A stretch of 64,000 nt of DNA, from positions 1 through 64,000 of the forward strand of contig NW_027331277.1 in the NCBI RefSeq assembly GCF_022965805.1, given 5' to 3'. Shown here one piece after another: positions 1 through 64,000 of the stretch; positions within the stretch are counted from its first letter, which is position 1, and every line of letters begins with the position of its first letter. The notes beneath the pieces are model-generated. The model was not told the DNA's origin. It made no database searches and saw only the letters and a list, made by a program, of their open reading frames with translations. The DNA is from Primulina eburnea (lineage: Eukaryota > Streptophyta > Magnoliopsida > Lamiales > Gesneriaceae). Made by a program: the position numbers and the translations under genes.

Positions 1-197
1 GGTTGCATGGCATGCCTAGGACTATTGTTTCTCATCGCGATGTTAAATTCTTGAGTTACTTTTGGAATACTTTTTGGGCTAAACTTGACACAAAATTGTT
101 GTTTTCTACTACTTGTCCTCCTCAAACGGATGGACAAACTGAAGTTGTCAATAGAACTTTGGGAATACTTTTGCGTGCTATTCTTAAAAAGAACTTG

Positions 198-3096
198 GAT
201 TGACATTTCTATGGACTTTATTTTGGGTTGTCTAGGACTAAGAAGGGGAGGGATTCTATTTTTTTTTGTTGTGGATAGATTCTCTAAGATGGCACATTTT
301 ATAGCTTGTCATAAAACCGATGATGCTTCAAACATTGCGGATTTGTTCTTTAGAGAAGTCGCTAGGTTGCATGGCATGCCTAGGACTATTGTTTCTGGTC
401 GCGATATTAAATTATTGAGTTACTTTTGGAAACTTTCTGCGCTAAACTTGACACAAAATTTTTGGTTTCTACTACTTGTCATCCTCAAACGGATGGACAA
501 ACTGAAGTTGTCAATACAACTTTAGGAACACTTTGCGTGCTATTCTTAAAAAGAACTTGGATTGGCATTTTTATGGACTTTATTTTAACTTTGCCAAGTA
601 CTAAGAAGGGGAGGGATTCTATTTTTGTTGTTGTGGATAGATTCTCTAAGATGGCACATTTTATAGCTTGTCAAAAAACCGATGATGCTTCAAACATTGC
701 GGATTTGTTCTTTAGAGAAGTCGTTAGGTTGCATGGCATGACTAGGACTATTGCTTCTGATCGCGATGTTAAATTCTTGAGTTACTTTTGGAAGACTTTA
801 TGTGCTAAACTTGGCACAAAATTGTTGTTTTCTACTACTTGTCCTCCTCAAACGGATGGACAAACTGAAGTTGTCAATAGAACTTTGGGAACACTTATGC
901 GTGCTATCTTAAAATAACTTGGATTGAAATTTCTATGGACTTTATTTTGGGTTGCCTAGGACTAAGAAGGGGATGGATTCTATTTTTTTGTTGTGGATAG
1001 ATTCTCTAAGATGACACATTTTATAGCTTGTCATAAAAGCGATGATGCTTCAAACATTGCGGATTTGTTCTTTCGAGAAGTCGTTAGGTTGCATGGCACG
1101 ACTAGGACTATTGCTTCTGATCGCGATGTTAAATTCTTGAGTTACTTTTGGAATACTTTTTGGGCTAAACTTGGCACAAAATTGTTGTTTTCTACTACTT
1201 GTCATCCTCAAACGGATGGACAAACTGAAGTTGTCAATAAAACTTTGGGAACACTTTTCTGTGCTATTCTTAAAAAGAACTTGGATTGACTTTTCTATGG
1301 ACTTTATTTTGGGTTGCCTAGGACTAAGAAGGCGAGGGATTCTATTTTTGTTGTTGTGGATAGATTCTCTAAGATGGCACATTTTATAGCTTGTCATAAA
1401 ACCGATGATGCTTCAAATATTACGGATTTGTTCTTTAAAGAAGTCGCTAGGTTGCGTGGCATGCCTAGGACTATTTTTTCTGGTTCGATGTTAAATTCTT
1501 GAGTTACTTTTGGAATACTTTATGGGCTAAACTTGGCACAAAATTGTTGTTTTATACTACTTGTCATCCTCAAACGGATGGACAAACCGAAGTTGTCAAT
1601 AAACTTTGGGAACACTTTTGCGTGCTATTCTTAAAAAGAACTTGGATTGACATTTCTATGAAATTTATTTTGAGGTTGCCTAGGACTAAGAAAGGGAGGG
1701 ATTCTATTTTCGTTGTTGTGGATAGATTCTCTAAGATGACACATTTTATAGCTTGTCATAAAACCGATGATGCTTCAAACACTGCGGATTTGTTCTTTAG
1801 AGAAGTCGTTAGGTTGCATGGCATGACTAGGACTATTGCTTTTGATCGCGATGTTAAATTCTTGAGTTACTTTTGGAAGACTTTATGTGCTAAACTTGGC
1901 ACAAAATTGTTGTTTTCTACTACTTGTCCTCCTCAAACGGATGGACAAACTGAAGTTGTCAATAGAACTTTGGGAACACTTTTGCGTGCTATTCTTAAAA
2001 AGAACTTGGATTGACATTTCTATGGACTTTATTTTGGGTTGCCTAGGACTAAGAAGGGGATGTATTCTATTTTTATTGTTGTGGATAGATTCTCTAAGAT
2101 GACACATTTTATAGCTTGTCATAAAACCGTAGACGCTTCAAACATTGCGGATTTGTTATTTAGAGAAGTCGCTAGGTTGCATGGCATTCCTAGGACTATT
2201 GTTTCTGGTCGAGATGTTAAATTCTTGAGTTCTTTTTGGAAGACTTTCTGGGCTAAACTTGGCACAAAATTGTTTTTTTCTACTACTTGTCATCCTCAAA
2301 CGGATGGACAAACTGAAGTTGTCAATAGAACTTTGGGAACACTTTTGCGTGCTATTCTTAAAAAGAACTTGGATTGACATTTCTATGGATTTTATTTTGG
2401 GTTGCTTAGGACTAAGAAGGGGAGGGATTCTATTTTTTTTGTTGTGGATAGATTCTCTAAGATGACACATTTTATAGCTTATCATAAAACCGATGATGCT
2501 TCAAACATAGCGGATTTGTTATTTAGAGAAGTCGCTAGGTTGCCTGGCATTCCTAGGACTATTGTTTCTGGTCGCGATGTTAAATTCTTGAGTTACTTTT
2601 AGAAGACTTTCTAGGCTAAACTTGTCACAAAATTGTTGTTTTCTACTACTTGTCATCCTCAACGGATGGACAAACTGAAGTTGTCAATATAACTTTGGGA
2701 ACACTTTTGCGTGCTATTCTCAAAAAGAATTTGGATTGACATTTATATGGACTTTATTTTGGGTTTCCTAGGACTAAGAAAGGGAGGGACTCTATTTTCG
2801 TTGTTGTGGATAGATTCTCTAAGATGGCACATTTTATAGCTTGTCATAAAACCGATGATGCTTCAAACATTGCGGATTTGTTCTTTAAAGAAGTCGCTAG
2901 GTTGCATGGCATGCCTAGGACTATTGTTTCTGGTCGCGGTGTTAAATTATTGAGTTAATTTTTGAAGACTTTATGGGCTAAACTCGGCACAAAATTGTTG
3001 TTTTCTACTACTTGTCCTCCTCAAACGGATGGACAAACTGAAGTTGTCAATAGAACTTTGGGAACACTTTTGCGTGCTATTCTTAAAAAGAACTTG
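198..3096 (+). repeat. Higher-order repeat copy 1 (8 monomers)
   Basis: Eight consecutive monomers whose individual variants recur in the same order 2899-2901 bp downstream. Examples: a TTTAGGAACACTTTGCG variant near 520 and 3420, a GACACTT variant frame near 993 and 3894, and a GTAGACGCTTC variant near 2130 and 5030. Confidence 0.85.
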
Positions 3097-5997
3097 GATT
3101 GACATTTCTATGGACTTTATTTTGGGTTGTCTAGGACTAAGAAGGGGAGGGATTCTATTTTTTTTTGTTGTGGATAGATTCTCTAAGATGGCACATTTTA
3201 TAGCTTGTCATAAAACCGATGATGCTTCAAACATTGCGGATTTGTTCTTTAGAGAAGTCGCTAGGTTGCATGGCATGCCTAGGACTATTGTTTCTGGTCG
3301 CGATATTAAATTATTGAGTTACTTTTGGAAAACTTTCTGGGCTAAACTTGACACAAAATTTTTGTTTTCTACTACTTGTCATCCTCAAACGGATGGACAA
3401 ACTGAAGTTGTCAATACAACTTTAGGAACACTTTGCGTGCTATTCTTAAAAAGAACTTGGATTGGCATTTTTATGGACTTGATTTTAACTTTGCCTAGTA
3501 CTAAGAAGGGGAGGGATTCTATTTTTGTTGTTGTGGATAGATTCTCTAAGATGGCACATTTTATAGCTTGTCAAAAACCGATGATGCTTCAAACATTGCG
3601 GATTTGTTCTTTAGAGAAGTCGTTAGGTTGCATGGCATGACTAGGACTATTGCTTCTGATCGCGATGTTAAATTCTTGAGTTTCTTTTGGAAGACTTTAT
3701 GTGCTAAACTTGGCACAAAATTGTTGTTTTCTACTACTTGTCCTCCTCAAACGGATGGACAAACTGAAGTTGTCAATAGAACTTTGGGAACACTTTTGCG
3801 TGCTATTCTTAAAAAGAACTTGGATTGAAATTTCTATGGACTTTATTTTGGGTTGCCTAGGACTAAGAAGGGGATGGATTCTATTTTTTTGTTGTGGATA
3901 GATTCTCTAAGATGACACATTTTATAGCTTGTCATAAAAGCGATGATGCTTCAAACATTGCGGATTTGTTCTTTCGAGAAGTCGTTAGGTTGCATGGCAC
4001 GACTAGGACTATTGCTTCTGATCGCGATGTTAAATTCTTGAGTTACTTTTGGAATACTTTTTGGGCTAAACTTGGCACAAAATTGTTGTTTTCTACTACT
4101 TGTCATCCTCAAACGGATGGACAAACTGAAGTTGTCAATAAAACTTTGGGAACACTTTTCTGTGCTATTCTTAAAAAGAACTTGGATTGACTTTTCTATG
4201 GACTTTATTTTGGGTTGCCTAGGACTAAGAAGGCGAGGGATTCTATTTTGTTGTTGTGGATAGATTCTCTAAGATGGCACATTTTATAGCTTGTCATAAA
4301 ACCGATGATGCTTCAAATATTGCGGATTTGTTCTTTAAAGAAGTCGCTAGGTTGCGTGGCATGCCTAGGACTATTTTTTCTGGTTCGATGTTAAATTCTT
4401 GAGTTACTTTTGGAATACTTTATGGGCTAAACTTGGCACAAAATTGTTGTTTTATACTACTTGTCATCCTCAAACGGATGGACAAACCGAAGTTGTCAAT
4501 AAAACTTTGGGAACACTTTTGCGTGCTATTCTTAAAAAGAACTTGGATTGACATTTCTATGAAATTTATTTTGAGGTTGCCTAGGACTAAGAAAGGGAGG
4601 GATTCTATTTTCATTGTTGTGGATAGATTCTCTAAGATGACACATTTTATAGCTTGTCATAAAACCAATGATGCTTCAAACACAGCGGATTTGTTCTTTA
4701 GAGAAGTCGTTAGGTTGCATGGCATGACTAGGACTATTGCTTCTGATCGCGATGTTAAATTCTTGAGTTACTTTTGGAAGACTTTATGTGCTAAACTTGG
4801 CACACAATTGTTGTTTTCTACTACTTGTCCTCCTCAAACGGATGGACAAACTGAAGTTGTCAATAGAACTTTGGGAACACTTTTGCGTGCTATTCTTAAA
4901 AAGAACTTGGATTGACATTTCTATGGACTTTATTTTGGGTTGCCTAGGACTAAGAAGGGGATGGATTCTATTTTTATTGTTGTGGATAGATTCTCTAAGA
5001 TGACACATTTTATAGCTTGTCATAAAACCGTAGACGCTTCAAATATTGCGGATTTGTTATTTAGAGAAGTCGCTAGGTTGCATGGCATTCCTAGGACTAT
5101 TGTTTCTGGTCGAGATGTTAAATTCTTGAGTTCTTTTTGGAAGACTTTCTGGGCTAAACTTGGCACAAAATTGTTTTTTTCTACTACTTGTCATCCTCAA
5201 ACGGATGGACAAACTGAAGTTGTCAATAGAACTTTGGGAACACTTTTGCGTGCTATTCTTAAAAAGAACTTGGATTGACATTTCTATGGATTTTATTTTG
5301 GGTTGGTTAGGACTAAGAAGGGGAGGGATTCTATTTTTTTTCTTGTGGATAGATTCTCTAAGATGACACATTTTATAGCTTATCATAAAACCGATGATGC
5401 TTCAAACATAGCGGATTTGTTATTTAGAGAAGTCGCTAGGTTGCCTGGCATTCCTAGGACTATTGTTTCTGGTCGCGATGTTAAATTCTTGAGTTACTTT
5501 TAGAAGACTTTCTAGGCTAAACTTGTCACAAAATTGTTGTTTTCTACTACTTGTCATCCTCAAACGGATGGACAAACTGAAGTTGTCAATATAACTTTGG
5601 GAACACTTTTGCGTGCTATTCTCAAAAGAATTTGGATTGACATTTATATGGACTTTATTTTGGGTTTCCTAGGACTAAGAAAGGGAGGGACTCTATTTTC
5701 GTTGTTGTGGATAGATTCTCTAAGATGGCACATTTTATAGCTTGTCATAAAACCGATGATGCTTCAAACATTGCGGATTTGTTCTTTAAAGAAGTCGCTA
5801 GGTTGCATGGCATGCCTAGGACTATTGTTTCTGGTCGCGGTGTTAAATTATTGAGTTAATTTTTGAAGACTTTATGGGCTAAACTTGGCACAAAATTGTT
5901 GTTTTCTACTACTTGTCATCCTCAAACGGATAGACAAACTGAAGTTGTCAATACAACTTTGGGAACACTTTTGCGTTCTATTCTTAAAAAGAACTTG
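3097..5997 (+). repeat. Higher-order repeat copy 2 (8 monomers)
   Basis: Second copy of the 8-monomer block. Each boundary is offset 2900-2901 bp from its partner (3460/560, 3823/922, 4185/1284, 4546/1645, 4910/2009, 5273/2372, 5635/2734). Similarity to copy 1 fades near 5890; the unit starting at 5998 is a different variant. Confidence 0.85.
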
Positions 5998-6802
5998 GAT
6001 TGACATTTCTATGCACTTTATTTTGGGGTTGCCTAGGACTAAGAAGGGGATGGATTCTATTTTTTTTGTGTGGATAGATTCTCTAAGATGGCACATTTTA
6101 TAGCTTGTCATAAAACCGATGATGCTTCAAACATTGCAGATTTGTTCTTTAGAGAAGTCGCTAGGTTGCATGGAATGCCTAGGACTATTGTTTTTGGTCG
6201 CGATGTTAAATTCTTGAGTTACTTTTGGAAGACTTTATGGGCTATACTTGGCACAAAATTGTTATTTTCTACTACTTGTCATCCTCAAACGGATGGACAA
6301 ACTGAAGTTGTCAATAGAACTTTTGGAACACTTTTGCGTGCTATTCTTAAAAAGAACTTGGATTGACATTTCTATGGACTTTATTTTGGGGTTGCCTAGG
6401 ACTAAGAAAGGGAGGGATTCTATTTTCGTTGTTGTGGATAGATTCTCTAAGATGGCACATTTTATAGCTTGTCATAAAACCTATGATGCTTCAAACATTG
6501 CGGATTTGTTCTTTAGAGAAGTTGTTAGGTTGTATGGCACGACTAGGACTATTACTTCTGATCGCGATGTTAAATTCTTGAGTTACTTTTGGAAGACTTT
6601 ATGTGCTAAACTTGGCACAAAATTGTTGTTTTCTACTACTTGTCCTCCTCAAACGAATGGACAAACTGAAGTTGTCAATAGAACTTTGGGAACACTTTTG
6701 CGTGCTATTCTTAAAAAGAACTTGGATTGACATTTCTATGGACTTTATTTTGGGGTTACCTAGGACTAAGAAAGGGAGTGATTCTATTTTCGTTGTTGTG
6801 GA

Positions 6803-6807
6803 TAGAT
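6803..6807. repeat. Target site duplication TAGAT, left of Tekay element 1
   Basis: TAGAT directly precedes the LTR terminus TGTGGGG. The same five bases follow the other terminus at 23194-23198. Removing the element and one copy restores the monomer sequence GTGGATAGATTCTC. Confidence 0.95.
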
Positions 6808-8313
6808 TGTGGGGACCCGGGCTCTAATTCTTTTCTTTGGGATTAAAACGGATCATTAATATAAAAAGTGGGTCAAATTTTTTGCTTTTAACATTAATTC
6901 TAATGTTATATAACTCAAGCATACACCATAGGTATTAACAACATAATCTATAACAAAAGATACAAATATGTCTGGTTCCAAACCATATTCGACAACTAGT
7001 AATTAAATACAGTACATGCCAAAAGTACAACTACTAGTTCTTCTGCTATGCCCGAGATCACCACGCTATGTCCATCTCTCATCCTCTGCGTGACCCAGAT
7101 CCTGCCCCACCTTTTGTTATGCACACATACAGACATAACAACAGCCGGAAAACCGGTGAGAACAAATCCCAGTATAAACATGTATACATGCATATAATCA
7201 ATTAAACATGAAACATGCTATCATGAATGACATCATATGCACATGCAATGCAATGCGAATCAAACCATGTCTGGACTCGACTCGACTAGAACTCTAGGGA
7301 TCCCGGTGTGAATAAGACGTCACTACCTACCCTCCAATCGGGGTAATGAACGTCTCATTCCTAGACTTCGGTCTGAGCTGTATCAACGGCGGCAATAAGA
7401 GTAATACCTACTCCTATGCTGAGATACACCGAAACGTCTAGCTATTTGACAATGCCTGTCAACGACTCTCCTATCTTAGATGCAATGAATATCAATATGT
7501 AAACAAAGTATAATCATATTCATATCTGAATATCACACTGATCATACATGCTTGAATACAATTCTGAAATCAAAGCATAAACATGTTAAAAGATTGAATA
7601 TAAGGCTATACACAATTCATAAACATGTTACAATAAATCTAATAATACTAGTATGTGATTTTGGTTGGGAAACTCAAGTAATATCTTATTTGAGTTATGG
7701 CTTCCCAAACAAACATAGCTTATACCTTTCTTGTTGAACAGTCGGTGTCAAAGTCTCGAGATCAGTATGTCAACTCTGTCAAGTTTAGTCTGAAATGACA
7801 ATGTGTAGATATATTCTATCAATGTACCACTCAACAAATCTTGTACAATTCAATTATCGGTCTCAGTATAAATTGACGGCATAACGACGTATTTCTTCAA
7901 TACCGATAATTCAACAACACTAAACTCAATATCAACAATTCCTAATCTCCTCAAAATACAAAGTCTCACACTGAAATATCCCATCTCAACTCAATAAACA
8001 TGCTGGAAATCGAAACTATAGCATATGACTTCCGTTCTTTGATCCGTTTGCGATTCTACAATATCTATTATCTCAAGAACATAATATATAGTTCAATTCA
8101 TCATTTACCCAACACATAAATATCAAAACATGCTGGAATTAAATGAAACTTACATTACTTTGAAGCTAGTAGCACAAGGATTACAAATCTAAGCTCGGTT
8201 TAAAAATCGGTTGATAAAATCTTGCACAACCACCATTTAAAAGCATGAAGGAACTTGTATTGCTCTGGAGCTCTCGGTCAAGTGCTGGAGTGAAAAGGAA
8301 TGAATTGAAGACA

Positions 8314-8325
8314 CATTATATATAC
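8314..8325 (-). promoter_or_regulatory. Putative TATA box of the Tekay 1 LTR
   Basis: In sense orientation the site reads GTATATATAATG, about 335 bp from the U3 start and about 45 bp downstream of the last GC hairpin. It is the best TATA match in this part of the LTR. Transcription start is not proven; the second LTR has the same site at 22848-22859. Confidence 0.45.
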
Positions 8326-8371
8326 TTTGCATGTCTAAGAACACATGGCTCATCCTTGGGTGTACACGGCT

Positions 8372-8539
8372 CTCGCTCGGGCGGTCAAAAGTTGCCGCCC
8401 GGGCGAGTAATTCTCGACCCTCGCCCATTCCAGCAGCCTCGCTCGGGCGGTCAAAAACATCCGCCCGGGCGAGTGACTCCCGGCCCTCATCTCCGAGGCA
8501 CTCTCGCTCGGGCGGTCAAAAAATGTCCGCCCGGGCGAG
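8372..8539. repeat. Three GC-rich palindromic modules in the Tekay 1 U3
   Basis: Modules lie at 8372-8407, 8438-8473 and 8503-8539, with starts 66 and 65 bp apart. Each has a left arm CTCGCTCGGGCGG, a loop of 10-11 nt beginning TCAAAA and a right arm CCGCCCGGGCGAG. The arms pair over 13 bp with one G-T wobble. Arm starts are 23, 23 and 24 bp apart. The surroundings are AT-rich. Confidence 0.9.
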
Positions 8540-8659
8540 TCACTTTCGCCCAACAGTATACATATTTAAATTTTAAATCTCAAAATGATCTGGTTGCATT
8601 CATATCTACTCAACATCGATAATCTCAAACTAACGTTTTATAAAATCTTGGGCCTTACA

Positions 8660-8671
8660 TTTCTCCCCTCT
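8660..8671 (-). other. Polypurine tract of Tekay 1
   Basis: In sense it reads AGAGGGGAGAAA and abuts the 3' LTR start TGTAAGG. This is the expected position and composition of a plus-strand primer for reverse transcription. Confidence 0.85.
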
Positions 8672-8758
8672 AAGACATAAGTTCGTCCTCGAACTTGATA
8701 TAAATCAATTAGAGTATTTAAAACAGCATTACCATCTAAAACCGAATAAAAACTCACA

Positions 8759-11700
8759 TCATATAAATAACTCGGGGTGTTTCTGTCTCATGTCTGCCTC
8801 TGTTTCCCAAGTCGCTTCCTCGATGCCATGACGACTCCACTGAACTTTCACAAGTGGAATAGTCTTCGTTCTGAGTTGCTTATCTTTCCGATCAAGAATC
8901 TGTATCGGTTGTTCAACGTAGCTCAAGGTTTGATCAACCTCAGCTTCGTCAGGACGAATGATATGAGAAACATCAGGCATGTATTTACGCAACATTGATA
9001 CATGAAAGACGTCATGTATCCCAGATAGAGAAGGAGGAAGAGCCAGTCGATATGCTCGATCGCCAATCTTCTCTAGAATCTCGTAAGGACCGACGTATCT
9101 AGGAGCTAACTTTCCACGCTTGCCAAATCTGACAACGCCTCTGAAGGGGGAAATTTTCAAGAACACTCTATCTCCTCGTTCAAATACCAACGGTCTACGT
9201 CTGATATTGGCGTATTTGGCTTGCCTATCCTGTGCTGTCTTCATTCTTTTCTGAATAACTTTCACCTTCTCAGTCATGTCACGAATCATATCTGGCCCAA
9301 GTTCTGGTACCTCTGAAACGTCATCCCAGTATAGCGGAGATCTGCACTTCTCGCCATACAAAGCTTCAAACGGTGCCATCTCGATACTCGTCTGATAGCT
9401 ATTATTGTAAGAGAATTCGCAAAGAGGTAGGGAATCTTGCCAACCAATGCCAAAATCTAGCACGATGGCTCTCAACATATCCTCTAAAGTCTGGATAGTC
9501 CGCTCTGACTGTCCATCTGTCTGAGGATGGTAAGCAGTACTCAGGTGTAATGTCGTACCTAAGGCCTGCTGTAGACTGTGCCAGAAGTGTGAAGTGAATC
9601 GTGGATCACGATCTGATACGATAGACTTCGGCACTCCATGCAATCTGACTACCTCACGAATATAAATCTCCGCCATCTGATCCTGTCTATACGTCATTCT
9701 GTATGGGATGAAACAAGCAGATTTGGTCAATCTGTCAATAATAACCCAAATCGCATCGCAGCCTCTGGATGATCGTGGTAACTTCGTCACAAAATCTTTG
9801 GAAATGTGATCCCATTTCCATTCTGGAATGGCTAAACTTTGAAGTAATCCACCAGGTTTCTTCCTCTCAGCTTTCACCTGTTGGCAGTTCAAACACTTAG
9901 ACACAAATTCGGCAATGTCTGACTTCATTTGCTTCCACCAGAACTGTGTCTTCAAGTCGTTGTACATCTTCCTGCCACCCGGATGAATGCTGAACCGACT
10001 ACAATGTGCCTCTGTCAGAATCTGCTGTCTCAAATCTGCAACATCTGGCACAACTAGACGGTTATTCACGTACAACACATGATCTCGTACCTGATATTCT
10101 AATACATGCCCTGATCTGACCATTTGGATTGATTTCTGCACATTCTGATCGGTTCTTTGTGCTTCCTTGATCCTCATAATCAAATTGGGCTCAACTTGGA
10201 TCGTAAAAAGTCGTAGTGGCTTACTATCTGTATCAAATTCTAATCCAGATGTACAGCAATTTTCAACTAACTTGTTAACACCTATCGTCGATAAGGACAA
10301 AGAACATACCTTACGACTCAAGGCATCTGCTGCTGCATTTGACTTCCCTGGATAATATTTGATTTCACAGTCAAAATCTTTCAGAAGATCTAGCCATCTA
10401 CGCTGCCTCATGTTCAGTTCTGATTGAGAGAATAGGTACTTTAGGCTCTTGTGATCGGAAAAGATCTCAAATTTCTCGCCGTAGAGATATTGACGCCAAA
10501 TCTTTAATGCAAATACGATAGCCGCCAATTCCAGATCATGAATGGGGTATCGAACTTCATGTGGCTTCAATTGTCTCGAGGCGTATGCGATCACATGGCC
10601 TCGTTGCATAAGAACACATCCCAAACCTCTATGAGAAGCATCACAATATACAACGAAATCACCCGTACCTGAAGGTATCGTCAGTACTGGAGCACTGGTC
10701 AGCCTTTTCTTCAACTCTAGAAAGCTAGACTCGCACTCCTCTGACCAAACAAATGGTGCATTCTTTTGCGTCAATTGAGTTATTGGCTTTGCAATACTGG
10801 AGAAATCTTTGATAAGTCTTCTGTAGTATCCGGCTAAGCCCATGAAACTGCGTATTTCTGGTACAGAAGTCGGTCTCGACCAACTGATCACAGCTTCCAC
10901 TTTACTCGGATCAACAGAAATACCATCTCCAGAAATGATATGCCCCAAGAATACAACTCGGTTCAGCCAAAACTCACACTTTGACAATTTAGCATACAGT
11001 CGCTCGTTTCTCAACGTCTGCAAAACAATTCTGAGATGCTCTGCATGCTCATTTCTGTTCTTCGAATACACCAAAATGTCATCAATGAAGACAATCACAA
11101 ATTCATCTAAATATTTCTGAAACACTTGGTTCATCAAGCCCATAAATACCGCAGGAGCATTTGTTAAACCGAAAGGCATGACAATAAATTCGTAATGTCC
11201 ATACCTAGTTCGAAATGCTGTCTTCGGTATGTCTATATCTCGAACTCGGAGCTGATGATATCCGGATCGCAAATCAATCTTAGAATACACAGAGGATCGC
11301 TGCAACTGATCAAATAGGTCATCGATCCTAGGCAAAGGATATTTATTCTTGATCGTTGCCTTGTTCAGTTGCCTGTAATCAATACACAAACGCATCGAAC
11401 CATCTTTCTTCCGCACAAACAGCACCGGAGCGCCCCAAGGAGATACACTAGGTCTGATATATCCCTTGGCCAGAAGATCTTCTAACTGTGCTTTCAGTTC
11501 TTTTAGTTCGATGGGTGCCATCCTATACGGAGCTCTCGAAATAGGGACGGTACCTGGTGTAAGATCAATACTAAAGTCTACCTCACGAACCGGAGGTAAT
11601 CCTGGGATCTCATCTGGAAAAATATCAGCAAATTCCCGCACTACTGGTATATCTGCCAACGCCGGGCTCGACTTTTGCATATCTACAGCATAAATAAGGA

Positions 11701-12187
11701 AACCATCTGCTCCTTTTTGTAACAATTTGTTCATAGTAAGAGCCGAAATCAAGGGAATCCGAGATCTGGAACCCTTTCCGTAGAATTTCCACTCTTCTGC
11801 CATTTCTGGGCTGAACCTGACAATCTTGTGGAAACAATCCACGGTAGCTCTATACTTTGTTAACATGTCAATTCCAACAATACAATCAAAATCATCTAAC
11901 CCGAGTACTATGCAATCTAGATCAATTTCATGATCCTCAAACCGTAAGATGCAATGTCTAACCGTAGTCACCGATATCAAACCACTTCCTAACGGAGAAG
12001 TAATAGACACGACATCTAGTAGCGACTCAACAGGCAGAGAATGCAATAATGCAAATCGTTCTGATATGAATGTATGCGATGCACCCGTATCTATCAATAT
12101 ATAAGCAGGATAACCGCAAAGGAAACAGTTACCTGCAATGACATCATCTGGGGCATCCTGTGCTTGCTCTTCAGTCAAGGCAAACAC
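8759..12187 (-). CDS. pol: Pol polyprotein (PR-RT-RNase H-IN) of Tekay element 1
   Basis: An uninterrupted frame of 1142 residues. It carries an aspartic protease (DTGA at about 33-36), reverse transcriptase (FIDDILVYS, catalytic pair about 369-370), RNase H (about 510-625), and integrase with an HHCC zinc finger (H728, H735, C765, C768) and a catalytic triad D798, D859, E895 with the D-X35-E spacing. The C-terminal part has a chromodomain-like tail (EEATWE) ending PELFI. All key residues are present, so this protein may be functional. The frame opens right after a TAG codon (12188-12190) that separates it from gag, and its nominal start is GTG. In this clade gag and pol are normally one reading frame, so the stop is probably a mutation, although readthrough is possible. 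The polyprotein would copy element RNA and insert the cDNA. Confidence 0.93.
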
Positions 12188-13293
12188 CTAAGCCTGTTGT
12201 CTATGAGGCTGACTCCCTGGCTGGCCACCTTTGGCTCGAGGCTGGGTCTGTGCTGGTGGCGGCTGAAATGAGGAACAGATGAAGCTTGCCTCTCAGGCTG
12301 AGTCACGGAGGCAGACGATCCTGCAGCCTGAAATCTCGATGCACCACTCCTCTGAGGACAGACCTTGGCATAATGCCCCTGTTGTTTGCATACGTTACAC
12401 CTGCCCACTACACCTTGACATTGTTCTGTGGCATGCTTACCTCCACAAGTACTGCAATATCCACTTGCCACCTCTAGACTCTGGCCAAAACCTCTCTGTC
12501 TTGACCCGCTGGAGCTCGAAGAACTGCTCCCTGCCCTCTTAAACTGTTTACCCTTTGCTTTCAACTGATCTTTGCGTCCGCTGCTGCTACCACCACTTTC
12601 GAAGCGAGGAGGAGGTTGTACTGGAGGTAATGGCGGTCTTGGACTCAGAGCCACATACGGAACACTCCGTTGCCTAAGCAATCCTGCTTCAGCTCCTTTG
12701 GCACGGTTCAATGCTTCAGCGAAATTATTGGGTCTCCCAGTATTGACCAATGTAAAGACATCAGGATTTAAGCCATTTATAAACTGATCTGCCATGGCCT
12801 CATCATTGCCTGAAACGTGAGGTGCAAAGCGAAGCAAAGAAGAAAATTTAGCAACGTACTCTTCAATGTTCAATTGCCCTTGCCTCAGGTTTGCAAATTC
12901 AGCGCATTTATCTTTGCGATAGGATACAGGGAAGAATCGCTGATAGAACTCCGTCTTGAATGCTTTCCATGTAACCTCAGTGCCACGCTGTTCTAGTACT
13001 CTCCTTATATTCACCCACCAATACTTAGCCACATCTTGTAGTTGATGGCCAATGAGTTTCACTCGTTTCTCGTCACTATATTCCAGAGACTCGAATAACA
13101 TCTCAATGTCCTCAAGCCAACTTTCACACTCGATGGCATTCTCGGTACCTTTTAATGTGGGAGGTCGAAAGGATTGGAATCGCTTCAGCAACGTCTCCAT
13201 AGGGGTCGCCGTAACATCCATAGGATCTCCGGATGTGCTCCCCTGTTCTGGCGCTGCTGGTCGTAGAGGTACGGCTGCTCTTCTAGGAGGCAT
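12175..13293 (-). CDS. gag: Gag of Tekay element 1
   Basis: 372 residues starting MPPRRAA. It has a retrotransposon gag capsid region (about 30-200, with W and YxxxF-type motifs such as EFYQRFFP), a serine-rich linker, and a zinc knuckle around residue 300 ([15 protein letters not shown]). It would form the particle and bind element RNA. The start is the first ATG after the primer binding site and leader. The last 30 or so residues come from a shifted frame: near 12267 one base appears lost, and the neighbouring frame continues with a Pro/Gln-rich linker as far as the TAG at 12188-12190. One indel plus one stop therefore separates gag from pol. Confidence 0.9.
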
Positions 13294-13530
13294 ATCTAAT
13301 GAACCAACAGATTAGTAAACAAGATATACTACTGTCTCAGCCATCCTCTAGTCAGTTACCTCTGATCTAGAATCGGTTCTGATTCAGTCTTAACCAATAC
13401 ATGCTGTAATCAATCAAATAACAAACAACATGTAACGAGTGAAGCAATAAACATGCTAGCACATCATAGAGCAAGGAAGAAGACTCGATCTACCCCGCTC
13501 ATTCTATTCTATCTCAATCTATAGAACCTA
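13294..13530 (-). other. Untranslated leader of Tekay 1
   Basis: AT-rich sequence between the primer binding site and the gag ATG. I see no reading frame or repeat in it. Confidence 0.7.
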
Positions 13531-13544
13531 TGGCTCTGATACCA
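13531..13544 (-). other. Primer binding site (initiator tRNA-Met) of Tekay 1
   Basis: In sense it reads TGGTATCAGAGCCA, complementary to the 3' end of plant initiator tRNA-Met. A 5-nt spacer separates it from the 5' LTR end at 13550. Confidence 0.93.
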
Positions 13545-14006
13545 CCTGTTGTGGGGACCCGGGCTCTAATTCTTTTCTTTGGGATTAAAACGGATCATTA
13601 ATATAAAAAGTGGGTCAAATTTTTTGCTTTTAACATTAATTCTAATGTTATATAACTCAAGCATACACCATAGGTATTAACAACATAATCTATAACAAAA
13701 GATACAAATATGTCTGGTTCCAAACCATATTCGACAACTAGTAATTAAATACAGTACATGCCAAAAGTACAACTACTAGTTCTTCTGCTATGCCCGAGAT
13801 CACCACGCTATGTCCATCTCTCATCCTCTGCGTGACCCAGATCCTGCCCCACCTGTTGTTATGCATACATACAGACATAACAACAGCCGGAAAACCGGTG
13901 AGAACAAATCCCAGTATAAACATGTATACATGCATATAATCAATTAAACATGAAACATGCTATCATGAATGACATCATATGCACATGCAATGCAATGCGA
14001 ATCAAA

Positions 14007-14011
14007 CCATG
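14007..14011. repeat. Target site duplication CCATG, left of Tekay element 2
   Basis: CCATG precedes TGTGACACC and is repeated at 21799-21803 after the TTACA terminus. The intact left LTR of element 1 has a single CAAACCATGTCTGG at the matching place (about 7263). Confidence 0.95.
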
Positions 14012-15590
14012 TGTGACACCCTGACCTCTTTTAAAATAAATACGCAGCGGAAATAAAAATAATTTTCTTTAAAATATGGAAGGAGTTTCAAAATACATTT
14101 CTTCAAATATCTTTACAAAATAAATACATGATCATTTAAATGACATAACAAAAACAAAACATCATTTCTATGATCATGCCAAAATCCTACCTTTCAACGG
14201 TGTATGCATATGACCCCCGATCTACAGTCAACGTCCCTAGGCACCACTCTGATCTGCATCACATGAAAATAACTGAAATGAGAATAAATCTCAGCAAGTG
14301 GAACTCTTATATAACAATGAACAATAACTCTGTAAAACATCTCTTTGAAATCATAAATACCATCAACTCTGAAATATGAATACTGTAGCAATAACTGTAG
14401 CAATAGCATATAAAATATGATGGTATTTCTCTTTTGCTCTGGGGATTGATATCAATAGTATCTCTGCTCTGGGGTGCTCGTATCCCAAATCGATATAAAT
14501 ACCGATAACTCTGAGGGATATAAGCCTATAGGCGATGATCATCTAATATTGCATGCAATCTCTGACTATGTATTTATCAATCCGAAAACATTTGAACTCT
14601 GAATAGCATTTAAGGCCGTCCTTTCACAATCTCATATTTTCTCTTGTATTCCCTTTTAACAATAGCGAGACATACAATGCCTCCAATAGATAATCAATGA
14701 AATCAATACATAACAATGGATCAATGGAAGGGAATAACACTTTAAAACCTTTAAAACACAATACATATAATATCATGTGAGCAAAAAGGATGAAATTCCA
14801 CTTACAAACCCCAACAAACACCTTAACTTAGCTCTTGATCACCACCTACAACAAATAATCCACAAATAACACCAATATCAACTAAATATCCAAGATTACA
14901 AGCTAAATAATCCATAAATCCACATAAACAACCAACCTAAACAACTCTTAATTTACAACCTTAACAGAATCGCACCAAAAGCTTACCCAAGCTTCCTAGC
15001 ACCAAGGAGAACGTCGAACTCAAGTCGAAATTCCAAACAAACGCCTGAATCGAAGATAGGAAAGGAAAGAAATGACTAAAAACCCTTGAAATGGAGAGAA
15101 ATGTCGAGAATGGAGGAGAAAAGAAAGGGAAAGTATGGCCAACCACTCCAAAAAGTAGCTTAAAAACTCGCCCATACCTTCACCGCGGGTGCACTCCTCT
15201 AAGCACCGCGGGTGCGCAATGGTTTCGGTAGCCACAAAAATTCTGGAACACGAACAGCGCGGGTGCGGCAACGTAAGCAGCGCGGGTGCGGTCTCTACCG
15301 CGGGTGCGGTCCCTACATCACCGCGGGTGCGGTGATGCTACGGCATTCCAACTCCAAAACAGCACAGTAAGTTAAGAGCGCGGGTGCACTCAAGTCACGG
15401 CCAAGCACTATTCCCATGCAACTAAAATCGAACCGACACTCTGAAACGAACAACCAACATCAACTAACACCTCAAGACAATAAAACTAACAATACTATAG
15501 CCCAAAAATACAACTCTGAACATCTAATCAAATATCCCAAAATAACAAACGAAACTTAAATCGTACCGTACACCGGGCTCGGCTATTACA
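14012..15590 (-). repeat. 3' LTR of Tekay element 2
   Basis: Termini TGTGACACCC and CTATTACA, 1579 bp. Compared with the right LTR it lacks 17 bp inside the GC-box cluster near 15370 and differs by short indels near 14100 and 14190. Confidence 0.95.
15181..15387 (-). repeat. Paired GC-box cluster in the Tekay 2 U3
   Basis: Seven copies of a 12-mer of the type CACCGCGGGTGC (sense GCACCCGCGGTG), starting at 15181, 15204, 15255, 15278, 15296, 15319 and 15376. They form pairs exactly 23 bp apart: 15181/15204, 15255/15278 and 15296/15319. In the right LTR (21372-21595) the seventh box also has its partner (21561/21584, again 23 bp), which the 17-bp indel removed here. The cluster is 200-410 bp from the U3 start. 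Confidence 0.9.
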
Positions 15591-15604
15591 ATCTCCCCCC
15601 CTTA
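15591..15604 (-). other. Polypurine tract of Tekay 2
   Basis: In sense it reads AAGGGGGGGAGAT, directly before the 3' LTR start TGTAATAGCC. Confidence 0.85.
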
Positions 15605-15630
15605 AGGGAATTTCGTCCGCGAAATTGACG

Positions 15631-16099
15631 TCACGGCACGAACAACTCAGGATACTTCTCTCTCATCTCATCCTCTGGTTCCCACGTAGCCTCCTCTAAC
15701 AAATGGTTCCTCCAAAGAACTTTGACAATGCCGATCTCTTTGTTCCTCAGAACTCTAACTGTGCGATCCAGAATCTGAATCGGAATCTCTTGATACGTCA
15801 AATTCGGCGTCAAGTCCAATGGCTCATGGCGAAGAACATGGGAAGGATCTGCAACATACTTCCTGAGCATCGATACGTGAAAAACATTATGGACTCTGTC
15901 AAGATCTGGAGGTAGGGCTAATCTGTAGGCTCGATCGCCAACTCTGTCCAATATCTCAAAAGGGCCAATAAACCTCGGACTCAGTTTACCCTTCTTGCCA
16001 AATCTCATCACACCCTTGAGAGGTGCTATCTTCAAAAATACATGATCGCCAACCTCGAACTGCAAAGGTCTACGACGAACATCTGCATAGCTCTTCTGT
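15631..16099 (-). pseudogene. pol: Pol of Tekay 2: integrase C-terminal part
   Basis: This frame carries the integrase tail after the catalytic core: an FEVGDHVFLKI-type segment, a GPFEIL...[10 protein letters not shown] segment, and the chromodomain-like EEATWE ending, stopping shortly before the polypurine tract. It lies one frame away from the upstream pol segment. An extra base near 16095-16105 causes the shift and creates a TAG just after MKTAQS. It is homologous to the same region of element 1 pol. It cannot be made as part of the polyprotein without frameshifting. Confidence 0.9.
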
Positions 16100-18175
16100 C
16101 TAGGACTGGGCAGTCTTCATCCTCTCTCTGATCACTGCAACAACATCTGCAGTCTGCTGGACCAACTCGGGACCCAACATCTTCCTCTCACCAACCTCAT
16201 CCCAAAACAAAGGGGATCTGCACTTCCTGCCATAAAGTGCCTCATACGGTGCCATCCCAATCGACGCCTGGTAGCTATTGTTGTACGTGAACTCCACAAG
16301 TGGCAATTTAGAATCCCAGCTACCAGAATAGTCAATAGTACAAGCTCTGAGCATATCCTCAAGAATCTGAATGACTCTCTCTGACTGACCATCGCTCTGA
16401 GGATGATAGGCTGTACTGAAAGCTAACCGCGAACCCAAAGCTCTATGAAGACTCTTCCAAAACTCGGAGGTAAACCTGGGGTCACGATCAGACACGATCG
16501 ACACAGGGACACCATGAAGTCTGACAATCTCTGCTATGTAGTCCTCGGCATACTGGTTCATCGAATACGTCGTCTTGACTGGAAGAAAGTGCGCTGACTT
16601 AGTCAATCGATCAACGATAACCCAAATAGAATTGAAACCTCTCTGCACTCTGGGAAGACCAGTCACGAAATCCATCGTAATATGCTCCCACTTCCACTGA
16701 GGAATCGGCAACGACAACAATGTCCCAGCAGGTCTCTGGTGCTCAATCTTCACCTGCTGACAAGTAAGGCACTGAGAAATGAACACGGCAACATCCTTCT
16801 TCATACCTGGCCACCAGTAGAGTCGACGAAGATCCTGATACATCTTCGTACTGCCTGGATGAATCGAATACGGCGCGGTATGAGCCTCTGTCAGAATATC
16901 TCTACGAATATCATCGCCAACAGGAACACAAATACGACCTCTGAAAGTCACCAAACCATCACCATTCAAGGCAAACTCTGAATTACCTCTAATCTCTGCT
17001 CTATCTCTCAACTCTGTCAACTGAACATCAGTCGACTGCTCTCTACGGATCCTGTCCGTCAATGAAGATCGAATAACCAACGCTGAAAGACGAGCAATGG
17101 TGCCTGGAATCACCAGATCAATCTCCTCTCTCTGCAAATCCATCAGCAACGGTCTCTGAATCAAAGAACTCAATGAAGCACTCGACTTACGACTCAAAGC
17201 ATCAGCCACAACATTCGCCTTCCCTGGGTGATAACTGATAGTCACATCGTAATCTTTGACCAGCTCTAACCACCTCCTCTGCCGCATATTGAGCTCTCTC
17301 TGAGAAAACAGATACTTCAAACTCTTGTGGTCTGTGAAAATCTCACACTTTTCGCCATACAAGTAGTGTCTCCAAATCTTCAGGGCGAAAACCACAGCTG
17401 CCAACTCTAAATCATGCGTCGGATAATTCTTCTCATAATCCTTCAACTGGCGAGAAGCATAGGCAATGACCTTACCTCTCTGCATCAACACTGCCCCGAG
17501 ACCCTTCTTCGACGCATCGGTATAGACCACAAAATCCTCTGAACCACTGGGCAATGCGAGAATAGGAGCTGACGTCAATCTATCCTTCAACTCCTGAAAT
17601 GCGCTCTGGCAATCTATAGACCACTCGAACTTCACAGTCTTCCTTGTCAAATTGGACAATGGCAGGGAAATCTTGGAGAAATCTGAAATGAAACGACGAT
17701 AATAACCCGCCAAACCAAGGAAACTGCGTACCTCAGAAACAGTCATAGGAATAGGCCACTTCTGAATCGCCTCTATCTTCATCGGATCAACAGCAATGCC
17801 ATCCCTCGAAACGACATGGCCTAGAAAAGAAATCTGATCCAACCAAAACTCACACTTCTTCAACTTGGCAAACAACCTCCGCTCTCTCAACAACTGGAGC
17901 ACAACTCTGAGATGCTCTGAATGAAGCTCTCTGGTCTTAGAATAGATCAAGATATCATCGATAAAAACAATGACAAAGCTATCCAAATACGACTTGAACA
18001 CACGGTTCATCAGATCCATGAAGACAGAAGGGGCATTGGTCAAACCAAAAGACATCACGAGAAACTCATAGTGACCATACCTGGTCCTGAAAGCCGTCTT
18101 AGGGATATCAGACTCCCTAACCTTCAACTGATAGTAGCCAGACCGAAGATCAATCTTCGAGAAAACAGTGGCACC
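16100..18175 (-). pseudogene. pol: Pol of Tekay 2: RT (C-terminal half), RNase H and integrase core
   Basis: An open stretch of 675 residues after an in-frame TAG near 18176. It shows the RT active site FIDDILIYS, RNase H with [11 protein letters not shown] and [11 protein letters not shown], the integrase zinc finger (HPGSTKM...CLTCQQVK), and core residues in the MDF, SDRDPRF and DGQSERV motifs. The upstream stop replaces a glutamine codon (CAG to TAG) in the conserved DDLFDQLQ segment. A single C-to-T change explains it, the type expected from deamination of methylated cytosine. Otherwise the domains look intact, so the element died recently. Confidence 0.92.
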
Positions 18176-19318
18176 CTAGAGTTGGTCAAACAAATCATCA
18201 ATCCGTGGCAACGGATACTTGTTCTTGATTGTCACTTTGTTAAGCTCCCTATAGTCGACACACAGACGCAAAGAACCATCCTTCTTCTTAACAAATAGAA
18301 CCGGAGCTCCCCAAGGCGAAGAACTCGGACGAATAAAACCCTTATCTAGAAGATCCTGCAACTGCGTCTTCAACTCTTTCATCTCAGTAGGAGCCATCCT
18401 ATACGGAGCCTTAGAAATAGGAACCGTACCTGGAGCAAGATCAATAACAAACTCTACATCTCTATCCGGCGGCAAACCCGGAACATCATCCTCAAACACA
18501 TCAGCAAACTCCCTCACCACATCAATATCATCAATATTCAACTTAATCAGTCTATCAACATCCACAACATATGCCAGAAAAACATCACAACCTCTACACA
18601 ATAGCCTCTCAGCATCAAGACACGAAATAAAAGGAAGGACCAGCGAAGTACCTGAGCTGGCGAGAACTCCTCCCTGGCCATCATCTGCAAAAGTCACCGT
18701 CTTAGCAACGCAATCAATAACAGCACGATAGGTCGACAGCCAATCCATGCCAAGAATAACATCAAAGGCAACCATCGGGATCACAATCAAATCAGCAAAG
18801 ACCTCTCGATCAACAAAACGAACGGGGCACGCATACACTATGGAGGTCGGGCACAAAACATCTCCCGAAGGCAAAACAACACTAAGCTGAAGGGGAATAA
18901 CAGAAGGAACTATACCCAAAGATCTCAAAAACAATTCAGACATAAAAGAATGAGTAGCACCAGTATCAATCAAAGTAGTAGCTACTCTGCCTGAAATTAA
19001 AATGGAACTAGAGATTACAGAAGAATTACGATTAATACCTTCCTTAGTCATCGAAAAGATACGACCCTGCACCTTCTCCTGGCTAGCTCCCTTAGGACAA
19101 TCTCTGGAAATGTGGCCTGGCATGCCACAACGATAGCAAGAACGAGTGCCAAATCTACACTCTCCACGATGAGGTCTGCCACACTTGGGACACAAGGATC
19201 TCTCAGAATCAGACGGAGCAATCTGGCGCTGAAGGTGGCCTAGGACTCTGATCCACCTTGCCCTTCCCTTTGAATCGATCTCTGCCACGCTGACCTGAAC
19301 TCTGGCCTCTCTGAACAC
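18176..19318 (-). pseudogene. pol: Gag C-terminus, protease and RT N-terminal half of Tekay 2
   Basis: A 380-residue frame. It begins with the end of gag, including a zinc knuckle ([15 protein letters not shown], about 61-75), then an aspartic protease (IDTGATHSF), a VREFADVF linker, and the RT start through [19 protein letters not shown], where the TAG cuts it. The first 25 or so residues overlap the gag frame and are probably out of frame noise; the join to gag needs a frameshift at about 19209-19260. It would process the polyprotein and start reverse transcription. Confidence 0.9.
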
Positions 19319-20063
19319 TAGCCTGGTGCCTCGCCTGTCTCTCCCTGGCGATATCCTTCTCGTCCTGCTCTGCTAGCAACGCCTTGGACACAATCTCCTT
19401 GAAAGTAACAGCCTTGGACATATTGATATCACGCCTGATCTCCGCTCTAAGGCCTCGAATGAAGTGAGCGCCTTTATCTTTATCACTGGTAGCAATGTAC
19501 GGAGCAAATAGGCAACCCTCCTCGAACCTGAGAATATACTCATCTACATTCATGCTCCCCTGACGAAGCTCCAGAAACTCTGTAACCTTCCTCGCTCGCA
19601 AAGCATCAGGAAAGTACTTGTCGTAGAAAAGCTCAGTAAACTCAGACCACTTCAATGCCGAGACATCAATGCCAACCTTGGTCGCATTCCACCACAAACG
19701 TGCAGCTTTAACCAGCATAAAAACAGCACAACTGATACGATCTCTGTCCTCATAGTGGAGATGATCAAAAATCGCCTCCAAAGCCTTGACCCACTCTACT
19801 GCAGCTAAAGGATCGGAGCTGCCTGGAAACTCGGGTGGATCCATCCTCTTAAACGCAGAAAAGATAGCATCAGAACCAACTGCAGCTGGAGCAACCTGCC
19901 CTCTACCTTGGCCTCTGCCCTGGCCTGCTCCTTGCAGTCTAAGCAACTGCTGGATCTGCTCACTGTGAACCTTAGCCTGCTCCTTCAGTAACTTGCCGAA
20001 CTCGTCGACAACTCTCGAGGACGAACTATCCTCCCCCTCTGACGCCTTACGCTTAGGAGGCAT
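19209..20063 (-). CDS. gag: Gag (capsid part) of Tekay 2
   Basis: 284 residues from [11 protein letters not shown]. It has a Ser-rich and Gly/Gln/Arg-rich N-terminus, then a retrotransposon gag capsid domain (about 70-200, with [18 protein letters not shown] and [15 protein letters not shown]). It ends early at DCSV because a frameshift near 19209-19260 separates it from its own zinc knuckle in the next frame. The start follows the primer binding site by about 120 bp and is the first ATG of the frame. It forms the retrotransposon particle; without the knuckle it would package RNA poorly. Confidence 0.9.
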
Positions 20064-20182
20064 CCTCTACTCTACAATGCTCACAAGACACCAATCAATA
20101 CATAACAATAGATAGATGCAAAGAAAACATACCCGGACAGTTGAAAGTAGACGAAGTCATATGCATTGGTCCGAAGAACACC

Positions 20183-20194
20183 GCTCTGATACCA
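20183..20194 (-). other. Primer binding site (initiator tRNA-Met) of Tekay 2
   Basis: In sense it reads TGGTATCAGAGC, five bases from the 5' LTR end at 20200. Confidence 0.93.
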
Positions 20195-20199
20195 CTAAA

Positions 20200-21798
20200 T
20201 GTGACACCCTGACCTCTTTTAAAATAAATACGCAGCGGAAATAAAAATAATTTTCTTTAAAATATGGAAGGAGTTTCAAAATACATTTCTAAAAATAATT
20301 TTCTTTACAAAATAAATACATGATCATTTAAATGACATAACAAAAACAAAACATCATTTCTATGATCATGCCAAAATCCTCCTTTCAACGGTGTATGCAT
20401 ATGACCCCCGATCTACAGTCAACGTCCCTAGGCACCACTCTGATCTGCATCACATGAAAATAACTGAAATGAGAATAAATCTCAGCAAGTGGAACTCTTA
20501 TATAACAATGAACAATAACTCTGTAAAACATCTCTTTGAAATCATAAATACCATCAACTCTGAAATATGAATACTGTAGCAATAACTGTAGCAATAGCAT
20601 ATAAAATATGATGGTATTTCTCTTTTGCTCTGGGGATTGATATCAATAGTATCTCTGCTCTGGGGTGCTCGTATCCCAAATCGATATAAATACCGATAAC
20701 TCTGAGGGATATAAGCCTATAGGCGATGATCATCTAATATTGCATGCAATCTCTGACTATGTATTTATCAATCCGAAAACATTTGAACTCTGAATAGCAT
20801 TTAAGGCCGTCCTTTCACAATCTCATATTTTCTCTTGTATTCCCTTTTAACAATAGCGAGACATACAATGCCTCCAATAGATAATCAATGAAATCAATAC
20901 ATAACAATGGATCAATGGAAGGGAATAACACTTTAAAACCTTTAAAACACAATACATATAATATCATGTGAGCAAAAAGGATGAAATTCCACTTACAAAC
21001 CCCAACAAACACCTCAACTTAGCTCTTGATCACCACCTACAACAAATAATCCACAAATAACACCAATATCAACTAAATATCCAAGATTACAAGCTAAATA
21101 ATCCATAAATCCACATAAACAACCAACCTAAACAACTCTTAATTTACAACCTTAACAGAATCGCACCAAAAGCTTACCCAAGCTTCCTAGCACCAAGGAG
21201 AACGTCGAACTCAAGTCGAAATTCCAAACAAACGCCTGAATCGAAGATAGGAAAGGAAAGAAATGACTAAAAACCCTTGAAATGGAGAGAAATGTCGAGA
21301 ATGGAGGAGAAAAGAAAGGGAAAGTATGGCCAACCACTCCAAAAAGTAGCTTAAAAACTCGCCCATACCTTCACCGCGGGTGCACTCCTCTAAGCACCGC
21401 GGGTGCGCAATGGTTTCGGCAGCCACAAAAATTCTGGAACACGAACAGCGCGGGTGCGGCAACGCAAGCAGCGCGGGTGCGGTCTCTACCGCGGGTGCGG
21501 TCCCTACATCACCGCGGGTGCGGTGATGCTACGGCATTCCAACTCCAAAACAGCACAGTACACCGTGGGGGCACTCCAGTTAAGAGCGCGGGTGCACTCA
21601 AGTCACGGCCAAGCACTATTCCCATGCAACTAAAATCGAACCGACACTCTGAAACGAACAACCAACATCAACTAACACCTCAAGACAATAAAACTAACAA
21701 TACTATAGCCCAAAAATACAACTCTGAACATCTAATCAAATATCCCAAAATAACAAACGAAACTTAAATCGTACCGTACACCGGGCTCGGCTATTACA
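20200..21798 (-). repeat. 5' LTR of Tekay element 2
   Basis: 1599 bp, from TGTGACACCC to CTATTACA. It carries four complete 23-bp-spaced GC-box pairs within 21372-21595. Confidence 0.95.
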
Positions 21799-22905
21799 CC
21801 ATGTCTGGATTCGACTCGACTAGAACTCTAGGGATCCCGGTGTGAATAAGACGTCACTACCTACCCTCCAATCGGGGTAATGAACGTCTCATTCCTAGAC
21901 TTCGGTCTGAGCTGTATCAACGGCGGCAATAAGAGTAATACCTACTCCTATGCTGAGATACACCGAAACGTCTAGCTATTTGACAATGCCTGTCAACGAC
22001 TCTCCTATCTTAGATGCAATGAATATCAATATGTAAACAAAGTATAATCATATTCATATCTGAATATCACACTGATCATACATGCTTGAATACAATTCTG
22101 AAATCAAAGCATAAACATGTTAAAAGATTGAATATAAGGCTATACACAATTCATAAACATGTTACAATATATCTAATAATACTAGTATGTGATTTTGGTT
22201 GGGAAACTCAAGTAATATCTTATTTGAGTTATGGCTTCCCAAACAAACATAGCTTATACCTTTCTTGTTGAACAGTCGGTGTCAAAGTCTCGAGATCAGT
22301 ATGTCAACTCTGTCAAGTTTAGTCTGAAATGACAATGTGTAGATATATTCTATCAATGTACCACTCAACAAATCTTGTACAATTCAATTATCGGTCTCAG
22401 TATAAATTGACGGCATAACGACGTATTTCTTCAATACCGATAATTCAACAACACTAAACTCAATATCAACAATTCCTAATCTCCTCAAAATACAAAGTCT
22501 CACACTGAAATATCCCATCTCAACTCAATAAACATGCTGGAAATCGAAACTATAGCATATGACTTCCGTTCTTTGATCCGTTTGCGATTCTACAATATCT
22601 ATTATCTCAAGAACATAATATATAGTTCAATTCATCATTTACCCAACACATAAATATCAAAACATGCTGGAATTAAATGAAACTTACATTACTTTGAAGC
22701 TAGTAGCACAAGGATTACAAATCTAAGCTCGGTTTAAAAATCGGTTGATAAAATCTTGCACAACCACCATTTAAAAGCATGAAGGAACTTGTATTGCTTT
22801 GGAGCTCTCGGTCAAGTGCTGGAGTGAAAAGGAATGAATTGAAGACACATTATATATACTTTGCATGTCTAAGAACACATGGCTCATCCTTGGGTGTACA
22901 CGGCT

Positions 22906-23073
22906 CTCGCTCGGGCGGTCAAAAGTTGCCGCCCGGGCGAGTAATTCTCGACCCTCGCCCATTCCAGCAGCCTCGCTCGGGCGGTCAAAAACATCCGCCC
23001 GGGCGAGTGACTCCCGGCCCTCATCTCCGAGGCACTCTCGCTCGGGCGGTCAAAAAATGTCCGCCCGGGCGAG
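22906..23073. repeat. GC-rich palindromic modules, second Tekay 1 LTR
   Basis: Exact counterparts of the three hairpins in the left LTR, with the same 36-37 bp modules and 66/65 bp period. Confidence 0.9.
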
Positions 23074-23193
23074 TCACTTTCGCCCAACAGTATACATATT
23101 TAAATTTTAAATCTCAAAATGATCTGGTTGCATTCATATCTACTCAACATCGATAATCTCAAACTAACGTGTTATAAAATCTTGGGCCTTACA

Positions 23194-23198
23194 TAGAT
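23194..23198. repeat. Target site duplication TAGAT, right of Tekay element 1
   Basis: Matches 6803-6807; the satellite monomer resumes immediately with TCTCTAAGATGG. Confidence 0.95.
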
Positions 23199-25140
23199 TC
23201 TCTAAGATGGCACATTTTATAGCTTGTCATAAAACCGATGATGCTTCAAACATTGCGGATTTGTTCTTTAGAGAAGTTGTAAGGTTGTATGGCACGACTA
23301 GGACTATTGCTTCTGATCGCGATGTTAAATTCTTGAGTTACTTTTGGAAGACTTTATGTGCTAAACTTGGCACAAAATTGTTGTTTTCTACTACTTGTCA
23401 TCCTCAAACGGATGGACAAACTAAAGTTGTCAATAGAACTTTGGGAACACTTTTGCGTGCTATTCTTAAAAAGAACTTGGATTGACATTTCTATGGACTT
23501 AATTTTGGGTTGCCTAGGACTAAGAAGGGGAGGGATTCTATTTTTGTTGTTGTGGATAGATTCTCTAAGATGGCACATTTTATAGCTTGTCATAAAACCG
23601 ATGATGCTTCAAACACTGCAGATTTGTTCTTTAGAGAAGTCGTTAGGTTGCATGGCATAACTAGGACTTTTGCTTTTGATCGCGATGTTAAATTCTTGAG
23701 TTACTTTTGGAAAACTTTATGGGCTAAACTTGGCACAAAATTGTTGTTTTCTACTACTTGTCCTCCTCAAACGAATGGACAAACTGAAGTTGTCAATAGA
23801 ACTTTGGGAACACTTTTGCGTGCTATTCTTAAAAAGAACTTGGATTGACATTTCTATGGAATATATTTTGGGTTGCCTAGGACTAAGAAGGGGATGGATT
23901 CTATTTTTTTTGTTGTGGATAGATTCTCTAAGATGGCACATTTTATAGCTTGTCATAAAACCGATGATGCTTCAAACATTGCGGATTTGTTCTTTAGAGA
24001 AGTCGCTAGGTTGCATGGCATGCCTAGGACTATTGTTTCTGGTCGCGATGTTAAATTATTGAGTTACTTTTGGAAGACTTTCTGGGCTAAACTTGGCACA
24101 AAATTGTTGTTTTCTACTACTTGTCATCCTCAAACGGATGGACAAACTGAAGTTGTCAATAGAACTTTGGGAACACTTTTACGTGCTATTCTTAAAAAGA
24201 ACTTGGATTGGCATTTTTATGGACTTTATTTTAACTTTGCCTAGTACTAAGAATGGGAGGGATTCTATTTTTGTTGTTGTGGATAGATTCTCTAAGATGG
24301 CACATTTTATAGCTTGTCATAAAATCGATGATGCTTCAAACATTGCGGATTTGTTCTTTCGAGAAGTCGTTAGGTTGCATGGCATGCCTAGGACTATTGT
24401 TTCTGGTCGCGATGTTAAATTCTTGAGTTACTTTTGGAATACTTTTTGGGCTAAACTTGGCACAAAATTGTTGTTTTCTACTACTTGTCATCCTCAAACG
24501 GATGGACAAACTGAAGTTGTCAATAGAACTTTGGGAACACTTTTGCGTGCTATTCTTAAAAAGAACTTGGATTGACATTTTTATGGACTTTATTTTGGGT
24601 TTGCCTTGTACTAAGAAGGGGAGGGATTCTATTTTTGTTGTTGTGGATAGATTCTCTAATATGGCACATTTTATAGCTTGTCATAAAATCGATGATGCTT
24701 CAAACATTGCGGATTTGTTCTTTCGAGAAGTCGTTAGGTTGCATGGCATGACTAGGACTATTGCTTCTGATCGCGATGTTAAATTCTTGAGTTACTTTTG
24801 GAATACTTTTTGGGCTAAACATGGCACAAAATTGTTGTTTTCTACTACTTGTCATCCTCAAACGGATGGACAAACTGAAGTTGTCAATAGAACTTTGGGA
24901 ACACTATTGCGTGCTATTCTTAAAAAGAACTTGGATTGACATTTCTATGGACTTTATTTTGGTTGCCTAGGACTAAGAAGGGGAGGGATTCTATTTTGGT
25001 TGTTGTGGATAGATTCTCTAAGATGACACATTTTATAGCTTGTCATATAACCGATGATGCTTCAAACATTGCGGATTTGTTCTTTAAAGAAGTCGCTAGG
25101 TTGCGTGGCATGCCTAGGACTATTTTTTCTGGTTCTATGT
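23199..25140 (+). repeat. Integrase-derived satellite array, block 2
   Basis: Continuation of the array cut by Tekay 1. The interrupted monomer is 6725-6807 plus 23199-23479 (364 bp). Further boundaries are at 23480, 23843, 24206, 24570 and 24934. The last unit stops after 207 bp at about 25140, where retrotransposon gag sequence begins without any LTR end. Units match those of block 3 one for one (23480/36339, 23843/36702, 24206/37065, 24570/37430, 24934/37795). Confidence 0.95.
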
Positions 25141-26172
25141 GGTTTGAACAGGGAAATTCAAGACCAAGTGGAGCTTAGACATTACTTGGATCTAGATGAA
25201 ATGGTGCAAATGGCGATAAAAGTGGAGCAACAACTCAAGAGGAGAGGAGTTGGTCGTACCACACAAGCTGGGAATACATCAACACCTTGGCGTTCCAATG
25301 TTGTTAAACGTGAAGAAAGCAAGGTAGTGGTCAAGCCCAAAGTTGACACTAAACAGGAGGCGCCTAAGCAGGGAATGCAAGGTAAACCTGAAACTCCTAT
25401 TAATCGTTCTAGAGATATTAAATGTTTTAGGTGTCAAGGAGTTGGACATATTGCTAGCCAATGTCCCAATAAAAGGGTGATGGTGTTGAATAATTATGGG
25501 GAGTATGAATCTCATAGTGAGGGAGATGATGGAGAGGATGAAGATGAGATGCCTGCATTAGAGGATCCTGATGAGGGATATGAAGCAGTTGTGGGTGAGG
25601 CATTAGTGACTAGGCGTATCATGAGTGCCCAAGTCAAAGAAGAGGAGACGAATCAGAGGGAAAATTTGTTCCATACTAGATGTTTTGTCAGTGGCAAAGT
25701 TTGCAACATTATTATAGATGGAGGAAGTTGTACCAATGTTGCTAGTCTTGAAATGGTTGAAAAATTGAGCTTGCCTACTTTGAAACATCCCCAACCATAT
25801 AGGCTACAATGGTTGAATGACTGTGCCGAAGTGAAGGTGAACAAACAAGTTTTGGTTGCGTTTTCGATTGGGAAGTATATTGATGAGGTGTTGTGTGATG
25901 TGGTGCCAATGCATGCTTGTCATATTTTGTTAGGGAGACCATGGCAATATGATAGGCAAGTGACACATGATGGGTTTAGAAATAAATATTCTTTTGTACT
26001 CAAGAAAGAACCCATTGTTTTACTTCCTTTGTCCCCAAAGCAAGTATTGGAGGACCAATTGAAAAAGAAGAAAAGAGATGAGGCCGAAAGAAAGAGTGAA
26101 TTAAAAAGTGAGATGGCCTTTGAAAAGAAAAATGAAATGGCTAAAAAAAAAGTGATAAAAAAATTGAGATAG
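25141..26172 (+). pseudogene. gag: Gag C-terminal part and protease of the source-family element
   Basis: The open frame begins inside satellite DNA (25054) but real homology starts near 25141 with a [20 protein letters not shown] segment typical of the gag C-terminal capsid lobe. It continues with a zinc knuckle (CFRCQGVGHIASQCP), an acidic linker and a retropepsin-like protease with IIDGGSCTNVAS as the active-site segment, then LLGRPWQYDR. The DGGS form instead of DTGA is normal for some plant gypsy lineages. The frame ends in a Lys/Glu-rich low-complexity stretch at 26172, and the following RT frame is shifted. The nested relative has a stop at the same place (30748), so the break may be an old family trait. 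Confidence 0.85.
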
Positions 26173-26234
26173 CCATACAAAAGAAAAATGAGGAAAAAGA
26201 AAATGAGAGGAAAGAGGCCAAAAAGAAAACATAT

Positions 26235-27305
26235 ATGGCCCAAAAGAGTGAGTTGAAGCAATTGATGCACACACATGAACCACTTGTGTTGATTGTTTAT
26301 AAGGAGATCCTCCTTAACACAAGTGATATAGCCGGGTCCCTTCCGAGCATTGTAATTTCACTTTTGCAGGAATTTGAAGATGTATTTCCGGTGGAGCTAC
26401 CTCAAGGATTACCACCATTGAGAGGGATTGAGCCCCAAATTGATTTGGTACCCGGAAGTGTATTGCCAAATCGTCCAGCTTACAGAAGCAATCCGGAGGA
26501 GACTAAGGAGCTACAACTACAGGTAAGTGAGTTGTTAGATAGGGGTTTTGTGCGTGAGTCCATGTCTCCTTGTGCTGTACCTGTTTTACTAGTTCCTAAG
26601 AAAGATGGCTCATGGCGTATGTGTGTGGATTGTAGGGCAATTAATAACATAACCATCAAGTATAGGCATCCCATACCTAGACTAGATGATATGTTAGATG
26701 AGTTGCATGGTGCTTGTATTTTTAGCAAGATTGACTTGAAAAGTGGTTATCACCAAATTAGAATGAGGGAAGGTGATGAGTGGAAAACGGCTTTTAAAAC
26801 CAAGTACGGGTTATATGAGTGGATGGTCATGCCTTTTGGCTTAACTAACGCTCCTAGTACCTTTATGAGGTTGATGAATCATGTTTTGCGTGCTTACATA
26901 GGAAAATTTGTTGTGGTTTATTTTGATGATATTCTTGTGTATAGCAAAGATTTAGAAGAGCATGTTGAACATTTGAGACTTGTACTGATAACACTTAGGG
27001 ATGAACATTTATATGCTAATCTTAAGAAATGTGATTTTTGTACAAGCAAGCTTGTTTTTCTAGGTTTTGTGGTAAGTTCACAGGGGATACAAGTGGATGA
27101 CGACAAGGTAAGTGCTATTCGAGATTGGCCAACACCTGCTAATGTTAGTCAAGTTCGAAGCTTTCATGGGCTTGCAAGCTTCTATAGGAGGTTTGTAAAA
27201 GATTTTAGCACACTGGCGGCACCGATGACGGCGGTGATTAAGAAACACGTTCCATTCCGGGCGAGGAGCAAGAGAAGTCTTTTAATATTATTAAACAAAA
27301 ATTAA
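26235..27305 (+). pseudogene. pol: Reverse transcriptase of the source-family element
   Basis: 356 residues. After a linker with [19 protein letters not shown], the RT runs from about residue 55, with [36 protein letters not shown] and the catalytic [11 protein letters not shown] all intact. A thumb region follows ([28 protein letters not shown]). The frame is lost near 27258 by a small indel just before the RNase H domain, and the last 15 or so residues are spurious. It copies element RNA into DNA. Loss of the single frame makes this copy non-functional as it stands. Confidence 0.9.
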
Positions 27306-28077
27306 TAAATGCGCCTTTACTTGTTTTGCCTGATTTTGCTAATACTTTTGAAATTGAATGTGATGCTTCAGGTGTAGGCATTGGTGGTGTTTTGATGCAA
27401 GGAGGACGACCAGTGGCGTACTTTAGTGAGAAACTCAATGGAGCAGCACTGAACTATCCAACGTATGACAAGGAGTTGTACGCGCTTGTGAGAACCTTGG
27501 AGGTGTGGCAACACTACTTGAGGCCTAAAGAGTTTGTGATTCACACGGATCATGAGTCTCTTAAGCACCTTAAGGGGCAACAAAAGTTGAACAAGCGTCA
27601 TGCTAAGTGGGTGGCATTCATAGGTACATTTCCCTACATAATCAAATACAAACAAGGTAAGGATAATGTAGTGGCCGACGCACTATCACGGAGGTACGTA
27701 TTAATCTCTACCTTGGATTCGAAAATCTTGGGATTTGAACATATGAAAGAGATGTATTTGTTGGATGAGGATTTTAAGGAGATATTTGAAACATGTATGC
27801 ATGGTCCACATGATAAATTTTATTTGCATAATGGGTTTTTATTTAGAGAAGATAGATTGTGCATTCCTAAGTCATCAATTCGTGAATTACTTGTGAGGGA
27901 GGCACATGGTGGAAGTTTAATGGGGCATTTTGGTGTGGCTAAAACTTTGAGTTGTTTGCATGAGCATTTTTATTGGCCACATATGAAACGTGATGTTGAA
28001 CGTGTTTGTGAAAAATGCATTACTTGTAGACAAGCTAAGTCTAGAACACAACCACATGGATTGTATACACAACTTCC
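27258..28077 (+). pseudogene. pol: RNase H and integrase zinc finger of the source-family element
   Basis: Homology resumes in a new frame near 27258. RNase H shows [40 protein letters not shown] and VVADALSRR. It is followed by the integrase N-terminal zinc finger ([10 protein letters not shown] and [11 protein letters not shown], the HHCC pattern). The integrase reads up to LYTQLP and is then cut by the nested element at 28078. The frame continues into that LTR up to 28483, but those residues are not integrase. The rest of the integrase is at 32859 onward. Confidence 0.9.
28073..28077. repeat. Target site duplication CTTCC, left of nested element
   Basis: CTTCC precedes TGATGCGAAC and recurs at 32859-32863 after CACGTCA. 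Across it the integrase reading is continuous between 28077 and 32864. Confidence 0.95.
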
Positions 28078-28229
28078 TGATGCGAACATGGTAGCCTTGC
28101 ACGGGCGTATGAGCGAAGAAGATGGATTTACGTGCGAGGAGCAAAGTGGTGGGGGGCTCGGGATGCATGGAAGAATGTTGGAGGGCCAAAGGAATAGGAC
28201 TCAAGCATTAATCTCCTCAACCGAGTCTT

Positions 28230-28477
28230 CACGGACCTCGACACGGACCTGCACACGGGGTCCGTGCCCTTTACATCCGGAGATAAGCAAATACAGAGTC
28301 TACACGGACCCGACGACGGACCCAGGCACGGGGTCCGTGCCCTTTGTTATTGGCAAATACAGTGCCTACACGGACCCGCACACGGAGGCGAGCACGGGGT
28401 CCGTGTCCCTTGTTCCGGCTGAAGTTGTTACCCGAGTGTACACGGACCCGGACACGGAGGCACACACGGGGTCCGTG
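28230..28477 (+). repeat. Four 37-bp palindromic modules in the gag-only element U3
   Basis: Modules at 28230-28266, 28303-28339, 28369-28405 and 28441-28477. Each begins CACGGACC and ends GGGTCCGTG (inverted ends), with a CACGG-like core repeated at internal offsets 0, 12 and 24. Starts are 73, 66 and 72 bp apart. The second LTR has them at 32142, 32215, 32281 and 32353. Confidence 0.92.
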
Positions 28478-28555
28478 TCCTAGAGTTTTGGCCGAGAAAA
28501 ATTACTTTATTTAGAGTTTTATTTTGTTAGGAAACTAGATTTTATGATATCTTTT

Positions 28556-28564
28556 GATATATAG
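28556..28564 (+). promoter_or_regulatory. Putative TATA box, gag-only element LTR
   Basis: GATATATAG, about 80 bp downstream of the last palindromic module; same site at 32468-32476 in the other LTR. It is a motif match only. Confidence 0.45.
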
Positions 28565-28948
28565 ACTATGTTGAACGAATTTTTAGAACACAATACACAT
28601 ATTATTTTGAGTTTATCAAACTTGTGAGAATTTTCTCTCAACTTTTCAAAGCTTTTAGCTTTGTCAAATCAAATCAAACTTATCAAAGTTTTTAACTTTG
28701 TGGCGTTTGTCGGTCGTTGCTTGTGCGGATTGTCGTAGGCAAAGTTCTTCGAAGGTTCGTATAGTTTCCGATTGTTTATCCTCATGTTTATTTGTTGCTA
28801 AACTCTTGCTAGTTTAGAGGTGAATATCACACAATACTTGAATCAAAAGATCGGGAAAACACACGGATCTTAATATCGTAATTGAATAGAGGGTGCGATT
28901 TATTTTTAATCGTGTTTGCTATTTATTCGTATCAAGATTCACGTCATT

Positions 28949-28960
28949 TGGTATCAGAGC
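28949..28960 (+). other. Primer binding site (initiator tRNA-Met), gag-only element
   Basis: TGGTATCAGAGC, two bases after the LTR end CACGTCA. Confidence 0.93.
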
Positions 28961-29557
28961 CCAGGTTTATTGAATTCAAGTAAATTATCTTGTTCTTAAA
29001 TTGCAGATCTGTATTATCTATTCGTTTATTTTCAGATCTGTTTTGTTCTATCGTTCTTCGTAATTTTTTCGTGAATCTGTGATTCTCGAAATTTGTTGTT
29101 GATTTTTTTTTTTTGGGATTTTCGAGTAGTACTCAAGCCAAAAAAAAAAAAAAAATACAAAAATTCCGAAAATTCACCATTATTTCATTTTGATATATTG
29201 TTCTATTCCCTTTAGAGAGTCATATTTAATTGTCTCTCACAGTCAAAAAATAAAAATAAAAATTTCCTATATTAGAATTTCTTGTCTACACAGTCCAAGT
29301 GAGTCGGTCGCATTTGTTCACAAGTTTGAACTTTGATTGTTTGATATCCCAAATACAAAGCTTGAGCACACTTTTGAGAGTACTATCAAATTCGAGTGGA
29401 AACATTTGAGTGTGAGTGTTATTTCTTTGGAGTGACTAGTGAGTATTTGTTGTGAGCAAACAAATAAGAGGTAAAAGACGAGTGAATTTCTTTGGAGAGA
29501 TCGTGAGCATTTGGGTGAGGATTATTTTATTTCCACTAACCTTTTCTTGCAGGTATA
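28961..29557 (+). other. Untranslated leader of the gag-only element
   Basis: AT-rich, about 600 bp. It contains a T12 run (29103-29114) followed 25 bp later by an A16 run (29140-29155), which could pair as a long A-T hairpin. No reading frame is evident before the ATG at 29558. Confidence 0.7.
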
Positions 29558-30748
29558 ATGATTGACGAACGTCAATTTCAAACAATGTTAGGAGGGTTGG
29601 ATAAAATATGGGAGGAGGAGTTTAAGCCCTTACGTGAGAGGTATAGGCGGTGCGAGGAAGAGGAGACATATGATAGGCGGGTTGGTGAGAATAGGCGAGG
29701 TAGGAGAGTTGATGTAAATAGATCGTTGCATGTGAATTATGATGATGATAGGCGATGTGAGGAGAATAGTGGGTATAAATGTCGGGGAGTGTATAGGAGA
29801 AGTCACACTAAGATGATAGTTCCATCTTTTAGTGGGAGAGCCGATCCAAAGGAGTACCTTGAGTGGGAGAGAAGGATGGAATGTATATTTGAGAGCCGGG
29901 AGGATTATACCGAAGCCATGAAGGTAAGACGAGCTTGTAGTGCGTTTACCAACTATGCTACTTCTTGGTGGGATAAGTTAGTATTGTGTAGGAGACGATG
30001 TGGGTATGACCCTATAATTACGTGGGATGAGATGAAAAGGGTGATGAGGAAACAATTTGCTCCAAATCAAAATAATAGGAGAGGTGGCAGGAGAGATGAG
30101 CATAGCTTGTATGATGATTCATTGGCTTCCCCTTGGCGGGCGAGCTTGGAAGAGAAGAAGGTCATGACTAGACCGAAGTTTGTCTCGAAGCATGGGTATC
30201 AAGGTACATCTAAAATTTCAAAATTTAGTACTTTTGATATTCAATGTATTTGGTGTCTAGAGTTTGGACATTATATTACCCAATGTCCACGTGAGGAGAT
30301 GACCGTAGTAAAATCGCTAGTTGAGCTTAAATCTCAAATGGAGGTGGATATTGCGGTTGAGTCTCAATTGGAGGATGAGGTTGCAGTCGAGTGTGGAGTT
30401 GAAGTGAGCATTGATGTTGAGCCTAAAGTGGAGGTTGAGGGAATTGAGAAGGTTGGTACTCCACTGATTTCTGACTTGAGAATAGAGTGTTGTGCTGTGG
30501 AGGGTGAATTCTTAGATGGTGGATTTGTTTCTAATGTGTGTGCTATGGAGGAGAAAAAAGAAAGTAGTAATAATTTGTTGCAGGCATGTTATGATTCATC
30601 ATGTACCTTTCTTGATCCATCTATTTCAATTGTAATTACTGACGATCAACTGCAATCTAATTGTGTGAGTGAAAAAGAATTTAAAATGGCCGAAAGAAAG
30701 AGAGATCAAAAGAGTGAGATGGCCATAGAAAAGAAAAAAGAGAGATAA
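29558..30748 (+). CDS. gag: Shortened Gag of the non-autonomous element
   Basis: 396 residues from the first good ATG after the leader. It has a charged Arg/Glu-rich N-terminus, a capsid N-lobe (about 88-170, IVPSFSGRADPKEYLEWERRMECIFE and SWWDKL), and a zinc knuckle with C230, C233, H238 and C243. An acidic region made of degenerate repeats rich in EVDIAVE and VEVE follows, then a Lys/Glu tail. The capsid C-lobe present in the related element ([12 protein letters not shown]) is missing between about 175 and 215, so the protein is internally deleted yet still open. Retention of an open gag in an element with no pol is the mark of TR-GAG elements; whether it still assembles is unknown. Confidence 0.85.
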   Translation: MIDERQFQTMLGGLDKIWEEEFKPLRERYRRCEEEETYDRRVGENRRGRRVDVNRSLHVNYDDDRRCEENSGYKCRGVYRRSHTKMIVPSFSGRADPKEYLEWERRMECIFESREDYTEAMKVRRACSAFTNYATSWWDKLVLCRRRCGYDPIITWDEMKRVMRKQFAPNQNNRRGGRRDEHSLYDDSLASPWRASLEEKKVMTRPKFVSKHGYQGTSKISKFSTFDIQCIWCLEFGHYITQCPREEMTVVKSLVELKSQMEVDIAVESQLEDEVAVECGVEVSIDVEPKVEVEGIEKVGTPLISDLRIECCAVEGEFLDGGFVSNVCAMEEKKESSNNLLQACYDSSCTFLDPSISIVITDDQLQSNCVSEKEFKMAERKRDQKSEMAIEKKKER

Positions 30749-30781
30749 GATGAAAATGCAAAAGAGGCCAAAGAAAAAGAA

Positions 30782-32395
30782 ATGAAAAATAATTTGATGG
30801 CCCAAAGGAGTGAAAAGAGTGAGGATGAGAGTTGCTTATTATTGCATAAACCATTACATGTACCTTTGTACAAAGTGGTTTATCCATATTGTGATGATAT
30901 CGCCGGTTCAATCCCGAGCATTGTTAATTTTTCTTTGCAAGATTCTATTGGTGTCATGATGTGGAGGCGAGCAAGTAGAGATGGTGTGGGAAAGCCATGG
31001 AATGACCCATATGACTTCGAAGGCAATCAAGGTGAGGTAAGGTTAGTTGCCAGCGCAACAACCATGAGGTATGATTTGCTTCCTTACCTTAATTCATTGT
31101 TGTTTTGTTTTCAAGAATTATGGGGACAAGTTGGAAATGTGTTGTTTAGAAGATGTGAATGTGATTTAATCTTGTTGCCTAAGTGTCATAGAAGTGAGAA
31201 TGAATACGCATTGCATGAATTAGATTCAAATGTTATTGATTTTGAGTGTTCAAAGATTGTCCAATTGACACTTTGTCATGGCAATGACCTATGTGCATTA
31301 GGATTAACTTCATGTGGTGAGTTGAATGATAACATGGATAGTACATTTAGTGTGTTCTATTTGCATGATTCCTACTTGTTTGATGAAGACTTTGGGAAGA
31401 GCATGAATGACTATAAGAATTTCTTTGTCCATGATGAATATACTTTTAAGGAGATTAAGTTGTTCATGTTATGCTCATTTTACGAGTTACCCGCTAGTGA
31501 TGCATATTGTCATGATTTCATTATTGATAAGATGCATGCATTTCAATGTTGGTTACATATAAAAAGGTATGTCGAATGGTGTTGTAACGAGGGTCTTGCA
31601 TGTATGAAGATAGCAAGTAGGTTAGGGTTCTATGACATGCATGACTTAATTCTTAGTCCTAGTAAGCAATATATTTACATTTGTACCATACTTGCTTTGG
31701 TGTTGACTAGGTCTAAGAAGGGGAGGAACTTGATATTTTTGATACTTAATCATATTTTATCATTTGGTGTCCTTTGTTGTTTGGTGTATATTGAGGTTGG
31801 TGATTTGATAGTGAAAGAAACCTTGGAGTTGGAGTTCAAAGCGTGGATGGAGCACGTGGGCGATAGCACCTACAAACTTGAGCTTAAAGGTAAGTATGTT
31901 GGTAATTTAATTCTTGTTATTACTAACTTGCGTCGCTTTTGTGTAGGTAGTGAAGATTTGAGGACAAATCCTTTTCAAGAAGGGGAGGATGATGCGAACA
32001 TGGTAGCCTTGCACGGGCGTATGAGCGAAGAAGATGGATTTACGTGCGAGGAGCAAAGTGGTGGGGGGTTCGGGATGCATGGAAGAATGTTGGAGGGCCA
32101 AAGGAATAGGACTCAAGCATTAATCTCCTCAACCGAGTCTTCACGGACCTCGACACGGACCTGCACACGGGGTCCGTGCCCTTTACATCCGGAGATAAGC
32201 AAATACAGAGCCTACACGGACCCGACGACGGACCCAGGCACGGGGTCCGTGCCCTTTGTTATTGGCAAATACAGTGCCTACACGGACCCGCACACGGAGG
32301 CGAGCACGGGGTCCGTGTCCCTTGTTCCGGCTGAAGTTGTTACCCGAGTGTACACGGACCCGGACACGGAGGCACACACGGGGTCCGTGTCCTAG
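30782..32395 (+). CDS. Second ORF of the non-autonomous element, a degenerate pol remnant reading into the LTR
   Basis: 537 residues, of which about 400 precede the LTR. I find no RT, RNase H or integrase catalytic motif. Short islands match the host-element polyprotein in order: MAQRSEKSE and GSIPSIVNFSLQ (linker before RT), TRSKKGRNLIF (start of integrase core), and STYKLELKGKYV plus [15 protein letters not shown] (integrase C-terminus). The sequence is thus the collapsed remainder of pol that happens, or is selected, to stay open. The last 135 residues are translated U3, including the palindromic modules as YTDP and TGSV repeats. It could be a real adaptor protein or chance; a Leu/Cys-rich middle offers no recognisable fold. 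Confidence 0.5.
   Translation: MKNNLMAQRSEKSEDESCLLLHKPLHVPLYKVVYPYCDDIAGSIPSIVNFSLQDSIGVMMWRRASRDGVGKPWNDPYDFEGNQGEVRLVASATTMRYDLLPYLNSLLFCFQELWGQVGNVLFRRCECDLILLPKCHRSENEYALHELDSNVIDFECSKIVQLTLCHGNDLCALGLTSCGELNDNMDSTFSVFYLHDSYLFDEDFGKSMNDYKNFFVHDEYTFKEIKLFMLCSFYELPASDAYCHDFIIDKMHAFQCWLHIKRYVEWCCNEGLACMKIASRLGFYDMHDLILSPSKQYIYICTILALVLTRSKKGRNLIFLILNHILSFGVLCCLVYIEVGDLIVKETLELEFKAWMEHVGDSTYKLELKGKYVGNLILVITNLRRFCVGSEDLRTNPFQEGEDDANMVALHGRMSEEDGFTCEEQSGGGFGMHGRMLEGQRNRTQALISSTESSRTSTRTCTRGPCPLHPEISKYRAYTDPTTDPGTGSVPFVIGKYSAYTDPHTEASTGSVSLVPAEVVTRVYTDPDTEAHTGSVS
31976..31989 (+). other. Polypurine tract, gag-only element
   Basis: AAGAAGGGGAGGA just before the LTR start TGATGCG; it lies inside the NPFQEGE coding context. 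Confidence 0.85.
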
Positions 32396-32858
32396 AGTTT
32401 TGGCCGAGAAAAATTACCTTATTTAGAGTTTTATTTTGTTAGGAAACTAGATTTTATGATATCTTTTGATATATAGACTATGTTGAACGAATTTTTAGAA
32501 CACAATACACATATTATTTTGAGTTTATCAAACTTGTGAGAATTTTCTCTCAACTTCTCAAAGCTTTTAGCTTTGTCAAATCAAATCAAACTTATCAAAG
32601 TTTTTAACTTTGTGGCGTTTGTCGGTCGTTGCTTGTGCGGATTGTCGTAGGCAAAGTTCTTCGAAGGTTCGTATAGTTTTCGATTGTTTATCCTCGTGTT
32701 TATTTGTTGCTAAACTCTTGCTAGTTTAGAGGTGAATATCACACAATACTTGAATCAAAAGATCGGGAAAACACACGGATCTTAATATCGTAATTGAATA
32801 GAGGGTGCGATTTATTTTTAATCGTGTTTGTTATTTATTCGTATCAAGATTCACGTCA
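31990..32858 (+). repeat. 3' LTR of the nested gag-only element
   Basis: 869 bp, same length as the 5' copy, ending CACGTCA before CTTCC. About seven single-base differences from 28078-28946 by eye, below 1 percent. Confidence 0.95.
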
Positions 32859-34046
32859 CTTCCTGTTCCTAGTGAACCTTGGGTTGATATCTCTATGGAC
32901 TTTGTTTTGGGGTTGCCTAGGACTAAGAAGGGGAGGGATTCAATATTTGTTGTTGTTGATAGATTCTCTAAGATGGCACATTTTATTGCTTGTCACAAAA
33001 CTGATGATGCATCCAACATTGCAGATTTGTTCTTTAAAGAAGTCGTTAGGTTGCATGGTATGCCTAGGACTATCGTTTCTGATCGTGATGTTAAATTTTT
33101 GAGTTACTTTTGGAAAACTTTGTGGGCTAAGCTTGGCACTAAACTGTTGTTTTCTACTACATGTCATCCTCAAACGGATGGACAAACTGAAGTTGTTAAT
33201 AGAACTCTAGGAACACTTTTGCGTGCTATACTCAAAAAGAACTTGAAAAATTGGGAAGAATGTTTGTCATTTGTTGAGTTTGCTTATAACCGTAGCGTGC
33301 ATTCTACTACGAATTATTCACCATTTGAGATTGTTTATGGTTTTAATCCTTTGACTCAGTTGGATTTGTTGTCTTTGCCTGTGAGTGAAAGGTTAAACAT
33401 GGATGGGCAAAAGAAGGCTGAATTTGTTAGGAGTTTGCATGAGAAGGTCAAGGCGAACATCGAGAAGAAGAATTTACAATACACGAAACAAGCCAACAAG
33501 GGAAGGAAAAAGATGGTTTTTGAAAAGGGAGATTGGGTGTGGTTGCACTTAAGGAAGGAAAGATTTCCAGAAAAGCGACGTTCAAAACTCTTACCTAGGG
33601 GTGATGGACCATTTCAAGTGCTTGAAAAGATTAACGACAATGCCTACAAACTAGAACTACCAGGTGAGTACAATGTCAGTTCTACTTTTAATGTTAGTGA
33701 TCTTTCGTTGTTTGATGTAGGAGATGATCAAGATTTGAGGACAAATCCTTTTCAAGAAGGTGAGAATGATGCAAACGTGGTTGATCAAGCACCAAAGAAA
33801 GCATGGGAGTCGTTGGAGTTGCCCGAAGGACCCATAACGAGAGGACGTAGCATGAAGTTTAAAGAAGCACTTCAAGTACTCATGATGAACTACCAAAGAG
33901 GTTCTACAAACTTGGTGACCAAATTAGAGGAGGTTGGGAATCATGGGAATTATATTGGAGAGTTTTGGAATGTTATTCAAGGGGTCATGGTCGAAGCAGA
34001 ACCGCACCCGCGCTCCAACAGGGAGTGCACCCGCGCTCCAAGATGA
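32859..34046 (+). pseudogene. pol: Integrase core and C-terminus of the source-family element, with an LTR-encoded tail
   Basis: The continuation of the interrupted integrase. The core has MDF, SDRDVKF and DGQTEVVN carrying the D, D and E residues with D-X35-E spacing. The C-terminal region follows ([57 protein letters not shown]). The frame does not stop at the polypurine tract (33753-33766) but runs 93 residues into the 3' LTR, where a [15 protein letters not shown] segment lies before the tail becomes GC-box translation. A coding region overlapping the 3' LTR is known from CRM-type chromoviruses. The stretch 32882-33245 is the template sequence of the satellite monomer and is undamaged here. 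Confidence 0.9.
33753..33766 (+). other. Polypurine tract of the source-family element
   Basis: AAGAAGGTGAGAA before the LTR start TGATGCAAAC. One T interrupts the run; the position matches the nested relative. Confidence 0.75.
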
Positions 34047-34194
34047 AATTCGCCGAAGCAGCACCGCTCCCGCGCTCAAAACAGGATCGCCCCCGCGGTC
34101 TTGCTAAAAAAAAAAAAAAATTTTTTTTTTTTTTTCTAATTTTTTTTCCGAGACTGTACCGCACCGCGGTCCAGTCTGCAGCGCACCCGCGGTC
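34004..34194 (+). repeat. Paired GC-box cluster in the source-family U3
   Basis: Six boxes of the GCACCCGCG type start at 34004, 34027, 34066, 34089, 34161 and 34183. They form three pairs 23, 23 and 22 bp apart; the last is 23 when measured at the box ends, because 34161 lacks one C. The box and its orientation match the sense strand of the Tekay 2 boxes. Confidence 0.9.
34106..34135. repeat. A15T15 palindrome in the LTR
   Basis: Fifteen A directly followed by fifteen T, between GC-box pairs two and three. A run this long is easily miscounted in sequencing. Confidence 0.8.
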
Positions 34195-34263
34195 TGCACT
34201 TCTGTGTCAAAATTGCTAGACACTTTTGTTTAGCCTTTTCACACTACTTTCTTGTTATGATAT

Positions 34264-34274
34264 TATTATATAAT
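34264..34274 (+). promoter_or_regulatory. Putative TATA box of the source-family LTR
   Basis: TATTATATAAT, about 70 bp downstream of the last GC box; motif match only. Confidence 0.45.
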
Positions 34275-34647
34275 GATTGTATTATTGTAAAAACGAGATA
34301 CATTGAATGCTATGTCAAATTCTTGAGATTTCTCTCAAATTTACAAGGCAAAAGCTTTGTGTTCAAAAAAATCAAAAATCAAACTTATCAAAGATTACAT
34401 CTTTGTGGCGTTTGTCGAATGTTCTTATCTCGGATTGTCAAAACAAGTTCTTTGAAGGTTCGTTTGAAATTCAATTGTTTTATCGTTGATATTTGTTGCT
34501 AAGTATAATAGCTTAGAGGTGAATATCACAAAATCGTTACTTGTTTCAAAAGATTGGGACAACATAATCGTTCCTTGTTTGTTATTGAATTGAGGGTGCG
34601 ATTTCTATAGTCGTGCTTGCCTTTCATTCGTACGACGATTCGTATCA

Positions 34648-37600
34648 GCTTCAAACATTGCGGATTTGTTCTTTAGAGAAGTCGTTAGGTTGCATGGCAT
34701 AACTAGAACTATTGCTTTTGATCGCGGTGTTAAATTCTTGAGTTACTTTTGGAATACTTTATGGGCCAAACTTGGCACAAAATTGTTATTTTCTACTACT
34801 TGTCATCCTCAAACGGATGGACAAACTGAAGTTGTCAATACATTTTTAGGAACACTTTTCCGTGATATTCTTAAAAAGAACTTGGATTGACATTTCTATG
34901 GACTTTATTTTGGGTTGCCTAGGACTAAGAAGGGGAGGGATTCTATTTTTGTTGTTGTGGATAGATTCTCTAAGATGGCACATTTTATAGCTTGTCATAA
35001 AACCGATGATGCTTCAAACATTGCGGATTTGTTCTTTAAAGAAGTCGCTAGGTTGCGTGGCATGCCTAGGACTATTTTTTCTGGTTCGATGTTAAATTCT
35101 TGAGTTACTTTTGGAAGACTTTATGGGCTAAACTTGACACAAAATTGATGTTTTCTACTACTTGTCATCCTCAAACGGATGGAAAAACTGAAATTGTCAA
35201 TAGAACTTTGGGAACACTTTTGCGTGCTATTCTTAAAAAGAACTTGGATTGACATTTCTATGGACTTTATTTTGGGGTTGCCTAGGACTAAGCAAGGGAG
35301 AGATTCTAGTTTCGTTGTTGTGGATAGATTCTATAAGATGACACATTTTATAGCTTGTCATAAAACCGATGATACTTCAAACATTGCGGATTTGTTCTTT
35401 AGAGAAGTCGTTAGGTTGCATGGAATAACTAGGACTATTGCTTTTGATCGCGATGTTAAATTCTTGAGTTACTTTTGGAATACTTTATGGGCTAAACTTG
35501 GCACAAAATTGTTGTTTTTTACTACTTGTCATCCTCAAACGGATGGACAAACTGAAGTTGTCAATAGAACTTTGGGAACACTTTTGCGTGCTATTCTTAA
35601 AAAGAACTTGGATTGACATTTCTATGGACTTTATTTTGGGGTTGCCTAGGACTAAGAAACGGAGGGATTCTATTTTCGTCGTTGTGGATAGATTCTCTAA
35701 GATGGCACATTTTATAGCTTGTCATAAAACCGATGATGCTTCAAACATTGCGGATTTGTTCCTTAGAGAAGTTGTTAGGTTGTATGGCACGACTAGGACT
35801 ATTACTTCTGATCGCGATGTTAAATTCTTGAGTTACTTTTGGAAGACTTTATGTGCTAAACTTGGCACAAAATTGTTGTTTTATACTACTTGTCCTCCTC
35901 AAACGGATGGACAAACTGAAGTTGTCAATAGAACTTTGGGAACACTTTTGCGTGCTACTCTTAAAAAGAACTTGGATTGACATTTCTATGGACTTTATTT
36001 TGGGGTTGCCTAGGACTAAGAAAGGGAGGGATTCTATTTTCGTTGTTGTGGATAGATTCTCTAAGATGGCACTTTTTATAGCTTGTCATAAAACCGATGA
36101 TGCTTCAAACATTGCGGATTTGTTCTTTAGAGAAGTTGTAAGGTTGTATGGCACGACTAGGACTATTGCTTCTGATCGCGATGTTAAATTCTTGAGTTAC
36201 TTTTGGAAGACTTTATGTGCTAAACTTGGCACAAAATTGTTGTTTTCTACTACTTGTCATCCTCAAACGGATGGACAAACTAAAGTTGTCAATAGAACTT
36301 TGGGAACACTTTTGCGTGCTATTCTTAAAAAGAACTTGGATTGACATTTCTATGGACTTAATTTTGAGTTGCCTAGGACTAAGAAGGGGAGGGATTCTAT
36401 TTTTGTTGTTGTGGATAGATTCTCTAAGATGGCACATTTTATAGCTTGTCATAAAACCGATGATGCTTCAAACATTGCGGATTTGTTCTTTAGAGAAGTC
36501 GTTAGGTTGCATGGCATTACTAGGACTTTTGCTTTTGATCGCGATGTTAAATTCTTGAGTTACTTTTGGAATACATTATGGGCTAAACTTGGCACAAAAT
36601 TGTTGTTTTCTACTACTTATCCTCCTCAAACGAATGGACAAACTGAAGTTGTCAATAGAACTTTGGGAACACTTTTGCGTGCTATTCTTAAAAAGAACTT
36701 GGATTGACATTTCTATGGACTTTATTTTGGGTTGCCTAGGACTAAGAAGGGGATGGATTCTATTTTTTTTGTTGTGGATAGATTCTCTAAGATGGCACAT
36801 TTTATAGCTTGTCATAAAACCGATGATGCTTCAAACATTGCGGATTTGTTCTTTAGAGAAGTCGCTAGGTTGCATGGCATGCCTAGGACTATTGTTTCTG
36901 GTCGCGATGTTAAATTATTGAGTTACTTTTGGAAGACTTTCTGGGCTAAACTTGGCACAAAATTGTTGTTTTCTACTACTTGTCATCCTCAAACGGATGG
37001 ACAAACTGAAGTTGTCAATAGAACTTTGGGAACACTTTTGCGTGCTATTCTTAAAAAGAACTTGGATTGGCATTTTTATGGACTTTATTTTAACTTTGCT
37101 TAGTACTAAGAATGGGAGGGATTCTATTTTTGTTGTTGTGGATAGATTTCTCTAAGATGACACATTTTATAGCTTGTCATAAAATCAATGATGCTTCAAA
37201 CATTGCGGATTTGTTCTTTCGAGAAGTCGTTAGGTTGCATGGCATGCCTAGGACTATTGTTTCTGGTCGCGATGTTAAATTCTTGAGTTACTTTTGAAAT
37301 ACTTTTTGGGCTAAACTAGGCACAAAATTGTTGTTTTCTACTATTTGTCATCCTCAAACGGATGGACAAACTGAAGTTGTCAATAGAACTTTGGGAACAC
37401 TTTTGCGTGCTATTCTTAAAAAGAACTTGGATTGACATTTTTATGGACTTTATTTTGGGTTTGCCTAGTACTAAGAAGGGGAGGGATTCTATTTTTGTTG
37501 TTGTGGATAGATTCTCTAATATGGCACATTTTATAGCTTGTCATAAAATCGATGATGCTTCAAACATTGCGGATTTGTTCTTTCGAGAAGTCGTTAGGTT

Positions 37601-39655
37601 GAATGGCATGACTAGGACTATTGCTTCTGATCGCGATGTTAAATTCTTGAGTTGCTTTTTGGAATACTTTTTGGGCTAAACATGGCACAAAATTGTTGTT
37701 TTCTACTACTTGTCATCCTCAAACGGATGGACAAACTGAAGTTGTCAATAGAACTTTGGGAACACTATTGCGTGCTATTCTTAAAAAGAACTTGGATTGA
37801 CATTTCTATGGACTTTATTTTGGTTGCCTAGGACTAAGAAGGGGAGGGATTCTATTTTGGTTGTTGTGGATAGATTCTCTAAGATGGCACATTTTATAGC
37901 TTGTCATAAAACCGATGATGCTTCAAACATTGCGGATTTGTTCTTTAAAGAAGTCGCTAGGTTGCGTGGCATGCCTAGGACTATTTTTTCTGGTTCGATG
38001 TTAAATTCTTGAGTTACTTTTGGAAGACTTTATGGGCTAAACTTGACACAAATTTGATGTTTTCTACTACTTGTCATCCTCAAACGGATGGACAAACTGA
38101 AATTGTTAATAGAACTTTGGGCTAAACTTGACACAAAATTTTTGTTTTCTACTACTTGTCATTCTCAAACGGATGGACAAACTGAAGTTGTCAATACAAC
38201 TTTAGGAACACTTTTGCGTGCTATTCTTAAAAAGAACTTGGATTGGCATTTTTATGGACTTTATTTTAACTTTGCCTAGTACTAAGAAGGGGAGGGATTC
38301 TATTTTTGTTGTTGTGAATAGATTCTCTAAGATGGCACATTTTATAGCTTGTCAAAAAACCGATGATGCTTCAAACATTGCGGATTTGTTCTTTAGAGAA
38401 GTCGTTAGGTTGCATGGCATGACTAGGACTATTGCTTCTGATCGCGATGTTAAATTCTTGAGTTACTTTTGGAAGACTTTATGTGCTAAACTTGGCACAA
38501 AATTGTTGTTTTCTACTACTTGTCCTCCTCAAACGGATGGACAAACTGAAGTTGTCAATAGAACTTTGGGAACACTTTTGCGTGCTATTCTTAAAAAGAA
38601 CTTGGATTGACATTTCTATGGACTTTATTTTGGGTTGCCTAGGACTAAGAAGGGGATGGATTCTATTTTTTTGTTGTGGATAGATTCTCTAAGATGACAC
38701 ATTTTATAGCTTGTTATAAAATCGATGATGCTTCAAACATTGCGGATTTGTTCTTTCGAGAAGTCGTTAGGTTGCATGGCATGCCTAGGACTATTGTTTC
38801 TGGTCGCGATGTTAAATTCTTGAGTTACTTTTGGAATACTTTTTGGGCTAAACTAGGCACAAAATTGTTGTTTTCTACTACTTGTCATCCTCAAACGGAT
38901 GGACAAACTGAAGTTGTCAATAGAACTTTGGGAACACTTTTGCGTGCTATTCTTAAAAAGAACTTGGATTGACATTTTTATGGACTTTATTTTGGGTTTG
39001 CCTAGTACTAAGAAGGGGAGGGATTCTATTTTTGTTGTTGTGGATAGATTCTCTAATATGGCACATTTTATAGCTTGTCATAAAATCGATGATGCTTCAA
39101 ACATTGCGGATTTGTTCTTTCGAGAAGTCGTTAGGTTGAATGGCATGACTAGGACTATTGCTTCTGATCGCGATGTTAAATTCTTGAGTTACTTTTGGAA
39201 TACTTTTTGGGCTAAACATGGCACAAAATTGTTGTTTTGTACTACTTGTCATCCTCAAACGGATGGACAAACTGAAGTTGTCAATAGAACTTTGGGAACA
39301 CTATTGCGTGCTATTCTTAAAAAGAACTTGGATTGACATTTTTATGGACTTTATTTTGGTTGCCTAGGACTAAGAAGGGGAGGGATTCTATTTTCGTTGT
39401 TGTGGATAGATTCTCTAAGATGGCACATTTTATAGCTTGTCATAAAACCGATGATGCTTCAAACATTGCGGATTTGTTCTTTAAAGAAGTCGCTAGGTTG
39501 CGTGGCATGCCTAGGACTATTTTTTCTGGTTCGATGTTAAATTCTTGAGTTACTTTTGGAAGACTTTATGGGCTAAACTTGACGCAAAATTGATGTTTTC
39601 TACTACTTGTCATCCTCAAACAGATGGACAAACTGAAATTGTCAATAGAACTTTG
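34648..39655 (+). repeat. Integrase-derived satellite array, block 3
   Basis: Starts in mid-monomer after the LTR end (237-bp partial unit). Boundaries are at 34885, 35247, 35611, 35975, 36339, 36702, 37065, 37430, 37795, 38241, 38605, 38967 and 39331. It ends with a 325-bp partial unit where a copia LTR begins. One unit (37795-38240) is 446 bp. Units from about 35500 to 38000 repeat blocks 1-2 (about 6250-6807 plus 23199-25140) in order. Confidence 0.95.
37795..38240 (+). repeat. Oversized 446-bp satellite monomer
   Basis: At about 38120 GAACTTTGGG runs straight into CTAAACTTGACACAAAA, so about 83 bp (GCTAAACTTG to GAACTTT) occur twice. GGGCTAAAC and TTTGGGAAC share TTTGGG, which suggests slippage or short-homology recombination. 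Confidence 0.85.
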
Positions 39656-41796
39656 TGAAAGCGGACCGGTTACGGTGGCGTGAAGCGCAACGGAAGTTTA
39701 AAATCTAAAATTTTTAGCTCAAAATTTCGGCCACCCCTATCTTTTGTGCAACAAATACAATAAAACACAAAAATGACATACATAGGGTGTTTTAAAGAAA
39801 TATACCTATCAACCTCTTGAGGTTGATGTATGGCTCCAACTAAGATTTAAAAACCTTAGCTCTTGAATGGATGAAGATCTTCAAGCCTCCTCCTTACTCC
39901 AAAATTAAGCCCACCACCAACTAGGTAAATCCCCTCAAATATTGCACTAGAAATATTTGAGGATTTATCAAAGAGAAGTGAGTATTCTCCAACAATTGAA
40001 GAACACAAAATGGAAGAAAAATTGGAGAGAGATGGGAGAGGGAGATTTCGGCCATGTATGTTGAGAATGAGGGAGGAGAGTCTAGTCTTGGGGTTGCAAA
40101 AAGTTGATACAAAATGTTGCATGCCAACCATTATTTTAATCAAAAGTATTCCCCAACTCTTCACCTCCCATGCATGCATATAATATAGTTTTTAATCAAA
40201 TTAAAAACTTTGGACTAAATTTAATTATCTCAAACATATTTGAGACTAATTAAACATTACTTGAATTTACCCAAGTCCCACTAGTTTAAATAATCATTTT
40301 AATTGAGCTCTACAAGACTCAATATTATTTAATTAATCCAACACTTGAATTAATTTAATTATTTGGGCTCTACTAGGCCCACTAGTGTTTAATTAATTCA
40401 ACACTTGAATTAATTTAATTTAGTCCATAATAATGTTTATGAAAATCACAATTTTCAAAAACATTAGTCACTTGGCCAAATTTTAATCTAGGAACACTTC
40501 CATAAATTAAAATTTACATTTCTCTCATAGAAGTCATACTTCTATTTTTTCTTTACACTTATAAACTCATTTATAAGTTGTTCAACACATTGAACTATTT
40601 TCTCCTTTATAGAAGTCATACTTCTAATTTTCCTTACGCTTATAAACTCCTTTATAAGCCGTTCAACACATTGAACTATTTTTACTTCTCATCGGGATTT
40701 ACAAAGCTAGTACTTGTGTGGCCCTCAATGGTTCATTGATACAACTAGCCGTGGGTTCACATCTCCATGTGATTCGGACTAAACATGTCCTTATTCGAGC
40801 ATACCCCAATTGCTCCATTCTTACTTATCAACTCCTTGATAGCAAGAACGTCAGAACTCAAGTCTGATAGTACCCAACCAATCACGTTAAACGCCTAGCA
40901 GCATCGCTTACGTGATTCCCTAGGTATCACATGATAGTGCCTGCAAGAACCATTCAATTATGGTTAGCGTACAGTACGGTCCCTTCAACTCATATATCCC
41001 GATCGATTCGACAACCATTGGTTTATCGAGAGTTGTCAATGAATCGATACTATGTGTCATGTCGTAGTTGCATCGATGGTGTAATCTATGAAACACCTTT
41101 CATAATTACAACCATACTCTGGCCAGAGATTTCAACCTACATACACATGATTACACATAGGATATCCATACCCGAAGGTAAGCGGTGAATCCCCGACTAC
41201 AATGCATCGACTCCTATGTGTTTCGACAGAACACCCAACCTTGCCACCTGATGACCCCATGAGAGTCGGTAAACAAGTCAAAGTGTAATTCTAGCACATA
41301 GAGTCTCAATGTTGTCCCGGGTCATAAGGACTAATTCTGTACAACCATAAACCAGGACTTTTCCACTCGATAAGTGAGAACCACTTGGAAAGTCCTTTTA
41401 TGGAGGGTTGTTCAGTGCACTCTACAAGGAGCACCTATCTGCATGTTCGGACATCACAATGTCCCCTACCAATGAAACATGGTACTCACATCGCAGATAC
41501 TAGTCTCTAACTCGAGCGGCCTATATCCTTCTTAGTGGCGGCTGAATCGACTAGGAACCGTTTAGAATATACAGTATTACAAATATGAGTTTCATGATAC
41601 TCATCATATGAGCATCTCATATTCTTTCTACTATTTGTATATTCAAGGGCTTTATCTATGCAGCTAGCATGGGTATACAGATAAAGATTTGCCAAAATAA
41701 TAATTTCAAATATTATTAAAATAAAGACTGCTTATTCATAGAGTTTCATTGTGAACACTCGGCCAACACTTGGCTCGACGGGCACCTACTCTAACA
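39656..41796 (-). repeat. Copia LTR A (3' LTR)
   Basis: Termini TGAAAGCGGACC and ACTCTAACA, 2141 bp. The first 300 bp or so differ clearly from LTR B, while the rest is nearly the same. It contains only chance reading frames; a conserved 85-codon one (40931-41188) recurs in the other LTRs simply because they are copies. Confidence 0.9.
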
Positions 41797-41809
41797 ATCT
41801 CCCACTTGC
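41797..41809 (-). other. Polypurine tract of copia A
   Basis: In sense it reads GCAAGTGGGAGAT, directly before TGTTAGAGTAGG. Confidence 0.8.
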
Positions 41810-42560
41810 ACTAGAGCCAACTACCCATATGCTTAAAACCCATTGATTCGCGATGCTTGTCGAATAATGGTCCAGGTAAAGGCTTAGCTAGTGGATCAAC
41901 AACATAATCTGCGGAGCCGACTTTGTCAATAGACACTACTCTTCATTCCACAATCTCTTCGAGGATGTGGTACTTTCTCAATACGAGTTTGGATTTCTGA
42001 TGAGACCTTGGCTCCTTTGCTTGAGCTATAGCTCCCGTGTTGTCACACAACACCGGGATAGGAGCAATTCCATTAGGAATGACGTCCAACTCTTGGACGA
42101 AATTCCTTATCCAAACAGCCTCTCTTGCTGCATCTGATGCAGCAATGTATTCGGCCTCTGTGCTGGAATCCGTATTATTGACTTACTTGGAACTCTTCCA
42201 AGAGACAGCAGCACCGTTGAGCAAGAATACAAAACTAGAGGTTGACTTCGAGTTATCGATATCGCTTTGGAAGCTAGAGTCGGTATAGCCTTCCAATTTC
42301 AGTTCTCTACCCCCATAGACCAAGAACAACTTATTGATCCTTCTCAACAACTTGAGGATGTCTTTCACAGCTTTCTAGTTGTGGAAGACCGGGGTTCTAT
42401 TGATATCTTTTCACTGCACATAGTGAAAACGCCATGTCAGGACGTGTAGATATCATCCCATACATGATGTTACGAATTGCCGAAGCATACGGAATGCGTG
42501 TCATCGTCACTATCTCTGCATCAGTCTCAGGAGACAGACTTGGATAGGGACACGCCATGA
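41810..42560 (-). pseudogene. pol: Copia A: RNase H and RT C-terminus, broken
   Basis: In sense, 42560 to about 42370 encodes the end of RT (weak, shifted), then [36 protein letters not shown] of RNase H. A stop follows where element B has a glutamine codon (CAAGTAAG versus CAAGACAA region near 42180), and the rest of RNase H ([10 protein letters not shown] to the terminal SWL) is out of frame or interrupted. It degrades the RNA strand of the hybrid in an active element. Clearly homologous to 47098-47583 but more damaged. Confidence 0.75.
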
Positions 42561-42617
42561 CACATTGGTAGATGTCCTCTCAAGGACGCATCCATCGAGA
42601 ACCGCTTCACGATGGTA

Positions 42618-43144
42618 TCATGTATGTGGACTGGGTGAGACCAAGCCATCTTTTCGATCTATCTCAATAGATCTGTATCCCAATACAAAAGATGCTTCAC
42701 CCAAGTCCTGCATCGAGAACTTACTCGTTAACCATATCTTAGTTGATTGCAACATTCCCACATCATTCCCAATGAGTAGAATGTTATCAACATATATCAC
42801 CAGGAATGTCACAACACTCCCACTGACCTTCTTATACACATAGGGTCCCTCATGATTCTTAGTAAATCAAACTCTTTGATTGTACTATCGAATCTAAGGT
42901 TCCAACTCCTTGATGCCTGCTTTAGATCATAAATAGATCTCTGAAGTTTACATACCATATGCTCACTTCCGATAGATGTAAACCCTTCAGGTTGAGACAT
43001 GTAAATCACTTTCTTAAAATCCCCATTAAGAAAGACTGTCTTAACATCCATCTGCCATATCTCATAGTCATACCATGCAGCTATGGCTAGCAAAATCCTT
43101 ATGGACTTGAACATTACGACCGGAAAAGGTTTCCTCAAAGTCAA
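42618..43144 (-). pseudogene. pol: Copia A: reverse transcriptase (RVT_2) fragments
   Basis: Two overlapping frames. 43144-42809 holds the RT N-terminal part (LLAIAAWYDYEIWQMDVKTVFLNGDF, QPEGF, LKQASRSWN). 42839-42618 holds the palm with YVDNILLIGND. The catalytic YVDD of copia RT is YVDN here: the second aspartate is replaced by asparagine through one base, and copy B keeps YVDD. A frameshift near 42820 separates the pieces. This RT cannot be active. Confidence 0.85.
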
Positions 43145-43257
43145 CTCCTTGTCTTTGAGTACATCCTTTTGCCACCAATCGCGCCTTGAAAGTCAATACC
43201 TTCCCATCCGCCCCAAGTCCCTATGGGAACAGTTCCCTCAGGTGGATCCACAAGATC

Positions 43258-43840
43258 CTACACTTGGTTCGAATGCATGGAATTCATCTCAGATTCCATT
43301 GCTTCAAGCCACTTGGATGAATCGGCATCCGATAACGCTTCCTTGAAGGTCCTTGGATCACATCCATGGTTAGGCTCATCATGGCCCTCTTCAAGAAGCT
43401 GACCATACCTCATAGGTGGTCTCGAGACTTTCTCGTATCTGCTAGGAGCTTGTATCTCCTCTCTTGGCTCATCGGGTGTGGGTTCTATAATTGTGGGTTT
43501 CTCTCGAACCTCTTCGAGTTCTATCATCTCCCCTTTTCTATCCAATAGAAAATCCTTTTCCCAAAAGGGTTGCATTCCTAGAAACAAACACTTTTGTTTC
43601 TTGGGGATGATAGAAATGATATCCAACTTAATTCCTTGGATATCCCACAAAGTAACATAAAATGGATCAACAATCCAATTTATCTCCCACTACCTGCTTC
43701 ACATAAGCAGGGCTCCCCATATTCTAAGATAAGGATATTTGGGAGGCTTACCCATCCATATCTCATATGGTATCTGCCTTTGAATGGACATTTAGTAGAA
43801 TATCTTTTACTTTTAAGTTATAGAGATCGTTTTTCAAGTT
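43258..43840 (-). pseudogene. pol: Copia A: integrase C-terminal remnant and RT entry region
   Basis: In sense, about 43840-43650 encodes degenerate IPYEIWMGKPP-like sequence typical of the copia integrase C-terminal side. The frame 43650-43258 covers the linker (CLFLGMQPFWEKDFLLDRK, a Glu/Pro-rich stretch) and the RT entry DPRTFKEALSDADSSKWLEAMESEMNSM. The integrase zinc finger and the DDE core, which should precede, are absent. The only sequence between here and the protease remnant is about 100 bp. Confidence 0.75.
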
Positions 43841-44103
43841 CTCAAGTACCAATTAAACATTCATTCTTGTAAATGTTGCAAACACCTTTGCTAAATAAAC
43901 AAGAATATCCATTTTTATCACAATAGAAATGGAAGCAATGTTTTACACCAAACAGGTACAAACAAAACATCTCTTAAAATTAACTTAAAGTCATTGTTCA
44001 ACAATAAGTAAACATCCTTAATAGCCTTGGCAGCAACTCTTGCTCCATTGCCCATCCTTAAGAAGGTCACACCTTCCTTAAGCTTCCTACTTCTTCCCAT
44101 CAC
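43841..44103 (-). pseudogene. Copia A: protease / pre-integrase remnant
   Basis: The frame 44103-43918 reads GVTFLRMGNGARVAAKAIKDVYLLLNNDFKLILRDVLFVP, the pattern found just after the copia protease active site. It is followed out of frame by a CLFSKGVCNIYKNECLIGT-like pre-integrase segment. The aspartic active-site region itself (44104-44180) survives only as a fragment around WVLDTGCDSHLC-like codons. Short and broken. Confidence 0.6.
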
Positions 44104-44184
44104 CTGTAACCCATTACAGAGATGTGAGTCACAACCGGTATCTAATACCCAAGAAGTAGAGTTAATTAAAATGTTTACTTAAAT

Positions 44185-44936
44185 TTAGAACATACCGTTT
44201 CCAGAACACTTCTGGGCAAGATATTCTTTGCAATTACCCCTCCAATGTCCAGGCTTCTTGCAGTGATGACATACATCATTAGTCTTGTCAGCCTTAACTG
44301 GTCTGGCTGCCTCAACAGGGTTCGGAGATTGCCTCAACAAGGGCACGTTCTTCTCGGGACGTTGGAAAGAACTCTTCTTTCCCTTCCCATGTGGATCAAT
44401 CTTCGTACCAGATGAAGAACCCACATAAAGAACCAACTTCTCTTTCTTGATGGTGGATTCAAACGTGACAAGCATGTTCACCAACTCCTCAAGTGTCGGT
44501 TCCATCTTGTTCATGTTGAAGTTCACCACAAAAGGATCAAATGAGCTAGGCAGTGATAACAGCAACACGTCGGTGGTCAACTCCGAAGGCAAGATCAGAT
44601 CCATGCCAACGAGCTTGTCCACGAGCCCGATCACCTTTAGGCCATGCTCATGGACCGAGGTCCCCTCTCGCATGCGCAAAGTGATCAGCTCCTTGACGGT
44701 AGCATGCCTAAGAGGACGCGTTTGCTCTCCAAAGAGCTCTTTGAGATGCAAATGAATGTAAGCAGCACTCTTTGCACCCTCAAAACGCCTCTGTAGCTCA
44801 TCGTTCATAGAAGTCAGCATATAACACCTGGCTATCAAGTCATGGTCACACCATTCCTTGTAAGCCTGCAATTCCTCAGGATTGCAGTCAGTCGGAGCCT
44901 CAACAGGGGGCGACTGAGTTAGTGTATATGTTACCC
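44185..44936 (-). pseudogene. gag: Copia A: gag, N-terminally truncated
   Basis: About 250 residues of copia-type gag (UBN2-like region with CYMLTSMNDELQRRF, HLKELFGEQ, TLEELVNMLVTFE) ending in a zinc knuckle CHHCKKPGHWRGNC. Compared with the copy at 49471-50331 the first 40 or so residues are missing: at YTLTQSPP the sequence switches to LTR B. The reading frame continues by chance into the LTR to 45057, which gives an artificial N-terminus. Confidence 0.88.
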
Positions 44937-44937
44937 T

Positions 44938-47083
44938 TGAAAGCGGACCGGTTACGGTGGCCGGAAACGCAACGGAAGCAAAAATTCGAAAATTTTGAGG
45001 CATAATTTCGGCCACCCCATATAAAAATCTTGTGTAATATTTACAAAACAAAAACATTCATAGGATGTTAAAGAAATGTACCTATCAACTTTAAAAGTTG
45101 ATTGTGGCTCCAACTTTGTTGACTAGCAACAAAGCTCTTGAATGGAAGATGAATCTACAAGCTCTCCTCCAAATCCTTGAAACTTTCCTTCAAATTAGGC
45201 CCACCACCAACTAGGTAGATCCCCTCACAATTTGCACTAGAAAAATGTGAGGATTTTTCAAAGAGAAGTGTTTTTGATCTCCAACAATTGAAGAACAAAA
45301 GAGAGAAAAAATGGAGGAGAGGAATATCACTAAAATTTCGGCCATGTAGTGAATGAGGGAGGGAAGAGTGACCTTGGTTGTCCAAAAAGTGATCCCATGC
45401 TTTTTCAATATTTTATTCAAAAGTATTCCAAGCCTCTTCACCTCCCAAGCATGCAAACCCTAGCATACTTTGCATGTGGGCTTGTAACTATTACAAGGCC
45501 CATGGACTTTTAATTGTCTCAAACATATTTGAGCCCAATTAGACTTTACTTGATTTTAATCAAGCCCACTAGTTAAATAATTATTTCCAATTGGGCTCTA
45601 CAAGGCCCAATGTTATTTAATTAACTCAACACTTGAATTAATTTAATTATTTGGACTCTACTAGGTCCACTAGTGTTTAATTAATTCAACACTTGAATTA
45701 ATTTAATTTAGTCCATAATAATGTTTATGAAAATCACAATTTTCAAATATATTATTTACTTGGCCAAATTTTGATTTAGGAACACTTCCATAAATCAAAA
45801 TTTACATTTCTCTCATAGAAGTCATACTTCTATTTATCTTTACACTTATAAACACATTTATAAGCCGTTCAACACTTTGAACTATTTTCTCCTTTATAGA
45901 AGTCATACTTCTAATTTTCCTTACGCTTATAAACTCCTTTATAAGCCGTTCAACACATTGAACTATTTTTACTTCTCAACGGGATCTAGAAAGCTAGTAC
46001 TTGTGTGGCCCTCAATGGTTCATTGATACGACTAGCCGTGGGTTCACATCTCCATGTGATTCGGACTAAACATGTCCTTATGCGAGCATACCCCAATTGC
46101 TCCATTCTTACTTATCAACACCTTGATAACAAGAACGTCAGAACTCAAGTCTGATAGTACCCAACCAATCATGTTAAACGCCTAGCAGCATCGCTTACAT
46201 GATTCCCTAGGTATCAAATGATAGTGCCTGCAAGAACCATTCAATTATGGTTAGCGTACAGTACGGTCCCTTCAACTCATATATCCCGATCGATTCGACA
46301 ACCATTGGTTTATCGAGAGTTGTCAATGAATCGATACTATGTGTCATGTTGTAGTTGCATCAATGGTGTAATCTATGAAACCCCTTTCATAATTACAACC
46401 ATACTCTGGCCAGAGATTTCAAACTACATACACATGATAACACATAGGATATCCATACCCGAAGGTAAGCGGTGAATCCCCGACTACAATGCATCGACTC
46501 CTATGTGTTTCGACAGAACACCCAACCTTGCCACCTGATGACCCCATGAGAGTCGATAAACAAGTCAAAGTGTAATTCTAGCACATAGAGTCTCAATGTT
46601 GTCCCGGGTCATAAGGACTAATTCTGTACAACCATAAACCAGGACTTTTCCACTCGATAAGTGAGAACCACTTGGAAAGTCCTTTTATGGAGGGTTGTTC
46701 AGTGCACTCTACAAGGAGCACCTATCTGCATGTTCGGACATCACAATGTCCCCTACCAATGAAACATGGTACTCACATCGCAGATACTAGTCTCTAACTC
46801 GAGCGGCCTATATCCTTCTTAGTGGCGGCTGAATCGACTAGGAACCGTTTAGAATATACAGTATTACAAATATGAGTTTCATGATACTCATCATATGAGC
46901 ATCTCATATTCTTTCTACTATTTGTATATTCAAGGGCTTTATCTATGCAGCTAGCATGGGTATACAGATAAAGATTTGCCAAAATAATAATTTCAAATAT
47001 TATTAAAATAAAGATTGCTTATTCATAGAGTTTCATTGTGAACACTCGGCCAACACTTGGCTCGACGGGCACCTACTCTAACA
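44938..47083 (-). repeat. Copia LTR B
   Basis: 2146 bp, TGAAAGCGGACC to ACTCTAACA. In sense it serves as the 3' LTR of B and also sits directly upstream of the truncated gag of A. Confidence 0.9.
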
Positions 47084-47096
47084 ATCTCCCACTTGC
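47084..47096 (-). other. Polypurine tract of copia B
   Basis: Sense GCAAGTGGGAGAT before TGTTAGAGTAGG, identical to copy A. Confidence 0.8.
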
Positions 47097-47097
47097 A

Positions 47098-47583
47098 CTA
47101 GAGCCAACTACCCATATGCTTAAAACCCATTGATTCGCGATGCTTGTCGAATAATGGTCCAGGTAAAGGCTTAGCTAGTGGATCAACAACGTAATCTGCG
47201 GAGCCGACTTTGTCAATAGACACTACTCCTCTTTCCACAATCTCTCCGAGGATGTGGTACTTTCTCAATACGAGTTTGGATTTCTGATGAGACCTTGGCT
47301 CCTTTGCTTGAGCTATAGCTCCCGTGTTGTCACACAACACCGGGATAGGAGCAATTCCATTAGGAATGACGTCCAACTCTTGGACGAAATTCCTTATCCA
47401 AACAGCCTCTCTTGCTGCATCTGATGCAGCAATGTATTCGGCCTCTGTGCTGGAATCCGTAATATTGTCTTGCTTGGAACTCTTCCAAGAGACAGCAGCA
47501 CCGTTGAGCATGAATACGAAACTAGAGGTTGACTTCGAGTTATCGATATCGCTTTGGAAGCTAGAGTCGGTATAGCCTTCCAA
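47098..47583 (-). CDS. pol: Copia B: RNase H domain
   Basis: 161 residues, open to the natural C-terminus. It starts at [11 protein letters not shown] and shows [22 protein letters not shown], [37 protein letters not shown] and [15 protein letters not shown] motifs, the typical RNase H end of a copia polyprotein. The acidic residues in YTDSSF, STEAEY and CDN are present. It is separated from RT by a frameshift at about 47600, so it is a fragment of pol and not an independent gene; its ATG is internal. Confidence 0.85.
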
Positions 47584-47585
47584 TT

Positions 47586-48640
47586 TCAGTTCTCTACCCC
47601 ATAGACCAAGAACAACTTATTGGTCCTTCTCACAACTTGAGGATGTCTTTCACAGCTTTCTAGTTGTGGAAGACCGGGGTTCGATTGATATCTTTTCACT
47701 ACACATAGTGAAAACGCCACGTCAGGACGTGTAGATATCATCCCATACATGATGTTACGAATTGCCGAAGCATACGGAATGCGTGTCATCGTCACTATCT
47801 CTGCATCAGTCTCAGGAGACAGACTTGGATAGGGACACGCCATGACACATTGGTAGATGTCCTCTCAAGGACGCATCCATCGAGAACCGCTTCACGATGG
47901 TATCATGTATGTGGACTGGGTGAGACCAAGCCATCTTTTCGATCTATCTCAATAGATATGTATCCCAATACAAAAGATGCTTCACCCAAGTCCTGCATCG
48001 AGAACTTACTCGCTAACCATATCTCAGCTGATTGCAACATTCCTACATCATTCCCAATGAGTAGAATGTCATCAACATATAACACCAGGAATGTCACAAC
48101 ACTCCCACTGACCTTCTTATACACATAGGGTCCCTCATGATTCTTAGTAAATCAAACTCTTTGATTGTACTATCGAATCTAAGGTTCCAACTCCTTGATG
48201 CCTGCTTTAGATCATAAATAGATCTCTGAAGTTTACATACCATATGCTCACTTCCGATAGATGTAAACCCTTCAGGTTGAGACATGTAAATCACTTTCTT
48301 AAAATCCCCATTAAGAAAGACTGTCTTAACATCCATCTGCCATATCTCATAGTCATACCATGCAGCTATGGCTAGCAAAATCCTTATGGACTTGAACATT
48401 ACGACTGGGAAAAGGTTTCCTCAAAGTCAACTCCTTGTCTTTGAGTACATCCTTTTGCCACCAATCGCGCCTTGAAAGTCAATACCTTCCCATCCGCCCC
48501 AAGTCCCTATGGGAACAGTTCCCACAGGTGGATCCACAAGATCCTACACTTGGTTCGAATGCATGGAATTCATCTCAGATTCCATTTCTTCAAGTCACTT
48601 GGATGAATTGGCATCAGATAACGCTTCCTTGAAGGTCCAT
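47586..48640 (-). pseudogene. pol: Copia B: reverse transcriptase, three frames
   Basis: Pieces in sense order are 48640-48550 (RT entry, ALS-like, degraded), 48399-48094 (IRILLAIAAWYDYEIWQMDVKTVFLNGDF to LRFDSTIKEF), 48124-47903 (YVDDILLIGND catalytic motif intact, SKFSMQDLGEASFVLGY) and 47843-47586 (MTRIPYASAIRNIMYGMISTRPDVAF). Frames change near 48110, 47870 and 48400. The catalytic pair is preserved but no continuous RT can be made. Confidence 0.85.
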
Positions 48641-49180
48641 GGATCACATCCATGGTTAGGCTCATCATGGCCTTCTTCAAGAAGCTGACCATACCTCATA
48701 GGTGGTCTCGAGACTTTCTCTTATCTGCTAGGAGCTTGTATCTCCTCTCTTGGCTCATCGGGTGTGGGTTCTATAATTGTGGGTTTCTCTCGAACTCCTT
48801 CGAGTTCTATCATCTGCCTTTTTTCTATCCAATAGAAAATCCTTTTCCCAAAAAGGTTGCATTCCTAGAAACAAACACTTTTGTTTCTTGGGGATGATAG
48901 AAATGATATCCAACTTAATTCCTTGGATATCCCACAAAGTAACATAAAATGGATCAACAATCCAATTTATCTCCCACTACCTCCTTCACATAAGCAGGGC
49001 TCCCCATATTCTAAGATAAGAATATTTGGGAGGCTTACCCATCCATATCTCATATGGTATCTGCCTTTGAATGGACATTTAGTAGAATATCTTTTACTTT
49101 TAAGTTATAGAGATCGTTTTCAAGTTCTCAAGTACCAATTAAACATTCATTCTTGTAAATGTTGCAAACACCTTTGCTAA
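48641..49180 (-). pseudogene. pol: Copia B: integrase C-terminal remnant
   Basis: 48937-48755 reads MWDIQGIKLDIISIIPKKQKCLFLGMQPFWEKDFLLDRK, and beyond it there is degenerate WMGKPP-like sequence to about 49110. The catalytic core of integrase is missing, with the same junction as in A. Confidence 0.7.
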
Positions 49181-49470
49181 ATAAACAAGAATATCCATTT
49201 TTATCACAATAGAAATGGAAACAATGTTTTACATCAAACAGGTACAAACAAAACATCTCTTAAAATTAACTTAAAGTCATTGTTCAACAATAAGTAAACA
49301 TCCTTAATAGCCTTGGCAGCAACTCTTGCTCCATTGTCCATCCTCAAGAAGGTCACACCTTCCTTAGGCTTCCTACTTCTTCCCATCACCTGTAACCCAT
49401 TACAGAGATGTGAGTCACAACTGGTATCTAATACCCAAGAAGTAGAGTTAATTAAAATGTTTACTTAAAT
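49181..49470 (-). pseudogene. Copia B: protease / pre-integrase remnant
   Basis: Same content as 43841-44180 in copy A: MGNGARVAAKAIKDVYLLLNN-like sequence read with interruptions. No complete protease. Confidence 0.55.
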
Positions 49471-50331
49471 TTAGAACATACCGTTTCCAGAACACTTCTG
49501 GGCAAGATATTCTTTGCAATTACGCCTCCAATGTCCAGGCTTCTTGCAGTGATGACATACATCATTAGTCTTGTCAGCCTTAACTGGTCTGGCTGCCTCA
49601 ACAGGGTTCGGAGATTGCCTCAACAAGGGCACGTTCTTCTCGGGACGTTGGAAAGAACTCTTCTTTCCCTTCCCATGTGGATCAATCTTCGTACCAGATG
49701 AAGAACCCACATAAAGAACCAACTTCTCTTTCTTGATGGTGGATTCAAACGTAACAAGCATGTTCACCAACTCCTCAAGGGTTGGTTCCATCTTGTTCAT
49801 GTTGAAATTCACCACAAAAGGATCAAATGAGCTAGGCAGTGATAACAGCAACATGTCGGTGGTCAACTCCGAAGGCAGGATCAGATCCATGCCAACGAGC
49901 TTGTCCACGAGCCCGATCACCTTTAGGCCATGCTCATGGACCGAGGTCCCCTCTCGCATGCGCAAAGTGATCAGCTCCTTGACGGTAGCATGCCTAAGAG
50001 GACGCGTTTGCTCTCCAAAGAGCTCTTTGAGATGCAAATGAATGTCAGCAGCACTCTTTGCACCCTCAAAACGCCTCTGTAGCTCATCGTTCATAGAAGT
50101 CAGCATATAACACCTGGCTATCAAGTCATGGTCACACCATTCCTTGTAAGCCTGCAATTCCTCAGGATTGCAGTCAGTCGGAGCCTCAACAGGGGGCGAC
50201 TGAGTTAGTGTATATGTTACCCTTTCCGAATTTAAGACTATTTTCAAATTTCTTAGCCAAGTGAGGTAATTAGGTCCAGTTAATATGTGTTTGTCGAGTA
50301 TTATAGATATCGAATTGCGCATCGAAGACAT
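49471..50331 (-). CDS. gag: Copia B: gag, apparently full length
   Basis: 286 residues from MSSMRNSISIILDKHILTGPNYLTWLRNL, the usual N-terminus of copia gag (NYLTWLRNL). The UBN2-like capsid region (about 60-190) includes CYMLTSMNDELQRRFEGAKSAADIHLHLKELFGEQTRPLR. A basic linker follows, with a zinc knuckle CHHCKKPGHWRRNC near residue 265. It ends LAQKCSGNGMF. The frame is intact, unlike pol, again a gag-only survival pattern. The start is the first ATG of the frame and follows a 1.8-kb leader. It would form the particle in the cytoplasm and package element RNA. Confidence 0.9.
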   Translation of the reverse strand: MSSMRNSISIILDKHILTGPNYLTWLRNLKIVLNSERVTYTLTQSPPVEAPTDCNPEELQAYKEWCDHDLIARCYMLTSMNDELQRRFEGAKSAADIHLHLKELFGEQTRPLRHATVKELITLRMREGTSVHEHGLKVIGLVDKLVGMDLILPSELTTDMLLLSLPSSFDPFVVNFNMNKMEPTLEELVNMLVTFESTIKKEKLVLYVGSSSGTKIDPHGKGKKSSFQRPEKNVPLLRQSPNPVEAARPVKADKTNDVCHHCKKPGHWRRNCKEYLAQKCSGNGMF

Positions 50332-52123
50332 TGTCGATTTGTACTGAAAAGTAAAACAGATAAATGTTGATGACTATTTAAAATATTTGGTAAGATATAA
50401 AGTATGGACTTTTACTTCATAAATATTTGCTCCCACTGTTTTGACATCTTTCACTACCCTCTAGTGAAAACGGGAAACTCCTTTCCTCAGTAGGTACGTA
50501 AGGTCCAATTAGCGAATTGTGATCCCGAATAATATCAGCCAATCACAATTCCTAAAAGGTAGTTTCCAATTGCATCACAATGCAACCCTCTACGTAAACT
50601 TTTGTCTCACGTTTGATTAGGACCCAATAATATGACGTCGTTCATCTTTACGTGTCAAGCCTAACCCATCGATATTGAACCTTAATGGACGGTCGCCATG
50701 AGTTCCCTCAATAATATGAGCCGAAATCATGGGAGTTCCACGTAGTTCACATCACTATGTCAATGGATGTCACAGCTTTCCGGCACCCAGGGCCCCCCAA
50801 TAATATGAGCCGAGCCCCGAGTACGGGTAGCGTTCATCATGCACCCATTGTCGATGGAAGACAAGGAAATTATAAACAAATTTATAATTCCCCTTTTCGG
50901 GCTTGATATTAATTTTGAATCTTATTCAAAATGAGGGTTTTTAATTTTGAAAGGTCTCATCATTAATTTTATTTTAAAAGCTCGCCATGTTTGATCGTAT
51001 GTTTGCCGGATTCATGCAACTTTGTTATTATAATAATAATAACGCACATACTCATTATTTATAACATATCATGCATATATCATAAATAGAAAACAATACA
51101 AGGATGATCAATCGCCCCAAAACTAATGGCCCGTGTGAGCCAAACACGGGCCTAGGTCCAATCCTAGGGTAAATGCAAGGGATGCAATGCAACTATACTA
51201 TTACATTAGCATCCAATATTACATGTCCTTCGATCTTCATAATCACCAAGGCCACCATCTTCCAATCTTGATCTTCCCCTATTCTAATATTTACAAATAA
51301 ATATCCATGGCACATAGGGATACATCTCATGGGGTGGGAACGGGCCATAAACCAAGCCCACTTTAAAAATTGATAATTATTACAATCATACAACACAAAT
51401 ATCCTAGCATACACCTAGCAAATTGGGCTTGGGCTTTTGATCATCCTTCATGCATAATATCACATATCATACACCATCAATTAATTATCACTATAATTAA
51501 TTGATCCAATATTATATATCTTGATCCAATCACTAACCGCCACAATTATAAATTAAATTAACAAAGTATACAAACACCTTTGTCTACTTTCAAATTAATT
51601 TATTTATAATCGAATTTCTTGTAAATCACCATTTACTATAAATAATTGAGGTCCTACTTCAATTATTTATTTTATGAGAAAATATGTGCAACAATTGTAA
51701 ATTTAAACTTAAGGGCCCAAAACCCATTTTTCACCAAAATACTTAGGCCCATTTAAATTTCACAAATAATGTTGTCCATCCAATGGCCCAACATCTCAAG
51801 GCCCATGACACTAAGATTGTCCAAAACACTTTTGGAAACCCTAGCCGTCATCGCCGTCGCCGGAGCTCCGTCGCCGGATTCCGGCCGACTTAAAAATTTT
51901 TATTTTTTTTTTTATTTTAAAAAACTGCACATTTCGGGGCTGCCCCTCGGCTGCCCGAAATTTTCGGGCAGCCCCTCGGCTGCCCGGAAAAACATTTTTT
52001 TTTTTTTTTTTGTTTTCTTCAAAAATTCGGCCTTGATGATTTTCTTGCACAAAAAATCTCAAACGGTTAGAAATCGATCTCAACATAATATTATGCAAAT
52101 ATTACACAAAATCCGTAACCTAA
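50332..52123 (-). other. Unusually long leader of copia B
   Basis: 1.8 kb between primer binding site and gag. AT-rich. In the half next to gag a motif of the type AATAATATGA/C recurs near 50530, 50628, 50710 and 50800. Next to the primer binding site lie A/T runs and two GC hairpins (51935-51987). The short frames (51193-51414, 51769-52140) have no recognisable product. Confidence 0.7.
51935..51987. repeat. Two GC-rich hairpins in the copia leader
   Basis: 23-bp units at 51935-51957 and 51965-51987, starts 30 bp apart. The second forms a perfect 9-bp stem CGGGCAGCC / GGCTGCCCG with a 4-nt loop. They lie 135-190 nt downstream of the primer binding site in sense, within A/T-runs. Confidence 0.85.
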
Positions 52124-52135
52124 GCTCGGATACCA
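52124..52135 (-). other. Primer binding site of copia B
   Basis: In sense TGGTATCCGAGC, two bases from the LTR end at 52138. It matches the initiator tRNA-Met site TGGTATCAGAGC except for one base. Confidence 0.8.
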
Positions 52136-52137
52136 CT

Positions 52138-53353
52138 TGAAAGCGGACCGGTTACGGTGGCCGGAAACGCAACGGAAGCAAAAATTCGAAAATTTTGAGG
52201 CATAATTTCGGCCACCCCATATAAAAAATCTTGTGTAATATTTACAAAACAAAAACATTCATAGGATGTTAAAGAATGTACCTATCAACTTTAAAAGTTG
52301 ATTGTGGCTCCAACTTTGTTGACTAGCAACAAAGCTCTTGAATGGAAGATGAATCTACAAGCTCTCCTCCAAATCCTTGAAACTTTCCTTCAAATTAGGC
52401 CCACCACCAACTAGGTAGATCCCCTCACAATTTGCACTAGAAAAATGTGAGGATTTTTCAAAGAGAAGTGTTTTTGATCTCCAACAATTGAAGAACAAAA
52501 GAGAGAAAAATGGAGGAGAGGAATATCACTAAAATTCGGCCATGTAGTGAATGAGGGAGGGAAGAGTGACCTTGGTTGTCCAAAAAGTGATCCCATGCTT
52601 TTTCAATATTTTATTCAAAAGTATTCCAAGCCTCTTCACCTCCCAAGCATGCAAACCCTAGCATACTTTGCATGTGGGCTTGTAACTATTACAAGGCCCA
52701 TGGACTTTTAATTGTCTCAAACATATTTGAGCCCAATTAGACTTTACTTGATTTTAATCAAGCCCACTAGTTAAATAATTATTTCCAATTGGGCTCTACA
52801 AGGCCCAATGTTATTAATTAACGCAACACTTGAATTAATTTAATTATTTGGACTCTACTAGGTCCACTAGTGTTTAATTAATTCAACACTTGAATTAATT
52901 TAATTTAGTCCATAATAATGTTTATGAAAATCACAATTTCAAATATATTATTTACTTGGCCAAATTTGATTTAGGAACACTTCCATAAATCAAAATTTAC
53001 ATTTCTCTCATAGAAGTCATACTTCTATTTATCTTTACACTTATAAACACATTTATAAGCCGTTCAAACACTTTGAACTATTTTCTCCTTTATAGAAGTC
53101 ATACTTCTAATTTTCCTTACGCTTATAAACTCTTTTATAAGCCGTTCAAACACATTGAACTATTTTTACTTCTCAACGGATCTAGAAAGCTAGTACTTGT
53201 GTGGCCCTCAATGGTTCATTGATACGACTAGCCGTGGGTTCACATCTCAATGTGATTCGGACTAAACATGTCCTTATGCGAGCATACCCCAATTGCTCCA
53301 TTCTTACTTATCAACTCCTTGATAGTAAGAACGTCAGAACTCAAGTCTCATAG
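52138..53353 (-). repeat. Copia LTR C (5' LTR of B), truncated
   Basis: Same start as LTR B and colinear with it for about 1.2 kb to TCAAGTCT, with many one-base indels, mostly in homopolymers. It then changes abruptly to unrelated sequence; the remaining 930 bp or so of LTR are absent. Confidence 0.88.
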
Positions 53354-54754
53354 AATGAAGCAATTTTTACAGCCCCAAAAAACCAAACACCAAAAGACCC
53401 GGCGAAACACAATCAGACTCGTAGAAGACTCGAGGTGAATATGGTCCGCAAGGTGACGGGATCACGAATCCCTCAAGATGAGCAATAGCGCCTGTGACAA
53501 CGCTAGGGTTGCGATCGAAGCTCCCGACGATGGGAAGGGGGACGTAACAGGGACAGGTCAGAGCGAGGTAAGGATGTAGAAAGAGTAATTGTACGCAAAC
53601 GCGTAAATAAAGTTGAGGGTGGGCCGTGGAGTCGAGATGCGACGAGGCATCTCTATGTGGGTCGCATCGTATGGACTGTGGGCCTGCCATCAAAGAGTCG
53701 AGGTCAGGAGCACGAAGGACACCCCTGAGGGAGTCCGCAATAGGAGAGCTTGAAGTAATTTAGTATATGGAGGAAGTGGTTGCCTGGAGGTGTTTGGGGT
53801 GAGGGAAAAGTGCGGCGTGATGTGGAGGGTATGGTGAAGCGAGGGGGTGAAACCAGTGAACGGACCAAGGGGCGAGACGAGGCGAGAACGAGTAGGGGAC
53901 GTGGAGCAACAGGGCAAGGAGAAGATGAGAGAGATTAGGATAAGGGCATAGATTAGAAGAAAGGCGTAAAAAGATGGCGACGCAAGCTGATAAGAGGATG
54001 GTGGATGCGAGGGAGGCTAACGATGGAGGGTGACGGGGAATTAGGCGAAGAGTGGTTGTGAAAAGCGCCACAGTGTTTGGACAGGAGCGGGGAAGATCCA
54101 CTAAAGGGGGTACGATAGGAAAAACTGGGGTGAGTACATGGGTCAGCTATTGCGGGAATGGGCGTGTGGTGGTAATGGGAGGAGGAAGTAGGGCGGTGGA
54201 GGTCGGGAATTGGGGGGATTTTATTTGGGGTGGGTGGCTCGTTAGAGTGTGACAAGTTAGGCTTTCCGTTGGCATGTGGAGGGGGGAGTGGTGAGGGAGA
54301 GGTGGGGTGTGAAGGAGGGCCCGGCTCCTCGGGAAATCAGGGTAGCAGACGGGGGGGCATCTAAAGTTAAGGGCGTGCGGAGAGGAATAGTATGCGGATT
54401 GGGAGGAAGGCGGAAGGAGAGGGGGGGAAGTAAGTAAGGACAACCAGGGGATGGATGGAGCACTAGGGTGAGTGCACTGGCGATGCACCGTCCTGGAGCG
54501 GGGAGACCACAGGATTTCGCCAAAGAATGTCATTGGAAAGGGTAGTGCGAGACACTCGACGAAATGTAGAAAGATATGGGAACGGAAGTTAAGTGGGTTT
54601 ATGGAGGACTGAAGAGTAGGAGATAGTACTAGGTAATAACCGTTAGAAAGGGTGGAGGGTGGCACACCCGGGAATATGGGGTGGATGGCGTACCAAGGAG
54701 GGAGGAATCGCGAGGGGGGTCGAGTAAATGCTGGAGAGTTTAAGGCCGATGAAC
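53354..54754. other. Purine-rich 1.4-kb island of unknown origin
   Basis: No similarity to any other part of the window. The plus strand is strongly G+A rich with few T, so the minus strand has few stop codons and shows overlapping frames in all three phases (for example 54147-54770, 207 codons rich in Pro and Ser). I recognise no protein or motif. It interrupts copia sequence on both sides with no LTR ends or target duplication. It may be filler or captured DNA, or low-quality assembly sequence. Confidence 0.6.
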
Positions 54755-55723
54755 CAACAGGTACAAACAAACATCTCTTAAATTAACTTAAAGTCATTGT
54801 TCAACATAAGTAACATCCTTAATAGCCTTGGCAGCAACTCTGCTCCATTGCCCACCTTAAGAAGGTCACACCTTCCTTAAGCTTCCTACTCTTCCCATCA
54901 CCTGTAACCCATTACAGAGATGTGAGTCACAACGGTATCTAATACCCAAGAAGTGAGTTAATTAAAATGTTTACTTAAATTTAGAACATACCGTTTCCAG
55001 AACACTTCTGGGCAAGATATTCTTTGCAATTACCCTCCAATGTCCAGGCTTCTTGCAGTGATGACATACATCATTAGTCTTGTCAGCCTTAACTGGTCTG
55101 GCTCCTCAACAGGGTTCGGAGATGTGCCTCAACAAGGGCACGTTCTTCTCGGGACGTTGGAAAGAACTCTTCTTTCCCTTCCCATGTGGATCAATCTTCG
55201 TACCAGATGAAAGAACCCACATAAACCAACTTCTCTTTCTTGATGGTGGATTCAACGTGACAAGCATGTTCACCAACTCCTCAAGTGTCGGTTCCATCTT
55301 GTTCATGTTGAAGTTCACCACAAAAGGATCAAATGAGCTAGGCAGTGATAACAGCAACACGTCGGTGGTCAACTCCGAAGGCAAGATCAGATCCTGCCAA
55401 CACTTGTCCACGAGCCCGATCACCTTTAGGCCATGCTCATGGACCGAGGTCCCTCTCGCATGCGCAAAGTGATCAGCTCCTTGACGGTAGCATGCCTAAG
55501 AGGACCTTTTGCTCTCCAAAGAGCTCTTTGAGATGCAAATGAATGTAAGCAGCACTCTTTGCACCCTCAAAACGCCCTGTAGCTCATCGTTCATAGAAGT
55601 CAGCATATAACACCTGGCTATCAAGTCATGGTCACACCATTCCTTGTAAGCCTGCAATTCCTCAGGATTGCAGTCAGTCGGAGCCTCAACGGGGGGCGAC
55701 TGAGTTAGTGTATATGTTACCCT
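54755..55723 (-). pseudogene. gag: Third copia copy: protease remnant and gag (A-like), broken
   Basis: Starts at CAACAGGTACAAAC, equal to about 43950 of copy A, and runs colinear to the same gag/LTR junction (YTLTQSPP codons, then TGAAAGCGG). Many one-base losses break the gag into short frames (55106-55423, 55496 onward). The zinc-knuckle region is at about 54995-55080. Confidence 0.8.
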
Positions 55724-57850
55724 TGAAAGCGGACCGGTTCGGTGGCCGGAAACGCAACGGAAGCAAAATTCGAAAATTTTGAGGCATATTTTCGGCCACC
55801 CCATTAAAAATCTTGTGTAATATTTACAAAACAACATTCATAGGATGTTAAGAAATGTACCTATCAACTTTAAAAGTTGATTGTGGCTCCAACTTTGTTG
55901 ACTAGCAACAAAGCTCTTGAATGGAAGATGAATCTACAAGCTCTCCTCCAATCCTTGAAACTTTCCTTCAAAAGGCCCACCACCAACTAGGTAATCCCCT
56001 CACAATTTGCACTAGAAATATTTGAGAATTATCAAAGAGAAGTGAGTATTCTCCAACAATTGAAGAACACAAAATGGAAGAAAAATTGGAGAGAGATTGG
56101 AGAGGGAGATTTCGGCCATGTATGTTGAGAATGAGGGAGGAGAGTCTAGTCTTGGGGTTGCAAAAGTTGATACAAAAAGTTGCATGCCACCATTATTTAA
56201 TCAAAGTATTCCCCAACTCTTCACCTCCCATGCATGCATATATATAGTTTTTAATCAAATTAAAAACTTTGGACTAATTTAATTATCTCAAACATATTTG
56301 AGACTAATTAAACATTACTTGAATTTACCCAAGTCCCACTAGTTTAAATAATCATTTTAATGAGCTCTACAAGACTCAATATTATTTAATTAATCCAACA
56401 CTTGAATTAATTTAATTATTTGGGCTCTACTAGGCCCACTAGTGTTTAATTAATTCAACACTTGAATTAATTTAATTTAGTCCATAATAATGTTTATGAA
56501 AATCACAATTTTCAAAAACATTAGTCACTTGGCCAAATTTTAATCTAGGAACACTTCCATAAATTAAAATTTACATTTCTCTCATAGAAGTCATACTTCT
56601 ATTTTTCTTTACACTTATAAACTCATTTATAAGTTGTTCAACACATTGAACTATTTTCTCCTTTATAGAAGTCATACTTCTAATTTTCCTTACGCTTATA
56701 AACTCCTTTATAAGCCGTTCAACACATTGAACTATTTTTACTTCTCATCGGGATTTACAAAGCTAGTACTTGTGTGGCCCTCAATGGTTCATTGATACAA
56801 CTAGCCGTGGGTTCACATCTCCATGTGATTCGGACTAAACATGTCCTTATTCGAGCATACCCCAATTGCTCCATTCTTACTTATCAACCCTTGATAGCAA
56901 GAACGTCAGAACTCAAGTCTGATAGTACCCAACCAATCACGTTAAACGCCTAGCAGCATCGCTTACGTGATTCCCTAGGTATCACATGATAGTGCCTGCA
57001 AGAACCATTCAATTATGGTTAGCGTACAGTACGGTCCCTTCAACTCATATATCCCGATCGATTCGACAACCATTGGTTTATCGAGAGTTGTCAATGAATC
57101 GATACTATGTGTCATGTCGTAGTTGCATCGATGGTGTAATCTATGAAACACCTTTCATAATTACAACCATACTCTGGCCAGAGATTTCAACCTACATACA
57201 CATGATTACACATAGGATATCCATACCCGAAGGTAAGCGGTGAATCCCGACTACAATGCATCGACTCCTATGTGTTTCGACAGAACACCCAACCTTGCCA
57301 CCTGATGACCCCATGAGAGTCGGTAAACAAGTCAAAGTGTAATTCTAGCACATAGAGTCTCAATGTTGTCCCGGGTCATAAGGACTAATTCTGTACAACC
57401 ATAAACCAGGACTTTTCCACTCGATAAGTGAGAACCACTTGGAAAGTCCTTTTATGGAGGGTTGTTCAGTGCACTCTACAAGGAGCACCTATCTGCATGT
57501 TCGGACATCACAATGTCCCCTACCAATGAAACATGGTACTCACATCGCAGATACTAGTCTCTAACTCGAGCGGCCTATATCCTTCTTAGTGGCGGCTGAA
57601 TCGACTAGGAACCGTTTAGAATATACAGTATTACAAATATGAGTTTCATGATACTCATCATATGAGCATCTCATATTCTTTCTACTATTTGTATATTCAA
57701 GGGCTTTATCTATGCAGCTAGCATGGGTATACAGATAAAGATTTGCCAAAATAATAATTCAAATATTATTAAAATAAAGACTTGCTTATTCATAGAGTTT
57801 CATTGTGAACACTCGGCCAACACTTGGCTCGACGGGCACCTACTCTAACA
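55724..57850 (-). repeat. Copia LTR D
   Basis: 2127 bp, TGAAAGCGGACC to ACTCTAACA. Its first 280 bp or so follow LTR B (GGCCGGAAACGC, TTGACTAGCAACAAAG); from about 56010 on it follows LTR A (GAAATATTTGAG, GTGAGTATTCTCC). It is a mosaic of the two LTR types. Confidence 0.88.
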
Positions 57851-60228
57851 ATCTCCCACTTGCACTAGAGCCAACTACCCATATGCTTAAAACCCATTGA
57901 TTCGCGATGCTTGTCGAATAATGGTCCAGGTAAAGGCTTAGCTAGTGGATCAACAACATAATCTGCGGAGCCGACTTTGTCAATAGACACTACTCTCATT
58001 CCACAATCTCTTCGAGGATGTGGTACTTTCTCAATACGAGTTTGGATTTCTGATGAGACCTTGGCTCCTTTGCTTGAGCTATAGCTCCCGTGTTGTCACA
58101 CAACACCGGGATAGGAGCAATTCATTAGGAATGACGTCCAACTCTTGGACGAAATTCCTTATCCAAACAGCCTCTCTTGCTGCATCTGATGCAGCAATGT
58201 ATTCGGCCTCTGTGCTGGAATCCGTATTATTGACTTACTTGGAACTCTTCCAAGAGACAGCAGCACCGTTGAGCAAGAATACCAAACTAGAGGTTGACTT
58301 CGAGTTATCGATATCCGCTTGAAGCTAGAGTCGGTATAGCTTCCAATTTCAGTTCTCTACCCCCATAGACCAAGAACAAACTTATTGATCCTTCTCAACA
58401 ACTTGAGGATGTCTTTCACAGCTTCTAGTTGTGGAAGACCGGGGTTCTATTGATATCTTTTCACTGCACATAGTGAAAACGCCATGTCAGGACGTGTAGA
58501 TATCATCCCATACATGATGTTTACGAATTGCCGAAGCATACGGAATGCGTGTCATCGTCACTATCTCTGCATCAGTCTCAGGAGACAGACTTTGGGTAGG
58601 GACACGCCATGACACATTGGTAATGTCCTCTCAAGGACGCATCCATCGAGAACCGCTTCACGATGGTATCATGTATGTGGACTGGGTGAGACCAAGCCAT
58701 CTTTTCGATCTATCTCAATATATCTGTATCCCAATACAAAAGATGCTTCACCCAAGTCCTGCATCGAGAACTACTCGCTAAACCATATCTTAGTTGATTG
58801 CATACATTCCCACATCATTCCCAATGAGTAGAATGTTATCACATATATCACCAGAATGTCACAACACTCCCACTGACCTTCTTATACACATAGGGTCCCT
58901 CATGATTCTTAGTAAATCAAACTCTTTGATTGTACTATCGAATCTAAGGTTCCACTCTTGATGCCTGCTTTAGATCATAAATAGATCTCTGAAGTTTACA
59001 TACCATATGCTCACTTCCGATAGATGTAACCCTTCAGGTTGAGACATGTAAATCACTTCTTCTTTAAAATCCCCATTAAGAAAGACTGTCTTAACATCCA
59101 TCTGCCATATCTCATAGTCATACCATGCAGCTATGGCTAGCAAAAATCCTATGGACTTGAACATTACGACCGGAAAAAGGTTTCCTCAAAGTCACTCCTT
59201 GTCTTGAGTACATCCTTTTGCCACCAATCGCGCCTTGAAAGTCAATACCTTCCCATCCGCCCCAAGTCCCTATGGAACAGTTCCCTCAGGTGGATCCACA
59301 AGATCCTACACTTGGTTCGAATGCATGGAATTCATCTCAGATTCCATTGCTTCAAGCCACTTGGATGAATCGGCATCCGATAACGCTTCCTTGAAGGTCC
59401 TTGGATCACATCCATGGTTAGGCTCATCATGGCCCTCTTCAAGAAGCTGACCATACCTCATAGTGGTCTCGAGACTTTCTCGTATCTGCTAGGAGCTTGT
59501 TCTCTCCTCTCTTGGCTCATCGGGGTGGTGTTCTATAATTGTGGGTTTCTCTCGAACCTCTTCGAGTTCTATCATCTCCCCTTTTCCTATCCAATAGAAA
59601 ATCCTTTTCCCAAAAGGTTGCATTCCTAGAAACAAACCTTTTGTTTCTTGGGGATGATAGAAAATGATATCAACTTAATTCCTTGGATATCCCACAAAGT
59701 AACATAAAATGGATCAACAATCCAATTTATCTCCCACTACCTCTTCACATAAGCAGGGCTCTCCCCATATTCTACGATAAGAATATTTGGGAGGCTTACC
59801 CATCCATATCTCATATGGTATCTGCCTTTGAATGGACATTTAGTAGAATATCTTTTACTTTTAAGTTATAGAGATCGTTTTTCAAGTTCTCAAGTACCAA
59901 TTAAACATTCATTCTTTAAATGTTGCGAAACACCTTTGCTAAATAAACAGAATATCCATTTTTATCACAATAGAAATGGAAGCAATGTTTTACATCAACA
60001 CAGGTACAAACAAAACATCTCTTAAAATTACTTAAAGTCATTGTTCAACAATAAGTAAAACATCCTTAATAGCCTTGGCAGCAACTCTTGCTCCATTGCC
60101 CTCCTTAAGAAGGTCACACCTTCCTTAAGCTTCCTACTTCTTCCCATCACCTGTAACCCATTACAGAGATGTGAGTCACAACTGGTATCTAATACCCAAG
60201 AAGTAGAGTTAATTAAATGTTTACTTAA
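57851..60228 (-). pseudogene. pol: Third copia copy: pol remnants
   Basis: Colinear with A and B internals: polypurine tract at 57851-57863, RNase H about 57865-58360, RT about 58420-59165 (WYDYEIWQMDVKTVFLNGDF at 59164-58970), RT entry and integrase remnant about 59235-59870, protease remnant to 60228. A-like at diagnostic sites (GTTATCACATATATCACC and TTACTTGGAACTC). Numerous single-base indels leave no long frame. It lacks the integrase core like the others. Confidence 0.8.
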
Positions 60229-61082
60229 TATTTAGAACATACCGTTTCCAGAACACTTCTGGGCAAGATATTCTTTGCAATTACCTCCTCCAATGTCCAG
60301 GCTTCTTGCAGTGATGACATACATCATTAGGTCTTGTCAGCCTTAACTGGTCGGGCTGCCTCAACAGGGTTCGGAGATTGCCTCAACAAGGGCAACGTTC
60401 TTCTCGGGACGTTGGAAAGAACTCTTCTTTCCCTTCCCATGTGGATCAATCTTCGTACCAGATGAAGAACCCACATAAGAACCAACTTCTCTTTCTTGAT
60501 GGTGATTCAACGTGACAAGCATGTTCACCAACTCTCAGTGTCGGTTCCATCTTGTTCATGTTGAAGTTCACCACAAAAGGATCAATGAGCTAGGCAGTTA
60601 TAACAGCAACATGTCGGTGGTCAACTCCGAAGGCAGGATCAGATCCATGCCAACGAGCTTTCACGAGCCCGATCACCTTTAGGCCATGCTCATGGACCGA
60701 GGTCCCCTCTCGCATGCGCAAAGTGATCAGCTCCTTGACGGTAGCATGCCTAAGAGGACGCGTTTGCCTCCAAAGAGCTCTTTGAGATGCAAATGAATGT
60801 CAGCAGCACTCTTTGCACCCTCAAAACGCCTCTGTAGCTCATCGTTCATAGAAGTCAGCATATACACCTGGCTATCAAGTCATGGTCACACCATTCCTTG
60901 TAAGCCTGCAATTCCTCAGGATTGCAGTCAGTCGGAGCCTCAACAGGGGGCGACTGAGTTAGTGTATATTTACCCTTTCCGATTTAAGACTATTTTCAAA
61001 TTTCTTAGCCAAGTGAGGTAATTAGGTCCAGTTAATATGTTTTGTCGAGTATTATAGATATCGAATTGCGCATCGAAGACAT
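60229..61082 (-). pseudogene. gag: Third copia copy: gag with frameshifts
   Basis: Equivalent to 49471-50331, start codon at 61080-61082. Several one-base indels (near 60270, 60330, 60395, 60505, 60535, 60660 and 60865) destroy the frame. The part near the start is B-like, so the A-like to B-like switch lies in the 60.5-60.6 kb area. Confidence 0.8.
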
Positions 61083-61603
61083 TGTCGATTTGTACTGAAA
61101 AGTAAAACAGATAAATGTTGATGACTATTTAAAATATTTGGTAAGATATAAAGTATGGACTTTTACTTCATAAATATTTGCTCCCACTGTTTTGACATCT
61201 TTCACTACCCTCTAGGTGAAAACGGGAAACTCCTTTCCTCAGTAGGTACGTAAGGTCCAATTAGCGAATTGTGATCCCGAATAATATCAGCCAATCACAA
61301 TTCCTAAAAGGTAGTTTCCAATTGCATCACAATGCAACCCTCTACGTAAACTTTTGTCTCACGTTTGATTAGGACCCAATAATATGACGTCGTTCATCTT
61401 TACGTGTCAAGCCTAACCCTTCGATTTGAACCTTAATGGACGGTCGCCATGAGTTCCCTCAATAATATGAGCCGAAATCATGGGATTTCCACGTAGTTCA
61501 CATCACTATGTCAATGGATGTCACAGCTTTCCGGCACCCAGGGCCCCCCCAATAATATGAGCCGAGCCCCAGTACGGGTAGCGTCTCATGCACCCATTTC
61601 GAT
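61083..61603 (-). other. Partial copia leader
   Basis: Matches 50332 to about 50850 of element B, including the AATAATATGA-type motif series, then jumps within ACCCATTTCGATCTGC to RNase H sequence. Confidence 0.8.
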
Positions 61604-62616
61604 CTGCATCTGATGCAGCAATGTATTCGGCCTCTGTGCTGGAATCCGTAATATTGTCTTGCTTGGAACTCTTCCAAGAGACAGCAGCACCGTTGAGCAT
61701 GAATACGAAACTAGAGGTTGACTTCGAGTTATCGATATCGCTTTGGAAGCTAGAGTCGGTATAGCCTTCCAATTTCAGTTCTCTACCCCATAGACCAAGA
61801 ACACTTATTGGTCCTTCTCACAACTTGAGGATGTCTTTCACAGCTTCTAGTTGTGGAAGACCGGGGTTCGATTGATATCTTTTCACTACACATAGTGAAA
61901 ACGCCACGTCAGGACGTGTAGATATCATCCCATACATGATGTTACGAATTGCCGAAGCATACGGAATGCGTGTCATCGTCACTATCTCTGCATCAGTCTC
62001 AGGAGACAGACTTGGATAGGGACACGCCATGACACATTGGTAGATGTCCTCTCAAGGACGCATCCATCGAGAACCGCTTCACGATGGTATCATGTATGTG
62101 GACTGGGTGAGACCAAGCCATCTTTTCGATCTATCTCAATAGATATGTATCCCAATACAAAAGATGCTTCACCCAAGTCCTGCATCGAGAACTTACTCGC
62201 TAACCATATCTCAGCTGATTGCAACATTCCTACATCATTCCCAATGAGTAGAATGTCATCAACATATAACACCAGGAATGTCACAACACTCCCACTGACC
62301 TTCTTATACACATAGGGTCCCTCATGATTCTTAGTAAATCAAACTCTTTGATTGTACTATCGAATCTAAGGTTCCAACTCCTTGATGCCTGCTTTAGATC
62401 ATAAATAGATCTCTGAAGTTTACATACCATATGCTCACTTCCGATAGATGTAAACCCTTCAGGTTGAGACATGTAAATCACTTTCTTAAAATCCCCATTA
62501 AGAAAGACTGTCTTAACATCCATCTGCCATATCTCATAGTCATACCATGCAGCTATGGCTAGCAAATCCTTATGGACTTGAACATTACGACTGGGAAAAG
62601 GTTTCCTCAAAGTCAA
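61604..62616 (-). pseudogene. pol: Fourth copia copy: RNase H (partial) and RT
   Basis: The RNase H C-terminal half is missing: the frame 61772-61521 keeps [11 protein letters not shown] to [12 protein letters not shown] and then reads into leader sequence. RT pieces are 62030-61818, 62311-62090 (YVDD intact) and 62616-62281, in the same three frames as copy B, with one extra indel near 62566. Confidence 0.82.
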
Positions 62617-63655
62617 CTCCTTGTCTTTGAGTACATCCTTTTGCCACCAATCGCGCCTTGAAAGTCAATACCTTCCCATCCGCCCCAAGTCCCTATGGGA
62701 ACAGTTCCCACAGGTGGATCCACAAGATCCTACACTTGGTTCGAATGCATGGAATTCATCTCAGATTCCATTTCTTCAAGTCACTTGGATGAATTGGCAT
62801 CAGATAACGCTTCCTTGAAGGTCCATGGATCACATCCATGGTTAGGCTCATCATGGCCTTCTTCAAGAAGCTGACCATACCTCATAGGTGGTCTCGAGAC
62901 TTTCTCTTATCTGCTAGGAGCTTGTATCTCCTCTCTTGGCTCATCGGGTGTGGGTTCTATAATTGTGGGTTTCTCTCGAACTCCTTCGAGTTCTATCATC
63001 TGCCTTTTTCTATCCAATAGAAAATCCTTTTCCCAAAAAGGTTGCATTCCTAGAAACAAACACTTTTGTTTCTTGGGGATGATAGAAATGATATCCAACT
63101 TAATTCCTTGGATATCCCACAAAGTAACATAAAATGGATCAACAATCCAATTTATCTCCCACTACCTCCTTCACATAAGCAGGGCTCCCCATATTCTAAG
63201 ATAAGAATATTTGGGAGGCTTACCCATCCATATCTCATATGGTATCTGCCTTTGAATGGACATTTAGTAGAATATCTTTTACTTTTAAGTTATAGAGATC
63301 GTTTTCAAGTTCTCAAGTACCAATTAAACATTCATTCTTGTAAATGTTGCAAACACCTTTGCTAAATAAACAAGAATATCCATTTTTATCACAATAGAAA
63401 TGGAAACAATGTTTTACATCAAACAGGTACAAACAAAACATCTCTTAAAATTAACTTAAAGTCATTGTTCAACAATAAGTAAACATCCTTAATAGCCTTG
63501 GCAGCAACTCTTGCTCCATTGTCCATCCTCAAGAAGGTCACACCTTCCTTAGGCTTCCTACTTCTTCCCATCACCTGTAACCCATTACAGAGATGTGAGT
63601 CACAACTGGTATCTAATACCCAAGAAGTAGAGTTAATTAAAATGTTTACTTAAAT
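62617..63655 (-). pseudogene. pol: Fourth copia copy: integrase and protease remnants
   Basis: Same content as 48435-49470, including MWDIQGIKLDIISIIPKKQKCLFLG at 63122-62907. The integrase core is missing, as in the other copies. Confidence 0.7.
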
Positions 63656-64000
63656 TTAGAACATACCGTTTCCAGAACACTTCTGGGCAAGATATTCTTT
63701 GCAATTACGCCTCCAATGTCCAGGCTTCTTGCAGTGATGACATACATCATTAGTCTTGTCAGCCTTAACTGGTCTGGCTGCCTCAACAGGGTTCGGAGAT
63801 TGCCTCAACAAGGGCACGTTCTTCTCGGGACGTTGGAAAGAACTCTTCTTTCCCTTCCCATGTGGATCAATCTTCGTACCAGATGAAGAACCCACATAAA
63901 GAACCAACTTCTCTTTCTTGATGGTGGATTCAAACGTAACAAGCATGTTCACCAACTCCTCAAGGGTTGGTTCCATCTTGTTCATGTTGAAATTCACCAC
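63656..64000 (-). CDS. gag: Fourth copia copy: gag C-terminal part (runs off the window)
   Basis: 114 residues identical in reading to the end of gag B: NFNMNKMEPTLEELVNMLVTFE, a basic linker, zinc knuckle CHHCKKPGHWRRNC and LAQKCSGNGMF. The N-terminus lies beyond position 64000; the frame is open to the edge. Confidence 0.88.
   Translation of the reverse strand: MVNFNMNKMEPTLEELVNMLVTFESTIKKEKLVLYVGSSSGTKIDPHGKGKKSSFQRPEKNVPLLRQSPNPVEAARPVKADKTNDVCHHCKKPGHWRRNCKEYLAQKCSGNGMF

Follow-up and report, generated by a model that had tools for sequence, protein, structure and literature searches.

Clusters of GC-rich boxes in the LTRs of four Ty3/gypsy families resemble plant retrotransposon promoter switches, with a fixed-gap pair design in two of them

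Three described systems come closest to the arrays reported here: the Sireviruses and Tnt1, both Ty1/copia elements, and Del, which we take to be the lineage otherwise called Tekay. Sirevirus LTRs were described as carrying clustered palindromic CpG-rich boxes upstream of the TATA (Bousios et al. 2010; PMC2829016). Of the 13 motifs listed there, all except one have a CGG-CCG core, and Sirevirus palindromes have been reported as hotspots of small-RNA mapping (PMC5311732, PMC10760457). Del LTRs contain variable 5' CpG islands (Cruz et al. 2014; PMC4029996). For Tnt1, the BII boxes of the promoter are cited as binding defence-induced factors (PMC3316501), and in its superfamily U3 evolves in modules, independently of the coding region (PMC1838419).

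In the window, meaning the whole 64,000-nucleotide stretch of Primulina eburnea DNA that was analysed, four families carry GC-rich modules in the U3 of their LTRs. Our findings suggest that these modules are probably arrays of upstream promoter/enhancer sites, specific to each Ty3/gypsy family, with two lineages sharing one paired-site module. T1 and T2 are presumably Tekay-like elements 1 and 2, a lineage name that follows the earlier note; SRC is a CRM-like source-family element and GO a gag-only element. Pfam matches to RVT_1, RT_RNaseH and Retrotrans_gag/Ty3_capsid in T1 and T2 (with SH3_Tf2-1 in T1), and to RVT_1, RT_RNaseH, rve and SH3_Tf2-1 in SRC, identify these three as Ty3/gypsy type; the Pfam search found no chromodomain in T1 or T2. 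The sole Pfam match of GO, to Retrotrans_gag, lies just below the curated cut-off (23.3 bits vs 24.1). The pol proteins of T1 and T2 are 61% identical over 690 aa, and 52-57% identical to SRC in RT; the second T1 LTR copy is interrupted by T2. Close to the end of the SRC ORF, a 15-residue stretch may resemble the CR motif expected at the integrase C-terminus in CRM clade group A. The SRC LTR reads TGATG...TATCA, which is the TGATG...T/CATCA pattern of CRM clade group A (PMC3059260), and its pol ORF extends to 34046 with the LTR beginning at 33767, the coding region entering the 3' LTR as in that group; this is the single SRC LTR found in the window, and its start was placed at the TGATG after a purine tract, not by an LTR pair. 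The features are as follows.

8316..8324, minus strand: T1 TATA-like site, 48 bp past the last module
8372..8407, minus strand: T1 module 3, inverted GC arms, 36 bp, 3' LTR
8438..8473, minus strand: T1 module 2, inverted pair, 36 bp
8503..8539, minus strand: T1 module 1, inverted pair, 37 bp
15184..15388, minus strand: T2 left LTR array, three complete box pairs and one single box whose partner is missing
21375..21596, minus strand: T2 right LTR array, four box pairs with 23-bp spacing
21564-21596, 21490-21522, 21449-21481 and 21375-21407, minus strand: the T2 right LTR pairs
22906..23073, minus strand: T1 modules 1-3 again, in the second LTR copy of T1
28230..28477, plus strand: GO left LTR, four 37-bp modules with a direct period of 12 bp and an inverted arm
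28558..28565, plus strand: GO TATA-like site, 81 bp past the last module
32142..32389, plus strand: GO right LTR, the same four modules
34003..34035, plus strand: SRC module 1, pair 23 bp apart, within the pol ORF tail (stop 34044-34046)
34065..34097, plus strand: SRC module 2, pair 23 bp apart, ungapped alignment with T2 module 2
34160..34191, plus strand: SRC module 3, pair 22 bp apart, one spacer base missing from the first box
34267..34274, plus strand: SRC TATA-like site, 76 bp past the last module

The modules stand where the earlier note had placed them: inverted pairs of 36, 36 and 37 bp at 8372, 8438 and 8503 in T1, and SRC pairs spaced 23, 23 and 22 bp, of which the last includes a box that lacks one spacer base. 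Its counts for T2, three modules on the left and four on the right with 23-bp spacing, also agree with ours. The left LTR has three since, aligned to the right one, it lacks the second box of module 1 through a gap; in the right LTR this box carries three mismatches to the consensus. The four 37-bp GO modules do show CACGG at 0, 12 and 24, but one module has GACGG as its middle box. Periods range from 41 to 95 bp across the arrays (66/66 in T1, 74/41/74 in T2), and modules within one family look like duplicates and are thus not independent counts. The equal 41-bp T2 spacers were considered as a conserved feature and rejected (13/41 identical, shuffle mean 11.0, p 0.28).

In all four families the arrays are located between 122 and 425 bp into the LTR, inside the 110-430 bp proposed earlier; the first modules begin 122-237 bp in, and every box starts in the upper half of its LTR. 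A TATA-like site, previously assigned to all four families, follows the array within 48-81 bp in three of them, but T2 has no good TATA, only a TTTTAA 19 bp past the array. The window has 21 CpG-island-like stretches, and all seven module clusters are located within these. In T1, T2 and SRC the modules exceed the remaining LTR in CpG o/e, but in GO they do not (1.05 vs 1.25); this GO value and the lack of a good TATA in T2 both speak against the enhancer-array reading. Among GC-rich 9-mer pairs, 240 of the 285 in the window start within the 1,529 bp of U3 zones, which were drawn after the data were seen. Outside U3, a GC-box cluster at about 51850-51990, in what is taken for a putative Copia leader, repeats at 29 bp. 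In presumed Copia LTRs of the window, segments of 60 and 81 bp that are free of GC boxes are duplicated in tandem.

That no system of this form had been described, as was supposed, is wrong in part, given the palindromic box clusters published for Sireviruses. As there, short, palindromic GC-rich boxes cluster in the 5' half of the LTR, in CpG-island-like stretches that here precede a TATA-like site in three of the four families, and their sequence varies by element (PMC2829016). Against the Sirevirus profile of at least 8 copies per element, with most of the LTR copies in the upper half, CpG islands and a TATA soon after, the boxes per LTR number 8 in T2 right, 12 in GO, and 6 each in T1 and SRC. 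Unlike Sireviruses, which are Ty1/copia, the hosts here are Ty3/gypsy and so fall outside the Sirevirus group. The CGG-CCG core is also not general here: by eye, compact CGG-N3-CCG occurs in the third GO box only, T1 has CGG...CCG solely across the loop, and T2 and SRC have CCGC-ACCC-GCGG. A further difference is that T2 and SRC hold direct box pairs with a fixed 13-bp linker, and the available portion of the Sirevirus account notes no fixed pair spacing (PMC2829016). Like Del LTRs, taken as the T1/T2 lineage, the LTRs here have a variable CpG-rich stretch in their 5' part. However, the Del study reported its eudicot Del group to be free of islands, and its available text describes no boxes (PMC4029996), whereas the islands found here contain paired boxes, in a plant with mostly eudicot named protein hits. 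Tnt1, as a Ty1/copia element, offers a different setting. The factor binding cited for its boxes (PMC3316501) is putative for the four families here. Searches of viral_contigs returned no relatives of the T1 protein; DNA-pattern matches there (at least 120 stretches, of which 80 were listed, then 2 and 7) were presumed, from the listings, to be chance hits in GC-rich virus contigs. The motif letters occurred in 7 papers, none of which concerns plant LTRs to judge by its title.

Box sequences had been said to differ between most families, which is true of T1 and GO, but T2 and SRC share one module, box included. Their second modules align without gaps at 36 of 48 identical columns, covering the boxes and the flank beyond them, with a Smith-Waterman score of 36, where the best of 500 shuffles reached 27. 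A core CGC-N4-GCG common to T1 and T2/SRC was rejected by same-strand local alignment (T1-T2 p 0.55, T1-SRC p 0.75); on opposite strands T1-SRC gave p 0.01, one among 12 comparisons.

Since T2 and SRC share one similar module, they count once, which bears directly on the proposal that a single selected 23-24 bp spacing, independent of box sequence, is common to all four families. The numbers do gather near this value: 22-23 bp (direct) or 23-24 bp (inverted arms) in T1, 23 in T2, 22-23 in SRC and 24, twice 12, in GO. They mix direct with inverted definitions, however. The most frequent direct-repeat distance is 23 in T2 and SRC and 22 in T1 (23 second); in GO, 12 and 54 tie with a single pair apiece, and inverted pairs there are most frequent at 26 and 28, then 24 and 48. 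The GO "24" is 2 x 12, and T1 is an inverted pair unrelated to the T2/SRC design, with a spacing of 22-24 bp depending on the definition used; we estimate the chance of T1 landing within 1 bp of 23 at about 3 in 40. The GC-box cluster outside U3, with its 29-bp repeats, also tells against the proposal. A common four-family grammar is therefore very improbable, and for T1 and GO the agreement with 23-24 bp most likely reflects coincidence and register choice.

Inside the T2/SRC module, a constrained paired-site spacing has moderate support. The linker measures 13 nt in all seven pairs, while mean identity is 0.45 in linkers and 0.90 in boxes (0.26 expected by composition). Neutral evolution would predict 1.8-6.8 indels, giving P(0) of 0.17-0.001 depending on the assumptions of a test designed after the data were seen; with the lowest substitution count P is 0.05-0.17, which is not clear, and a star tree, as assumed, overstates the number of substitutions. 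The indel rate used, 0.09-0.15 per substitution, was estimated from three diverged pairs, and the six remaining of the nine gave 0, 0, 0, 0.36, 0.6 and 1.29. The linkers are also more alike than chance, so simple inheritance of a short module might have preserved their length, and in the coding SRC module 1 codon constraint could do the same.

These values bear on two simpler histories. Functionless duplication in tandem of a GC-rich patch, homogenised recently, would account for the duplicate-like modules and their periods, and has a parallel in the box-free duplications of the presumed Copia LTRs; yet boxes stay conserved while linkers of fixed length diverge, and a similar module stands in two lineages, which makes this history distinctly unlikely. 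Alternatively, template switching or recombination may have carried the module between T2 and a CRM element, in either direction, with the spacing a matter of plain descent. The likeness of the flank beyond the boxes suggests such a transfer, but the shared stretch is short and its internal linker poorly kept (0.38 between the second modules); we regard it as a tentative possibility, compatible with enhancer arrays.

The modules might instead act as RNA, folding in the transcript or serving as a source or target of siRNA, as Sirevirus palindromes may. This hairpin reading, raised earlier, fits T1, where folding is strong (z -5.8 to -6.9), and partly GO (z -1.9 to -3.2), but T2 and SRC give +0.1 to -2.8 with differing folds, for one LTR copy per family with a few flanking bases added in T2, GO and SRC. 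The 14 T2/SRC boxes showed no dyad covariation (p 0.74-0.89, eight settings). As an independent hairpin the T2/SRC box was rejected, with WC+GU pairs at positions 3-6 in 39/56 (shuffle mean 40.5, p 0.76). In sense RNA, U3 is found at the 3' end only, which also counts against an RNA role, and for the four families together we consider it unlikely.

Under the preferred enhancer-array reading, T1, GO and T2/SRC would each have their own box, amplified as tandem units a short distance ahead of the promoter, and the T2 and SRC arrays would descend from, or have converged on, one module. That module would consist of two copies of a 10-bp GC box (CGC-ACCC-GCG type) around a diverged linker of fixed 13 bp, which would suit the binding of both boxes by one protein or by two proteins in contact. 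The anatomy and position of the arrays, the T2-SRC likeness and the constant linker length are observed, and together with the TATA-like sites of three families and the CpG-island-like setting they favour this reading; from them we infer protein binding, transcription activation and selection at the arrays. A more specific version, which we offer only speculatively, is that Tekay and CRM elements in one plant use the same composite element with a 13-bp free-sequence linker, read by one host factor whose geometry would set the distance, the module having passed between lineages.

Taken as a whole, the GC-rich box clusters look like promoter switches already described in other plant retrotransposons, two of the four families apparently sharing a fixed-gap pair design. 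Should the module shared by T2 and SRC prove to be a composite binding site, it would provide a concrete probe for a host factor that acts in both retrotransposon lineages and would make it possible to ask if promoter parts are exchanged between unrelated elements. Otherwise, the arrays still document Sirevirus-like clusters of GC-rich boxes in Ty3/gypsy elements of this plant.

The window holds four Ty3/gypsy-type families, referred to here as T1 and T2 (Tekay-like elements 1 and 2), SRC (a CRM-like source-family element) and GO (a gag-only element), together with satellite and Copia-type sequence, arranged as follows.

1-6808, 23193-25131 and 34648-39659: satellite of about 363 bp
6809-8660, minus strand: left LTR of T1
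13551-14012 and 21798-23194, minus strand: right LTR of T1, in two pieces
14012-15590 and 20200-21798, minus strand: LTRs of T2
28078-28946 and 31990-32858: LTRs of GO
33767-34647, plus strand: 3' LTR of SRC
39770-64000: several Copia-type copies with Retrotran_gag_2 ORFs

The right LTR of T1 is split by the insertion of T2, and GO interrupts SRC. Pol identity between T1 and T2 is 61%, and their RT is 52-57% identical to that of SRC. We presume both to be Tekay, a name taken from the earlier note; Pfam detects no chromodomain in either. SRC shows two structural features typical of CRM elements, namely TGATG...TATCA ends and an ORF running into the LTR, as described for this clade in PMC3059260. 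As far as Pfam shows, GO is gag-only: its first ORF has a single Retrotrans_gag match, just under the curated cut-off, and its second has none. GO and SRC have in common an R-U5-like stretch of about 75% identity. Named proteins among the best 120 matches in each of two protein searches are mostly from eudicots, with one grass per list, and a viral_contigs search gave no usable match. One bacterial-labelled protein (Candidatus Paraburkholderia schumanniana), 67% identical to the plant integrase of this window, is probably plant contamination.

The GC-rich box clusters in the U3 of these LTRs, here called modules, take the following forms.

T1: three modules in sense orientation, of 37, 36 and 36 bp, each with two inverted arms
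T2, right LTR: four modules, direct box pairs 23 bp apart
SRC: three box pairs, spaced 23, 23 and 22 bp
GO: four modules of 37 bp, each with an inverted arm and with CACGG (GACGG once) at 0, 12 and 24

These counts agree with the earlier note, as does the CACGG series of GO save for the one GACGG. The modules lie at LTR positions 122-425, within the 110-430 bp from the U3 start given in the earlier note. The TATA-like site said to follow them is present 48, 76 and 81 bp downstream in T1, SRC and GO, respectively; T2 has only TTTTAA, 19 bp after its modules. Within SRC, runs of 15 A and 15 T occur at 34106-34147, between modules 2 and 3, where the spacer is lengthened to 62 bp; minus these 30 bases, the module period would be about 65, similar to the other period in SRC, which is 62.

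The window contains 285 pairs of GC-rich 9-mers, and 240 of them start in U3 module zones that were drawn post hoc. The other 45 include 33 in the bin 51750-51999, where boxes of the GGCTGCCC type at 51850-51990 form direct and inverted copies in a GC-rich, 29-bp repeat outside U3. This cluster sits in a 1.3-kb stretch that adjoins a presumed Copia LTR and matches no other part of the window over a long span. The presumed LTRs that the Copia-type copies have in common measure about 1.1 kb and contain AT-rich internal duplications of 60 and 81 bp, and the arrangement of the copies suggests that they arose in tandem via LTR recombination.

The earlier note further proposed that a 23-24 bp box spacing is common to all four families, which our comparison does not sustain. 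The commonest direct-repeat distance is 23 in T2 and SRC and 22 in T1, whereas for the cluster near 51900 it is 29. In GO, it is 12 or 54 (one pair each), and inverted pairs are most frequent at 26 and 28 (three each), then at 24 and 48 (two each). Judged by their sequence, the T2 and SRC modules are not independent, since their local alignment has a score of 36, whereas 500 shuffles averaged 17.0 and reached at most 27; the alignment is ungapped, identical in 36 of 48 columns, and takes in flank beyond the boxes. After correction, the 11 other comparisons between families or strands yield nothing notable; T1-SRC on opposite strands comes closest (p 0.01). The coincidence in spacing therefore comes down to T1, which lies within 1 bp of T2/SRC, with GO fitting by way of a doubled period.

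A hairpin was another candidate for a feature common to all modules. Folding relative to shuffles is clear in T1 (z -6.8, -5.8, -6.9), moderate in GO (-3.2, -1.9, -3.2, -3.2) and weak or absent in T2 (-1.9, -2.8, +0.1, -1.9) and SRC (-2.1, -2.0, -2.8). Dyad covariation is absent across the 14 T2/SRC boxes, and with the weak folding this indicates that the hairpin is not a property common to the families.

Within T2/SRC, the linker between the two direct boxes (10 bp, one of 9 bp) is 13 nt in all seven modules. Mean identity is 0.90 among boxes (78 pairs, 9-bp box excluded) and 0.45 among linkers (21 pairs) versus 0.26 by chance. With 20-45 substitutions and an indel rate of 0.09-0.15 (six other pairs used as a gauge gave 0, 0, 0, 0.36, 0.6 and 1.29), 1.8 to 6.8 neutral linker indels are expected, so that the probability of none is 0.17 to 0.001, depending on substitution count and rate. 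This pattern argues moderately for constrained spacing in the T2/SRC module; the argument is weakened because the linkers exceed chance likeness and the first SRC module, at 34003-34046, belongs to the terminal coding segment of the integrase ORF that enters the LTR.

The satellite encodes part of a Ty3/gypsy integrase, as a 224-aa ORF across it matches Pfam rve, and it looks to be derived from a CRM-like element because its repeat family includes a copy within SRC pol (32906-33205). Maize CRM1TR/CRM4TR offer a precedent in principle for a CRM-derived satellite, although they stem from the LTR-UTR rather than from integrase.

Published systems offer several comparisons. In Sireviruses, the 13 elements listed with a repeated motif carry at least eight copies each, 117 of 127 LTR copies lie in the upper half, and clusters start 200-400 bp in, forming CpG islands that are followed by a TATA after a mean of 37 bp (PMC2829016); their palindromes are reported to be small-RNA hotspots (PMC5311732, PMC10760457). 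Del LTRs frequently have a 5' CpG island, variable in sequence and length and reported missing in the eudicot group studied (PMC4029996), and Tnt1 and its relatives are described as having tandem repeats in U3 and modular U3 evolution (PMC3316501, PMC1838419). Among the papers listed by literature searches, mostly outside subscription journals, none is recognisable as a description of a fixed 13-bp linker pair in Tekay or CRM LTRs.

Taken as a whole, the modules are most likely upstream activating arrays, and we infer that they bind a factor and activate transcription. In T2/SRC, a factor may contact two boxes 23 bp apart, or about 2.2 helical turns, which would account for the kept boxes, the diverged linker sequence and the constant linker length.
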